Positions 1 through 64,000 of a stretch of DNA of 64,000 bases are shown here, piece after piece (the stretch's first letter is position 1; the number at the start of each line of letters is the position of its first letter). Location of the stretch: the NCBI GenBank assembly GCA_903813345.2, contig CAIIXF020000006.1, positions 14,326,348 to 14,390,347 of the forward strand, read 5' to 3'. The position numbers and the translations under genes were made by a program. The notes under the pieces were generated by a model that did not search any database, was not told the origin of the DNA, and saw only the letters and a list, made by a program, of their open reading frames with translations. The stretch comes from Owenia fusiformis (taxonomy: Eukaryota; Annelida; Polychaeta; Sabellida; Oweniidae).

Positions 1-52
1 CAGAGAACCATTTAGTGATAGGGTTTTAAGGCCAAGGAAGGAAACAGGACTG

Positions 53-3000
53 ATGGTTGCGAAGAGGAAAATCGCAATCCTCGGTGCAGGAGCGAGTGGA
101 TTGACAGCAATTAAATGCTGTTTGGACGAAGGGTTAGAGCCAGTATGTTTTGAAAGGTCAGAGGATATCGGGGGACTTTGGAGGTACACTGAAGAAGTAA
201 TAGATGTAAGGTGAACTTATGTAAGAACGTCTTTGTTTATATGACTGGCCTCATTCTTTTTAGGGACATTTTGCGCCAGGCTCGCTTTTTAGTTAGGTTT
301 GTTTTCACGCATGCGTACACGGCCCGGGGTACACGGTAATCATTAGAACCACTTTCCTAATTCCTATTAGGCCTATAAGATATCTCTGAAAACTATTCAG
401 ATACAAATATAATGCATAGTAAAGAATATGTTTCGATTGGTGTAATAAAAACACATCTATCAGAGAAAAACACTTACACAATGATGAATGAAGCCGGGGG
501 ATGAAGTCTCACTAGGGGCAATCTGCGCGAGGTTCCATTTTCAGGTTCGGTTTTTCGCGCATGAGCATTAAATTCAGCAATTTAATTGGTTCAAATTATT
601 ATAACGCATGCGCAATTAATAACTTAGTTAGAACTTATAATCTAAGAAAGATGTCACTTACGTTCATTATTTCACAGCAGTCCGTACCCATAATGCACCT
701 TATATTGCGGGAACGTTTTTGTTTAGCATATCAAACAAAAAAGTATTCCCCCGACAGAAGAATGACATATTATGAACTGGCCCCCGTTTGTGGACGTTTG
801 GTGTACAAATTTAAACCGAACTGATCGCAGAAAAGCAATTTGAATCAGGGGAATGAAGTACTTTCATTAATGAAAAACCGAACCTAGTAAAAACCGAACC
901 TCGCGCAGAATGCCCCTACTCTGAAGTCTTCATCTATGCGCATGCTCGAAAATACAATCAGTAAAAGTGAACCCCCGGGAAGCGAACAAGGCGCACTTTG
1001 CCCCTCATTTGTTTATGGAGCAGGCTCCCCAAGAGGGGGTACGGAGGTCGTTTTAGTCACTTTAAAAATTACAAAATTGTTACTTATTACATTTAAATTT
1101 AATCGTCATATTTTGTAAAAATCGTTCGTATTTAAAGCAGTCAAACTGTTAAAGCATTTCAATCGTTCAGTCGTTCAATTTTATTAGATTATAAGCATGG
1201 TCTTGAATAAAAGCCAATGGAATAAGCCATCTTTAGGGGTCGTTCAAAATAATTTGCGGCTAAGATTTCAAACGGTAACGATGACTCTGTATACATTTTT
1301 AAATACTTATATCTGAGGAAACTCGTTTGTTTGACACTCACGCACGTAATAAATAATATCTTATTTGAAATAAAACCATCTTAAAATTAAACGATCAAAG
1401 TAAATTTATTCATTTTTCATTTTTTCGAAAATTGCTCAGCAATGCATATATAGTTTCAATGATGCCGCCCACCACGAACTTATAAAATGTAATCTCTTTT
1501 TTTGCAATGTATTCGTTCGTATTTAGGTATTAATGGAGAGGTTAAGCTTTGCATATATAATCGAAACTGAACCTGTACGTATCACCCGACCATATACAAA
1601 TTCATGTAGCCTTCTCATATAAATAGCCGTTCAAATCCAGTGTTTGTTTAGACTACACCATAGCGTGTAATGATTCTATAGTATGTCATTGATGCGGTTT
1701 TATAGCTGGTTTTCTAATACATATTTTAAACGAGCTCGTTTCGTAAGATTTTTGGCGCTAAATCATGCATGACATACATCATCGTGTTCAGCAAGAATTC
1801 AACTGTGCATCGAAATCAAAATTGACAGCATAGTGTTCAATAGACACGAGTAAAATGGTTCCCGTTGACCCAACGTCAAACATTCAAATCTCCCGTTCTA
1901 AACCCGAAACTCTGAAGCTGAAAGAGTATCTGAAGTAGACTAAGCGCGCATAAAACTATGAGCGCTCGATACATTCCTTTGTTAATTTTTGTACTTTGCG
2001 TTCACGGTTACGTTGTGAAAAACATCGTTAGCTTAATCTCTCCAATGACTGAAATCAGGGGCGGATCTGGGAACCAACAAGGGGGGGGGGCCCAAACTTG
2101 TGGTCTGAGAAAAAAACGTCCGCGCTTGCGCGAAAAAAAATTTTGGGCCCCAAAAACCCAAAAGTGGGCCCAAATTTTGAAATTTTGAGGCCCATTTTCT
2201 TCAAAATTCGGCCTAATATTAAAAAACAAGGCCTTAGAAGGCCAATCTAAGACCTAAAAAGCCTACTTTTTGGGGCCTTAAAGCCTTTTTTGGCTCAAAA
2301 CTTTTTTTTGGGCACAATTTTTTTTTCTGGGCCCACCCAAGGGGGGGGGGCCCGGGTCCCTGCCCCCCCCCCAGATCCGCCAGTGGAAACGGCTGAATGC
2401 TGAGTCTGTTTGTTCAATCGTCGTTCAGTTTAAATATTAAGCATGGTTTCGGATAAAAGTCAATGCAATAAGAAATCTTTACACCTTAGAAAGAGTACAA
2501 GCGGGACGAATCGGCTAACATGAACACAATTTCTCTCATTTTAGGATCAGGCATGCGTTGCCAAATCTACGGTGATCAATACCTCAAAAGAGATGATGTG
2601 TTATAGTGACTTTCCCATTCCAAAGGAATTTCCAAACTATATGCATAATACGTATGTGATGAAGTACTTCCGTCTTTACGTCGACAAATTTGACCTGGCA
2701 AAGCATATCAGGTGAATGATCCATTTTTTACATTACCTCATACTGCAGTTCAATATTTCTACGACGAGTTATAAATTATGAGCTTTGAATTTCAAATGTC
2801 ACTTCTTGAGAGATTTCAACACCAAAATGCCACGTTTTTTATTTCAGTATCAAACTCAACGTTTTAACTCTCACTCGATTACACAAATTATAATAAAGTA
2901 AATGGTTTATTGTGTATTGATTTCAAAAAGCATTTGATAGTTTGAATTGGGATTTTATCAGTGATGGAAATTTTGAAGACTAAATTTAGGTCCAAAATTC

Positions 3001-6000
3001 ATTAAAATGATCAAGACTTTTTACACTGACCCAAAACTGGTAATAAAAAACAATGGACACCCCAAGAGAAATTAAACTACAAAAGGCATACGGCAAGGTT
3101 GCCCAGCATCCACTTTGGTATTCAATCTCTATGTCAAATTTTTATCTAAAGCAATCTTGCAAAATGAAAATATGTGGTATTGATATAAATGGAAATATTC
3201 TGAGAATAATTCAGCATGCAAATGACACTTATTATGAAAGATGAAAATTCTATTAGTCTGTATTGAAACAATTGAACAATTTTCAAAGGTTTCAGGTTTA
3301 AAATTACATTTAGGGAAAACCACGGGCACTTTGCTGGGAAATCTTAAAAAACTCTTAGTTTTGTTAAAATTCAAATGTAAGTCTCTTTAGTTTGCCCAAA
3401 AACGTTGAAAACACGCAATATGGGCCTTTAATCAGGATGAATCTCAATGTTAAAGGATATCAGCAATACGTAAACAGGTAAAGGTTAACAGATAAATAAC
3501 GATTAGGATCTAAACGAGGCAATACTACCACACACTTAATCAAATCTTGAAATAAAACTATATCGAAATTTACAGATTCAAAACGACAATCGGGTCTGTG
3601 AAAAAAGCAGAGAATTACAGCCAGACTGGCAAATGGGTGCTTGAATTAACAAACTTAAACACAAACGAAGAGACCAACGAAACCTTCGATGCTGTCTTAG
3701 TATGTACAGGACATCACGCCGAGAAAAATATTCCAACTTTCCCAGGTTTGGAGAAGTTTAAAGGCAGGGTACTACATAGTCATGAGTACAAACACGTGAG
3801 AGGTTATGAAGACAAGAATGTACTTATTGTTGGTATAGGTAACTCAGGTGGTGATGCGGCCGTTGAAATAAGCAGAGTTTCTAAGCAGGTAATAATAAAA
3901 ACATTTAGGGTAATAAATGGAAACAAAACAACATACATGTAGACCGTATAAATCATAAATCAAGTGTAGAACCAGAGACACACTTCATACTCATTGCGAT
4001 CGAGTTTTGTCTAAGAGTGAACATTCTAAAGTTCGTATGGTTAGCAAGATATCTGAAAATATTATGCATTCTTTTAACATAAACATGCCTTCACCAGAAA
4101 TAAATCTTTGGTGATTGATGAACAATCAATTTCAGTCATTTTTAGATTGGCTTCATATTTAAAAATACAACTCTCTTCTTTACTATACGAATATTTCACT
4201 AAAATGAGGTAAATACATGTGGCTTCACAAGCCTGACGGACTTGTTGAATATCATTTTGTGAAAGTGACAAAGGTATTCATTGCATTTCATTTCATTCAT
4301 TGCTATTTTGAAATATTTATTGAAAGGTGTATCTGAGTACGCGGAGAGGCGCTTGGATTTTGAACCGAGTTGGGCAAAATGGTGTACCCCTTGATCTGAT
4401 CTTCACCAATCGCTTCTCAGATGTCCTTAGGAAAGTTGTTCCAACACCTATTCTAATGAGCCTGGCGGAAGGGCAGGTTGAAAGCCGTTTTAACCACGAG
4501 AAATATTCATTAAAACCTCAGCATAGAATATTCCAGCAGCATCCAACCGTGAATGACGACCTTCCCAACCGTATCATATGTGGTGCAGTCCAGATTCGCC
4601 CTGATATCAAACAATTTACAGAAAATGGCGTTGAGTTTGATGATGGGACCACAATTAATGACTTAGATGTTGTCATATTAGCGACAGGGTATAAATTTGG
4701 ATTTCCATTTTTGGACAAAGATGTTATTGAGGTGATCGAAAATAAAGTGAATTTGTTCAAGTTCGTCTGGAATCCAGATTTGGAGCACCCTACAATGGCG
4801 TTTATAGGATTCTTTCAGCCCTTGGGTGCCATAAATCCTATTGCAGAACTGCAGTGTAGATGGGCAGCGAGTGTTTTTAAGGTATTGAACAAAAATTACA
4901 ATAATATGATTAAATAGAAAAATACGATAGGTACGCTTTGTGACTTTTTAAATTGAAGAATGTTTATTTACCGATTGTTAGAAAACTACTTTCAGACTTG
5001 TTAGGATCGAAATTGAATTGAAGACAATGATAGCTTTTCAATGGATAATTAACAGATGTTATAGAGGAACAATCTAATTCTTGTAAAAACTTCTTGTAAG
5101 ATGGAAATCAAAGGTTTCCGAAAAGCCTTCATTTTATATGCGATAAGCTATTTTAAATCATGACTGTTATTCTATTATGGTCGTATTTGAAAAGTATAAT
5201 GCGTAATTTATGGTTTGTCAATTGCTTGACATGTTCGACAAGTTCCAGCTATCTCATTTTGGTAAAACATTACTGATTACATTGTTACAATATGACCTTT
5301 CCAACGGTACACCCAATGTGTGACTTGCTATTTTAATCACAAATTAAAACGTGGGAAGCAATGAAAAATAATTTTAATCATACATATTTCTTAAATGAAG
5401 GGTGACCTCAAACTTCCTTCCAAAGAGCTCATGTGGGCCGATATCAAAAGGAAACAGGGTGAAATGGCAGAGAGGTACTACAATTCAAAACGCCACACCA
5501 TACAAGTAGACTTTGTGTCATTCATGGATGAATTGGCAGAACAAATTGGATGCAAACCGGATATATGTAAGTCTTTTACTAGGATTGAAATCGGCAACGT
5601 CACGTCCATGTTATGAGTGAAACTGATATATACAGAAGCGCTAAAGAATTGTATTGAGTGTCTTCTTATTTTAGTATTTTTTGTTACCATGACAACGAAC
5701 TTTGATACTAGTCAAGTACATTTTGCATTATTTAGCAATTTCTTAACGATATTGTCATAAAAATATGTTTTCTTTTAAAATATGAATGATTTTTATATAT
5801 ATAAATCTAGTTGATATATATTTTATCTTAGGGAAATTGTTTAAAGAAGATCCTAGGCTGGCTCTAAAATGTTTGTTTGGTCCATGCATGCCCTATCAAT
5901 ACCGACTGGTTGGACGAAATTCATGGCCGGGAGCCAAAGTGGCCATTCAGACATTGTGGGAAAGAGTCGATGCTCCGCTGAAGACACGCCCTACTGGGAA

Positions 6001-6091
6001 CAAACCGACATCAGGGACAACAAGATTTATATTCCAGTGCTTCCTAGTGTTAATTATAGCATACATTTTCAAAATCATCTTTGGGTTCTGA
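53..6091 (+). CDS. FMO: Flavin-containing monooxygenase, copy A (complete, 6 exons)
   Basis: Exons: 53-205, 2545-2711, 3576-3888, 4327-4881, 5401-5566, 5832-6091. They join in phase with GT-AG borders to give 537 aa, the usual FMO length. FMOs use FAD, NADPH and O2 to oxygenate soft nucleophiles (N, S) at the ER membrane. Visible motifs: FAD-binding GAGASG near residue 11; the FMO signature F-x-G-x3-H-x3-Y ([11 protein letters not shown]) in exon 3; NADPH-binding GIGNSGG at the end of exon 3; LATGY in exon 4; [12 protein letters not shown] in exon 6; and a hydrophobic C-terminal tail (about 20 residues ending FKIIFGF) expected to anchor the protein in the membrane. It differs from copy B at two residues that I can see (SED/SDD in exon 1, KEL/KGL in exon 5). 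A possible polyA signal AATAAA lies at 6233. It is probably functional. The gene sits upstream of the BRSK exons on the same strand. Confidence 0.93.
510..921. mobile_element. hAT-like non-autonomous element with 8-bp target duplication
   Basis: The 412-bp element in FMO intron 1 has imperfect terminal inverted repeats of about 25 bp (left 'taggggcaatctgcgcgagg', right the complement of 'taggggcattctgcgcgagg'). It is flanked by the direct repeat 'tgaagtct' (502-509 and 922-929). The corresponding site in copy B (about 33080) carries the sequence once with no insert, which is an empty site. Subterminal 'aaaaaccgaacct' motifs are repeated in inverted orientation. No transposase is encoded. An 8-bp duplication is typical of the hAT superfamily. 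Confidence 0.88.
1534..2044. mobile_element. TIR element absent from copy B
   Basis: The 511-bp segment starts 'tggagaggttaagc' and ends with the imperfect complement 'gcttaatctctcca'. In copy B the flanks are joined directly ('ggtatttaatgactgaaat', about 33656-33674). No coding capacity is evident. The target duplication is short or degenerate (a few A/T bases), so the superfamily is unclear. Confidence 0.75.
2056..2385. mobile_element. hAT-like MITE with CAGGGGCGGATCT ends
   Basis: The 330-bp insert begins 'caggggcggatctggg' and ends 'cccagatccgccagtg', an imperfect inverted repeat resembling common animal hAT termini. The interior holds long G, C, A and T runs and repeated 'gggcccaaaatttt' blocks. 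It is absent from copy B, where 'gaaat' joins 'ggctgaatg'. The flanking 8-mers do not match cleanly, so the target duplication is degraded. It lies 11 bp from the preceding element. Confidence 0.75.
2914..3375 (+). mobile_element. LINE reverse-transcriptase fragment, decayed (FMO intron 2)
   Basis: Read across several frameshifts, this stretch spells reverse-transcriptase hallmarks in the right order: a KAFDS block, then GIRQGCP, then INGN-QHANDT where an intact element would have a YADD catalytic box, then a [15 protein letters not shown]-like segment. The catalytic motif is mutated and stops are frequent, so it is dead. The same fragment is at 34206-34668 in copy B, so it was inserted before the FMO duplication. 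Confidence 0.7.
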
Positions 6092-6232
6092 GTGAAAGTG
6101 AAACTGTGAATGCAGTTTTCTTCTCAACTGGACTAGTTTTATGCTTTCAAAATAATGTAATGTCTAGTATCTAGTAGTAGTATGTCTAGTATATCCCTAC
6201 ACTGACTATTAAATATCGAAGATACGTTTAAG

Positions 6233-6238
6233 AATAAA
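6233..6238 (+). promoter_or_regulatory. Possible polyadenylation signal of FMO copy A
   Basis: AATAAA occurs about 140 bp after the FMO stop codon. It is conserved in copy B at 37526-37531. Confidence 0.5.
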
Positions 6239-6782
6239 ATGAAATGTAAAGAAGATACAACAAAATAGTGGTATGCAATATGGTATTCTTTTCATTCCTT
6301 AAAGCTTGTTAAAAGGATCTTTTTCTTCAGTTTATAACTAGACTCTGCAGGCAGGGTTCAGTAATGACAGAGATATGGCAGTGTATAAAAGGACAACAAT
6401 CCATACACCTAGTCATGCCAAAATTAAAAAAAGATTCAGAGAACAATAATCCTGGTTGGGTGGCAATTTTTTACGTTTTCTAATGTTCATATTGTACATA
6501 CAACAACTACTGAAAGGGTAATGGTACAAGCATAGTGTAAAACAACATTGATTATTAATTTGCACAATCATGTCTCTTACTGTATATGGTAACTGTGAGA
6601 TCCACAAATGTCAACTTTCCAGGAGCATATTCATAAAATAAAGCAAGAATTAATTAGAGAACAATCTTGCAGTGTTCTGTACTTCAACATAGAATCCACT
6701 TCATCTCTGCATGCAGATTTGGTGGCATTTTGGTATTAGTTCTCCCTTGATTGCAATTCCTTGGTTGTTATAATTTTCTGTA

Positions 6783-7325
6783 CTAGTAACCCTCATTAGA
6801 CCAAGTAATACTATAGTCTGGGTATTTTTTCTTTAATAAGTCTGACGTTATTGAATGGTCCGCCCTGCCAAATCCCTGGAAGCAAAGAAAAATTGGTAAA
6901 GCGCATGAAAAATAATATTGTTATAAATCCCTCATAGACTTGATCAAGGAATACTTTGTCTTGGCTAGAAGAGTTCTCTAATGTATTTCTTTTAATCATT
7001 TTTGAAATATTTTTTATAACTTGTGAAAATGTTTATTTTTATAATTTTAATCATTTCTTTTAAAAATAGACACACATATTCTGCCTAGCAACAGTACACA
7101 CTAGATCAATTACAGGTCAATGACGACAATAAAGTGGGCAACATCACAATCACATCACCATCATGATGGCTATCTCTCACCATGACGTATCAACGCTAAC
7201 CTGGGAATATCCATATGCTTTTAATGTTTTATTTTTTGGTGAGTGATCTATCCTTCCACCTCCCACACATTCACATTCAAGACCATTCTTTTCTACAACC
7301 GGGAGCACGTTATCATATATATCAG
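6783..7325 (-). pseudogene. PHPT1: Truncated PHPT1 copy (exons 3 and 4 only)
   Basis: Exon 3 corresponds to complement(7201-7325) and exon 4 to complement(6783-6875). Both keep their splice sites and open frames. Exon 3 encodes ADIYDNVLP through [12 protein letters not shown] to AYGYSQ, and exon 4 encodes GFGRADHSI to TWSNEGY then stop. Exons 1 and 2 are missing because the duplication ends at about 7575, so this cannot make a complete phosphatase. The intact gene is at 38076-39983. It reads convergently with FMO copy A and lies in the gap upstream of the BRSK exons. Confidence 0.88.
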
Positions 7326-7414
7326 CTGAAATTACAAAAGAATTCATTTATTTTTAATTTAATGCATATGACAGATGACTTTATTTGGTACAAACAGGCA
7401 GTTAAGACGTAACT

Positions 7415-7590
7415 ACAGTAAAACCTGTATTTAGCAAACACCTATGAAGCCACAAAAATGTTCACTGCAGGCAGGTGTCCACTACAGTACAAACAGGGGA
7501 TTTTAGAGGTGTCCATGTAAAATGTGTTTTAAAGTGGTGTTCACTTACACAGGTGTTCACTAGAGAGAAGTGTCTTATACAGGATTTCTG
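7415..7590. mobile_element. MITE, CAGTAAAACCTG family, at the duplication breakpoint
   Basis: It begins 'acagtaaaacctgtat', contains the family's repeated 'gtgttcact' boxes and ends with a decayed complement ('tatacaggatttctgt'). The block shared with copy B stops inside it. Related elements occur at 8531, 38696, 39508, 62628 and 63731. Confidence 0.65.
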
Positions 7591-8778
7591 TCGCAACAGC
7601 CAATCAGATTGCGAGTTCTTAATCGGGGAAATTGTAACTGCTTATCGCAGGGGGTAAAAAGAAAGAATATATTATGGATTTTGAAGCCCTGTAATCGGAG
7701 GATGCTTTTCATAAATTGATATTAATTGTTTCCTTGGAGATCCTTTGAATCGTACAGAGTAAAATATTGCCCTTTGCTCTTGATGATTAATCATCAATAC
7801 TGGACATTGCAGATAAAATATTGATGAATCATTCTGATTAATATCATCAGCTCAGCTGGACCAAATATGAATTTGAAAGACTTGGAAAATTAACTCTGAT
7901 ATTTTGTAGATTTTGAGTCTGATATCGTATTGATGAATTCTGTCATAAAAATATCTTGATTCCATAAAGAACAAAAGTATTTTGTTATAGATAAGGCTAT
8001 AAGATGTTGTTTGAAAACAATAAATCTCCCATTAAACATGACAATTGTATGTTTGTATCTGGTGCTTGTGGTATCTTATGGATGTCTGTGTCATAAAGAT
8101 TGAAGTTGACTTATTTAACAGCTTTTTCTAGCAAGTAGTACAGGTGATATATTATACTGTTAGTGTTATTACCACACTTTTCTCTGACTGGCATAATGCA
8201 TAGTTTTGAATTTGTCATATACATCTATTATAAGTGATGTATACCTGCAAACTATTTTATTTTACTAAATGATCATTTAAACATCTTAAAGTTTTAGTTT
8301 TCAATACAATTGACTTATTTTGTTGTGCTCAATTGATCATTACTATCACATATATGTTCATTAACAACAGTGATTCATTGATTGAATAATCACATTCAAT
8401 ATAATTATACTATTATATGCCTACTTAATCACTATAATCCAAAATAATAATTAATGGATAATCATAAGTAGATTTGCAATGATTATTGCTTTTAAGCAGA
8501 AAATGGTAATCATTCATATACAGTTAAAGATACAGTATAAGATCCTCTCACTGTAGTGAACACCTACCTACAGTGAACACTTTTTGAGGCTTCATATGTG
8601 TTCACTATATATTGGTATGGTATCTGCATTTGATCCTTAACCAGCCCCAAATCTGTGACTTATACGATCAATAAACCTCCAAAAACCATCATTAAACCTT
8701 CTATTAATTACATAAATATTAAGCTTGAAAAGGCGCCTCATTAAATTCTCATTAGGTTTTATATACTTTTATTTTCAG
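7591..8778. other. Non-coding stretch before the first visible BRSK exon
   Basis: This stretch is AT-rich with no exon that I can support. In particular, no kinase-domain coding is visible. A decayed CAGTAAAACCTG-family MITE occupies roughly 8531-8620, seen as repeated 'agtgaacacctacc' and 'gttcactatata' blocks. Confidence 0.6.
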
Positions 8779-11700
8779 GGAGCATTGCCATTTGATGATG
8801 ATAATTTACGCAATTTATTAGAAAAAGTAAAAAAGGGGGTGTTCCATATTCCACATTTTGTGCCCCCAGATTGTCAAAACCTTCTTCGCAGTATGATAGA
8901 AGTGGATGCAACTAGGAGAATAACAGTGAGTGGCTTTATATTTATATTCATCATTTTTGTAATTATGCATACTGTATAGTGGCTTTATATTTATATTGAT
9001 CATTTTTATAATCATGTATAATATATAATGCATAGAGTGATGAGTTGTATTATCTGTGATTTATATCTAAGTAATTACTTTGTATCATATATGGTATCAA
9101 CGAGTGCATCATCTGTTTTTGTATCAACGTTGATGAAATATAAAGAATCTTGATTCCAGAATATGTAGTTAACTTTTGTGCTTTGTCTTTTAAATGACAC
9201 TGTTGTGATAAAACATTTTGTTTCACTTTCTTCCTGGCAAGCAATTTTTGAAAATTTTATTTGATGAAGAAATGTTCGTTAATGGTAAGAGAATATTAGT
9301 TACTGAGCTTCTGTATTTCTTCTTTCCAGTTAGAAAGTATATATAAACACCCTTGGATGCAATTGTAAGTATTTATTTAGATATAATGTTTTAGATTTAT
9401 ATTTTATCATTAACCTTAGTCTTAATGGGAATATAAAAATGTTGGATTTGGGGCAGGATAAACTTAGGAAAATCAGAACTAGCAAGAACCAACCTTTTTC
9501 CAAATTGAAAGCTGACATGGCTTCTGAAAATACAACTACTTTACATTTAACTTATTTGCAAAATAACATGAGAATATATTTCACATCCTATTATTCCAAT
9601 TTTTATTATTTTTTTCTATAAAGAATGATGTATAATATTATTTTCTTTTCAGTGATGCTGCGGATGTTTCATTAGAAGTCCCTATGTCTCAAGCAGTACA
9701 GGTGAGTCATCTTATCATGTATAGTATTCATTCTATAGGTAAGTCATCTTATCATGTATAGTATTCATTCTATAGGTAAGTCATCTTATCATATATAGTA
9801 TTCATTCTATTGGTAAGTCATCTTATCATATATAGTATTCATTCTATAGGTAAGTCATCGTATCATGTATAGTATTCATTCTATAGGTAAGTCATCTTAT
9901 CATGTATAGTATTCATTCTATAGGTAAGTCATCTTATCATATATAGTATTCATTCTATAGGTAAGTCATCGTATCATGTATAGTATTCATTCTATAGGTA
10001 AGTCATCTTATCATGTATAGTATTCATTCTATAGGTAAGTCATCTTATCATATATAGTATTCATTCTATAGGTAAGTCATCGTATCATGTATAGTATTCA
10101 TTCTATAGGTAAGTCATCTTATCATGTATAGTATTCATTCTATAGGTAAGTCATCTTATCATGTATAGTATTCATTCTATAGGTAAGTCATCTTATCATG
10201 TATAGTATTCATTCTATAGGTAAGTCATCTTATCATGTATAGTATTCATTCTATAGGTAAGTCATCTTATCATGTATAGTATTCATTCTACAGGTAAGTC
10301 ATCTTATCATGTATAGTATTCATTCTATATGTAAGTCATCTTATCATGTATAGTATTCATTCTACAGTGTGTCCCAAAAAAAAGGAAACCAGCTATAGAT
10401 TGCTTATTTCTCAAATATGAATAATAATAGGAAAATTTCACAGCTATCATCTGATAGGTTATGATGTCCTCTTTCTTATGATACCAAAGGTGTTTATTTT
10501 TCTTCATGGATGACTGAGTTCTAAGAGATTTAAGTGACCATGTCAGAAATTGGTTTGTGCCACTTTTTCTGTCATGAATGGGTGAACAATGAGGGATTAA
10601 AATGGCTATGCAAGACCATGTCCTATTCGAAATACACATTTCTGAACAAGCATTCAACATAGCAAGTTCATGCAGCTGACCCAAGATCAAAGAGTATTCA
10701 TAGTAAGTGAGTGGCTCAGAAGTGGGAGCCTTCAGCAGGTTGCTGATCAGTTTAGAGTACGCTTCCCAGATAGAAATGTACCTGCTAAGTCGACAATCTG
10801 GAAGAATATCAAGAAGCATCAGAGAGAAGGAACAATTCTCAATCTCAACAAGGGACGTTCTGAAAGAAGAACAGCTCAGTCTGATGAAAACATCAGGATT
10901 GTCGCAGCAGTGGAGGATCTAAGGGGACAGAGAGACATCATCAGGGATGCAGTACGTGCGATGAGATCAAGGGCAGACATTTGCATTGAAAGGAATGGGG
11001 GTCATGTTGAAGGACACTGGGGTTAAAACAACTTTGAATGTACATTGGGATTTAAAAGGGGTGTTAAATATGATATGTGTAATTTTAATTGGAATAAATG
11101 AGTAAAAGAGTGATATCCTGATGTTTGTTGTTACTTATCACTTTGTTATGATGGTGAAATTGACTTGGCTGAAAGTGGTATAGGTACAAACTCATTTCTG
11201 ACATGGTCACTTAAATCCCTTATAACTCAGTCATCCGTGAAGGAAAATAGACAACTTTGGTATCATAAGAAAGACAACATCATAATCTATCAGATGGTAG
11301 CTGTGAAATTTTCCTATCATTATTCATATTTCAGAAATAAGCAATCTATTGCTGGTTTCCTTTTTTTGGGACACCCTGTATAGGCAAGTCATCTTATCAT
11401 GTATAGTATTCATTCTATAGGTAAGTCATCTTATCATGTATAGTATTCATTCTATAGGTAAGTCATCTTATCATGTATAGTATTCATTCTATAGGTAAGT
11501 CATCTTATCATGTATAGTATTCATTCCATAGGTAAGTCATCTTATCATGTATAGTATTCATTCTATAGGTAAGTCATCTTATCATGTATAGTATTCATTC
11601 TATAGGTAAGTCATCTTATTATATATAGTATTCATTCTATAGGTAAGTCATCTTATCATGTATAGTATTCATTCTATAGGTAAGTCATCTTATCATGTAT

Positions 11701-14700
11701 AGTATTCATTCTATAGGTAAGTCATCTTATCATGTATAGTATTCATTCTATAGGTAAGTCATCTTATCATGTATAGTATTCATTCTATAGGTAAGTCATC
11801 GTATCATGTATAGTATTCATTCTATAGGTAAGTCATCTTATCATGTATAGTATTCATTCTATAGGTAAGTCATCTTATCATGTATAGTATTCATTCTACA
11901 TGTCTATATGCATACACAGGCAAATAACATGGGACCCCGTACAAGCCCGTACGAAGCTCGTTGATTCAACATAACTAACATTCCCGAGGCTCTTACGAGC
12001 TCGGATGGGAGTCTACTGATGGGGCCCAATGTAATTTGCATGTGTATGATCATACCAGTTATGTTTGTAAATTGTAGATTGATATCAAATGTCAGTATAT
12101 ACCTCTATGCCCACCTATTACATTAATTAATTGTGTTTAGGGGAGGGGTAAAATAAAATGATATGCTGTTTTGAGTACATTAATTTGAAAATTGTCTTTC
12201 AATTGATGCACATGCTTATTGTCTATCATCCAAAATCCAATTGTTGTGAAAAGTTAGAATTAGATTGGTCTGTGAATTGTCAAGAAAGTTTACTAATTAA
12301 AAATATGCATAATAAGGCTGGTATGAACTATGTAAAAATAAGGAATTTAAAGTCTCAAGAGGTATGAAGACAAATTATATACCAAATTAAAGCTAGAGAC
12401 TTCGTATTTAAGGATCTGATATTAATTTTTTCTTCCAAATGTGCCTCCATTGCTATGGAACCGGGACGCAAAGGCAACGCCCACTTTTCAAATCTCTTTA
12501 TAAGTGGTTAATGCATTTTGGAGTATAACTTTATAGTTTCCAAACCAATCTTACTTTAATTGGTATCAGAAAAAGCGGAATAAAAATTTCTCTCATAAAA
12601 TGCATAAATTATCTTAAATAGCTCATTTGCATATTAATTATGACGTCATCAATCATATTTTCGTCAATAAATGTCAGTAGCCCCCTAGTGGTACCCTAGT
12701 TTCCCCAAGTTGTTCTCTAGTAGCCCTTATTGGTACCCTAATTGCCCAATTTTTTGTTCTCGCATAGCTCCAAGTGGTTCACTAGTAGACTTTAAACTCT
12801 TCTAAATAAGGCCTCTTGGAGGATTTCCTACTCGCCTAATAGGACTAGGAACCAATTATATATTCCTCATCACTTAATAATGAGGTTTCATTTTGATTTG
12901 TGTTTTCCTTCAATGAAAGGCAAGTTGTCCTTTATCTTATTTAATTCCATTTGTGTTCCATCAAAATGATACCTTTAATAATTTGCAAATTACACTTTCC
13001 GCATAATATGCCACATTTAAAACATTGCAATTTTAGATTGGTAACTCACCCTACACATAGAGCGCGAGCAAATTACTACGCTGGCTGCATTTGAAGAGAC
13101 TATCTGGCTATTTCTCAACTTCTTTCTCATGGTTTACTTTTTGGAAGCACCTACTGACTTATTTAAGATATTAATGTATCTTATATGGGTGGCAAACCAT
13201 ATAGTATACACTTAATTGAAGAAATATGACAAAAATATAGGAAAGTATGCCTACATAATGAATAAAATACGATGTAAAGTTGATAATTCAGAAAGTTACT
13301 GCGAAGTTTCCACTAAAGAATCTCAATATCCTCATATTATCACGTTAACTGAAGTATTATGAGAGTAGTATATACATTCCTAACATATTTTGCATCATTG
13401 AGGTTATTTTGAAGAATTTTACCATTATTTTTCCTGAGGAGACTTCATTTGAAATCCCGAGATCAAATTTTGGAATGAGAGGACTACGCGTGTCAATATC
13501 AACCACTTGGGATTAACACTACAACTTGAAAGATGCTATAGACTACTCAAATATCGACCACAGATCCAGTGCTCATGTGTATCAAAAGCACATAGACTGT
13601 GGAATAACTCACTATAATATAAAATTGTTATAAAATTTCGAACTTTTATACAAGGGTTGACCTGGGAGGGTAGCATTTGATCTTGAGCAGTGTTTGATAT
13701 GTCGTGCAATTTTACCAATAAATATATGGTTGCAATGTAGGCCTATCCAAAGAAAGTTACTTATGTGCATAAAATATATGTGTACAAGTGTCGAACTCTG
13801 TAAACAATTTTTGCACAGGTAATTAACAACAGGAATCATTTTTTTCATTTCACATATCATTTCTTCAGTGACTATCATTTCATTATCTTCGCCCATTAAT
13901 GAATCATCAAAATCAGTTGTTTCATCTTGAATCTGGACAGTGTCCATTTCATTGGAGGATTTGCTGCATTTAAGTTCAGTTGTCATTTCATTATATTGAA
14001 TTTCATGTGTTATTAAATCAAATTGACATTTCATTGGGGTTGAATTTTGAATTTTTGAACATTTCATTTTATTTTCATTAATTACACTTATTGTCATATA
14101 TTCATCGCTATCAATAATTATTCTTTTATTTGCGTTTGTCACTGCACTTGGTATAATTCTGGAGAAATTTCTTGTTGTTATTCTTATATTTTTTTATATT
14201 GTTATTGATCCTGCTAATTTTTATGAGCTTTAATCTATCATCTGGGTGTATTTCAAGTAGGTGATGAATCATATCTGTAAATTTCTTACATCTTCTGTTT
14301 GTGTTGCAATAGTAACATTCGAATCCTAGTCTGAAATAAAATGAAAACATTTTAGTATGCATTAGAATCATAAAATACTCACCCGCCGTAGTCCTCTCCT
14401 AAATTTTCGGCAGAGTTCTACTTAGGACTTGTACTGTAACAAATTCGGGCTATTATAGGATCTAATTACATGCATAGATTGTGGATGGGGTCATCATCGT
14501 TAGCTAGATGAAAAAATAAATGGAAATAATTTGGCGGTTTTTGGGAATTTGTTTTTATCTCAGCAGCACATGCCAATAGGTTGGCGTTTTATAGTAAGCT
14601 GTCAAGCATATCATTCTTTTAAGAAATTCAATAATCACATAAGCTTGAACAACAATAAAAATGTTGGAAAGAAAATTTACCTCTCTTCAGATATGTTTGA

Positions 14701-17700
14701 AATAGCCAGATAGTCTCTTCAAATGCAGCCAGCGTAGTAATATTGCGCGCGCTCTATGTGTAGGGTGTAACTGTTCTGTCAAATTGATACCTTATATACT
14801 GCAAATAACACCCTTTAACATTTTGTGCCACATTCGAAACATCACAATTATGAGTAAAAGCTTTTAAGAGATAATTTGCGAAAGCTTTCCAAGGTTGAAT
14901 GGTTTTCAGTGACATGTAATTTCTGTACTTTGCTGTAGAGCTGGTGTGATTAATTGTTTTGCACCGATAGCACATGGCACGGCAATCTATATTGGGAAAA
15001 AACAAATTAGGAAAACATTTATTCTTGCAGTGTATTGATAGTAGTAGATGATTGTTGCATACTAATGGAAATTAAAGTGATTTCTGTGGCAGTCTAACAG
15101 TAATTCTTTGCTTACCTCCTCAGTACAAAATCATCTATAGACTACTGATTGTGTAATACTGAAATGATTGTGTAATACTGAACTGATTGTGTAATACTGA
15201 ACTAGATGCAGACTAGATTCTGGTAGCTTACTACCATGATAAATGGGTGATTATCTAAAAACTGGGACCGTGAAGGAGTGTTCAAAATTTGAGATGTTCT
15301 TAAAGAGAGATATTAGATTCTCAGATGGATAAATATATTTCAGTTGTAATTGTTAATACAAAGGCTGTGTAAAACTTACCTAGATTATCTAATGTGAGAT
15401 ACATGTTTTTTCTCAATATATGATTTTAGATTAACATTGTAGTGAATTGTTTTATTGATAATAAATGTTCTAATATTACATGTTTATGTTCTCATCTGAT
15501 AGTATCATCAACTGTCTTCAGATTGATTTTTTTTCTATGGATTTGAAAATGCCGAAGAAGATGTGGAAATTAGGCCTATGCAGTGCAAAAATTTAGAAAT
15601 TAGGCCTATGTAGTAGAAGATTTGGAAATTAGGCCTATGCAGTAGAAAATTTGGAAATTAGGCCTATGTAGTAGAAGATTTGGAAATTAGGCCTATGCAG
15701 TTGAAAATTTGGAAATTAGGCCTATGCAGTTGAAAATTTGGAAATTAGGCCTTTGTAGAAGAAGATGTGGAAATAAGGCCTATGTTGTAGTAGATTTGGG
15801 AATTAGGCCTATGTACTAGGCGATTTTGAAACTAGGCCTATGTAGAAGAAGCTTTGGAAATTAGGTCTATGTCGTAGAAAATTAGAATATTAGGCCTATT
15901 ACTCACACCCTCCATTTACAAGGATTCTGCCTTTTGAAGGTCAATTGATATGTTCCATGTAGAAGATAAATGTTAATACCATGACATTTTACGATAATTT
16001 ATTTAAATTAAATGTCATTTCATCTTACATTCTACCACATCCAAATTTTCGACGTTCGATTTTCTTGATTGTATTTCACTCTTTTTTGTTAAGGCAGAAC
16101 CAGGGATCAAAAGGTGACATAATTGCAAGCAACTTGAGCACCTAACATATGATATTCTCCCCAAATTATCTATGATATCTTATCAAATTATGAATATCCT
16201 ATGATACAAAGTAGTGCAGAAGTACTTTCCAAAATAATAAATACGGAATTATGGAACTTATAGAATAGATATGAGCCCAAAATATTTCAAAAATCAAAAC
16301 ACTTTTTTGTGAAGTTCATTTTCAGATCTGATTCCCCTTTATTACTGTTATCACCATCTCAATCCAATACCTTTCGGTCAGATTTCCTCCAAGGGCATAA
16401 TAGTAAAATGTTGTTTACCAACGTGGATTCCAGGGAAACCAGGCCACCTCTTTTCCTTGTTGCAAAAGTATCTGAAAATAATGTTCAACTTGTAATAAGT
16501 GTAAAAAGAGTTGAATTAGCATGGACTAAAATGAAATGACATGAAAGATGCTCTTTTTTATATTAAGAAACGCCATAACATAATTTCAGTCCCTCAGAGT
16601 TCAAAGGTCAAGGTGTGAAATATTCATGATTTGAGTGACATTTTCTGGAGTGGAAATATTGATTTCTCGTATAAGAATAAATCCTATTTTGTAATACGCA
16701 GTAATGTAATAACGCTGTGGCTTAAATTCTATAATTGGTGAATTCTGTTTTTTGATGAATTGCAATATCTCTAATGACATATAGAAAACTTAGGATTTCT
16801 CAATCTGTGATTTCAGATTGTTATACTTTATATACAACTGTGTTTTCAAGTCTAATTATAAGATAAAAATTTCATGATATATCACAAATGACACTGCAAA
16901 CCAGGCTTTAAGACCTGGCTAAACACCACAATTGAATAAACCCCATTCCCAACATAATAATTAGTCATACTACCACATTTAGTCTTAATTAAATGCTCAA
17001 TTATACAATTGTATAATAATTGCCCTAAATGCACTACTGAGATTAACATGCTTCTGTTCATAATTCAGTCAATGCATGAACATTTTAGACACGCGGTACT
17101 AAATGGGGTTTCGATACGCCCCGGTGAGTTAGTACTGCGTGTTAGAAAGGCATCTTGGATAACTAACGTATGACACATTTTCATATGCATTTTAAAATCA
17201 AACTTGTAAGCTGGTAAGTATGTGTGGAAGGCATGGGTTCTGAAGCAGCCAAACCATTATTATTACTGGATGCAATGCCTCTTTGTTTTCTTCTTTTGTT
17301 TGTTTCCAGTGTCTGCATAGACAACCACATGTTACATTTTAGCTGTCCATATTTAATGATTCTTCTTTGTCATTTCAGACAGTGATTCTGTCTGCTCCAA
17401 AAAAACATGACACCTACACATTAGTGGTGTCAATTAACCGCTTGAGCATTAACCGGTTAACCGGGGGTTTTTACCGGTTAAAGTCGGTTAACCGGCGGGA
17501 AATTTGAACTGATAATTTCAAATGAAATCTTCATCTTCGATCTTGAAAGTTGAAAAAAATTGGAAAAATGATATATCGGCGTTTATTTTTACGTTCGTCA
17601 AGCTTTACTCTATTCTATGTAAGTAAGCGCGGGAAAGCAATGTGGCAGGAATTAAAGTTGCTGATTGGATGTTTGTAAGGAATTATCGGACCTATCACAT

Positions 17701-20700
17701 GTATGAGTAGCTCACATGAAACTGACGCTTGAAAAACAAACAGATTAAAATGCAAAGTAAGCTCGGGAAAGCAATGTGGCGGGGATTAAAGTTGCTGATT
17801 GGATGTTTGTAAGGAGTTATAGGACTTATGACATGTATGAGTAGCTTACGTGAAACTGACACCATAAAACCAAACGGATTAGCATGCAAAATAAGCACGG
17901 GAAATAACAGAATTATACACGGTCAACTAACCGCCCATAAAAACACAGACCGGTCAAGGCATTATCGGCGGTTAACCGGTTAACCGGTTAATACTTGACA
18001 CCTCTACTACACATCCATTTAACCAAATACTCTAGGTCTTCATCTATAGCTATTTAATATAGGGATTAATTTTTGTGATTTCAGACGTCAATTCTTCCGT
18101 CTGCTCCAGAAATAGACCCTGACATTATGACAACTATGTGCTCGTTACAATGTTTTAAAGACAGAGAAAAGTTGGTGCAAGCGTTACTTAGTTCAAGGTA
18201 AGTAGAGGCCACCTCTGCAAAGTAGGATGGAAGCATATAAACTAATAAAAGGAAGAAGAGTAAATGTTTATTTTGATTTACATTATGTATATTTAAGGAT
18301 TTAAGCCCTGGACTCAGTGCATTGTGGAGTGAATCATTCCTCTGAAGGTGTTGTTTTCAATTCTTTGCTTGACCATGCAGCGGGAATGCAAAGTTTAGGA
18401 ACAACGCCCGAGTGGAATGAATCAGCCATGATGCATAAGTCTTGGTCTTAAATTCTTTTCTTACATTGTGAAATATTTTACACAATAAAAAAGATATGAA
18501 ATGACTTAAAATAATATTCAAAGAAATCTTTTGCATGGGTCAAGTTTGCAAAGCATCAATTTCAATCTGTAGAGTCAAATTGGCACCTTGACAACCATTG
18601 TAGAATGACCTTGGGTGCAATGATTGGTTGTATAATGCAACTTGCTGTTATATGAAATACTTCCGATTAGCTGGAATCAGACATACCTTGCCTAGTTACG
18701 CGTGAATTACTCAGATGCAAGTTGGTAGTTACCAGTTTCGCCACCAGGTGGCTGATTCGGGGGAATTAACATGGCAGAGTATTACAAAATTCCCTTAAAC
18801 TTGAATATGCATCAGTTTTAATGGTTCACTTTTCATATTACCTTTATGTATCTGAAAGTTGATAAACTCTTTTCAAAACCACATTTCTAAATGTAATTTT
18901 ACATGTAGATTCCAAATATGACATCAGTGTGAATTATTAATGACGTAAATCAAGATTATTTCTACTCGCATCTGGGATATTAGGCATGAGAAGGTTGTTT
19001 ATTTCAGGCATTATTGTTTATGTCAACCATAATGCAGAAAATGTTGTATATTTCAAACATAATTCAGAAAAGGTTATATATTTCAGGCAGAATACAGAAA
19101 AGGTTGTATATATCAGGCATTATACAAAAAAGGTTGTATATGTCAACCACAATGCAGAAAATGAAATGTTGTTTATATCAGGCATAATACAGAAAAGGCT
19201 GTATATTTCAGGCATTGTACAAAAAAGGTTGTATATGTCAACCATAATGTAGAAAATGTTGTATATTTCAGGCATAATACAGAAAAGGTTGTATATTTCA
19301 GGCATTATACAAAAAAGGTTGTATATGTCAACCATAATGCAGAAAATGTTGTATATTTCAGGCATAATACAGAAAAGGTTGTATACTTCCTGCTCCTGGA
19401 TAGAAAGTTACGTAATCCATCGCTGGATGATGGAGAGGATATCAAAACTAAAACAGAATCAGGTGAACAATATTTTTATTCAACATTAGATCATGAAGTA
19501 TTGCAGCTTACAAATTGCTGGTTCATTTTTTTCACATTTGTATAATGAAGGGATTTTATGTCATTAAATTCAAAGTATTTGTCTTTGTAAACTGCTGTAA
19601 GATAACATGCTGAATGAAACATGAATCTAATGTGTATCCATAATTACCTAACTGCTTGCACCAGGAGCAGATCCCAAATGTTAAATGTATCTATATCTAA
19701 GTTGCAGCCGATCCACCAAGGAAGAGGATAGATACAGTGCAGTTAAATGGTTCTCCTAGGTACGTATTTTATCAATATAATTCGGCGCCGTTTCGGCATC
19801 GCAAAAATTTGGCACTGTTCCGGCACCATTTCGACACCAAAATTTGCCATCAGACTAGTCAGTCCATTTGGTGACAAAACGGCACCGAAATTTGGCATCA
19901 AAATGGCGTCGAAAATCATACTACATTTTAGGGGTGTATCCGACACTGTCATTCTTAATTGCTGATAACATACAGACAGCAGCTGTCATTCTGTTACAAA
20001 ATTTAAAAATAAAACATTTTACAGAAGAATGATGTCATCAATAGCTCCAGATAAAATCCAATATGTGTCATGTGTTTCATTTATTTGTCATCCTCATAAC
20101 TCTAGAAATACAGCCCCAATATTACTTATGTATTTCTGCATCAAATGTAATCAAATGTAAATTAAAGTTAGATATGATAACAAATATGTTTTGTTCTGTG
20201 CTATTTACTACTTTGTGAAGTTGCATTTTTCTTGTAACTAGGATCCAAAGTTGAAAATAAAAGGAGTAAAACATGTCTGGGAATTTTCATAATCATGAGG
20301 GTGTATTTGCTGTAAAAATTGCATGAACACCTTTTGGGGGAATTGTGAGAATTAATTTTATTTTTTCATTGCAGGCTATCTCTGGGTAACATTAGTGAAG
20401 GTTCTCCCATTGCTCCAAGAAGGGCACTAACAGTCCACAGAATGTAAGTTCCCATAGTGGACCTTGTATAGTAATGCAGATGTTTAAAATAGCCCAATGG
20501 GTCTTTACTTAACCAGAATTATTGCCATAATCATCCCTTTGGTAGAAATAACAATCTGAGTCCAAAACAGGCCTTTTAGATTATTACAGAGCAACACCAA
20601 GGAATTCTATTAATATTGTTAGTCCTCTCATAGGCGCTTTGGGTTAGTAAGTTGGAATGCAGAATATCATTATTTGAAGATCTTTTGTACTGCACAAGTT

Positions 20701-23700
20701 CATCTTGACATTCAGAGCTTTGCATTATAAAAGGAATGATAATAAACACACAAAAAAGAACAAATATAGCTATTTAAAGAATTAGAATTATTTTCCTTTT
20801 TTAATTATTTTTTTTCAAGTTCATATATTATAACAATTAATATCATACAATGAAAACTCAACAAGGTTAATCAATAATCAATATTTTCCATTTCAGACGA
20901 AAAAGTAGTTTGACAGGTGTGTCAATCACAGACAGTTGTCCCGGGTCACCAGTTAGCAGTCCCCGCACGCTTCCACGTACGCCACGCACTCGCAGTATTT
21001 CTAGGTAGGGATTAAGGTCATTTTAAGGCATATTGCATATAGCAATCTTGGATATGAAACTTAATCTCTGAGAGAGTTGCTTATGTGAATGACAAGTACC
21101 TTTAAGGAAATTTGTTTTCCAAAATGTTTATGGTTATATAATTTTGTACATAGTACCTTACACAAAAGGCTGTCCCCACACATTTTCCTATATTCTACCA
21201 GTTTCCCACAGCTCGAACTTAATCTCTGGTGACCCTCAATTGTGACTCTTCAATTTTTGTAATTTAATATACCATCTAGTATATGGTACATATAAACAGC
21301 TTGCATGATCAATTACACTCTTCAATTTGAGATAATTCCTTGATCGACATTGTATCCAATCAAAGTACTGTATATCCCAAATATCATGACACTACACATA
21401 TGTGTTATGCGTATGATTAGCTGAAATTCATTTTACATTCAAACTTCTATATAATGTCCTATCATTTGCATATAACTAAACATCAAAAATACAATTTCAC
21501 CTGTAATAGTCAGAGAGCAATGTGTCTTCTGACATGAGTGATTGAGGGTGTGCATATTCTTAATGCTTACTTCCAGGGACCGCAGTGGTGAACCGAGGTT
21601 ACAGTCCACACCCCCGGGATCACCCTCCAGCCAAACTGCACCCTGGCGCACTAGGCTTACTTCTATCAAAAATAATTTCCTCGGTTCTCCAAGGTTTCAT
21701 CGTAAGAAAATACAAGGTAGGAAATGTTGTGTTGTAACATGAATCGGGGAAACTGAGTATTATAAAGTTCACCTGAAAACTGTTTCAAACAATCTTGAAA
21801 ACAGGGAAAATCAGAAGAAATGGGCCTTAGTGAAAATTAAAATTTGATAAAGACTTGTGAGAACACCATACTCTAATTTATTTTACATGAACAGTATGTG
21901 CATAAGCGACAATTTGAAGGTTGATTGAATGGCATGAATAAACTGTTATATAATAATAAGATTTTACATTTGATTCACAGAGTAGGGCAAGAAATGCTGA
22001 GTCAGAAATATTATATCTATATTGGGCCTATATTATTTTAAAGCAGCTATCACATAATAGTGATTTGTGGAGTATAATAATGTATGATCAGAATTACAGA
22101 TATTATCCAGCAGTGTATTCAGAATATTATTCCATCATGACTTGTTTGCTTTCAGGCAATGGAGAAGATCTGCTTATGACACCACCTGACTCTCCAGAGT
22201 AAGTTATAACATGCTAATGAGGTTGCTACTGCTAGGAAAATCTTTCTGCAGCTTAAATTACCGTTTTTAATGAAAAAAGACAAGATATTCAAAATACAAG
22301 ACACAAGTTCTATAAAGATATCTAACATTATTGTCATTGTTACATTATAAAAGACAATTTGAATCCATGAATTATGATCGAGAATTTATTACTTTCAAAA
22401 GACAGGTCTAGGTCACACTGACCTTGATTGCCACACTGTTACATTACTGGTGTAAAATGGAATAGCTCAGAGAGTGTTAAAAACACCATGTAAAATATGA
22501 AACCAAATCTTATTAGATATCAAATTATTAAAATGTTAAGAAACTTTGACAATATCTGATGTAACCAATTACTTGAAACATAGTAAGTTGAATCTCATGA
22601 CAACATTTAGAGCCAGTCAAAAATGGCAAAATAAATACACAACAAAGTACATTTTATCACATGTAGGACCACATAGTCATTAACAGTTTTAGGACTGTAG
22701 ATCTAAAAATGACTGTGGCAAATTAAAATAGATGAGCCAAATAGGCTACAAAGGGATATACAGTAAAACTATGGCAAGGCATGGAAGTATTTTAAACTTG
22801 TAATAATTTTCAAAATGTAACTTCCTCATGTCTCTATTCTTGCCCATTTAATATCAGTTTTATCAATGCATGTATAGATATTGGTCTCCTCTAATATTGT
22901 GCAATGATCATATTTCATATTTTCATCTTTAGGTTGTCAAAGAGGTCGTGGTTTGGTGCACTAATGGGTCAACCAGAGGAGCATCATTTTGTAATGGTGA
23001 AAGATAAAGCTTTGAATGAAATAAAAGCTGACCTTATCCATGCGTTTTTATGTGTAAGTATCACCTGTCTGTAAATCTTCAAACTACTTTCCCCTTTTAA
23101 ATTTCCTGTAATCCTTTACACATAGATCCTTTGGCCATCAAGATTATATGTCATTGTCTACATGTGTAAATATCAAAATAATTTCAAATTGAGCTAAAAT
23201 ATATATTTATTTTTGAACTTAATTTAATTAATATTTATGTAGCTTAATAGGGTGATTGTCCACACTAGCACACCAATGATCCATCTCAATAAGCTGGTTG
23301 GATTTTTGAAATAATCCACGTTAATGTAATTTATTTTCTTGTAGACTCCGGATCTATGCCACAATGTAATATCTCCCACATCATTCCGGGCTGAGTACAA
23401 GAGATCAGGAAGTAGCTCTCTTCTCTCACGCAATGTCAGATTCCAAGTAGATATATCGAGGGCACATGGTCAAGGGGATGCAGGTGTCATGTATTGTGTC
23501 AACTTTACACTTCTAGCAGGTTTGATATTTGGAGTCTTATAATAATCTAATAAGGATATGTGTGATTAATCGAGAATTAAATGACTTTTATAAGCCTTTT
23601 CCAATGTAAATACAGTGTACTGGTATGTAGCCCAACCAACACAAGTGCTGTCATCTATTTTTCCATTCATATACCAACAGGTCAATCGTTTTTGTTTTGT

Positions 23701-26563
23701 ATTCTGTATGTCTGAATAACTCAGAAACCATTATGCATAACCTATTCTTATTATTTGATTATTTGCGAGGAACTCTAAAAAACTTGTTTATTCAAAGTTG
23801 GTTTTGGAAAATCCTTCCCTTTTTGTCACTGAAGATCTCTTTTATTTACTATTATTTCACAATACTGCATAGTTTTAAAATGTGTTGAATCCTTAAATAT
23901 AGTAAATGTATAATGAATATTATATTTCACATTTCAGGTCCCAGTAGAAGGTTTAGAAGAATCTGTGAACTAATCCAATCTCTACTATTGTCCACAACCA
24001 GGACATACACCAGTCGCAAAATAAGTGCAGATTTTAGCGACACAAGCTCCTCTTCTTCCTATTCGTCAGAATTAACAGCAAATGAAGAGGTAAGAAGGGA
24101 TGCAAGGATGATTATTTTTCTTTACAAAAAATTGGTTCATTTTAGGCATTTAATTTAATGCTCTCCTTCCTGCAACTCTATCTGCAACCCCTATGATGTA
24201 ATATTTCAAATATTTGCTTGTAGTAGCATTTGACCACATGCCTTAATATAATTCTAAATGCCTTTCCAAATACATGAATTGATGATTACTCCTTTATATA
24301 CCTAGCCCATCATTGGAATTCCTTACACAAATCGAGTATTTTAAGGTGGGAGTAAGGTTAATTATTTGAAAAGCATGGATTGATTTTGAAATTTTGACAC
24401 CTCCACCCGTGTTTTAAAAGCATATCACTCAATTTTGATGCCTAGTGCTTCATGTATTTGCACCATTTCTTCAAAATTTTTTGAAAGTGTAACAAGTCGT
24501 TGCCAAATAGATTTTAAAGCTCAGAAAAGGTGTTGGTGTGACAAGTTGAAATGCTGCAAGATGTGTGGTATCATGAATTCTAACTCCTTCTAAACCCAGC
24601 TTAGATTTATTTATACCCAATTAATATCCTTCTTCGTTGATTTCAGATCTTAGTGTTCAAAATTTGACTTAAGCTTAAAAGGTTTCTCATGTTTTCTGAA
24701 TTACTTTTCAATGAAAATTTGTATGAATAAAGAAACCCAGTAATTAGCAAAGCTTGAGATCTTATTGATTAAAATAATAAGAAATTACAACCTATGACAA
24801 CCTCAATTAGTTTAAGCATAAATTAATTTCAATAATCATTTTTGTGTGAGAAGCAATATGTAGTACATGTATTTCTGCATATTTCCTGATCTTATATTCA
24901 TCAAGCACAATTTAGAAATAAATGATTATATTTCAAAGGTTTCTATATTTCAAAGGTTTACATCTATATTTCAAAGGTTTACATTTATATTTTTAAGGTT
25001 TCTATATTTCAAAGGTTTCTATATTTCAAAGGTTTACATCTATATTTCAAAGGTTTCTATATTTCAAAGGTTTACATCTATATTTCAAAGGTTTACATCT
25101 ATATTTCAAAGGTTTACATCTATATTTTAAAGGTTTCTATATTTCAAAGGTTTACATTTATATTTTAAAGGTTTCTATATTTCAAAGGTTTCTTAATTTC
25201 AAAGGTTTACATCTATATTTCAAAAGTTTCTTTATTTAAAAGGTTTACATCTATATTTCAAAGGTCTCTATATTCCAAAGATTTACATCTATATTTCAAA
25301 GGTCTCTGTATTTCAAAGGTTTACATCTATATTTCAAAGATTTACAAATATATTCCAAAGGTGTACATCTATTAGAAGTGTTGCTGCCACATTTTATTTT
25401 GCATCAAAAATTGACAATTTTATCTATTTTATTTTAGGAGTTCCCAGAGGTACTTGTATCTTTAGTAAATTCTCTGCATTTGCTTATTCCTATTTATATG
25501 TGTTTACTTAATTTCTCATTATTTCTAACTATCTCAGAACTCTTAACTGAGCATTATTACATTATTATCTACTTTGTATTTTTATTTTTAAATTATATGC
25601 AGAATTCAATCAGCAATATATTGCATAAGATGGAGTATTCCAAAAATTAACAACTGTATCTAATTTATATGTCTATGCATATTGTCCTCCATTTTAAAAA
25701 GATCTCATAATTATGTGTTTTTTAAACTCATGTTAATCTTTTAATTGCATCGTGTACTGGTCTTAACATAACATGCATGCTCTATGAAAATAATATCACA
25801 CATGGTACATGTAGAATAGTAATATAGATACAACATCACACATCACGAAATGATTTTTAATTTGAGAGAAAAACATTCAATTTCAATCTCTTTAATATAT
25901 AAAATATTTATATGAAGATCATTAGTTTCCTATTTATGATCATTATTATTTAATATTGTCAAATATGTGAAAATAGTTGATGGATGCATGTTTAAGAATA
26001 GAATACTTTACCAATATTATCGTGTTTCATTTTTCATAAATTAATAATATTGCATTTAGAGGTTTGTTCTGAGCATTTTTAAATCCTAGAAAATATGAGA
26101 CATAACACATTATAATATCTGATGTGGACATAGAAGTGCAGTTGTCTTCATTTAAAGTATGCAAAATATTAAAAAAGAAAGCATGTTACACAAACTATAA
26201 ACAGACATATAGCGAATACTCTACATTGTATAGAAATACCAGAAAATAATCACTCATTAGAGGACAGGGAAGCAATGTCATCCATGTAGGTAATTGTGGG
26301 ACAAAAGAAGGCCTGCATTTAGTGTCCGAGAATTACCTACATGGACAACATTGCCTCCCTGTTCTCTAGAGAGAGTTTTTTTTTATCAGGCTCGTATAAT
26401 ATTTTGTATTTTTACATTTTTTTATTTTCAGGTGTTTGAACGTAAGCCCTCACAAAGTCGGAAGCAAGAAGCCCAGAGACTTATTGCCGAAACTCAACGA
26501 CTTTTAGCAAATGGTCGCAAATATAGTAGTGATCAAAATAATCAACAGAGAGATAAAGTTTGA
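8779..26563 (+). CDS. BRSK: BRSK/SAD-type serine/threonine kinase, 3' exons (5' partial)
   Basis: Exons: 8779-8925, 9330-9364, 9653-9701, 18085-18197, 19362-19462, 19708-19759, 20375-20443, 20897-21004, 21577-21716, 22156-22198, 22933-23053, 23345-23519, 23938-24089, 25438-25449 (12-nt microexon, tentative), 26432-26563. All are phase-consistent and encode 482 aa. Order of parts: end of the kinase domain ([29 protein letters not shown]); UBA-like segment ([18 protein letters not shown]); [14 protein letters not shown]; a Ser/Pro/Arg-rich linker; [26 protein letters not shown]; and a KA1-like end ([25 protein letters not shown]). BRSK kinases are AMPK relatives activated by LKB1 and act in neuronal polarity and presynaptic function. 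The N-lobe, catalytic loop and T-loop exons are absent from the window. The exon ending at 23519 has a weak donor (GTTTGA). Intron 3 and the intron before 19362 carry splice-site minisatellites. Confidence 0.93.
9702..10364 (+). repeat. Minisatellite of splice donors, left part (37-bp unit, about 18 copies)
   Basis: The array starts on the GT of the donor of the BRSK exon ending at 9701 (CAG|GTGAGT). Each later unit begins 'ataggtaagtcatc', a near-consensus AG|GTAAGT donor. Variants with 'cgtatcatg', 'cttatcatg' and 'cttatcata' recur in a three-unit (111-bp) higher-order pattern around 9800-10110. A unit length of 37 is not a multiple of three, so use of a distal donor would shift the frame. 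Confidence 0.92.
10365..11378 (+). mobile_element. Tc1/mariner-like element with long TIRs, inserted in the minisatellite
   Basis: The 1014-bp element runs from 'cagtgtgtcccaaaa' to 'ttttgggacaccctg' and is flanked by TA on both sides, as expected for Tc1/mariner insertion. The inverted repeats extend about 200 bp inward (around 10365-10570 against 11165-11378). The insertion splits the 37-bp array. The middle encodes only an N-terminal helix-turn-helix domain, with no DDE/DDD catalytic part, so the element is an internally deleted, non-autonomous derivative. Confidence 0.88.
10670..11026 (+). pseudogene. Transposase N-terminal HTH domain, truncated
   Basis: A 118-residue open frame inside the preceding element starts [20 protein letters not shown]. 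It has the pattern of the helix-turn-helix (DUF4817-like) domain found at the start of some mariner-type transposases: a [12 protein letters not shown] recognition segment, then [12 protein letters not shown] and NKGRSERR. No catalytic triad region follows. It could still bind the element's ends. The domain family name is from memory of the motif, not a search. Confidence 0.6.
11379..11899 (+). repeat. Minisatellite of splice donors, right part (about 14 copies)
   Basis: The same 37-bp unit continues after the transposon in the same orientation and with the same 'ataggtaagtcat' core. Together with 9702-10364 this makes roughly 32 donor-like sites in one BRSK intron. Some units vary (e.g. 'attccatagg', 'cttattatata'). 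Confidence 0.9.
11911..12048. mobile_element. Short hairpin MITE
   Basis: The left arm 'catacacaggcaaataacat' is complementary, with mismatches, to the right arm ending 'atgtaatttgcatgtgtatg'. Both arms continue into GGGxCCCC. The element is about 138 bp with no coding capacity and directly follows the donor minisatellite. Confidence 0.65.
13047..14767 (-). mobile_element. TIR element of unknown family (1.7 kb) with unrecognised ORFs
   Basis: It begins 'caccctacacatagagcgcg' and ends with the imperfect complement. The inverted repeats run about 68 bp and the flanking direct repeat is 'taact' (13042-13046, 14768-14772). On the minus strand are a 176-codon frame (14142-13612), acidic and Met/Glu-rich in its first half and unrecognised, and an 81-codon frame (14371-14126) with a C-x2-C...H-H pattern ([10 protein letters not shown]...IHHLLEIH) suggestive of a zinc finger. 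No transposase catalytic core is recognised. The sequences just outside the two ends resemble each other in direct orientation (about 12950-13036 and 14780-14860). Confidence 0.6.
15555..15905 (+). repeat. Minisatellite in BRSK intron (about 30-bp unit)
   Basis: About 11-12 imperfect copies of a unit centred on 'ttaggcctatg' with 'gtagaagatttggaaa'. No splice-site relationship was seen. A short 19-21-bp repeat ('tgattgtgtaatactga') also lies at about 15143-15205. Confidence 0.85.
17379..17421 (+). pseudogene. Decayed partial copy of BRSK exon 4, split by a hAT element
   Basis: After a good acceptor (catttcag), the sequence resembles the start of the true exon at 18085: both read 'attct(tc)cgtctgctcca' and then a GAC-rich stretch, [11 protein letters not shown] against [13 protein letters not shown]. 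The copy lacks the downstream part of the exon and any donor, and it hits a stop if the inserted element is removed. It is probably a tandem duplication remnant of the exon's 5' edge. Confidence 0.55.
17422..18006. mobile_element. hAT-like non-autonomous element with TSD ctacacat
   Basis: The 585-bp element starts 'tagtggtgtcaattaaccg' and ends 'cggttaatacttgacacctcta', an imperfect inverted repeat rich in 'ggttaaccgg'. It is flanked by perfect 8-bp duplications 'ctacacat' (17414-17421, 18007-18014). A 'gggaaagcaatgtggc' block is duplicated internally (about 17630 and 17765). No transposase is present. Confidence 0.9.
18708..18977. mobile_element. MITE with CAGATGCGAGTAG-type ends (member 1)
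   Basis: The ends are 'actcagatgcaagttggtag' and 'ctactcgcatctgggat' (imperfect inverted repeats). The interior matches the element at 59189-59620 in opposite orientation, including 'ccaccaggtggctgattcg' and 'gaatatgcatcag' versions. It lies in the BRSK intron before the exon at 19362. Confidence 0.75.
18996..19361 (+). repeat. Minisatellite of splice acceptors plus exon start (30-bp unit, about 12 copies)
   Basis: The unit 'ttcaggcataatacagaaaa' + 'ggttgtatat' is the acceptor and first 25 or so bases of the BRSK exon at 19362, repeated upstream. Variants replace the acceptor with 'gtcaaccat', which has no AG. From 19165 to 19361 the repeat is open in the exon's own frame and reads as decapeptides of the type [10 protein letters not shown]. 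Use of an upstream acceptor would therefore lengthen the protein in 10-residue steps. Upstream of 19165 a TGA closes the frame. Confidence 0.9.
24928..25372 (+). repeat. Minisatellite in BRSK intron (tttcaaaggttt units)
   Basis: Alternating units of about 17 and 22 bp ('tctatatttcaaagg', 'tttacatctatatttcaaag') occupy about 450 bp. No relation to a neighbouring exon edge is visible; the next exon, a 12-nt microexon, starts 66 bp downstream. Confidence 0.85.
26258..26374. mobile_element. Palindromic MITE just upstream of the last BRSK exon
   Basis: The arms 'gacagggaagcaatgtcatc' and the complement of 'gacaacattgcctccctgtt' pair over about 40 bp, continuing into 'catgtaggtaatt' on each side. 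This would form a strong hairpin that ends 57 bp before the acceptor-exon junction at 26432. Confidence 0.7.
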
Positions 26564-26910
26564 AAATAGAGTTCTAAATTAAAAGTGAATGACGTATATC
26601 ATATTATATATAATGTATATAAATATAGTATATACAGTATATACAGTTTTTGAAGAGATCTGATGTAAGTAGTAAATATCACTGTGGTCCGAGAAAGATA
26701 TGATATATCACTCCTTTTGAAGTGTAACATGATTGATATTGCTGAGTATCGCACGACCTTCCTTGAGAATGGTCGCGTCATTAGACTGTAAAGAAAGCAA
26801 TCAATCAAATAAGAATTCGAAGCATCTGTGTAATATCTAGTCAAAGATGAAAGCCAAATGAACGAAGTTGAGAGATGTTGAAATATCAAAAAAGCTTGTG
26901 AGATGTGCTG

Positions 26911-26916
26911 AATAAA
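26911..26916 (+). promoter_or_regulatory. Possible BRSK polyadenylation signal
   Basis: AATAAA lies about 350 bp after the stop codon, in the sequence 'gctgaataaactgta'. Confidence 0.4.
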
Positions 26917-27742
26917 CTGTACACTGTATTATAGATTAAATGAGAAGTCAACCGACATGCCAACACCACCAGCTTTTAGGATCTAGTTCAATATGACCCC
27001 GTTGGGCAAATGCCGTAATGCACATGTTTTAAATTGAAGATGCAAATTCAGTAATTTCCCCAGTTTTTTCTCAACAGTGCAATTAACTGTATAACCGTTT
27101 TGGTCAGAATTAAACTTCATCTCATAATTCTGTCAGGGTGCATATGCAATAAATGCAATTTTGTAGAGTGCATTACTACGATGCTTTAATCCTGGGGAGA
27201 TCACTGAACAAACGTAAATTGCATCACAATGCAAGAAGATCTAGTGCTTTATTCAGATATCAGATAAAATCTTTGCGCAGTGAATGAGTATAACTTTGTG
27301 ACATTTGTTGCAAGTTTCAAGTGTTTAATATTACATTTTCTGTTCACTAAGAATTTTAGTGAGCAATAAGTAAAGTATTTATACAAAATATAAAAGTAGA
27401 GATGAGAAATAGATATGCCATTGTAAGTAAGCATTTTCCGTTTTCATAAAACATTGAATAGCTAAGTCAGATACAAATTCAGATTTGGAATTTGATATAG
27501 AAGTTGGCAAAATTTATTATTATGCTGCATTTATTTGGTTCGTATATTAATATATATTAGTTGTCAATGGTTTTGGTGACTTGTATAGATGGCAGTACTC
27601 AAGTGGGCTGTTTTGTATTTCTTGTATTATTTCTATAATGAAATTAAAACATACACTACCTATGTTTTGTGCATTCAATTTTAAGTGTTTGGTGTCCATG
27701 GTTTATATATTTTTGAGATTTCTGAAGACATATTTACATGTA

Positions 27743-28103
27743 CAGGGTGACCCAAAAATTGTACCCACATGAAATAGAAAAAAACGTTTTCTTCGATTGA
27801 AAAAAATGTAACTTTCACATGATGAAGAGAAATCATTGTCCAATAAACAGTTAAAAATTCATAATAATATGTGAATTACTTACTGAGAAATCTGACCTTT
27901 TAGATAACATGCTCTAGATGACATGCTCTAAATGTGTGATGCTACTTTAACAAGTTGTCCTTTTAACAGAGTTACCTGGTGACACTTTCAGATCTTTATG
28001 GTTATTAAATTATCTTTCAGATGATCATTATTCAAGACTATTCCTTCCAAAATCAAGAGTTATTCCATGTTTTTATCAGTACAATTTTCTTTGGGACACT
28101 CTG
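27743..28103. mobile_element. Mariner-type MITE
   Basis: It begins 'cagggtgacccaaaaatt' and ends 'tttgggacactctg', with TA on both sides (27741-27742, 28104-28105). At 361 bp it has no coding region. The ends resemble those of the element at 10365-11378. Confidence 0.65.
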
Positions 28104-29074
28104 TATTCAATTCATCCCTCTGAGTGTTTTGCCATCTATTGAAAGTCCTTAAGGCCATTGAAATATTATTTGTGGCAATATGGTTAATTATTAGAGAGAT
28201 GTATTAAAAGATTCATGGTATGTCATACACGTTTTTCTTTATAAACCAAGGATTGCTTTGTTTCTGTCTCTGATAAATTAGAGTTGTAGAACAAGACAAA
28301 ACTTAGATATGCATGATTTTATTTTTTGCCTTGATTCTCTTCAGTGATGAGGTATGGCTACCATGAACTTATTGTGTATAGAATCCTTTCATATAGAGGA
28401 TAAAATATTGCAGTTATATAAATTACATGTAGACTGTTTTAGCAATGCTCAGGACTGTTTATTCATATTGGGGCTCTCAGGGGGGTTACACTAACCCCCT
28501 AAGAGAGCCTCTAAATATTTCATCAACTATCTATTCCAATTGTAGCTTATATTTCTAGTAAAATGTAAATGTAAGTCTGTAAAAAGCATTCCAATTTTCT
28601 TCTATCTGTATTTATTATGGCATTTATTGCGTACAATTTGTTTCTGGAGTTTTTTCAAACATTCGATTGATCAGATCAAACATTTGGAAATTGAACTTTA
28701 TATTGTGACTTGCATCATTTTCCAATGTTTAAGTTCTAAAAATACACCACTTATAAATTGCATGAGTACAATAATTCATTCCTACTTACTCCAGAGTTTG
28801 GAGTTTTGATTACAATTTTATGAAGGAAGCAAACTCTGGAACACTATAGTCCAGATACAACAACAATACATGCTGACTGTTACAATTTTTATTTTAGTGC
28901 AATTTAGAACCTTTTACTTATTTATTATATGCACATAAATCATTTAAGGTATTCTAAGAATGATTAGATATATATAATAATATATATACATATGTATGTT
29001 CCTATAAACATTCCTATCATCTAACCAATGCTAGTCATTACAGTAATAACATGGTTTATGTCATTTGGACTAAA

Positions 29075-29150
29075 CAGGGTGAGCCAAATTTGCTCATATC
29101 TTTTATTTTGACAAAAACTAAGGACAATTTTTGGCCCACCCTGCACTTTA
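29075..29150. mobile_element. Tiny CAGGGTG...CACCCTG hairpin element
   Basis: 'cagggtgagccaaat' and its imperfect complement 'tttggcccaccctg' bracket about 75 bp. It may be an extreme internal-deletion derivative of the mariner-type family. Confidence 0.45.
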
Positions 29151-29332
29151 TTTGACTGTAAACATATCTTATAATTTTATTTTATTTTACAATTATCTGC
29201 AATATATACTCTGTTTTGTATTTTGTTTATGAAACATTTACTTATATAGCATTCCAGAATTTTGTGCAATATGGAAATGAATCTCAAGTTATGATATGGG
29301 TCACCAGAAATTACATTGTCATGATGGTTATT

Positions 29333-29455
29333 TTGTCATGATTGTCAATTGTCATGATTGTCAATTGTCATGATTGTCAATTTTTACTGTCAATTTGTCA
29401 TGATTGTCAATTTTTATTGTCAATTTGTCATGATTGTCAATTTTTAACAATTGAC
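29333..29455 (+). repeat. Short tandem repeat (tgtcatgattgtcaattt)
   Basis: Several imperfect copies of 'tgtcatgattgtcaatt' with variable T-rich spacers. Non-coding. Confidence 0.8.
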
Positions 29456-32400
29456 AAACATTCTTCAACCTTAGTATTAGATTTTATTTATTATTTTGTT
29501 ATATTATGTAAATTACTATGATATTGATTATGTTAATTAATATTTGTAATGTTGATGTGTCTGAATATGAGAAATTAATTGTTCATAAACTCAAATACTC
29601 AAGATTTGGTGAAGTGAGTTATGATGAGCAACTATCACCAGATTTTGTCACAAGACAGTTTCATTGATTTTAAGGTGCATAAAGGTCTGTCTATTGTTTA
29701 TAGGTCTTTGCTATCACTTTGTACACACCATGGTTTGACTGCAAATTGAATTTCAATTTTATACAAACTGAAATACTTGAAACATTATACTTTCTGAAAT
29801 ATCACCAAGGTTCTTCTCATTTTGGGTAAGTGCGCCTCAATTTTGAGAAAATACTCTAATTTTTTCAAGAAAAGTCCTAAATATTTCTCAATTTCCAGTT
29901 CTAGGTACTCAATCCTTTGATGGTTATACTATAGCAAGGCCTATTTTTATGTTTCTATGGAGAGTATCCATATATGTCTATGTCTACATCTATGTCTGAA
30001 AATCATGGTTGTTTTGTTTTATTTTGTTTTGTAACTGTTGTCTGGGGCAAGTATGTACAATAGTACAGTTTCCATATAGCTTTTGAAATTTCACTAAATA
30101 TTGTTTTTCGTGAGATTTTAAGAGATTTAAGAGAACTTTTCTGGAAAAAACCTGGGCCAAGTCTCCATTGATGCAATGTATAAATTCTCTAAAAACCTTG
30201 GTTTATGAGTTTACCAACCCAAATTTTGATGTTTAATCACAATATATACATTAACAAGGTCATCATATGGTATACCATTCAAGTTTTAGACAGATTCAAC
30301 TAACGTTTTCGTGAGATTTTAACAGATTTGCATATTAGACCTCTAATGATTTACCTTTCCTTCTTTTTAATGGCATATTTGAATTCAGTGGAAAGTTTTC
30401 TTCTAGAATAACTTTGATTTGTATAGCTATGGTATTTAAATAATTTTCCATGACTTCCTAAACTTTCCTGAAAAAAAACGTGTGGACGAGGTTTGAGTAC
30501 AATTCCAATTATTGTATAACACCAGATCTTTTCTAATATAAGTTTCTACTTTATATTTTACTGTCTGACTTGTACTGTATTTCATTTCTTTTTTCCCAAG
30601 AGCATGCGTGTCAGTTCTTTGCAAATTCTGTAGAATTAGGTAGATAAATGAAATAAACAGATAAATAGATATTGAATTGTATGAAAAACTACTGTGCATG
30701 TATTATTCATTAACCTCTAAGATTGCCTCTAAGATAAACCTTAGTGTGACTCAAGAATGACAGTAACCTGCTACATGAACTCTGATCAAGGCGACAATAT
30801 GGTTGCTGTTAGAATGTGACATCATTATTTATTTTGTCTCATCCTGGGGTTCCATCAAACTTCTAAATCAGAGCAATATCAGTGCTTACTCTCTCTGTGT
30901 GTGTAAGTCCTCTTTTGAAAATCTTTGGTTACATTTTTATCCTAGTCTTTATGCTTCTCTTCAAGTAGATTTATGGACTGTGATACTGATTTAAAGTGAG
31001 AAAAACCAAGATATTCATTCCTCCATCTTATTACGAGAACGATAGTCTATGAGGTTGAAGGCCTATTTCTCTTAATATGTTTTGTAAAATTGATTGTCAT
31101 TCAGGATACCATAATGATAACTTGAAAGACAATTAGTTTAATGAATTATAACTCATGAGATTTTTGATAGTTTAGCTACAAGCCTCTGTGACTCCTCCTC
31201 CCCTCCCACAACTTGACTACGCACCTCACATTTGTGGGGGGGGGGTCACAAGGGCTTGTAGCTTTCATATTCTTAAAAATTAACCTCAAATATTGCATTG
31301 TGCTATTTAAGTTAGGAATTGTTTTCTCAAGTTATGTGTATGAAGTGTTAAATGTATTCTTTAGAAAGGATCTGAATCTTTGTAATTAATTGTTGTGGAC
31401 TATTATGCAATAAATGACAACTAATCATTTTTACTGGAGATTTTGTTTTGTCATTGCTTTGGAAGGGATACTCACATTCCATAAGTTACTTGTACCACGT
31501 GCCTTGTACTAAAAGCGTGGATCGTATCTCAACACAAGCTTGACTAAATGACTAAAAAAATTTACTAAAATATACATTTTGCACTTATTCTTCAAAGTAT
31601 TAACATACTCTATGGGTTCCTGAAAAACTATGGTATAGAATTAAATATAATATGACAAATAAGGTCTTCTGCTTGATGTAGACTACATAATGACATTGTA
31701 TCATTTCTAACCGATTACTTTGACTCTCAGGAGCTATCAATTCTAGGCTCGGTTTCAAATCTTAACATTTGGGAAGGGGGGGGTTGCCCCCAATGCCCTC
31801 CCCCTTCCGACGCCAATGATGAGGCTTGGATGTTGGTGTAGCAACCTTATCTAAGACACAGTACATGTTTATGGGGCTTGTGGACCGCCACATTTGGGTG
31901 TGCAACTCCCCACCCGTATATTGCTATGGAAATCAAATTCAAAAGTCCCATTAGGTGGAGAGCAGGCTCTTGAAACATCCCCTAATAACCCACAATTTGT
32001 TTGGGAAATCAAGTCAAGTGTAAACCTGTTTATGTCACAATCACAAGTGGTGAAATATTGTTATGGTGTCCAACTTGCTGTAACAAATGGTAGGTGGTGA
32101 CAGTTAATGCTTTGTTTACTTCTTTTTATTACCAAAACATAGAATACTCCCAGAATACTAAACGTTTTCATCTGTGATATTAGGTGTATTAGTTCAATTA
32201 GTGCAATGGGTATACTAAAATAGGTAATCGTGTTTTACATTTCAATTATTGAAATTATTATTATACCTGGAAGAGAAACTAATACAACATGTAAAATATA
32301 ACAATTAATATAATGTGGTTTACTCATAGTGACTGAAAAAATATATGGCTTTGTACAGTTGTATAATACTTACTGAACACAGACGTTTGCAACATTTTAA

Positions 32401-32637
32401 ACTTTTTTGCCATTGAGAGATGGCGCCCCAATCAATGCTGCATAAATAGTACAACAAGTCCAAGTAGGTTCCAAAGTCTCTAATGACCGTTTGTATTTGC
32501 ACATACGAAGGCTAGATATTGTACGAGCAAGCTGCTGCAAGTATACAGTTGATATTATCGACACAGTATTAGCTGTATAGGTCCACAGAGAACCATTTAG
32601 TGATAGGGTTTTAAGGCCAAGGAAGGAAACAGGACTG

Positions 32638-35600
32638 ATGGTTGCGAAGAGGAAAATCGCAATCCTCGGTGCAGGAGCGAGTGGATTGACAGCAATTAAA
32701 TGCTGTTTGGATGAAGGGTTAGAGCCAGTATGTTTTGAAAGGTCAGATGATATCGGGGGACTTTGGAGGTACACTGAAGAAGTAATAGATGTAAGGTGAA
32801 CTTATGTAAGAACGTCTTTGTTTATATGACTGGCCTCATTCTTTTTAGGGACATTTTGCGCCAGGCTCGCTTTTTAGTTAGGTTTATTTTCACGCATGCG
32901 TACACGGCCCGGGGTACACGGTAGTCATTAGAACCACTTTCCTATTAGGCCTATAAGATATCTCTGAAAACTATTCAGATACAAATATAATGCATAGTAA
33001 AGAATATGTTTCGATTTGTGTAATAAAAACACATCTATCAGAGAAAAACACTTACACAATGATGAATGAAGCCGGGGAATGAAGTCTTCATCTATGCGCA
33101 TGCTCGAAAAAACAATCAGTAAAAGTGAACCCCCGGGAAGCGAACAAGGCGCACTTTGCCCCTCATTTGTTTATGGAGCAGACTCCCCAAGAGGGGGTAC
33201 GGAGGTCGTTTTAGTCACTTTTACAAAATTGTTACTTATTACATTTAAATTTAATCGTCATATTTTGTAAGAATCGTTCGTATTAAAGGCAGTCAAACTG
33301 TTAAAGCATTTCAATCGTTCAGTCGTTCAATTAAGCATGGTCTTGAATAAAAGCCAATGGAATAAGCCATCTTTAGGGGTCGTTCAAAATAATTTGCGGC
33401 TAATAATTTCAAACGGTAACGATGACTCTGTATACATTTTTAAATACTTATATCTGAGGAAACTTGTTTGTTTGACACTCACGCACGTAATAAATAATAT
33501 CTTATTTGAAATAAAACCATCGGATCAAAGTAAATTTATTCATTTTTCATTTTTTCGAAAATTGCTCTTGCAATGCATATATAGTTTCAATGATGCCGCC
33601 CACCACGAACTTATAAAATGTAATCTCTTTTTTTGCAATGTATTCGTTCGTATTTAGGTATTTAATGACTGAAATGGCTGAATGCCGAGTCTGTTTGTTC
33701 AATCGTCGTTCAGTTTAATTATATTAAGCATGGTTTCGGATAAAAGTCAATGGAATAAGAAATCTTTACACCTTAGGAAGAGTACAAGCGGGACGAATCG
33801 GCTAACATGAACACAATTTCTCTCATTTTAGGATCAGGCATGCGTTGCCAAATCTACGGTGATCAATACCTCAAAAGAGATGATGTGTTATAGTGACTTT
33901 CCCATTCCAAAGGAATTTCCAAACTACATGCATAATACGTATGTGATGAAGTACTTCCGTCTTTACGTCGACAAATTTGACCTGGCAAAGCATATCAGGT
34001 GAATGATCCATTTTTTACATTACCTCATACTGCAGTTCAATATTTCTACGACGAGTTATAAATTATGAGCTTTGAATTTCAAATGTTGTCACTTCTTGAG
34101 AGATTTCAACACCAAAATGCCACGTTTTTTATTTCAGTATCAAACTCAACGTTTTAACTCTCACTCGATTACACAAATTATAATAAAGTAAATGGTTTAT
34201 TGTGTATTGATTTCAAAAAGCATTTGATAGTTTGAATTGGGATTTTATCAGTGATGGAAATTTTGAAGACTAAATTTAGGTCCAAAATTCATTAAAATGA
34301 TCAAGACTTTTTACACTGACCCAAAACTGGTAATAAAAAACAATGGACACCCCAAGAGAAATTAAACTACAAAAGGCATACGGCAAGGTTGCCCAGCATC
34401 CACTTTGGTATTCAATCTCTATGTCAAATTTTTATCTAAAGCAATCTTGCAAAATGAAAATATAAGTGGTATTGATATAAATGGAAATGTTCTGAGAATA
34501 ATTCAGCATGCAAATGACACTTATTATGAAAGATGAAAATTCTATTAGTCTGTATTGAAACAATTGAACAATTTTCAAAGGTTTCAGGTTTAAAATTACA
34601 TTTAGGGAAAACCACGGGCACTTTGCTGGGAAATCTTAAAAAACTCTTAGTTTTGTTAAAATTCAAATGTAAGTCTCTTTATTTTGCCCAAAAACGTTGA
34701 AAACACGCAATATGGGCCTTTAATAAGGATGAATCTCAATGTTAAAGGATATCAGCAATACGTAAACAGGTAAAGGTTAACAGATAAATAACGATTAGGA
34801 TCTAAACGAGGCAATACTACCACACACTTAATCAAATCTTGAAATAAAACTATATCGAAATTTACAGATTCAAAACGACAATCGGGTCTGTGAAAAAAGC
34901 AGAGAATTACAGCCAGACTGGCAAATGGGTGCTTGAATTAACAAACTTAAACACAAACGAAGAGACCAACGAAACCTTCGATGCTGTCTTAGTATGTACA
35001 GGACATCACGCCGAGAAAAATATTCCAACTTTCCCAGGTTTGGAGAAGTTTAAAGGCAGGGTACTACATAGTCATGAGTACAAACACGTGAGAGGTTATG
35101 AAGACAAGAATGTACTTATTGTTGGTATAGGTAACTCAGGTGGTGATGCGGCCGTTGAAATAAGCAGAGTTTCTAAGCAGGTAATAATAAAAACATTTAG
35201 GGTAATAAATGGAAACAAAACAACATACATGTAGACCGTATAAATCATAAATCAAGTGTAGAACCAGAGACACACTTCATACTCATTGCGATCGAGTTTT
35301 GTCTAAGAGTGAACATTCTAAATTTCGTATGGTTAGCAAGATATCTGAAAATATTATGCATTCTTTTAACATAAACATGCCTTCACCAGAAATAAATCTT
35401 TGGTGATTGATGAACAATCAATTTCAGTCATTTTTAGATTGGCTTCATATTTAAAAATACAACTCTCTTCTTTACTATACGAATATTTCACTAAAATGAG
35501 GTAAATACATGTGGCTTCACAAGCCTGACGGACTTGTTGAATATCATTTTGTGAAAGTGACAAAGGTATTCATTGCATTTCATTTCATTCATTGCTATTT

Positions 35601-37383
35601 TGAAATATTTATTGAAAGGTGTATCTGAGTACGCGGAGAGGCGCTTGGATTTTGAACCGAGTTGGGCAAAATGGTGTACCCCTTGATCTGATCTTCACCA
35701 ATCGCTTCTCAGATGTCCTTAGGAAAGTTGTTCCAACACCTATTCTAATGAGCCTGGCGGAAGGGCAGGTTGAAAGCCGTTTTAACCACGAGAAATATTC
35801 ATTAAAACCTCAGCATAGAATATTCCAGCAGCATCCAACCGTGAATGACGACCTTCCCAACCGTATCATATGTGGTGCAGTCCAGATTCGCCCTGATATC
35901 AAACAATTTACAGAAAATGGCGTTGAGTTTGATGATGGGACCACAATTAATGACTTAGATGTTGTCATATTAGCGACAGGGTATAAATTTGGATTTCCAT
36001 TTTTGGACAAAGATGTTATTGAGGTGATCGAAAATAAAGTGAATTTGTTCAAGTTCGTCTGGAATCCAGATTTGGAGCACCCTACAATGGCGTTTATAGG
36101 ATTCTTTCAGCCCTTGGGTGCCATAAATCCTATTGCAGAACTGCAGTGTAGATGGGCAGCGAGTGTTTTTAAGGTATTGAACAAAAATTACAATAATATG
36201 ATTAAATAGAAAAATACGATAGGTACGCTTTGTGACTTTTTAAATTGAAGAATGTTTATTTACCGATTGTTAGAAAACTACTTTCAGACTTGTTAGGATC
36301 GAAATTGAATTGAAGACAATGATAGCTTTTCAATGGATAATTAACAGATGTTATAGAGGAACAATCTAATTCTTGTAAAAACTTCTTGTAAGATGGAAAT
36401 CAAAGGTTTCCGAAAAGCCTTCATTTTATATGCGATAAGCTATTTTAAATCATGACTGTTATTCTATTATGGTCGTATTTGAAAAGTATAATGCGTAATT
36501 TATGGTTTGTCAATTGCTTGACATGTTCGACAAGTTCCAGCTATCTCATTTTGGTAAAACATTACTGATTACATTGTTACAATATGACCTTTCCAACGGT
36601 ACACCCAATGTGTGACTTGCTATTTTAATCACAAATTAAAACGTGGGAAGCAATGAAAAATAATTTTAATCATACATATTTCTTAAATGAAGGGTGACCT
36701 CAAACTTCCTTCCAAAGGGCTCATGTGGGCCGATATCAAAAGGAAACAGGGTGAAATGGCAGAGAGGTACTACAATTCAAAACGCCACACCATACAAGTA
36801 GACTTTGTGTCATTCATGGATGAATTGGCAGAACAAATTGGATGCAAACCGGATATATGTAAGTCTTTTACTAGGATTGAAATCGGCAACGTCACGTCCA
36901 TGTTATGAGTGAAACTGATATATACAGAAGCGCTAAAGAATTGTATTGAGTGTCTTCTTATTTTAGTATTTTTTGTTACCATGACAACGAACTTTGATAC
37001 TAGTCAAGTACATTTTGCATTATTTAGCAATTTCTTAACGATATTGTCATAAAAATATGTTTTCTTTTAAAATATGAATGATTTTTATATATATAAATCT
37101 AGTTGATATATATTTTATCTTAGGGAAATTGTTTAAAGAAGATCCTAGGCTGGCTCTAAAATGTTTGTTTGGTCCATGCATGCCCTATCAATACCGACTG
37201 GTTGGACGAAATTCATGGCCGGGAGCCAAAGTGGCCATTCAGACATTGTGGGAAAGAGTCGATGCTCCGCTGAAGACACGCCCTACTGGGAACAAACCGA
37301 CATCAGGGACAACAAGATTTATATTCCAGTGCTTCCTAGTGTTAATTATAGCATACATTTTCAAAATCATCTTTGGGTTCTGA
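32638..37383 (+). CDS. FMO: Flavin-containing monooxygenase, copy B (complete, 6 exons)
   Basis: Exons: 32638-32790, 33832-33998, 34868-35180, 35619-36173, 36693-36858, 37124-37383, giving 537 aa. Intron positions, phases and motifs are identical to copy [30 protein letters not shown] and the C-terminal hydrophobic anchor. Two residue differences from copy A were found by eye: D for E in exon 1 (SDDIGG) and G for E in exon 5 (SKGLMW). In the exons that I could compare directly the proteins are otherwise the same. A possible polyA signal is at 37526. The gene ends tail-to-tail with PHPT1, about 700 bp apart. I infer this is the ancestral copy. Confidence 0.93.
34206..34668 (+). mobile_element. 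LINE reverse-transcriptase fragment, decayed (FMO copy B)
   Basis: Counterpart of 2914-3375, with the same frameshifts and degraded motifs (KAFDS, GIRQGCP, QHANDT). A 2-bp insertion near 34464 distinguishes it from copy A. Confidence 0.68.
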
Positions 37384-37525
37384 GTGAAAGTGAAACTGTG
37401 AATGCAGTTTTCTTCTCAACTGGACTAGTTTTATGCTTTCAAAATAATGTAATGTCTAGTATACTAGTAGTAGTATGTCTAGTATATCCCTACACTGACT
37501 ATTAAATATCGAAGATACGTTTAAG

Positions 37526-37531
37526 AATAAA
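37526..37531 (+). promoter_or_regulatory. Possible polyadenylation signal of FMO copy B
   Basis: AATAAA about 140 bp after the stop codon, equivalent to 6233 in copy A. Confidence 0.5.
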
Positions 37532-38075
37532 ATGAAATGTAAAGAAGATACAACAAAATAGTGGTATGCAATATGGTATTCTTTTCATTCCTTAAAGCTT
37601 GTTAAAAGGATGTTTTTCTTCAGTTTATAACTAGACTCTGCAGGCAGGGTTCAGTAATGACAGAGATATGGCAGTGTATAAAAGGACAACAATCCATACA
37701 TCTAGTCATGCCAAAATTAAAAAAAAGATTCAGAGAACAATAATCCTGGTTGGGTGGCAATTTTTACGTTTTCTAATGTTCATATTGTACATATAACAAC
37801 TATTGAAAGGGCAATGGTATGAGAATAGTGTAAAACAACATTGATTATTGATTTGCACAATCATGTCTCTTACTGTATATGGTAACTGTGAGATCCACAA
37901 ATGTCAACTTTCCAGGAGCATATTCATAAAATAAAGCAAGAATTAATTAGAGAACAATCTTGCAGTGTTCTGTACTTCTACATATAAACCACTTCATCTC
38001 TGCATGCAGATTAGGTGGCATTTTGGTGTTAGTTCTCCCTTGATTGCAATTCCTTGGTTATTATAATTTTCTGTA

Positions 38076-39983
38076 CTAGTAACCCTCATTAGACCAAGTA
38101 ATACTATAGTCTGGGTATTTTTTCTTTAATAAGTCTGACGTTATTGAATGGTCCGCCCTTCCAAATCCCTGGAAGCAAAGAAAAATTGGTAAAACACATG
38201 ACATAAACATAAACATAGATTTGATCAAGGAATACTGTGTCTTGACTAGAAGAGTTCTCTAATGTATTGCTTTTAATCATTTTTGAAATATTTTTTATAA
38301 CTTGTGAAAATGTTTATTTTTATAATTTTAATCATTTCTTTTAAAAATAGACACACACTTTCTGCTTAGCAACAGTACACACTATATCAATCAAAGGTCA
38401 ATGACAATAAAGTGGGCAACATCACAATCACATCACCATCATAATGGCAGATGGCTATATCTCACCGTGACCTATCAATGCTAACCTGGGAATATCCATA
38501 TGCTTTTAATGTTTTATTTTTTGGTGAGTGATCTATCCTTCCACCTCCCACACATTCACATTCAAGACCATTCTTTTCTACAACCGGGAGCACGTTATCA
38601 TATATATCAGCTGAAATTACAAAAGAATTTATTTTTAATTTAATGCATATGACAGATGACTTTATTTGGTACAAAAAACCAGTTAAGATGTAACTTCAGT
38701 AAAACCTGTATATAGCAAACACCTACGAAGCCACAAAAATGTTCACTGCAGGCAGGTGTCCACTACAGTACAAACAGGGGATTTTAGAGGTGTCCATGTA
38801 AAATGTGTTTTAAAGTGGTGTTCACTTACACAGGTGTTCACTAGAGAGAAGTGTCTGATAAGACAGGCTTTACAAGTTTACAGTGCAGTACAGTTTATCC
38901 ACAAATAGCCTAAAATGGTATCAAAGGAAGTCTTTATCCAAGATTTAAGCCGAATATTTTTAAATCTGAAGAACCCTTTAGGAATTTTTTGAACTTACCA
39001 TGGAAACCAGCAGCTCTGAATCCCCTCACAATATACTTGTAAACATCTGCATCAGTAACATTAGCATCATACACCTAAATACAATGAACAGATGAATTAA
39101 TGTTGTATTTTGCATATGCAAGTAAAAATCAGTATTATGCATTATGTACATTGCTTTATCGTATGATCTGTAAAATGAAGCCCTCAGATTGGTCAGTTCT
39201 TGTGCTGTACCAATCTGTATTGCAACTGAGATTGTCCCCATTGATCATCTCCATCGCAATACAGAAAATATTGGTACAGATGGGACAATCTCAGTAGCAA
39301 TACAGAGGATCACACGATAAAACCGTTATTTCATGATTTGAAGTGCAATACAGGATATATTCTGTCTCGATATTCTGTATTGGCACTCGACTTTGTCTCG
39401 TTCCAATACAGAATTTCTCAAGCAAAATATATCCTGTATTGCACTTCAAATCATTCAATAACTTATAGTACAGTTCATGTACAGAGCATGAACCACCATA
39501 TCATCTGCAGTAAAACCTGTTTTAGTGAACACCCCTCTCTCTCATGAACACCTGCGTTGAGTGAACACCACTTATAAATACATTTTACATTGACTGTTGT
39601 ATAAAACCCCTTCTCTGTAGTGAACACCTACCTGCAGTGGCTCCTTTGATGTTCACTATATACAGGTTTTACTGTACATGTATTCTCTCATACAATTTTA
39701 ACTATCACATATTAGAAATATAAGAATTGTATTTTTCAATTACTGACACATGCATCAATGATACTTCTATTACAGTGGTGTAACCATTATGGACTACGTT
39801 AGTTCATAGACACATGGTTGATAATAAGCATCAATAACTGAAACGTAATATGTAAAACATTATGAAGTATAAATATGTCATCCTTTTGCTAACCTTTATA
39901 AGGATGTATTTGTAGCGCCCTTCACATTCCTCTATATCAACATCAGGTACTGATGAGAATCTTTCATTGTCTTGTTGTGCCAT
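38076..39983 (-). CDS. PHPT1: 14-kDa phosphohistidine phosphatase (complete, 4 exons)
   Basis: Exons on the minus strand: 39983-39894, 39074-38999, 38610-38486, 38168-38076. They join in phase to 127 aa, close to the roughly 125 aa of the family. PHPT1 is a small cytosolic enzyme that removes phosphate from phosphohistidine in proteins. Seen: [20 protein letters not shown] at the N-terminus; [15 protein letters not shown], whose His aligns with the catalytic His53 of the human enzyme; [17 protein letters not shown]; and [14 protein letters not shown] at the end. The start was chosen at ATGGCACAACAAG, which follows a strong acceptor-like TTTCAG 8 bp upstream, so a 5' untranslated exon probably lies further right. 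Intron 1 holds two hairpin elements. Exons 3 and 4 lie inside the duplicated block and are repeated at 6783-7325. Confidence 0.94.
38696..38880. mobile_element. MITE, CAGTAAAACCTG family (PHPT1 intron 2)
   Basis: It starts 'cagtaaaacctgtatatag', with 'gtgttcact' boxes, and ends 'gacaggctttac'. This is the counterpart of 7415-7590. The shared duplication block ends inside it. Confidence 0.65.
39334..39456. mobile_element. Hairpin element in PHPT1 intron 1
   Basis: 'gatttgaagtgcaatacagg' near the left end pairs with 'cctgtattgcacttcaaatc' at the right, giving arms of about 28 bp. Further nested inverted repeats ('gagattgtcccc' against 'gggacaatctc') lie at 39220-39300, suggesting either a larger composite palindrome or two nested elements. 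Confidence 0.7.
39508..39674. mobile_element. MITE, CAGTAAAACCTG family (best-preserved copy)
   Basis: It runs from 'cagtaaaacctgt' to 'acaggttttactg', a near-perfect inverted repeat, with TA at the right flank. The body is made of inverted 'gtgaacacc' boxes. Length 167 bp. PHPT1 intron 1. Confidence 0.8.
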
Positions 39984-40016
39984 AACCACACCTGAAACAA
40001 GACACACAGTGATAAA

Positions 40017-41464
40017 TATCGCACTTTGAAGAGCAAACTGGCCACCATGCAATTTACCCAGCATGGCCAAAACCTAATCAGACCTTGGCACTAGTCTGCT
40101 CTTGCATCTGTAAACATTTCAAGTTGACAAGGTTAGCGGTTTTCCTGCAATTTTGATGACAAGAATTTATTTGTAGTCTCGAACTTTGGGAAAATTTAGA
40201 TAACATCGTTTGTGACCTAATTTGATGACCTTCGACCTTGAAAATTTAATTTTTTCAGACCTCAGTAGGTGTTTTGTAATTAAGCTGACCTAAATTTAAA
40301 TCCAAAATATCAATTTAGAAAATCAACTTTTTTGACCTTTTCAAGGTCACTGAAGGTGAATGAAAGGTCAAATCTGAAATCTAAGGTCAGATTTGAACTT
40401 CTGAGAACTTGTAGATGTTTTTAAAAAAAAAATTTGGTCAATTTGGAGCAAGTTGAAAATTCAAAATGGCCGCCAAATTGAAAAAAATCAAAATGGCCAC
40501 CATGTAATTCAGCCAGCATACCCAAAACCTAATCAGATCTTGGCAATAGTCTGCTCTTGCATCTGTAAAAATTTCAAGTTGAACGGATAAGTGGTTTTCC
40601 TGGAATTTTGATGACAAGATTTGTTGAAAAATTCAAAATGGCCACCACGTAGTTTACCCAGCATGCCCTAAACCTAATCAGATCTTGGCACTAGTCTGCT
40701 ATTGCATGTGTAAAAATTTCAAGTTGAACAGGCTAGCGGTTTTCTTGGAATTTTGATGACAAGAATTGATTTGTAGTCTCAAACTTTGAGAAACTTGGAT
40801 AACATCATTTGTGACCTAGTTTAATGACCTTGACCTTCGACCTTGAAAATTTAACTTTTTCAGACCTCAGTAGGTGTTTTGTAATCAAGCTGACCTAAAT
40901 TTAAATCCAAAATATCAATTTAGAAAATCAACTTTTTTGACCTTTTCAAGGTCACTGAAGGTGAATGAAAGGTCAAATCTGAAATCTAAGGTCAGATTTG
41001 AACTTCTGAGAACTTGTAGATGTTTTTAAAAAAAAAATTGGTCAATTTGGAGCAAGTTGAAAAATTCAAAATGGCCGCCAAATTGAAAAATTCAAAATGG
41101 CCACCATGTAATTCAGCCAGCATACCCAAAACCTAATCAGATCTTGGTAATAGTCTGCTCTTGCATCTGTAAAAATTTCAAGTTGAACGGATAAGTAGTT
41201 TTCCTGGAATTTTGATGACAAGATTTGTTGAAAAATTCAAAATGGCCGCCACGTAGTTCACCCAGCATGCCCTTAACCTAATCAGATCTTGGTACTAGTC
41301 TGCTCTTGCATCTGTAAAAATTTCAAGTTGAACAGGTAAGCAGTTATCCTGGAAATTTGATGACAAGATTTGGTTTATGTCCCGCCCGCCCGCACGCCCG
41401 CCCGCCCGCACGCCCGCCCAACAGCACAAGACGACGGCAATATAGCACTTTTTCAAAGTGCGAT
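40017..41464. mobile_element. 1.4-kb composite repeat with internal tandem copies
   Basis: The ends are 'atcgcactttgaa' and the complement 'ttcaaagtgcgat'. Inside, a module of roughly 570-600 bp ('aaaatggccaccatg', 'acctaatcagatcttgg', 'agtctgctcttgcatctg', 'gaccttgaccttcgacc') is repeated about two and a half times. Near the right end is a GC-rich run of 'cccgcccgcacg' units. No protein is recognisable. It lies directly upstream of PHPT1. Confidence 0.75.
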
Positions 41465-44018
41465 AATAATAAAGTATGTGTTCTTTAGTATGTGTTTCCA
41501 GTGATTAACAGTTACAATGTATGTGTCCAAGGAGGATTGAATCCCAGGATTCCATCTCAAAATTCTGCCATATATGGAAATGTTGGGATTACAAAATTGG
41601 AATTTTGCTTACTTCAAAATTTGAATTATGAGTTTTGGTGTTATTTCCAAACAAAAAATTCCAATCACACAAGAAGTGATAGAGATATTGGTTCAAATCT
41701 TTTGGACTGTTCATTATGAATTCGTAGTCAGTTATAATGTCAGAAAATAGCGACTTTCTGACATTTTCATTGTTAGAAAATATTGAGTTGGGTCCCTTGG
41801 TTCACCTTGCTTAAAGTCACTGCATATGGCAAAATATTTCTGTGTTTGGAATAACCGAAAAAAAGACCACGTGCAGTATGGCAAGTGATTTTAGACAGTC
41901 ATATCTTTCACCATGAGTACTTTCTGGCCATAAATACAGTGGCTTTTATTAAAACAATATGATTTCTTTCAAGTGAAGTCCCCATGATAGTAAAATATCA
42001 ATCCAACTCTCTGAATTTTTTGGGATTAGGGCCCCACCTTGGCACTTTATGAGACTCATGGGTATACCATTGGCTCTAGAAACTTTAGTAATTTGACACC
42101 AGTTTCTAATTTACCTCACTGACCTTTTGTTTCTCATTTTCTCTCAAAATCAGGATATTTGGGAAATGAGCAGAGAAATTTTGTAGGGAATTCCAATCCC
42201 AAAATATAACAAGTGACAACTTAAACTGCATCCGAAGGGGACACACAACTTCACATGGACCAACTTTAGCACATGATTTGATGTGATTGCGGTGCAATAC
42301 AACCTTTTTGACCTGCCTCCATCTGTCAAAATCAGAGTGACAATTTTTGACATTTTCTATAGATGGCGTATTCAGGTGAGATCTTTTGATTTTCGTGGGG
42401 AGTTTTGTTTCAAACTTTTTTGACTGACAGAGGACATACTGGGGTATGATGGCATGATATCAAAACATGTCCACAAATCTTTGTTTTCTTTGAAAGACAA
42501 ATCATTTAGATGGGAATACACGAGACACATATTAACTTATAGCATTTGGTTATGTTAGCACCCGAAATGCACAGTATCAACACCTGATATACAGTGGGGA
42601 ACATAAAGAACTACTATAGCTATGAAAAATACATGCTGTTGCACATGTAATAAATTCTTACCTCAGTGTATTCAGTGCTCTATTTTCTCCGTCCTAGTAA
42701 GTTCAAATATAGTGGAATTTTTCTCCATAATGACAAATAGGAAGTGGAATAGGAATAGGACAAATTTGAAGTGGATATTCACATGTTAATGTGATCTTCA
42801 AATGTTGAGGCGATTTTGGAGCCTGATTACGCCGCAAGGAGGATTGGCTCCCAGAATGCAACATGACACGTGTCAGCTTTCAAAATACCATTACGCCATT
42901 TTGAAATCTGTCACGAGTAAATAAGGATGACTGATGTTGCATTCTAGGAGTCAATCCTCCTTGGATCATAAACATGACGATTCATGAAAACATTCGTTCG
43001 ATTTGGTAGGAATTTATCCATCTATGGAGCTTTGGATTCATTTATTGTGCTACTTAAAGTGAACGGGAATTATTTTTCTACTGCTTGGGAGAGTTTGAGA
43101 CACAAAACTTAGAATTTAGCGCATTGATTGTGATAGACGGTGAACACCGCCTCTAATGCGTTGGATTGTCGTAAGGACTTGCATTAGACGATCCTCAGAG
43201 ACCCAGAGGGTGAATGAATGCACCTATGATTGTGACAACTTTTGATTGTTGAGGTTTATTATGTCTTCGACTTTATATTGCCAAACCTGGAATAATGAGC
43301 GTCTATTCTTTAGGTAGGTCTAAGTCTAGTCTGGGCATTATTCTTCCAGGTTGGGCCACCAATCGATGTCAGATCTTGATACAACTTTACAAGTTCCTGT
43401 GCTGTTCATGTGTAACTGAGTTTTTTTGTTTTTTATACAGATCTTATATCCCTCTGAATTGTAGAATTAGCAGTCATAAATACAAAATATATTTAAATTG
43501 TATATAGGAAAATCCCTTGGCCATGCATAGAACAATAGCAAAGGCTTATCAAACATGAAAAATGCAATAAATAAATAAATTACCTGAAAATAAAACTTTT
43601 GAAGAGAAGGGTTTCCCTATATTCCGAAAACGAGGTTGGGAAATTCCCTGGGGACCGTTCATTCAGTGCGAATAAAGTTTACACTGAACTGCATTCTTTA
43701 TTCATGTAATTTATTTCATTGCATTTTTCAAAGTAGTACGTATATTTAACATGCATTTTACCCAGGTAAAAGTCTCTTAGCTGACAAACAAAAATACGGG
43801 TGTCGCTAGTAAAACATTTTGAGCTGATAAACAATGATTATCCGCTTGGCATTGTGGGAAAATATTGCCGCCATATTTGAATAGAAAACAAATTGTTCAA
43901 ATATCCATCTATTTTGCATTTATTTATGCCTAAATTGACTTCTAGCCATACAAATCAAAACAGAGAGACTGTGTAATGACAAAATGTGATATCATTGATA
44001 GTATTTATGACTGTCAAA
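41465..44018. other. Intergenic region between PHPT1 and SWI5 (divergent genes)
   Basis: No exon is supported on either strand. It includes a hairpin MITE at 42834-42964. A related 'caaggaggattgaatcccag' half-element lies at about 41528. Promoters for both genes presumably lie here, but no clear TATA or initiator can be assigned. Confidence 0.55.
42834..42964. mobile_element. Hairpin MITE (caaggaggattg ends)
   Basis: 'caaggaggattggctcccag' and the complement of 'ctaggagtcaatcctccttg' form arms of about 30 bp, extended by 'aatgcaacat' on both sides. Confidence 0.75.
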
Positions 44019-47000
44019 ATGGATAAAAACTGTAATCAATCGATTGTAAAAGTAGATGAAACAAGTTCAAAACTAGAAAGTGAAATCGAAAGTGAAATAT
44101 TTTCCACTCCAAAGCTAAACAAAGTGATTAAATCCACGTCAAAAAGGATTTCATCCTACAAAAAACTTACTGATACCTTCAAGTCTCCTGTAAGTATGAC
44201 TTAAATCTGGGAATACAGTGAATATCAAAATACCACCTGAATGCTAGTCTATGTACTTTGGAACGGATTTGTGCTTACAGCTGTAGGCTACATGTACCTA
44301 ATCCCTAACGAAACTCGTCTGGCCCAGATATCTACTCCCCGATTCTGAAATGTCGTAGATCTATGACTTCAGGAGTAGATAACTGGACTAACGGGTTTGG
44401 TTACCTAATCCCGTGCCAGGACTATAGACTATAGTCCTGGCACGGGATAAAGGCTACCCTTTGCAGTCGTTAGACTTTGCTTCTCAAAAGAGAGCTTCAT
44501 CTTTACTCTTTCAGTTTTCAATAAATTGCTGAACTCGCCGCACTAATCAGAGTTCGTTGTCGAGATAAGGACGACTTTCTATATATGGTCATTTTCTCTA
44601 AGATAATGCATAATTATTGTGCACGCATAAGCACTTGTTCCTTCCAGCTCAGTGATTGGTTGAGAATATGTCATCACGGTAGGTATGAAATGATTTATGG
44701 TCCGAGCTGTCACGGGCATCGGTCGTGGGGGCGGGGCTGCTAAACTGTAATATAGTCTATACTAGGCAGAAGGTAGTTTATATCCTGTCAATCACTCTGA
44801 CAATAAATTAAGCAACTAACGTCATTGTACGGTACTTGTAAACTGTGTAAAATATAAATACTTGTGACTTCTCTCACAGGTTCTTGGTAAAAGTGGTAAA
44901 GTTTAAATATCAAATGGTAGTCTACACTTTGGAGGCTTGTCTACTTAGTGCTTGACAAGTCAATTGGTTACTATGTTAGGGGAAAATGTGCAAATTTGAA
45001 AGTTGGTAACCCTGCTAGGAATGTTAGGTATCCGGCATTGTGGGTCATATCCACTCTACAGTAGCACCAGGCGGATATAGTCGAGTGTAAAATTGAAGTG
45101 CCTTGCCACATTGTCTAACATGAAAAACATGAAATTTACCATATTATAGAACAAAGTCAATTTTAAGTAGCCTACATGTACTTTCATAAATATGTAACTT
45201 TCTTTTTAAAGATTTTCATTCATAAGAAAACTTATAATTAATCATCGGTGGCAACACTGGCGAGTGCAATTTTTCATTGGCGATTCATTTCACAAGTCGA
45301 TTGCCACTTGTTGAGTAATAGAAAAATCCTAAGACCCACACTGTCCGGTCACCCAGTTTTTTACGCAAACCCACTTTGGAAATAGAAATGTTAAGAAGTA
45401 GGCGTACAGTGTACAATAAGCAAATACAGTGTATATGTAATTACCCTCAATTGCAAGTCACTGCTACAGCCCAGATGTACCAGCTAGCCCCTATTGGCTA
45501 AAGAGGTAGAGGTCAGAATTTGGAGTACCCCCATAAATGTGGCATTTATTATTTAAATCACCTCTCACAACTACTTCTGAATTGAAATATTAGGGTTGAA
45601 AATAAGCTGGATGAATGATTATTTAGATGAAATTCAGCGTTGACTACTGACAATGATTTCCAACCCCAAGTTTTCAATACACAAGTAGTTCTGTTGTGGG
45701 GGGGGGGGGTGATATGAAAAATCAACCTCGCATTTGTGGGGGTAACTTTGGAGGGAAGGATCCTGGGTTCGATTCCTGCACAGGGCATTGAATTTAGCAC
45801 ACTCTCTTTCATGTCTAGTACTGGTATCTTGCTTGTTACACTACAGCTCCCTGGATGTGTGCCCATGGGTTGTTACATTGGTGTCAGACGTGGGATTTAT
45901 CCTTGGGTATACTCAGTTACGATGGGACATCGTCTTTTAGGAGGATGGTGCAATGTCCCTTGATAGCAAGTTACTACTACAGCCCAGTGTAGCAGCTAGC
46001 CCCTATTGGTCAAAGTGGTGGAGCTTCAGACTTGGGAGCAGAGGGCCTGGGTTCAATTCCTGTATGGACCATTGTACTTAGCACATTCCCTTTCATGTCT
46101 AGTATCTGGTTCATTCATTACACTACAGCTCCCATGGGTCGTTACATATACACTAAATTGCATCTTAGGCTAAGCCTCCAACTCTCCTAAACATAATGAT
46201 CAACAAATCAAGTTGTCTGTCTGGCCAAATGTCTCATCCTAGACTCACCTCTTTCAACAGTTCAAAGGCTGACTGAGCTGATAGTACATTCTGTTCTATC
46301 AGATCAGTCAGCCTTTGAAAGAGGTAACCCTTAGATCATTTAACCCCTGGTCCCCACATTTGCCAGGGATAGATTCTTAACATACAAGGACTGGGCACCA
46401 AGGTCAAAGCATTCATTCCAGAAATTACCCGCATTTCTGTTTACAAAGGGCACCTCATGTACTTAAGGTCATGTGGGAGACATGGATCAACACTGTTAAG
46501 GTCACACAAAGTCAAAGTTCAATCCAATCACACCTGAAAGGTCAAATGCTTAATCAAGGTCATTCTCAAGGTCAATGTGCAAGTGTATTTGAATTGCAGT
46601 TTAAAGCTCAAAGAAAACTGGAAAACAAATTGTGCTACAAATAATCTAAATATTATAAAGATAAACTGTGTATGCATGTATATCTTATTGAATTTATTTG
46701 TGGAAAACTGTATTAATTGTATTTCAGGTAGTAAAACAAACTAATGAAAAGAGGACTGGCCAAACTGCAGATTCTTTGCAGTCAGAGATTGATGAATTGT
46801 TGAGAAAAGAGAATGAACTGGATACAGAAATAAATCTGCTTGAACAACAGTATGTATCTTATACAGTTATAATGTATAGTTGTTTTTAATGTCATTTGTC
46901 ACCATTCAGAAAAGTAGTTTATTCACAATCTCATGGCTGTTATGGACTCCACTGTTTCATGTATCTCTAGCCAGGCGTATAGGCATGTTTGAGGTATTGA

Positions 47001-49022
47001 GGTATACCTCACAATTTTTTTCAGAAAAATATTGATTTAAACATGTTGTTTCATTTTTGCGTCATGAAGTAGATTGTGAGATTATATTGTTATAGCAACC
47101 ATTTTTGACTAGTCTTTTGTGTTGGTGTTTGCTAAAAAATATTTTCTTCGTCCTAGATTAGGCCTTCAAGGGGAGCTAATTGGATAATTCATTATGTTAC
47201 ATTCTTCTAATTCAATAGAATAACTGAGTACAATGCTGTATTGTGATAAGTAAAATCATGTCACATGATAAGTATGCTTGTTGCATTTCAGAGATCTCCA
47301 TGAGGATGAACTAGCTAATCATATAACCATGCTGCATAAATACAATGAAATGAAAGATATTGGACAGATGCTGTTAGGACGTATTGGTAAGGTATAACAC
47401 CAAATACATAGAGGATATCCTATCATTTTTGAGGGATACCATTTTTATCCATGAGTGGATATCACCCATTTCCAAGAGTGAGTGCAGCGAATGAGTGGAG
47501 ATCGGCGATATCCAAAAATGGATAAAAATGATAGTCTGAGAAAATCATAGGATATCATATTTATCCTAAGGTTGCATGCTATTTTTGTATGGACTTGAAA
47601 TAATTTGACTTAAAAGTTGTTGTTTTCTCATTCTTTTCTATTTTTCATTTTAATTTTTGTCTTATGTCGTTATCCCCATATATATTTAGCCGGATAGAAT
47701 ACAAAACTTGCATAAATATTTACATAATATGACATTCATTAATTGAATGGGACCGAAGAGATGAATTTGGGGCGGTAAAAAAGACAGTTCCTAGTCATGC
47801 TATCTAAATACTAATAAAGTATGTGTCATATTTTCCAAAGCTTTAGTCTCGGCAGCAGTACTGCATGATTTTCCTACTTTCTATTAGGTAATAGGATGAA
47901 ATAGCTTTCCACACATAAAACACATGATAATATATGCATACCGGTGTTAGTGAAGTGTATATTGTCACTAATCACTATACACAGTATATATTCTGCAGAA
48001 TTTTGGGTTATTGTATCCTCAAATGAAGGCACATTTGTATATGACATGAGCATTGTCAGGGAGGTGTGATGTGTGTGATTGTCTCAATTTGTTGAAAAAA
48101 CAATAACAAATTATAGTTTGAAATGCCTAACATGCACCCTATTCATGTAAAGGAAGACGGAAAGTATTGCAACAGATTTGGGACAGTCATATGTTGGGTT
48201 TTGGCTATTTTCTGAGGGTATAAACAGGTGCATACATTAGGCCAAAGCATTACCTCCAGGAAAAGCACTCATAGAGATGATAAAATAATTTGGTCTTTGA
48301 GACAGGGAAGGTGCAAACATCCCAAATACATGTTTTTCTGAAAATGTCCCGATTTTCAACCCCTTTCACCCCTGCTTTTCAATTTTTGTTGCATCAATAT
48401 GTTGTGTTTTGAAACACATTTACACATTTTAAAGGAACAAGTAATTCCTTCAGGGGTTTTAAAGATATCCATTTTGGGTGACCAAAATTAAGCTGAAGGT
48501 AATGGATCGCATGAGTTTTCCCTATGGGAAAATAAGATGGGAAATATTATTTTCCTCTTTATTACTTATTCATTTAAAGGGGTTACCTGTGTCTCAAAAT
48601 CCTGGTGTTAGGAGTTTTGCAGTTGGCATTAACATGGCATCTGTAACAAATGGCAGGTGGTGACATTTTGCATGTTGATGCATGTAATGTTATAATAGTT
48701 TCCAACTTTTTATGAATGGTGGTTGGTGTCTGTAACTAATGACATGGCATCTGTAGCAAATGGCAGGTGGTGACATTTTACCTTGTTTACCTTTGAAACC
48801 CTGTCTAATATCAACTACCTTACCTCGGATTTTGTTGTTTTTCCAATTTTCATTTTGAGCCAGAAATTCATAAAACCAGAACTTGTCTAAGCAATGTCCC
48901 CAAACCAAAGCTACATATGCATTTTGTGTTCAATAAATGCAATTTTGTCTACAGCTCATCAACAAGGAACAACAACGAAAGATTTATATGAAAGGTACAA
49001 CATAGATCTAAATGATGACTAA
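44019..49022 (+). CDS. SWI5: DNA repair protein SWI5 homologue (complete, 4 exons)
   Basis: Exons: 44019-44189, 46728-46849, 47292-47386, 48955-49022. Joined in phase they give 151 aa. SWI5 pairs with SFR1/MEI5 and stabilises RAD51 filaments in homologous recombination. The C-terminal half carries the family pattern: a coiled-coil-like helix (EIDELLRKENELDTEINLLE), then HITMLHKYNEMKDIGQMLLG, then TTTKDLYERYNIDLNDD at the stop. The N-terminal 57 residues are polar and low in conservation, as in animal SWI5. The start was chosen for its good context (aaaATGG). In-frame ATGs at 44007 and 43986 are weaker alternatives. The introns contain a perfect palindrome and a SINE pair. Confidence 0.92.
44408..44448. 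repeat. Perfect 41-bp palindrome
   Basis: Two 20-bp arms ('atcccgtgccaggactatag' and its exact complement) flank a single A. It lies in SWI5 intron 1 beside a looser inverted repeat around 44320-44395 ('agatatctactcc' with 'aggagtagataact'). A diverged relative of that flanking repeat is at about 57770-57825. Confidence 0.9.
45451..46160 (+). mobile_element. Two tandem tRNA-derived SINE copies (first one interrupted)
   Basis: Both copies carry 'cagctagcccctattgg' followed by an A-box-like 'aaagtggtggagc' and a B-box-like 'gggttcgattcctg' or 'gggttcaattcctg' (45768-45778, 46050-46060), then a shared tail with 'agcacactctctttcatgtc'. Copy 1 is split between about 45530 and 45725 by an insert containing a G run. 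No tRNA cloverleaf is intact. Confidence 0.7.
46247..46325. repeat. Hairpin in SWI5 intron 1
   Basis: 'acctctttca' + 'aaggctgactgagctgatag' pairs with 'ctatcagatcagtcagcctt' + 'tgaaagaggt', giving arms of about 33 bp with one bulge around an 11-bp loop. Confidence 0.8.
47411..47557. mobile_element. Inverted-repeat element in SWI5 intron 3
   Basis: 'aggatatcctatcattttt' and 'ccatttttatccatgagtgg' on the left have imperfect complements on the right ('ccaaaaatggataaaaatg', 'aatcataggatatcat'). Non-coding. Confidence 0.6.
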
Positions 49023-49753
49023 CAAAAAGGCAAAATTGAAAACCAGGCACCACTTTTAATGTAAGTAAGTACCCTTGTATTTTATGATAAGCTTCAATGG
49101 AAATTGCTGTACATGTAATCAGTCACCTTTCACTAGATTTGACCTTTAGTGACCTCCTCAAGGTCAAAAGGTCTTTTTGGCTCACACAGTGAGCCTATGG
49201 GATCGACCAGGCGTCCGTCCGTCCATTGGTCCATCCGTCAACATTGGCCGCAAAATTAAAACTGCTATTCGGATTGATTCATATCCACATTCATTTTATG
49301 GATATCCATAATATGCCTATTTGACCTATCATCGCCATTTCCCAAGTTCGCCCAGTTTCCGAGAAATTGCTGATTTTGACGTCAAAACATCTTCTGTAAA
49401 TACTTGACACTTTGTTGAAGTAGGACTTTCAAATAACTTGAAGTAGTTGCTGCATATGCAACTTAATTGTTCTGTGAAGATTTAAAAGCTCTTGAAATTA
49501 CAGTTTTTGGTGTTTACTCTATAAAATTTGACAAAAAGTAGGACTGTAATTTTCAGGGAACTTTCTCATGTATAAAGTCAATCATCATTGGCTGCACAAA
49601 ACACTGTGTGAGCTCAGGACCGTGGGTCCTATATTTTACTATATTTTATTGGTTGAACTGGCAGGTCATCATTGCGTCATCACTGTTATAGTTATAATCA
49701 CATATTCATCATATATATATATATATGTTACAAACATGCAGTACAGGCTTTAA

Positions 49754-50159
49754 GGTACAGCTGGAAAATAACATTTTTGTAAAAAATTGCTATAAATGCA
49801 CATGTTATTTTCTGGTACAAAATAAAGTATGAAGGCATATATCAATTTCCTTGCTTTTTTCAGGAAAGTATCATTACATTGTCTTCTTTTAGAATAACTG
49901 GTAGGAGTTCAATGGTAACTCCAGAAAATTCTGATATTTCACACTATCTATTTTTCAAAATTTTCTTTCAAAGTTTCCAGACAACACAGGAGCTACTATT
50001 GACCTGTTTTCAGGTTTACTAAAAGTAGACAGTGTAATGATACTTTCCTGAAAAAAGCAAGGAAATACACAAATACACACATGCCTTCATACTTAATTTT
50101 GTACCAGAAAATAACATGTGCAGCAATTTTTTATCAAAATGTTACTTTCCAGCTGAACC
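49754..50159. mobile_element. piggyBac-type MITE with TTAA target sites
   Basis: The 406-bp element begins 'ggtacagctggaaaataac' and ends 'gttactttccagctgaacc', with TTAA on both sides (49750-49753, 50160-50163). The arms are extensively complementary for about 170 bp (e.g. 'ttgcttttttcaggaaagta' near the centre). No transposase. It lies between SWI5 and the hexosaminidase gene. Confidence 0.85.
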
Positions 50160-50475
50160 TTAAGCATATACCCTATATTGACCAAATATTGGTCATCGTT
50201 GTATCACACTTTATGTATAATATACTTAGTCATCATGTAATATTATTGGCCTATATTGCACTATTGCTTGTCTACTATTTCCTCCATTATTGCACTAGAT
50301 ACTATTCCTTGTCCAGGAACAGTTGTATTTTATGTCCGAGGTATAGCTTATTCTTGTCCAGGTATTTCATTTTGAGGTCATACCTACAGGTAGGGATATT
50401 ATTTTCAGGTGTATCATGTTCAGGTAAAAAAGTTCACAGGTGTACTAAATTTCAGGCACATGTGTTTTATCATGT

Positions 50476-50640
50476 TCAGGTATTTTCTAGGTGAGCATGT
50501 TCAGGTGTATCATTTTCAGGTATATTTTGGGAGTCATGTTCAGGTGTATCATTTTCAGGTATATTTTGGGTATCATTTTCAGGTATATTTTTGGTTCCAT
50601 GTTCAGGTGTATCCTGTTCAGGTATGTCGGTAACATCTAT
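50476..50640 (-). repeat. Translated minisatellite: [10 protein letters not shown]-type C-terminal tail
   Basis: In the last hexosaminidase exon the repeat 'ataytacctgaaaatgata'-like unit ('tatcattttcaggtatat' on the plus strand) is read in frame. It gives about 45 residues of [28 protein letters not shown] and [10 protein letters not shown] variants before TGA. Similar degenerate units continue past the stop to about 50400. Human HEXA and HEXB end shortly after the last Cys, so this acidic, Pro-rich tail is an extension. Confidence 0.85.
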
Positions 50641-53600
50641 TTCTTGTACAGGTATATTACATGAGCCAGGTCCACTGTTGGGCTGTAATTTAAATCCTCT
50701 CCTGAAACATAATTAATACTTCATTCATATGCTAGAATAACTTTTAATAATGTCTTTTATCACAATCTTTCGAATTCTTCAAAATATAATGTTTTGATAT
50801 AATATATAATATAAAAATATTGCTTAATTAACTTTAATGCTTTCGAAGTAATTTCATTTTGATGAGATGTAAGACAAATTTGGAAGTAGTGAATCTCCGT
50901 AATGAGGGCTGATGACACCACCACCTTTCATGTCATAGGACAAATGCTGTATACTGTATAGGATATATTGTGTTGTGATTTTAGGATAAAGCTTTCATAT
51001 TTATAAGGGAAATTTCTCATTTCTGAAATGGAGCTAGAATTGTGATGATTTTGATGTATTGATATATTACTTTACACAAATACTTATATATCTCAAAGTG
51101 ACAATATACGAGTATCTCAAAATCAACACAGTGTTACGAGGGGTGATCAATAAGTAATGGACGCTTTTTTACACAGATGCTTTTTATAGACCAATTCCTT
51201 CGATTTTCTTACCTGTGATACATCATTCAATTATGTATCAACTCTGAAGATTTGAAGACAAAATATATAATACATGTTGATATATCCCCATTTCCGTGAA
51301 GGAGGTACAGGTACCCCGGGACCGACATTTACGTCACATATTCTGAAGCTATTTTAGCTTGTTTAACATGAAATGCAGTTGAATGCAGGCTGAACAAAAC
51401 AAACCATTATGGTCATGAATTACCCCATTTTGTTATGCCATAGTTGATTTTGAATATTTTATCATCACTATGTGGTATTCATGCCACATTCATTCCACAA
51501 GGCCCTCTAAATAGGTTCCATCAAGTGCTACATGTACACAATTCCCCATCCCCTTAACTCAAGATTGTGAGACAAGGCTGAATCCATTCTCTGACATGGT
51601 AGCAAGATGCAGTTGCACGGGTTGTTTTATTTAATCAATGTTAATAAACCTGCGTCCTTTCTCTATAAAATAAGTAATATAGAAATAAACAAGTCACATG
51701 TGAGTAGATGTTGACAATACAGTGCATTGGCCAAGGGTCAATTTTGAGGTCCAGGGATATTGTTTTCTGAACATTTAGAGATCTGTGGGCAGGTGCATTG
51801 TCCATATGGAGTAGGGTGTTCCCTTCTCTCACCACCCCTTTCTTCCACAATGCTTTCTCAAATTGATCTGCAGACCCCTTCCATACAACACTCTGACATT
51901 ACAATACTTTCTCTTTATGTGTTACCAGTCAGCAAAAAATTTCAAACAATACAACACGTGTTGCATATAAAAAGTTCAAATCTCACTCAAATTTACCAAT
52001 CTGGCTAAAAACTGAATATGTGACATAAATGTCGGTCCCGGGATACCTGTACCTCCTTCATGGAAATAAAGATATATCAACATGTATTATATATTTTGTC
52101 TTCAAATCTTCAGAGTTGATAGATAATTGAATGATGTATCACTGGTAGGAAAATCAAAGGGATCGGTCAATAAAAAGTGTCTGTGTAAAAAAGCGTCCAT
52201 TACTTATTGATCACCCCTCGTACATCACAAATCACAGCAATCGTTTGGCAGCTTTCTTTACCTTATAGAGCGACATCTCTGCTCCTCAAAGCGTGAACCA
52301 GCTTTCTCAGGATCTATCAGATCTTTGGAGCTCCAAAGTTTTTCAGCAGTGGCTTGACCCCTTGGCCTGGAAAATTGAAAATTAACAGTAATAAGCTGAT
52401 AATGCTTTTATGATAGGGCAGAGGCATAAATAAATTGGGTTGAAATTTTAAAAATATGTTGTACATTTTTCTCATCTTGAAGCTTTCATGTTGCTCATCA
52501 CAACCAAAAACCTAATGGTGTATAATTAATGGCAAAATCAATATATGTGTTTGGGAAGATAGAAAGTTTTTATGTTGTCATGAAAGGTTTTATGTTGTCA
52601 CGAAAGCTTAACTCATAAACTTACCAGACTGATGGTATAAGGTTGTTGTCATCTATGTATTCACCCCACATACAAGCCTCTCCCCCTAATACATGCTCTT
52701 TCATTTCTAATGTCCCTGAAATATACAAGTATTCATTTGAGATTGTATTACATCTGTTTGTTCTCCCCACATACAAGCCTCTCCCCCCAATACATGCTCT
52801 TTCATCTCTAATGTCCCTAAAATATACAAATATTCATTTGAGATTGTATTACATCTATTTGCTCTCCCCACATACAAGCCTCTCCCCTTAATACATGCTC
52901 CTTCATCTCTAATGTCCCTAAAATATACCAGTATTCGTTTGAGATTGTATTACATCTATTTTCTCTCCCCACATACAAGCCTCTCCCCCCTAATACATGC
53001 TCCTTCATTTCTAATGTCCCTGAAGTATACAAGTATTCATTTGAGATTGTATTACATCTATTTTCTCTCCCCACATACAAGCCTCTCCCCCCTAATACAT
53101 GCTCTTTCATTTCTAATGTCCCTAAAATATACCAGTATTCATTTAAGATTGTATTACTGTATTTGCTCTCCCCACATACAAGCCTCTCCCCTAACAATCT
53201 CCCCCTGAAATATAACAGAGTTAGATTTTAGTATAAATTGCAATATTCATGGAACTTTAAGTACAGAAACCAAACGAATGGTATTGAGTCATTGGAATAT
53301 GTTGAGGTTGTGAAACAAATCTGTATCAGTATGTTGATTGTACTTCTCTTATATGTTACCAGGGAATAATACCGGTAACATCCATCCTGAATTAGGCATT
53401 TTAGCCTAAGAATCCTTCCTTATAACATCTCTACCTTCAAGAGGATTAGTGAATATCATTAGCTGTCATTGTGTAACATTGCTCAATTTTGACCAAATCA
53501 AACTTTTTGCAAAATTTTAGAGCACCTGAGAAAAGAGTATTAACCAGAGAAGCCAAACTCACACTGACACCCTAAGAATCCTACATAATAATAGCCATAT

Positions 53601-56600
53601 ACCTTCAAAATCTCTTGGATCACTGTTGTACATTTCCATCCAATCCGGGCCATATTTAATTGTATCCAGATACCAATGAGCAGATGTTATAGCATATAGT
53701 CCATGAGATGTTATCTCCTCTAGTTTGTAGTTATCACTCTTCCATACTTGGATTATAGTGCTGTTGTCCAATGGCACATCATTGTCATATACATCTTCCC
53801 ATACTATTTTACCCTTTTTGTGGTCTATTGTTGTCCATATGTTTAAAAGACTGAAAGTAAATCAATAAGTTATTTACTGAGAAGGACTACTGAATATGGG
53901 ATTATCTACTAGATATTAAATACTTTTTACATTTGTTTTAATGGTATATTGGCACCAATATGATTGTGTATAATAAGGTACTCAGTAATGATTTACATGA
54001 AATAGTATACTAACTTGGTTATGAAATATGCAAATAATTCTTTGAAGTCATAAAATCCCCAGTGCATCTTCTTCATAAAAGCCCATACATCTTTGTTGAA
54101 TTTCCTGGAATAGAAAACATGTTAAAGTATAGTGTCAATATAATTCAGTATGGTGTCAAATAGCAATTTGGATTTGCGTCACCAAGTTATTAACAATTCT
54201 TCAAAAATAATGAAGATTGACCCAAAAAGTAACTCACTTTCACAGATTCTTAACTATTGACACATTTCAGAAATGAAAACCAATATAAAAAGCAAAAGCT
54301 TTACATGTTCATTGATACAAATGTGGTACAGCAAAACTAACATGCATGTACCTCTTTAAACCAGTAGCATTTAGGTAAAACAGGATTCACTGTAGAATGT
54401 ATTTGCAATCACAGAAGTAAATAATTTTGCAATCACAGAAGTAAATCAAAGAAGAAAATACAAAGTACAATAGCTTCCAATGCCAATTTACCAGACATCT
54501 GCTATCTCTCTCTTGCATAGGAGGCCTCTTTGGAAAACTGATGACAAAATGATAGGTGTGTATATCGATGCTTTCAATGATATCTGTCAACTAAGATCTA
54601 GATAGCACATTAATTAAATGTAGAGTTTATTTGACATCTTGTCAAATGTCTCATTTCATCTGTAAAATAGATCACTAATTGATATGCAGTTTTATTGACC
54701 AGCTTGTTATCATCTTGTGAAGGAAACATACAGTAAGACATGTGATAATGGAACTTCTTTAATACTTAAAATAGTGTTTCAAATATGAGGTGTAACACTT
54801 ACACAGGCTCATTTTATATTGATTTTGAGAAAAGGCCATTTGGAAAGTGTTCCACATAAAGTGGTGTTCCACTTACAGAGGTGTTCAATTTAACATGTTT
54901 TAATGTACATACAACAACTGCAATATTATTTTAAAAAAAAGAAATATCTGCCAAGCTATTGAACCATTTATTTACATTCTGGCATGCTATACTCTTTCAC
55001 TCTTTTCAGCATTCATATGGGCATTCGTCCCCTCCCAGGTGAATATACTGGTTCACAAAGACATCATTCACCTCACTACAAATGTATGACCAACACTTAC
55101 CAGCATTCATATGTGCATTCATCCCCTCCCAGGTGAATATACTGGTCCACAAAGACATCATTCACTTCACTACAAATGTATGACCATCACTTACCAGCAT
55201 TCATATGGGCATTCGTCCCCTCCCAGGTGAATATACTGGTCCACAAAGACATCATTCACTTCACTACAAATGTATGACCAAAGACATCATTCACATCACT
55301 ACAAATGTATGACCAACACTTACCAGCATTCATAAGGGCATTCATCCCCTCCCAGGTGAATATACTGGTCCACAAAGACATCATTCACTTCACTACAAAT
55401 GTATGACCAAAGACATCATTCACATCACTACAAATGTATGACCAACACTTACCAGCATTCATAAGGGCATTCGTCCCCTCCCAGGTGAATATACTGGTCC
55501 ACAAAGACATCATTCACATCACTACAAATGTATGACCAACACTTACCAGCATTCATATGGGCATTCATCCCCTCCCAGGTGAATATACTGGTCCACAAAG
55601 ACGTCATTCACTTCACTACAAATGTATGACCATCACTTACCAGCATTCATATGGGCATTCGTCCCCTCCCAGGTGAATATACTGGTCCACAAAGACATCA
55701 TTCACTTCACTACAAATGTATGACCAACACTTACCAGCATTCATATGGGCATTCATCCCCTCCCAGGTGAATATACTGGTCCACAAAGACATCATTCACT
55801 TCACTACAAATGTATGACCAACACTTACCAGCATTCATATGGGCATTCATCCCCTCCCAGGTGAATATACTGGTCCACAAAGACATCATTCACTTCATTA
55901 CAAATGTATGACCAACACTTACCAGCATTCATATGGGCATTCATCCCCTCCCAGGTGAATATACTGGTCCACAAAGACATAATTCACTTCAATACAAATG
56001 TATGCCAACACTTACCAGCATTCATATGGGCATTCATCCCCTCCCAGGTGAATATACTGGTCCACAAAGACATCATTCACTTCACTACAAATGTATGACC
56101 AACACTTACCAGCATTCATATGGGCATTCGTCCCCTCCCAGGTGAATATACTGGTCCACAAAGACATCATTCACTTCACTACAAATGTATGACCAACACT
56201 TACCAGCATTCATATGGGCATTCGTCCCCTCCCAGGTGAATATACTGGTCCACAAAGACATCATTCACTTCATTGAATAGCTTGTATAGTATAGAATATG
56301 TTGATTGTTTTGAGGGGTCCATGGGTCCAGTAAATGTGGGACCACAGTCCGTGAGCAGTTCTGGCATCCCTTTACCCCAAGATTCTGTGTGGCCTAGAAT
56401 AATGAATAAACATATGTACATATGTATACAGTTCAGTATCCCCCCCTAGTTCCATTTTCATTGCCTTACAAATTCATTGTTCACTAGAGTTCATGAGTAT
56501 AAAGTATAGCCTAATATAATGGTTTACTCTTGTGAGTATGTGGTAGTATAAATATGATATACAAAATGCAATCAATCCCCAACATCATAATAGTCTATAA

Positions 56601-59600
56601 TATGGTATGCTTTGTTTCATTGATTGAATCTAATATTTGTGTTTGGTGTGTTGTTACTTAGAGATTTAGGTTGTTTTGTGATATATGTTGTTATTCGTGC
56701 AAGCACTTCAGAAAATAGTCTAAATCACAAAAGTGCGATATTATGTAGAGCTGGGGCCTTATTAGGCTATAAACATAAAATCACCATGATATATATTCTT
56801 CTTTATGGAAATCAAAATATTATCAGGACAGGTTCCCAATATACTGTAAATGATGTGTTAGTTTTTGAGTGAGTTGCATATTTTAATACACTGTAGTACT
56901 AAAGAAGCCCAGATGGCACATTATTGGAGATATATGTATCCCCTGTTTATAATCAAAAGTGGATTATTAGACTTTGTGTAATCACCTTGTAAAGAAAACA
57001 CAATTGATCTCAAGCAAGCCAAGCTTTAATGCATATAATTCCAATAATATAGCACTCAGGGGGGTTTCTTCATAAAACAGGGGTAGCTTGTATCTAGATT
57101 CTAGACTGCCAATAATTAAATCAACTTGTGTCAGTTGAAATAGGATAAACTGTGCTTCATTTGCAGGCAGGCCCTTAGCCCCCCCCCCCCTCTCTGGTCA
57201 AAGATTCGTTCAAAATCATTCACCATTCTGAGCACTTTTTAGTGATTTTGGCCATATTTGGCCATTTTTTTAATCAAAATCACCTGTTGTGTCAAGGACA
57301 TAAATTGTGCTCTTTTCCATAATTGAATGTTAATTTCTAGTGATAATGTCTATTGTTGTGATTTGCTATGGCGGGTTTTATCTGAAATCCCAGAGGAGGT
57401 ATAATAATGTCAAGGATAAAGTCGATAATGGCAGACGTATCACTTCCTGAGAAGTCTATATATGCTGATTGACAATGAAGCATGTGTTTCAATTTTCAGC
57501 AGTATCATCAATATTGATCCCCAAGAGAAATGTCAAAAGTATAAGCATGAATACAATGCAATGCAATACATAGAGGTTATTTAATGGGAGGTTTTTGATA
57601 CAGCTTATATCTGAGGGAAATACAATATATCTACCCAAGGGACCGAAGGGACAGAGGATTGATATATTGTATTTACCGAGGGATATACCCTATATCAAAA
57701 ATCGAGTATATTTAATAACTGATTTATTCTGTACTTAGTAGATTATGAGAAATAATAGCCAAGTCCCCTGGCTCAGTATCTACTCCCTGAATTTCTGAAG
57801 TTGTAGATCTGATGAGCGGGTGATATCAGCAGGTGATATATATCACCCGATCACGTCACACATCATCTATATTCCCGCGTGTTATTTACCTATAACACTA
57901 CTAAGTATGGAATAAAATATAATATATTGCAATACAATACAATACATTATCTCTCCAACGCATTTAGGGATGGCATAGCACCACTCTAAAAATGAGTCAT
58001 AATTGTGTCTATTGTCATTTTTATCCTAAACAATTCCTCGGTACATATTACATGTTGATTTAGGAAAGTGGAAGTCAGGTCAACCTCATGGCTCATTTAG
58101 AAAAGTAACAGTCTAACTGTAAACTAATTTCCAGAAAAAATCGGTGATTTCCCAATTATTTGGATATCACTGAGCCATTTTAACTGTTAATTAAGGGAGG
58201 CAGCTTGACATTCTCTCCTAAGTTGGATTTATAGATCGTTCAAATTATTAGTTGCTCACCGTTCGTTGTTTTACATTGTATTGCCAATCGATTTGAAGGG
58301 TCTTCTTGTCAGGGCAGTTCATACCATTAGCAAGAATACAACTTTGTCTTAACTCTTTTATTAGATAATGTTTTGAACTAGTCATTATTCTAATATGAAT
58401 ATCATTCAGGGGAAACTAGTAAATAATGTATTAAATATAACATTGACTTTCTGGCCATATATTGGAATGAGGTAAAACAGGTGATAGCAAATTGATCATT
58501 TGCGATCACTGGATGGATTTTATCTTGTATTGACACCACAATAAGGCCACACTGCTGTAGCTGTTTGATTTTGAGATATTGTCTTATATATTTCGTACTA
58601 TATTGATTTATTTTTCATGAAAGTATTCAATTTGATTAGATTAACTCATTTTAAGCACATGCCAAGTTTAAGATCTTACTGACATGATTTAGATAGTGGT
58701 TAAGCCCCCCCCCCCCCAGTGTTTTTTTTGATAATAATCAAAAAGACACTGTACCTCAGTCTGGAACAAATCCAAATAATGCACTTATCCAAATAATGCA
58801 CTTACCTGGGGTATCAAATTCGGGAACAACACGTACACCTCTTAGTCTCGCATACTCTATTATCTCCTGAACATCTTTATGTGTATAAATCTCACTGGAA
58901 CTATATGCACCCTAAATCATCAAAATAATTGAATATGTAATAATAATTGAGTATGTTAATTATATGGTACATGTATATCTGTTTTTTAGATTTGTCTCCT
59001 TGGCCATCACCCTAATATCTCATTGGTCAAATAGAATTTTTATGGTTTTCATAACATATTGTTATAGTCAACTTTTTATGGATGGTGTTTGTTGGTTGGT
59101 GTCTGTAACAAATGGCAGGTGGTGACATTTTCCATGTTAATGCTTTGTTGTTTTATTTTTGAAAATAATACCAGCTAAACATACAATAACCCAGATGCGA
59201 GTAGAAATAATCTTGATTTAAGTCATTAAAAATTCAAAATTCAGTCAAAGTAATATCATATTTGAAATCTACATGTAAAATTACATCTAGTAATGTGGTT
59301 TTAAAAAGTGTTTATCAACTTTGAAAAATTAATTTTCTTTTAAAATGTGACTTCTAGTTCGGGGAGATTCCCCATAGACCCCATGCTATAAAATCACAAA
59401 AAATGAAATATCTTTTCTTTTAGTGGACAGATAATATTTTGCTTTCCTGGACATATTTTCATGAGTATAAGTATCAGACACATAAGGGTTTTATGAAAAT
59501 TGAGCCACTTAAATTGATAATATTCAAGTTTAAGGGAACTTTCTTATATACCTGCCATGTTAATTGACCCGAATCAGCCACCTGGTGGTGAAACTGGTAA

Positions 59601-62600
59601 CTACCTACTCGCATTTGGGTAATTAAATCTAGTTGCTGGGACAGATATTCAGACAAATCTAACAAACCCAAGTTCGAATTATATTAGCAGTGAATAGTCA
59701 GATTAACCTGAGAATTTAGCACATGGCTGCACTAATTTTGCCATTCTGATACTCGTCACATCTTTCCATTTTCTAGAAGGGACCTTGATTTCTCATGATG
59801 CAATTTTACAGTAAGTCTTTCAATATAATATTCAATTCCTGAAAGTTTCATCTTATTCCCCTCACAAACAAGTAAATGAGACCACTTGTATAGGTATTTT
59901 TTGAACAAATTGTATTCAATGGATTTAAACTTATATCAGTTATTTCAGAATGTATTTTATTGTGAAAATGATGCAATTTTATTAATATATATTCGAAAAA
60001 TCTTACCATCTTTGTAAGATTAGGGAATGTCTTGCTCTGGAAGGGAAATGACTGGTCATCTACAATGTGCCAGTGGAATACATTGTATTTATTGTGCGAC
60101 ATGAGATCCTACAAGAAAAAATTAATCAGTTTTATTTCCCACAAGGTCAACAATACATGTTCCTTTAAATCACTAGATAGCCATGTACAATGTATCATGT
60201 TGTAAACCAGGGTAGTTTGTTGTTTCAAGCCATTGTGCCCATCCCTCACCCATATACACCTCACCCCCAGTGAGAGTAGATAGAGTAAATCAAGAGGGCG
60301 ATCCAGAGACATGAAACAGAATTTCAGGACTGTATATGTTTTATCATTGCATACTTACTATAAACATTATATTTTGTCTTTCAAGACTTTATGTTCTCAA
60401 GATAAAATATAAAATAGCATAGTTTGAGGTGCCATCTTTGGTATTTTTCAGCTCTTGACATTTTCCCTTTAAGCATGATATGTGATATGTATAATTAAAG
60501 CTATAAGTGCTTGTCCAAGAAAAAATGGCTAACACGAATGTGATATTTTGTATGTTCAGAAAATCAATGAACTCTGCCTTGAAGATGGATTATGAATGGA
60601 TAAAGATATTACTTTTATCTCTTTGAATATAACATGTCTATAATTTACTGTATTATATTCAGTATAATTAATCTTTAATAATCAGATAATATGAGATGAA
60701 AATCAATTACTTGTAAATGTTCGTGGTAGTGCTGAATATGTTAAATAGATATCCATAATGTTAGTTATAAATATGCATGTCAAACTTTGTATACTGTAAC
60801 CTATATTAAAGGAATAAAGACCCTAGATTCTATGATTTATGGCACAATACATGACTGGAAATTTTATTCTGTTCATTGTTAAAATAAATCATAGAATCGA
60901 GGTCTTTGTTACGATTCTAATATAATAAAGCAATAAACAAATCAGAAAGACAACTGTTTGCATTTATAAAATTCAGCAGCCATATATACTCTATTATAGA
61001 CCAGTAAATCAATTGTTCATCTTGTTAGAATATAACATATATAACTTATATCACACTACTATGGGGATCAGTGATCTCCCCAGCATTTAAATAAAGAGGG
61101 CGCAGCACCAACTTGAGATTTCAAAAACAGGCATGTACCCAACTGAAAATGCATTTTGCACCCACTTGAAAATGAGAAAAAAATCATGAAAAATTTGCAC
61201 ATTTTGGTCTAAATTGTGAAAATGAAAATTTTGCACCCACTTGAGAAAAAATCCTGCTAAGAACACTGAGGATATACATCTTTGAGTTGGTGTCTCAATT
61301 TTTGGTTTTTGTAAAACTGTGTGATTTTAATAAATAAAGAAAAATTAAAATTTAAGTAAAGAAACAAATCTCAATAATTAAGATTGTGCAATGTTGTCTT
61401 TGGACGTGACTTGCCACTTATCCCTTTTTGTTTGAAAAGAATATTTCTTAAAAACATAAGATAGGATCAGAAAGGCTTCTACAAGTATAAGGCTACTGTA
61501 ACAGATAGCATGCACAAACTTACTATATGTTCTAATATTGTGGATTTTTTCAGGAAGTGCCTTGACGTGTCAAGTAAGAATCCCCTGTGCTGGAATCGTG
61601 GGAAGTCATGGATCGTAGCGTGATATATGAGATACTGGAAATAGCAAGAGAAACAGTAATTACACAGCCTATATACATACGGGATTTATGGATAGATAAT
61701 ATCTGAGTGATTATTGAATTGAATTTGAGAAACATTAGGCTTAGGCCTGGAGATCAGTTTCTTAGAGTGTATGTTACCAAAAGATCCTGTTCCTTAAAGT
61801 TTTCACATAGCCCTTGTGCTTAACTCTTAAAATAAAACCTGCCTTTACAGGGTGTCCAAAAAACAGGACCGTAAGAAAGTTGAATAATTCGGTCAATTTT
61901 GCATATTTTGCCTTGAAATTTTAGAATTATTTAGTTCATTCAATGTGAATCTTGATTTTAGATTATTTGAGACAAAGGGCCTTTGTTAACATAACCTATA
62001 AGTGTATCTCATTGTGGGACTATACAATAAAACATGTACATAGTGGACACCTTTTGAACCAAAGAGGATGTACCCATATGTACTACTATGTAGGTGTTAC
62101 TACAAAAGCCAATGGAGTACTCTGTTTAAGAATAGTGTCTACTTAGACATGAGACATGTTCTATAAGACCGGTTTTACTGGACTAGTTTTACATCAAGTC
62201 TCATCCCCATCACTTACTCTCCTAGTTAACGAAGAGGGCATGTGTTATAGGGGAGAGAGTTAACAAGGGCTTGATGCAAAACTATAATTGAACCTCAACA
62301 CACGAAAAGTGGTCTTATCACAAAAATTAAAATTGTACTACAGAGGCAACAATGTGCTAAATTCAAATCCATCTTTCTGGTCTATATCTGCAAGGAAAAA
62401 TTGTTAAGACATAGGCCTTAGCAAGGCCTTTTTATGTCCTCAAAACATGGCTAATTCCGTCATTACTCTAAAGATAAAAATATGGTAATTTCCTAGTTGA
62501 TTCGCTATAAATATTTTTATAGTGTTTTAAAATGGATTTGATCACCTTGGTGACAAAGTATCAGCTAAACAGAGAAAATTATCATACATGTCATAAAATC

Positions 62601-64000
62601 CTTTTTACAAACTCATAATGTATTGTACAGTGAAACCTGTCAATTGGAACACCTCAAAGGGAAACAACTCTCTTAGAGTACCAAGACCAACTGGTTTAAT
62701 GTTAAATGAACCTCTGTATTAGTAGAACACCTTTCAAGTGGAACACTTTAAGGGGCACAAAGAGGTTCCACCAGATAGGTTTTACTGTACATGTATATGT
62801 TCAACCCACTGTAATACTTGATATAGTATTAAGCACACATTTCAAAAGAATCTCATCTGGCTTTAAATTCAATAAGTCTGTAATATTTAATATGATTGCC
62901 AGGATATTATTACCTGGATGACCTTGAAATTAGAGAAATAGAGACAACAATAAAATGGATTTTAGTTGACTTAAGACTAATCCTATTTGAAAAACTTTTT
63001 TTGTATCGTTGAAAGCTTGTTATAATAGATTGTTTGCCAATTGAAAAGTTCAGTTGATAACATTTGTATTATGTGACATCCTTGTTATGTTCACTTAAAG
63101 CATTTGTGTATTTGTTTCTGTATTATATGACATTTGGAGCAACAAGTCTAAATAAAAGCAAGATAGCTTAAAGAAACCTTGTCTGTGCTAATGGTAACTA
63201 GAATATAATATAAAGAAACAACCTTGGATTCATAATATCAGGGGTGTAGTCAGCAATTGGCAAGGGGTGTGATTTTTTGGGTTTGCATCACAGCGAGTGA
63301 AGTGAGCCCCAAAAAGGGGGCTACAGGGGTTCACCCCCATAATTATTTTTTAAAATTACATTGTTTACGGTGCATTCAAAGCATTTTAAACTATAATTTG
63401 TTAATGTACCCATCACACCCCCTGGCTACGCTCATGTATATCAATGACATCATATTATAAAGAGACCAAGGCCCCATTGTTGGCTATTTTCCATATCATC
63501 TGAATATGAGAATTTGAAGGGTTTTGGGCATAGGGTTCATTTTATCATTGCCTTATCGCTCTTGTTAAACAGCTAATAGATCCATATACACTGTACAGCT
63601 CAATTACAGACTAATATGGCAAACCAATTCATTTTAAGCTGGTATATCTCAGCATGCTAATTGAAATTTTAATTAGTTCAAAGATTGATCTCTATCCCAA
63701 AATTACCAGTTAATTGGTTGTGCATAAATTAAGTAGAACCTGTAAAGGGGAACACCTCCCCAAGTGGAACACCTACGTAGCTTCAATAACCAATTGAACC
63801 TCTGTAAGTGGAACAGCTCCAAGGGGTACTTAAGGTGTTCCACTTACACAGGTTAGACTGTACATGGAGTTAAAAATGCCTTACACTTTCAAGCATATAG
63901 GGATTTTGGGCATAGATGAAAGAATTGTTTGTGAGGTAATACTGCCAGGAAGCTTATCTCACATAGTCCTACCTTGTGGTGTTCTGAATTGAAGACTAAC
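50476..64000 (-). CDS. HEXA/HEXB: Lysosomal beta-hexosaminidase, GH20 (5' partial, 10 exons)
   Basis: Minus-strand exons: >64000-63973, 61634-61524, 60108-60007, 58911-58806, 56393-56204, 54104-54015, 53850-53603, 52715-52625, 52366-52262, 50701-50476. They are phase-consistent and encode the last 431 aa. The enzyme removes terminal GlcNAc/GalNAc from glycans and gangliosides. Seen in order: [45 protein letters not shown]; the catalytic Asp-Glu pair in [33 protein letters not shown]; and a conserved Cys in GPGSCN. Asp after WYL resembles vertebrate HEXB rather than HEXA (Asn-Arg), although invertebrate genes are usually co-orthologous to both. The signal peptide and N-terminal domain lie beyond the window. 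Odd points: exon edges repeated at 52716-53215 and 55004-56203, and an extra repetitive C-terminal tail. Confidence 0.94.
51137..52220 (-). mobile_element. Mariner element, internally deleted, long TIRs
   Basis: It begins 'cgaggggtgatcaataagta' and ends with the complement, with TA on both sides (51135-51136, 52221-52222). The inverted repeats extend about 240 bp. On the minus strand near 51800 a fragment reads [12 protein letters not shown], the block around the second catalytic Asp of mariner transposases, but the remainder is lost. It is inserted in the last hexosaminidase intron. Confidence 0.88.
52716..53215 (-). repeat. Tandem copies of a hexosaminidase acceptor plus exon start (101-102 bp, 4 extra copies)
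   Basis: Upstream of the true exon (52715-52625) the sequence 'tatatttcagggacattag' through the GGEACMWGE codons is repeated, with junctions at about 52816, 52917, 53019 and 53121 and a partial unit beyond. Each copy ends in 'gtggggagaacaaac'-like sequence, whereas the true exon continues into GEYIDDNN and a donor. None of the extra copies has the exon's 3' half or a donor. Confidence 0.9.
55004..56203 (-). repeat. Tandem copies of the hexosaminidase catalytic exon end plus donor (about 94 bp, 12 extra copies)
   Basis: The last 69 bp of the exon 56393-56204 (EVNDVFV...[11 protein letters not shown]) and its donor GTAAGTG are repeated 12 more times downstream in the gene's direction, separated by about 25 bp ending in an acceptor-like 'catttgtag'. 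The segment between 'tag' and 'gtaagt' is 69 nt, a multiple of three, and is phase-compatible with the exon before it. The last copy (55004) has lost its donor. Two units carry an extra 'acatcattcacatcactac' stretch. The 25-bp spacers are too short for normal introns. Confidence 0.93.
59189..59620. mobile_element. MITE with CAGATGCGAGTAG-type ends (member 2)
   Basis: The ends are 'acccagatgcgagtag' and 'ctactcgcatttgggt'. The body is related to 18708-18977 in reverse orientation. Hexosaminidase intron. Adjacent at 59105-59150 is the 'caaatggcaggtggtgacat' repeat also found near 48645 and 48750. Confidence 0.78.
62628..62787. mobile_element. MITE, CAGTAAAACCTG family (subtype with ggaacacc boxes)
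   Basis: It starts 'cagtgaaacctgtcaattgg' and ends 'aggttttactg', with TA on each side. 160 bp, first visible hexosaminidase intron. Confidence 0.75.
63241..63436. mobile_element. MITE with ggggtgtagtcag / ctggctacgctc ends
   Basis: 'caggggtgtagtcagcaatt' at the left and 'cccctggctacgctcatg' at the right are imperfect inverted repeats of a type common in animal hAT MITEs. An inner 'ggggtgtgat' / 'atcacacccc' pair is also present. Confidence 0.55.
63731..63860. mobile_element. MITE, CAGTAAAACCTG family (decayed)
   Basis: 'agtagaacctgtaaagggga' at the left and 'acacaggttagactgtaca' at the right, with 'gtggaacacc' boxes between. It ends 113 bp from the hexosaminidase exon at 63973. Confidence 0.65.

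Follow-up and report, generated by a model that had tools for sequence, protein, structure and literature searches.

Tandem arrays repeating splice sites at exon borders of the annelid Owenia fusiformis, an arrangement resembling the amphioxus mirage minisatellites

Minisatellites whose units straddle an exon-intron boundary have been described from amphioxus under the name of mirages, where they are known in the globin genes BflGb6 and BflGb9 and the gene Adh3, as well as in troponin C and PGBD5 (PMC3902484). The amphioxus arrays are reported to leave regular splicing undisturbed, and a role for them in intron gain has been proposed (PMC3087553; PMC3902484). Among human genes located in segmental duplications, minisatellite expansion at exon-intron boundaries is described for recently duplicated genes (PMC2812944), and a potato gene gained an intron by tandem duplication across an intron-exon boundary, with the splice signals copied in the process (PMC4974935). 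As for annelids, an earthworm study places minisatellites within introns of metallothionein (PMC12783039). No report of boundary minisatellites in annelids or in Owenia was recognised in our literature search, which went through titles and the openings of abstracts and covered few subscription journals.

The stretch of Owenia fusiformis DNA analysed here, which we call the window, is 64 kb long (C6:14326348-14390347, in a genome of 498 Mb whose 12 large contigs total 477 Mb) and contains genes for an FMO, a BRSK kinase (plus strand) and a hexosaminidase (minus strand). An earlier note on this DNA had claimed that four arrays in the latter two genes start or end on a true splice site and repeat that site, and this was confirmed by Tandem Repeats Finder together with reading of the sequence; copy numbers are given with each array below. 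A fifth repeat, which the same note placed at the C-terminus of the hexosaminidase, was found as a translated repeat at about 50468..50625 on the minus strand. Tandem Repeats Finder places 7.3% of the window inside arrays with a unit of at least 25 bp, so that four array-covered splice sites are close to what random placement would give for several dozen splice sites (this last number being an estimate). A weak match to reverse transcriptase, below the Pfam cut-off, was also seen within the FMO gene region (window 2983-3333).

The first array follows the BRSK exon at 9653..9701 (plus strand), which was delimited by reading the sequence and has its donor GT, where the array opens, at 9702. This exon has no family match itself; its neighbours in the gene match UBA_BRSK. 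Profile searches returned UBA_BRSK for the exons at 18085-18195 and 19357-19461, a solved BRSK2 structure likewise matches the exon at 18085, and a KA1_BRSK match lies further downstream. The repeated unit is 37 bp long, includes only about 2 bases of the exon, and in most copies contains the exact word AGGTAAGT. Tandem Repeats Finder reports two plus-strand blocks, one of 18.0 copies at 9700..10364 and one of 14.1 copies at 11379..11898. Between them, at 10366..11378 (plus strand), an element of 1,013 bp whose inverted ends measure about 193 bp (91% identical) is inserted in the array; the two blocks are thus a single array that was split, which corrects the earlier description. After another BRSK exon, a 49-bp two-copy repeat lies just inside the intron (window 8929-9027), without the full donor (near 8926) being repeated.

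The 37-bp unit recurs upstream, at a distance of about 33 kb from the BRSK copy in the window, in a duplicate BRSK region (L001) whose positions 1-10000 align with window positions 7708-19652 in blocks that are mostly 93-98% identical, the weakest being 87% identical. The duplicate lacks both the 1,013-bp element and a 585-bp insertion described below, and its donor and acceptor arrays hold 12.0 and 15.4 units, as compared with 18.0+14.1 and 12.4 in the window. Because both arrays occur in both BRSK copies, they must predate the duplication or have come along with it, and their lengths have diverged since. Variable copy number, a feature of mirages, is seen here between gene copies.

The acceptor array of the BRSK gene has a 30-bp unit in 12.4 copies (19014..19389, plus strand), with the true exon start (19362) in the last of them. 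Each step of this array amounts to 10 codons, and in the duplicate it can be read without a stop through 15 units in the frame of the exon. Nevertheless, the differences among its units are nonsynonymous in 44 cases and synonymous in 6, which gives no sign of coding constraint, and a coding role for the array was rejected on these grounds.

Upstream of the exon that encodes the first part of the UBA domain (18085..18197, plus strand; UBA_BRSK and BRSK2 matches), the earlier note had seen a half-copied exon, which it suggested may be an early stage of the same process. What is found there is a degenerate repeat of this exon's acceptor and start (17379..17421, plus strand), identical at 81% over 42 columns with an E value of 0.02, and the reading as an early stage of exon copying was rejected. 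In the duplicate, the degenerate copy lies 113 bp ahead of the true exon start with the same identity and E value; in the window, the 585-bp insertion (17422-18006, plus strand) intervenes between copy and exon. At best, the copy may represent an old two-copy boundary duplication that was later split by the insertion, and at this E value a chance resemblance is possible.

In the hexosaminidase gene, two exons match the family GH20, the second 1 bit below the Pfam cut-off, and both also match human beta-hexosaminidase chains. The acceptor array has a unit of 101-102 bp in 5.4 copies at 52650..53191 on the minus strand, and the true exon (52625-52715, starting at 52715) coincides with its last unit. 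The donor array, at 55007..56272 on the minus strand, has about 13 units of 94 bp along with longer, higher-order variants, and was delimited by Tandem Repeats Finder and by reading the sequence. Its unit consists of the last part of the exon and about 27 bp of the intron, and the exon that opens it (56204..56393, minus strand; supported by both the GH20 and the human matches) has its donor GT at 56203.

A relative of this gene on C10 (L099 3601-3797; L182 1542-1742) carries a separate duplication at the homologous acceptor, two copies of a 96-bp unit, and the exonic breakpoints of the two genes lie within 1-2 bases of one another, as far as imperfect units permit such a comparison. A hotspot determined by sequence would show itself most clearly in breakpoints that recur, but a single coincidence proves little. 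The GH20 stretches L098-L101 were fetched for the hexosaminidase family and stand outside the exon sample described below. In two of them (L098 and L101) no repeat with a unit of at least 20 bp was found, and in a third (L100) the repeat falls in an apparent intron.

To look beyond the window, triple occurrences of splice-site words were counted along the genome. For the donor word AGGTAAGT, there were 332 raw triple matches as compared with 326 for the reversed word, while single words numbered 19,109 and 33,902, respectively; for the splice-site word TTTTCAGG, the triples numbered 243 versus 51 and the singles 55,592 versus 23,493. Per single word, the raw triple matches are therefore about twice as frequent as in the reversed controls for both words, which would favour exon borders being hotspots, although a few long arrays contribute most of these counts and the two reversed control words differ about 4-fold from each other. 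The count of distinct arrays points the other way, since among the matches listed the 13 arrays of the donor word are spread over about 232 Mb (as far as C6:25.1 Mb), whereas its control, a word 1.8 times as frequent, gave 12 arrays within about 92 Mb (as far as C2:29.6 Mb). Twelve of the 13 listed donor-word arrays, including those of BRSK and its duplicate, are on apparent coding-exon ends, the exception being L004. As AGGTAAGT is itself a donor signal, this proportion is no proof of a hotspot. Profile matches assign genes among these arrays to UDP-glucose dehydrogenase, a Muted-like protein, a NIF-type phosphatase and an Ig domain, and family matches support the exons of L002, L003, L005 and L011. 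The exons of L006, L007, L008, L009, L010, L012 and L013, the last of which came from the single-word list and is not one of the 13, have no Pfam match and were judged by open frame and recognition. Of the 12 listed control arrays, 8 were read and none carries a splice site, with one (L021) starting 28 bp past an apparent donor.

Given the bias that a donor word brings with it, exons were then sampled regardless of repeats, by way of protein families. The sample comprises 134 exons, 76 of them from kinase matches and 58 from kinesin matches, each taken with 350 bp of flanking DNA on either side, 125,222 bases in all. They were picked by hand from 288 listed places (144+144) as partial matches, mostly with short open frames, and one or a few per cluster; a few of the regions overlap slightly. 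Arrays that repeat the splice site cover 11 borders, judged by reading, which belong to 10 of these exons (3 of the 76 kinase and 7 of the 58 kinesin exons). Four of the 11 are donor borders (L036, L054, L137, L140) and seven are acceptor borders (L036, L071, L121, L126, L148, L154, L156), so both 5' and 3' exon boundaries are affected, and units span the intron/exon boundary in the sampled arrays as they do in the window, both being features of mirages. To our eye, the kinase regions L036, L054 and L071 resemble PAK, MAP2K and CDKL kinases. Arrays that adjoin a splice site without covering it (L068, L087, L124, L136, L157) were excluded from the 11 borders, and a kinesin exon start tandemly repeated with a period of 159 bp (L160 and L161; C2:23266359-23269174), which the profile search had reported at 18 places, was left out of the exon count because its repeated matches had drawn attention to it.

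In random DNA, 20 regions of 3.8 kb each (76 kb) contained two more border arrays, L170, where the exon was judged by its open frame, and L179, where it has a Pfam match. In another region (L172 2944-3178), two copies of a 119-bp unit seem to straddle the end of a coding sequence, stop codon included. Extrapolated to the genome, these rates would correspond to thousands of border arrays, roughly ten thousand, with an error of several-fold. The recurrent theme of the earlier note extends across the genome, as the sampled exons and the random regions show.

The account of these arrays that we consider probable is that they are boundary minisatellites of the mirage type, produced by tandem duplication of the ordinary kind, in a genome rich in repeats, and tolerated at exon edges because the outermost splice site still works. 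Tandem duplication of a segment that straddles the border between an exon and the adjacent intron would create a second copy of the splice site, and slippage or unequal exchange could then expand the pair into an array, with further expansion merely lengthening the intron. The true exon would remain at the outer edge, as the first unit of a donor array or the last unit of an acceptor array, and the remaining copies would be intron sequence. If the outermost site is the one spliced, the protein is unchanged. We infer both the duplication mechanism and the use of the outermost site from the arrangement of the units. Border arrays would accordingly owe their frequency to the genome's wealth of tandem arrays and to the tolerance of those at edges, and not to any attraction by the edges.

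The competing explanation that fares best is that exon borders are true mutational hotspots for tandem duplication with long units, for example through microhomology at the splice consensus or through breaks linked to transcription, and we regard it as unlikely. Coverage by arrays with a unit of at least 25 bp and a score of at least 100 was compared at the two ends of each sampled exon, 268 profile ends that are not all splice sites. Arrays cover 10 of the 268 ends; within the intron, they cover 12-14 of 268 positions at a distance of 10-160 bp and 8-9 of 268 at a distance of 200-300 bp. In random DNA, 9.1% of bases are covered (3.7-15.7% by bootstrapping of regions). Coverage at the ends thus exceeds neither that of nearby intron nor that of random DNA, and by this measure the idea of border hotspots, which the earlier note had raised, is unsupported. 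For units of at least 45 bp, in contrast, 10 of 11 arrays touch a profile end where 5.8 were expected by circular shifting (p 0.008, a value that leans towards a hotspot because the 350-bp flanks cut long arrays near region ends); nine of these 10 carry the splice site and the tenth (L157) is 14 bp beside it. Shorter units have no such preference (2 of 6 versus 2.9 expected, and 5 of 30 versus 6.5 expected). Boundary arrays on both the acceptor and the donor side of one exon, found in L005, L013 and L036, also speak for a hotspot, as does the breakpoint shared by the two hexosaminidase genes. As regards microhomology at breakpoints, the self-match runs are ragged and below measurable quality. 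Overall, border arrays are common and tolerated, and are possibly preferred for long units. A bolder version, in which borders are recurrent starting points of long-unit duplication, exonic breakpoints recur in homologous exons, and about ten thousand edges bear splice-site ladders that supply new exons and introns, seems to us slightly more doubtful still.

The ladders of duplicated splice sites that the earlier note described do exist, in the window, in sampled exons and in random regions. Over 16 donor arrays, 169 of the 184 extra units reached still have GT, other dinucleotides of the units being retained at about 93% (by our own weighting), and in the six arrays that were not chosen by word (those of the hexosaminidase, the window BRSK, L036, L054, L140 and L170) GT is present in 44 of 46 extra units. 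The extra donor sites are neither purged nor specially kept as compared with the rest of the unit. That the inner sites are intact in most units, and that the 30-bp BRSK array, adding 10 codons per step, is open over 15 units in the duplicate, would be expected if the arrays were functional ladders whose inner sites serve alternative proteins or control of the message. Such a function is nonetheless very improbable, given that GT is retained no better than other dinucleotides, that nonsynonymous changes predominate among the 30-bp units, and that an inner hexosaminidase donor, as read from the sequence, would lead to a stop codon at once. Finally, assemblies often go wrong at tandem arrays, yet an artefact is scarcely credible for arrays whose units have private and higher-order variants, which recur in two BRSK copies with different inserts and copy numbers, and which are present in many unrelated genes.

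Provided that the sampled rate holds, the Owenia arrays would number in the thousands, each a natural row of two to about thirty near-identical splice sites. They would offer a natural system in which to study how the spliceosome picks one of several equal sites, and one in which to follow the gain of introns and exons by boundary duplication, a subject that the published descriptions consulted treat gene by gene. They are also a warning for gene prediction, as the profile search returned 18 tandem copies of a single piece of a kinesin exon.

The pattern is real and widespread in Owenia, and its arrays are of a kind already known from amphioxus. The amphioxus Adh3 mirage is reportedly unstable in somatic tissue. 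The two systems share the same anatomy, with minisatellite units placed across an exon-intron boundary, and they differ in that the present host is an annelid, that copy number reaches about 32, and that sampling extended over the genome instead of proceeding gene by gene. For the amphioxus mirages splicing was examined, whereas the Owenia arrays are known from DNA sequence. The human case is linked to altered transcripts and new introns (PMC2812944), whereas the Owenia arrays are genomic observations. Finally, as in the potato case, a duplication that crosses the boundary copies the splice signals, but unlike in potato, the extra copies in Owenia look like passive intron sequence.
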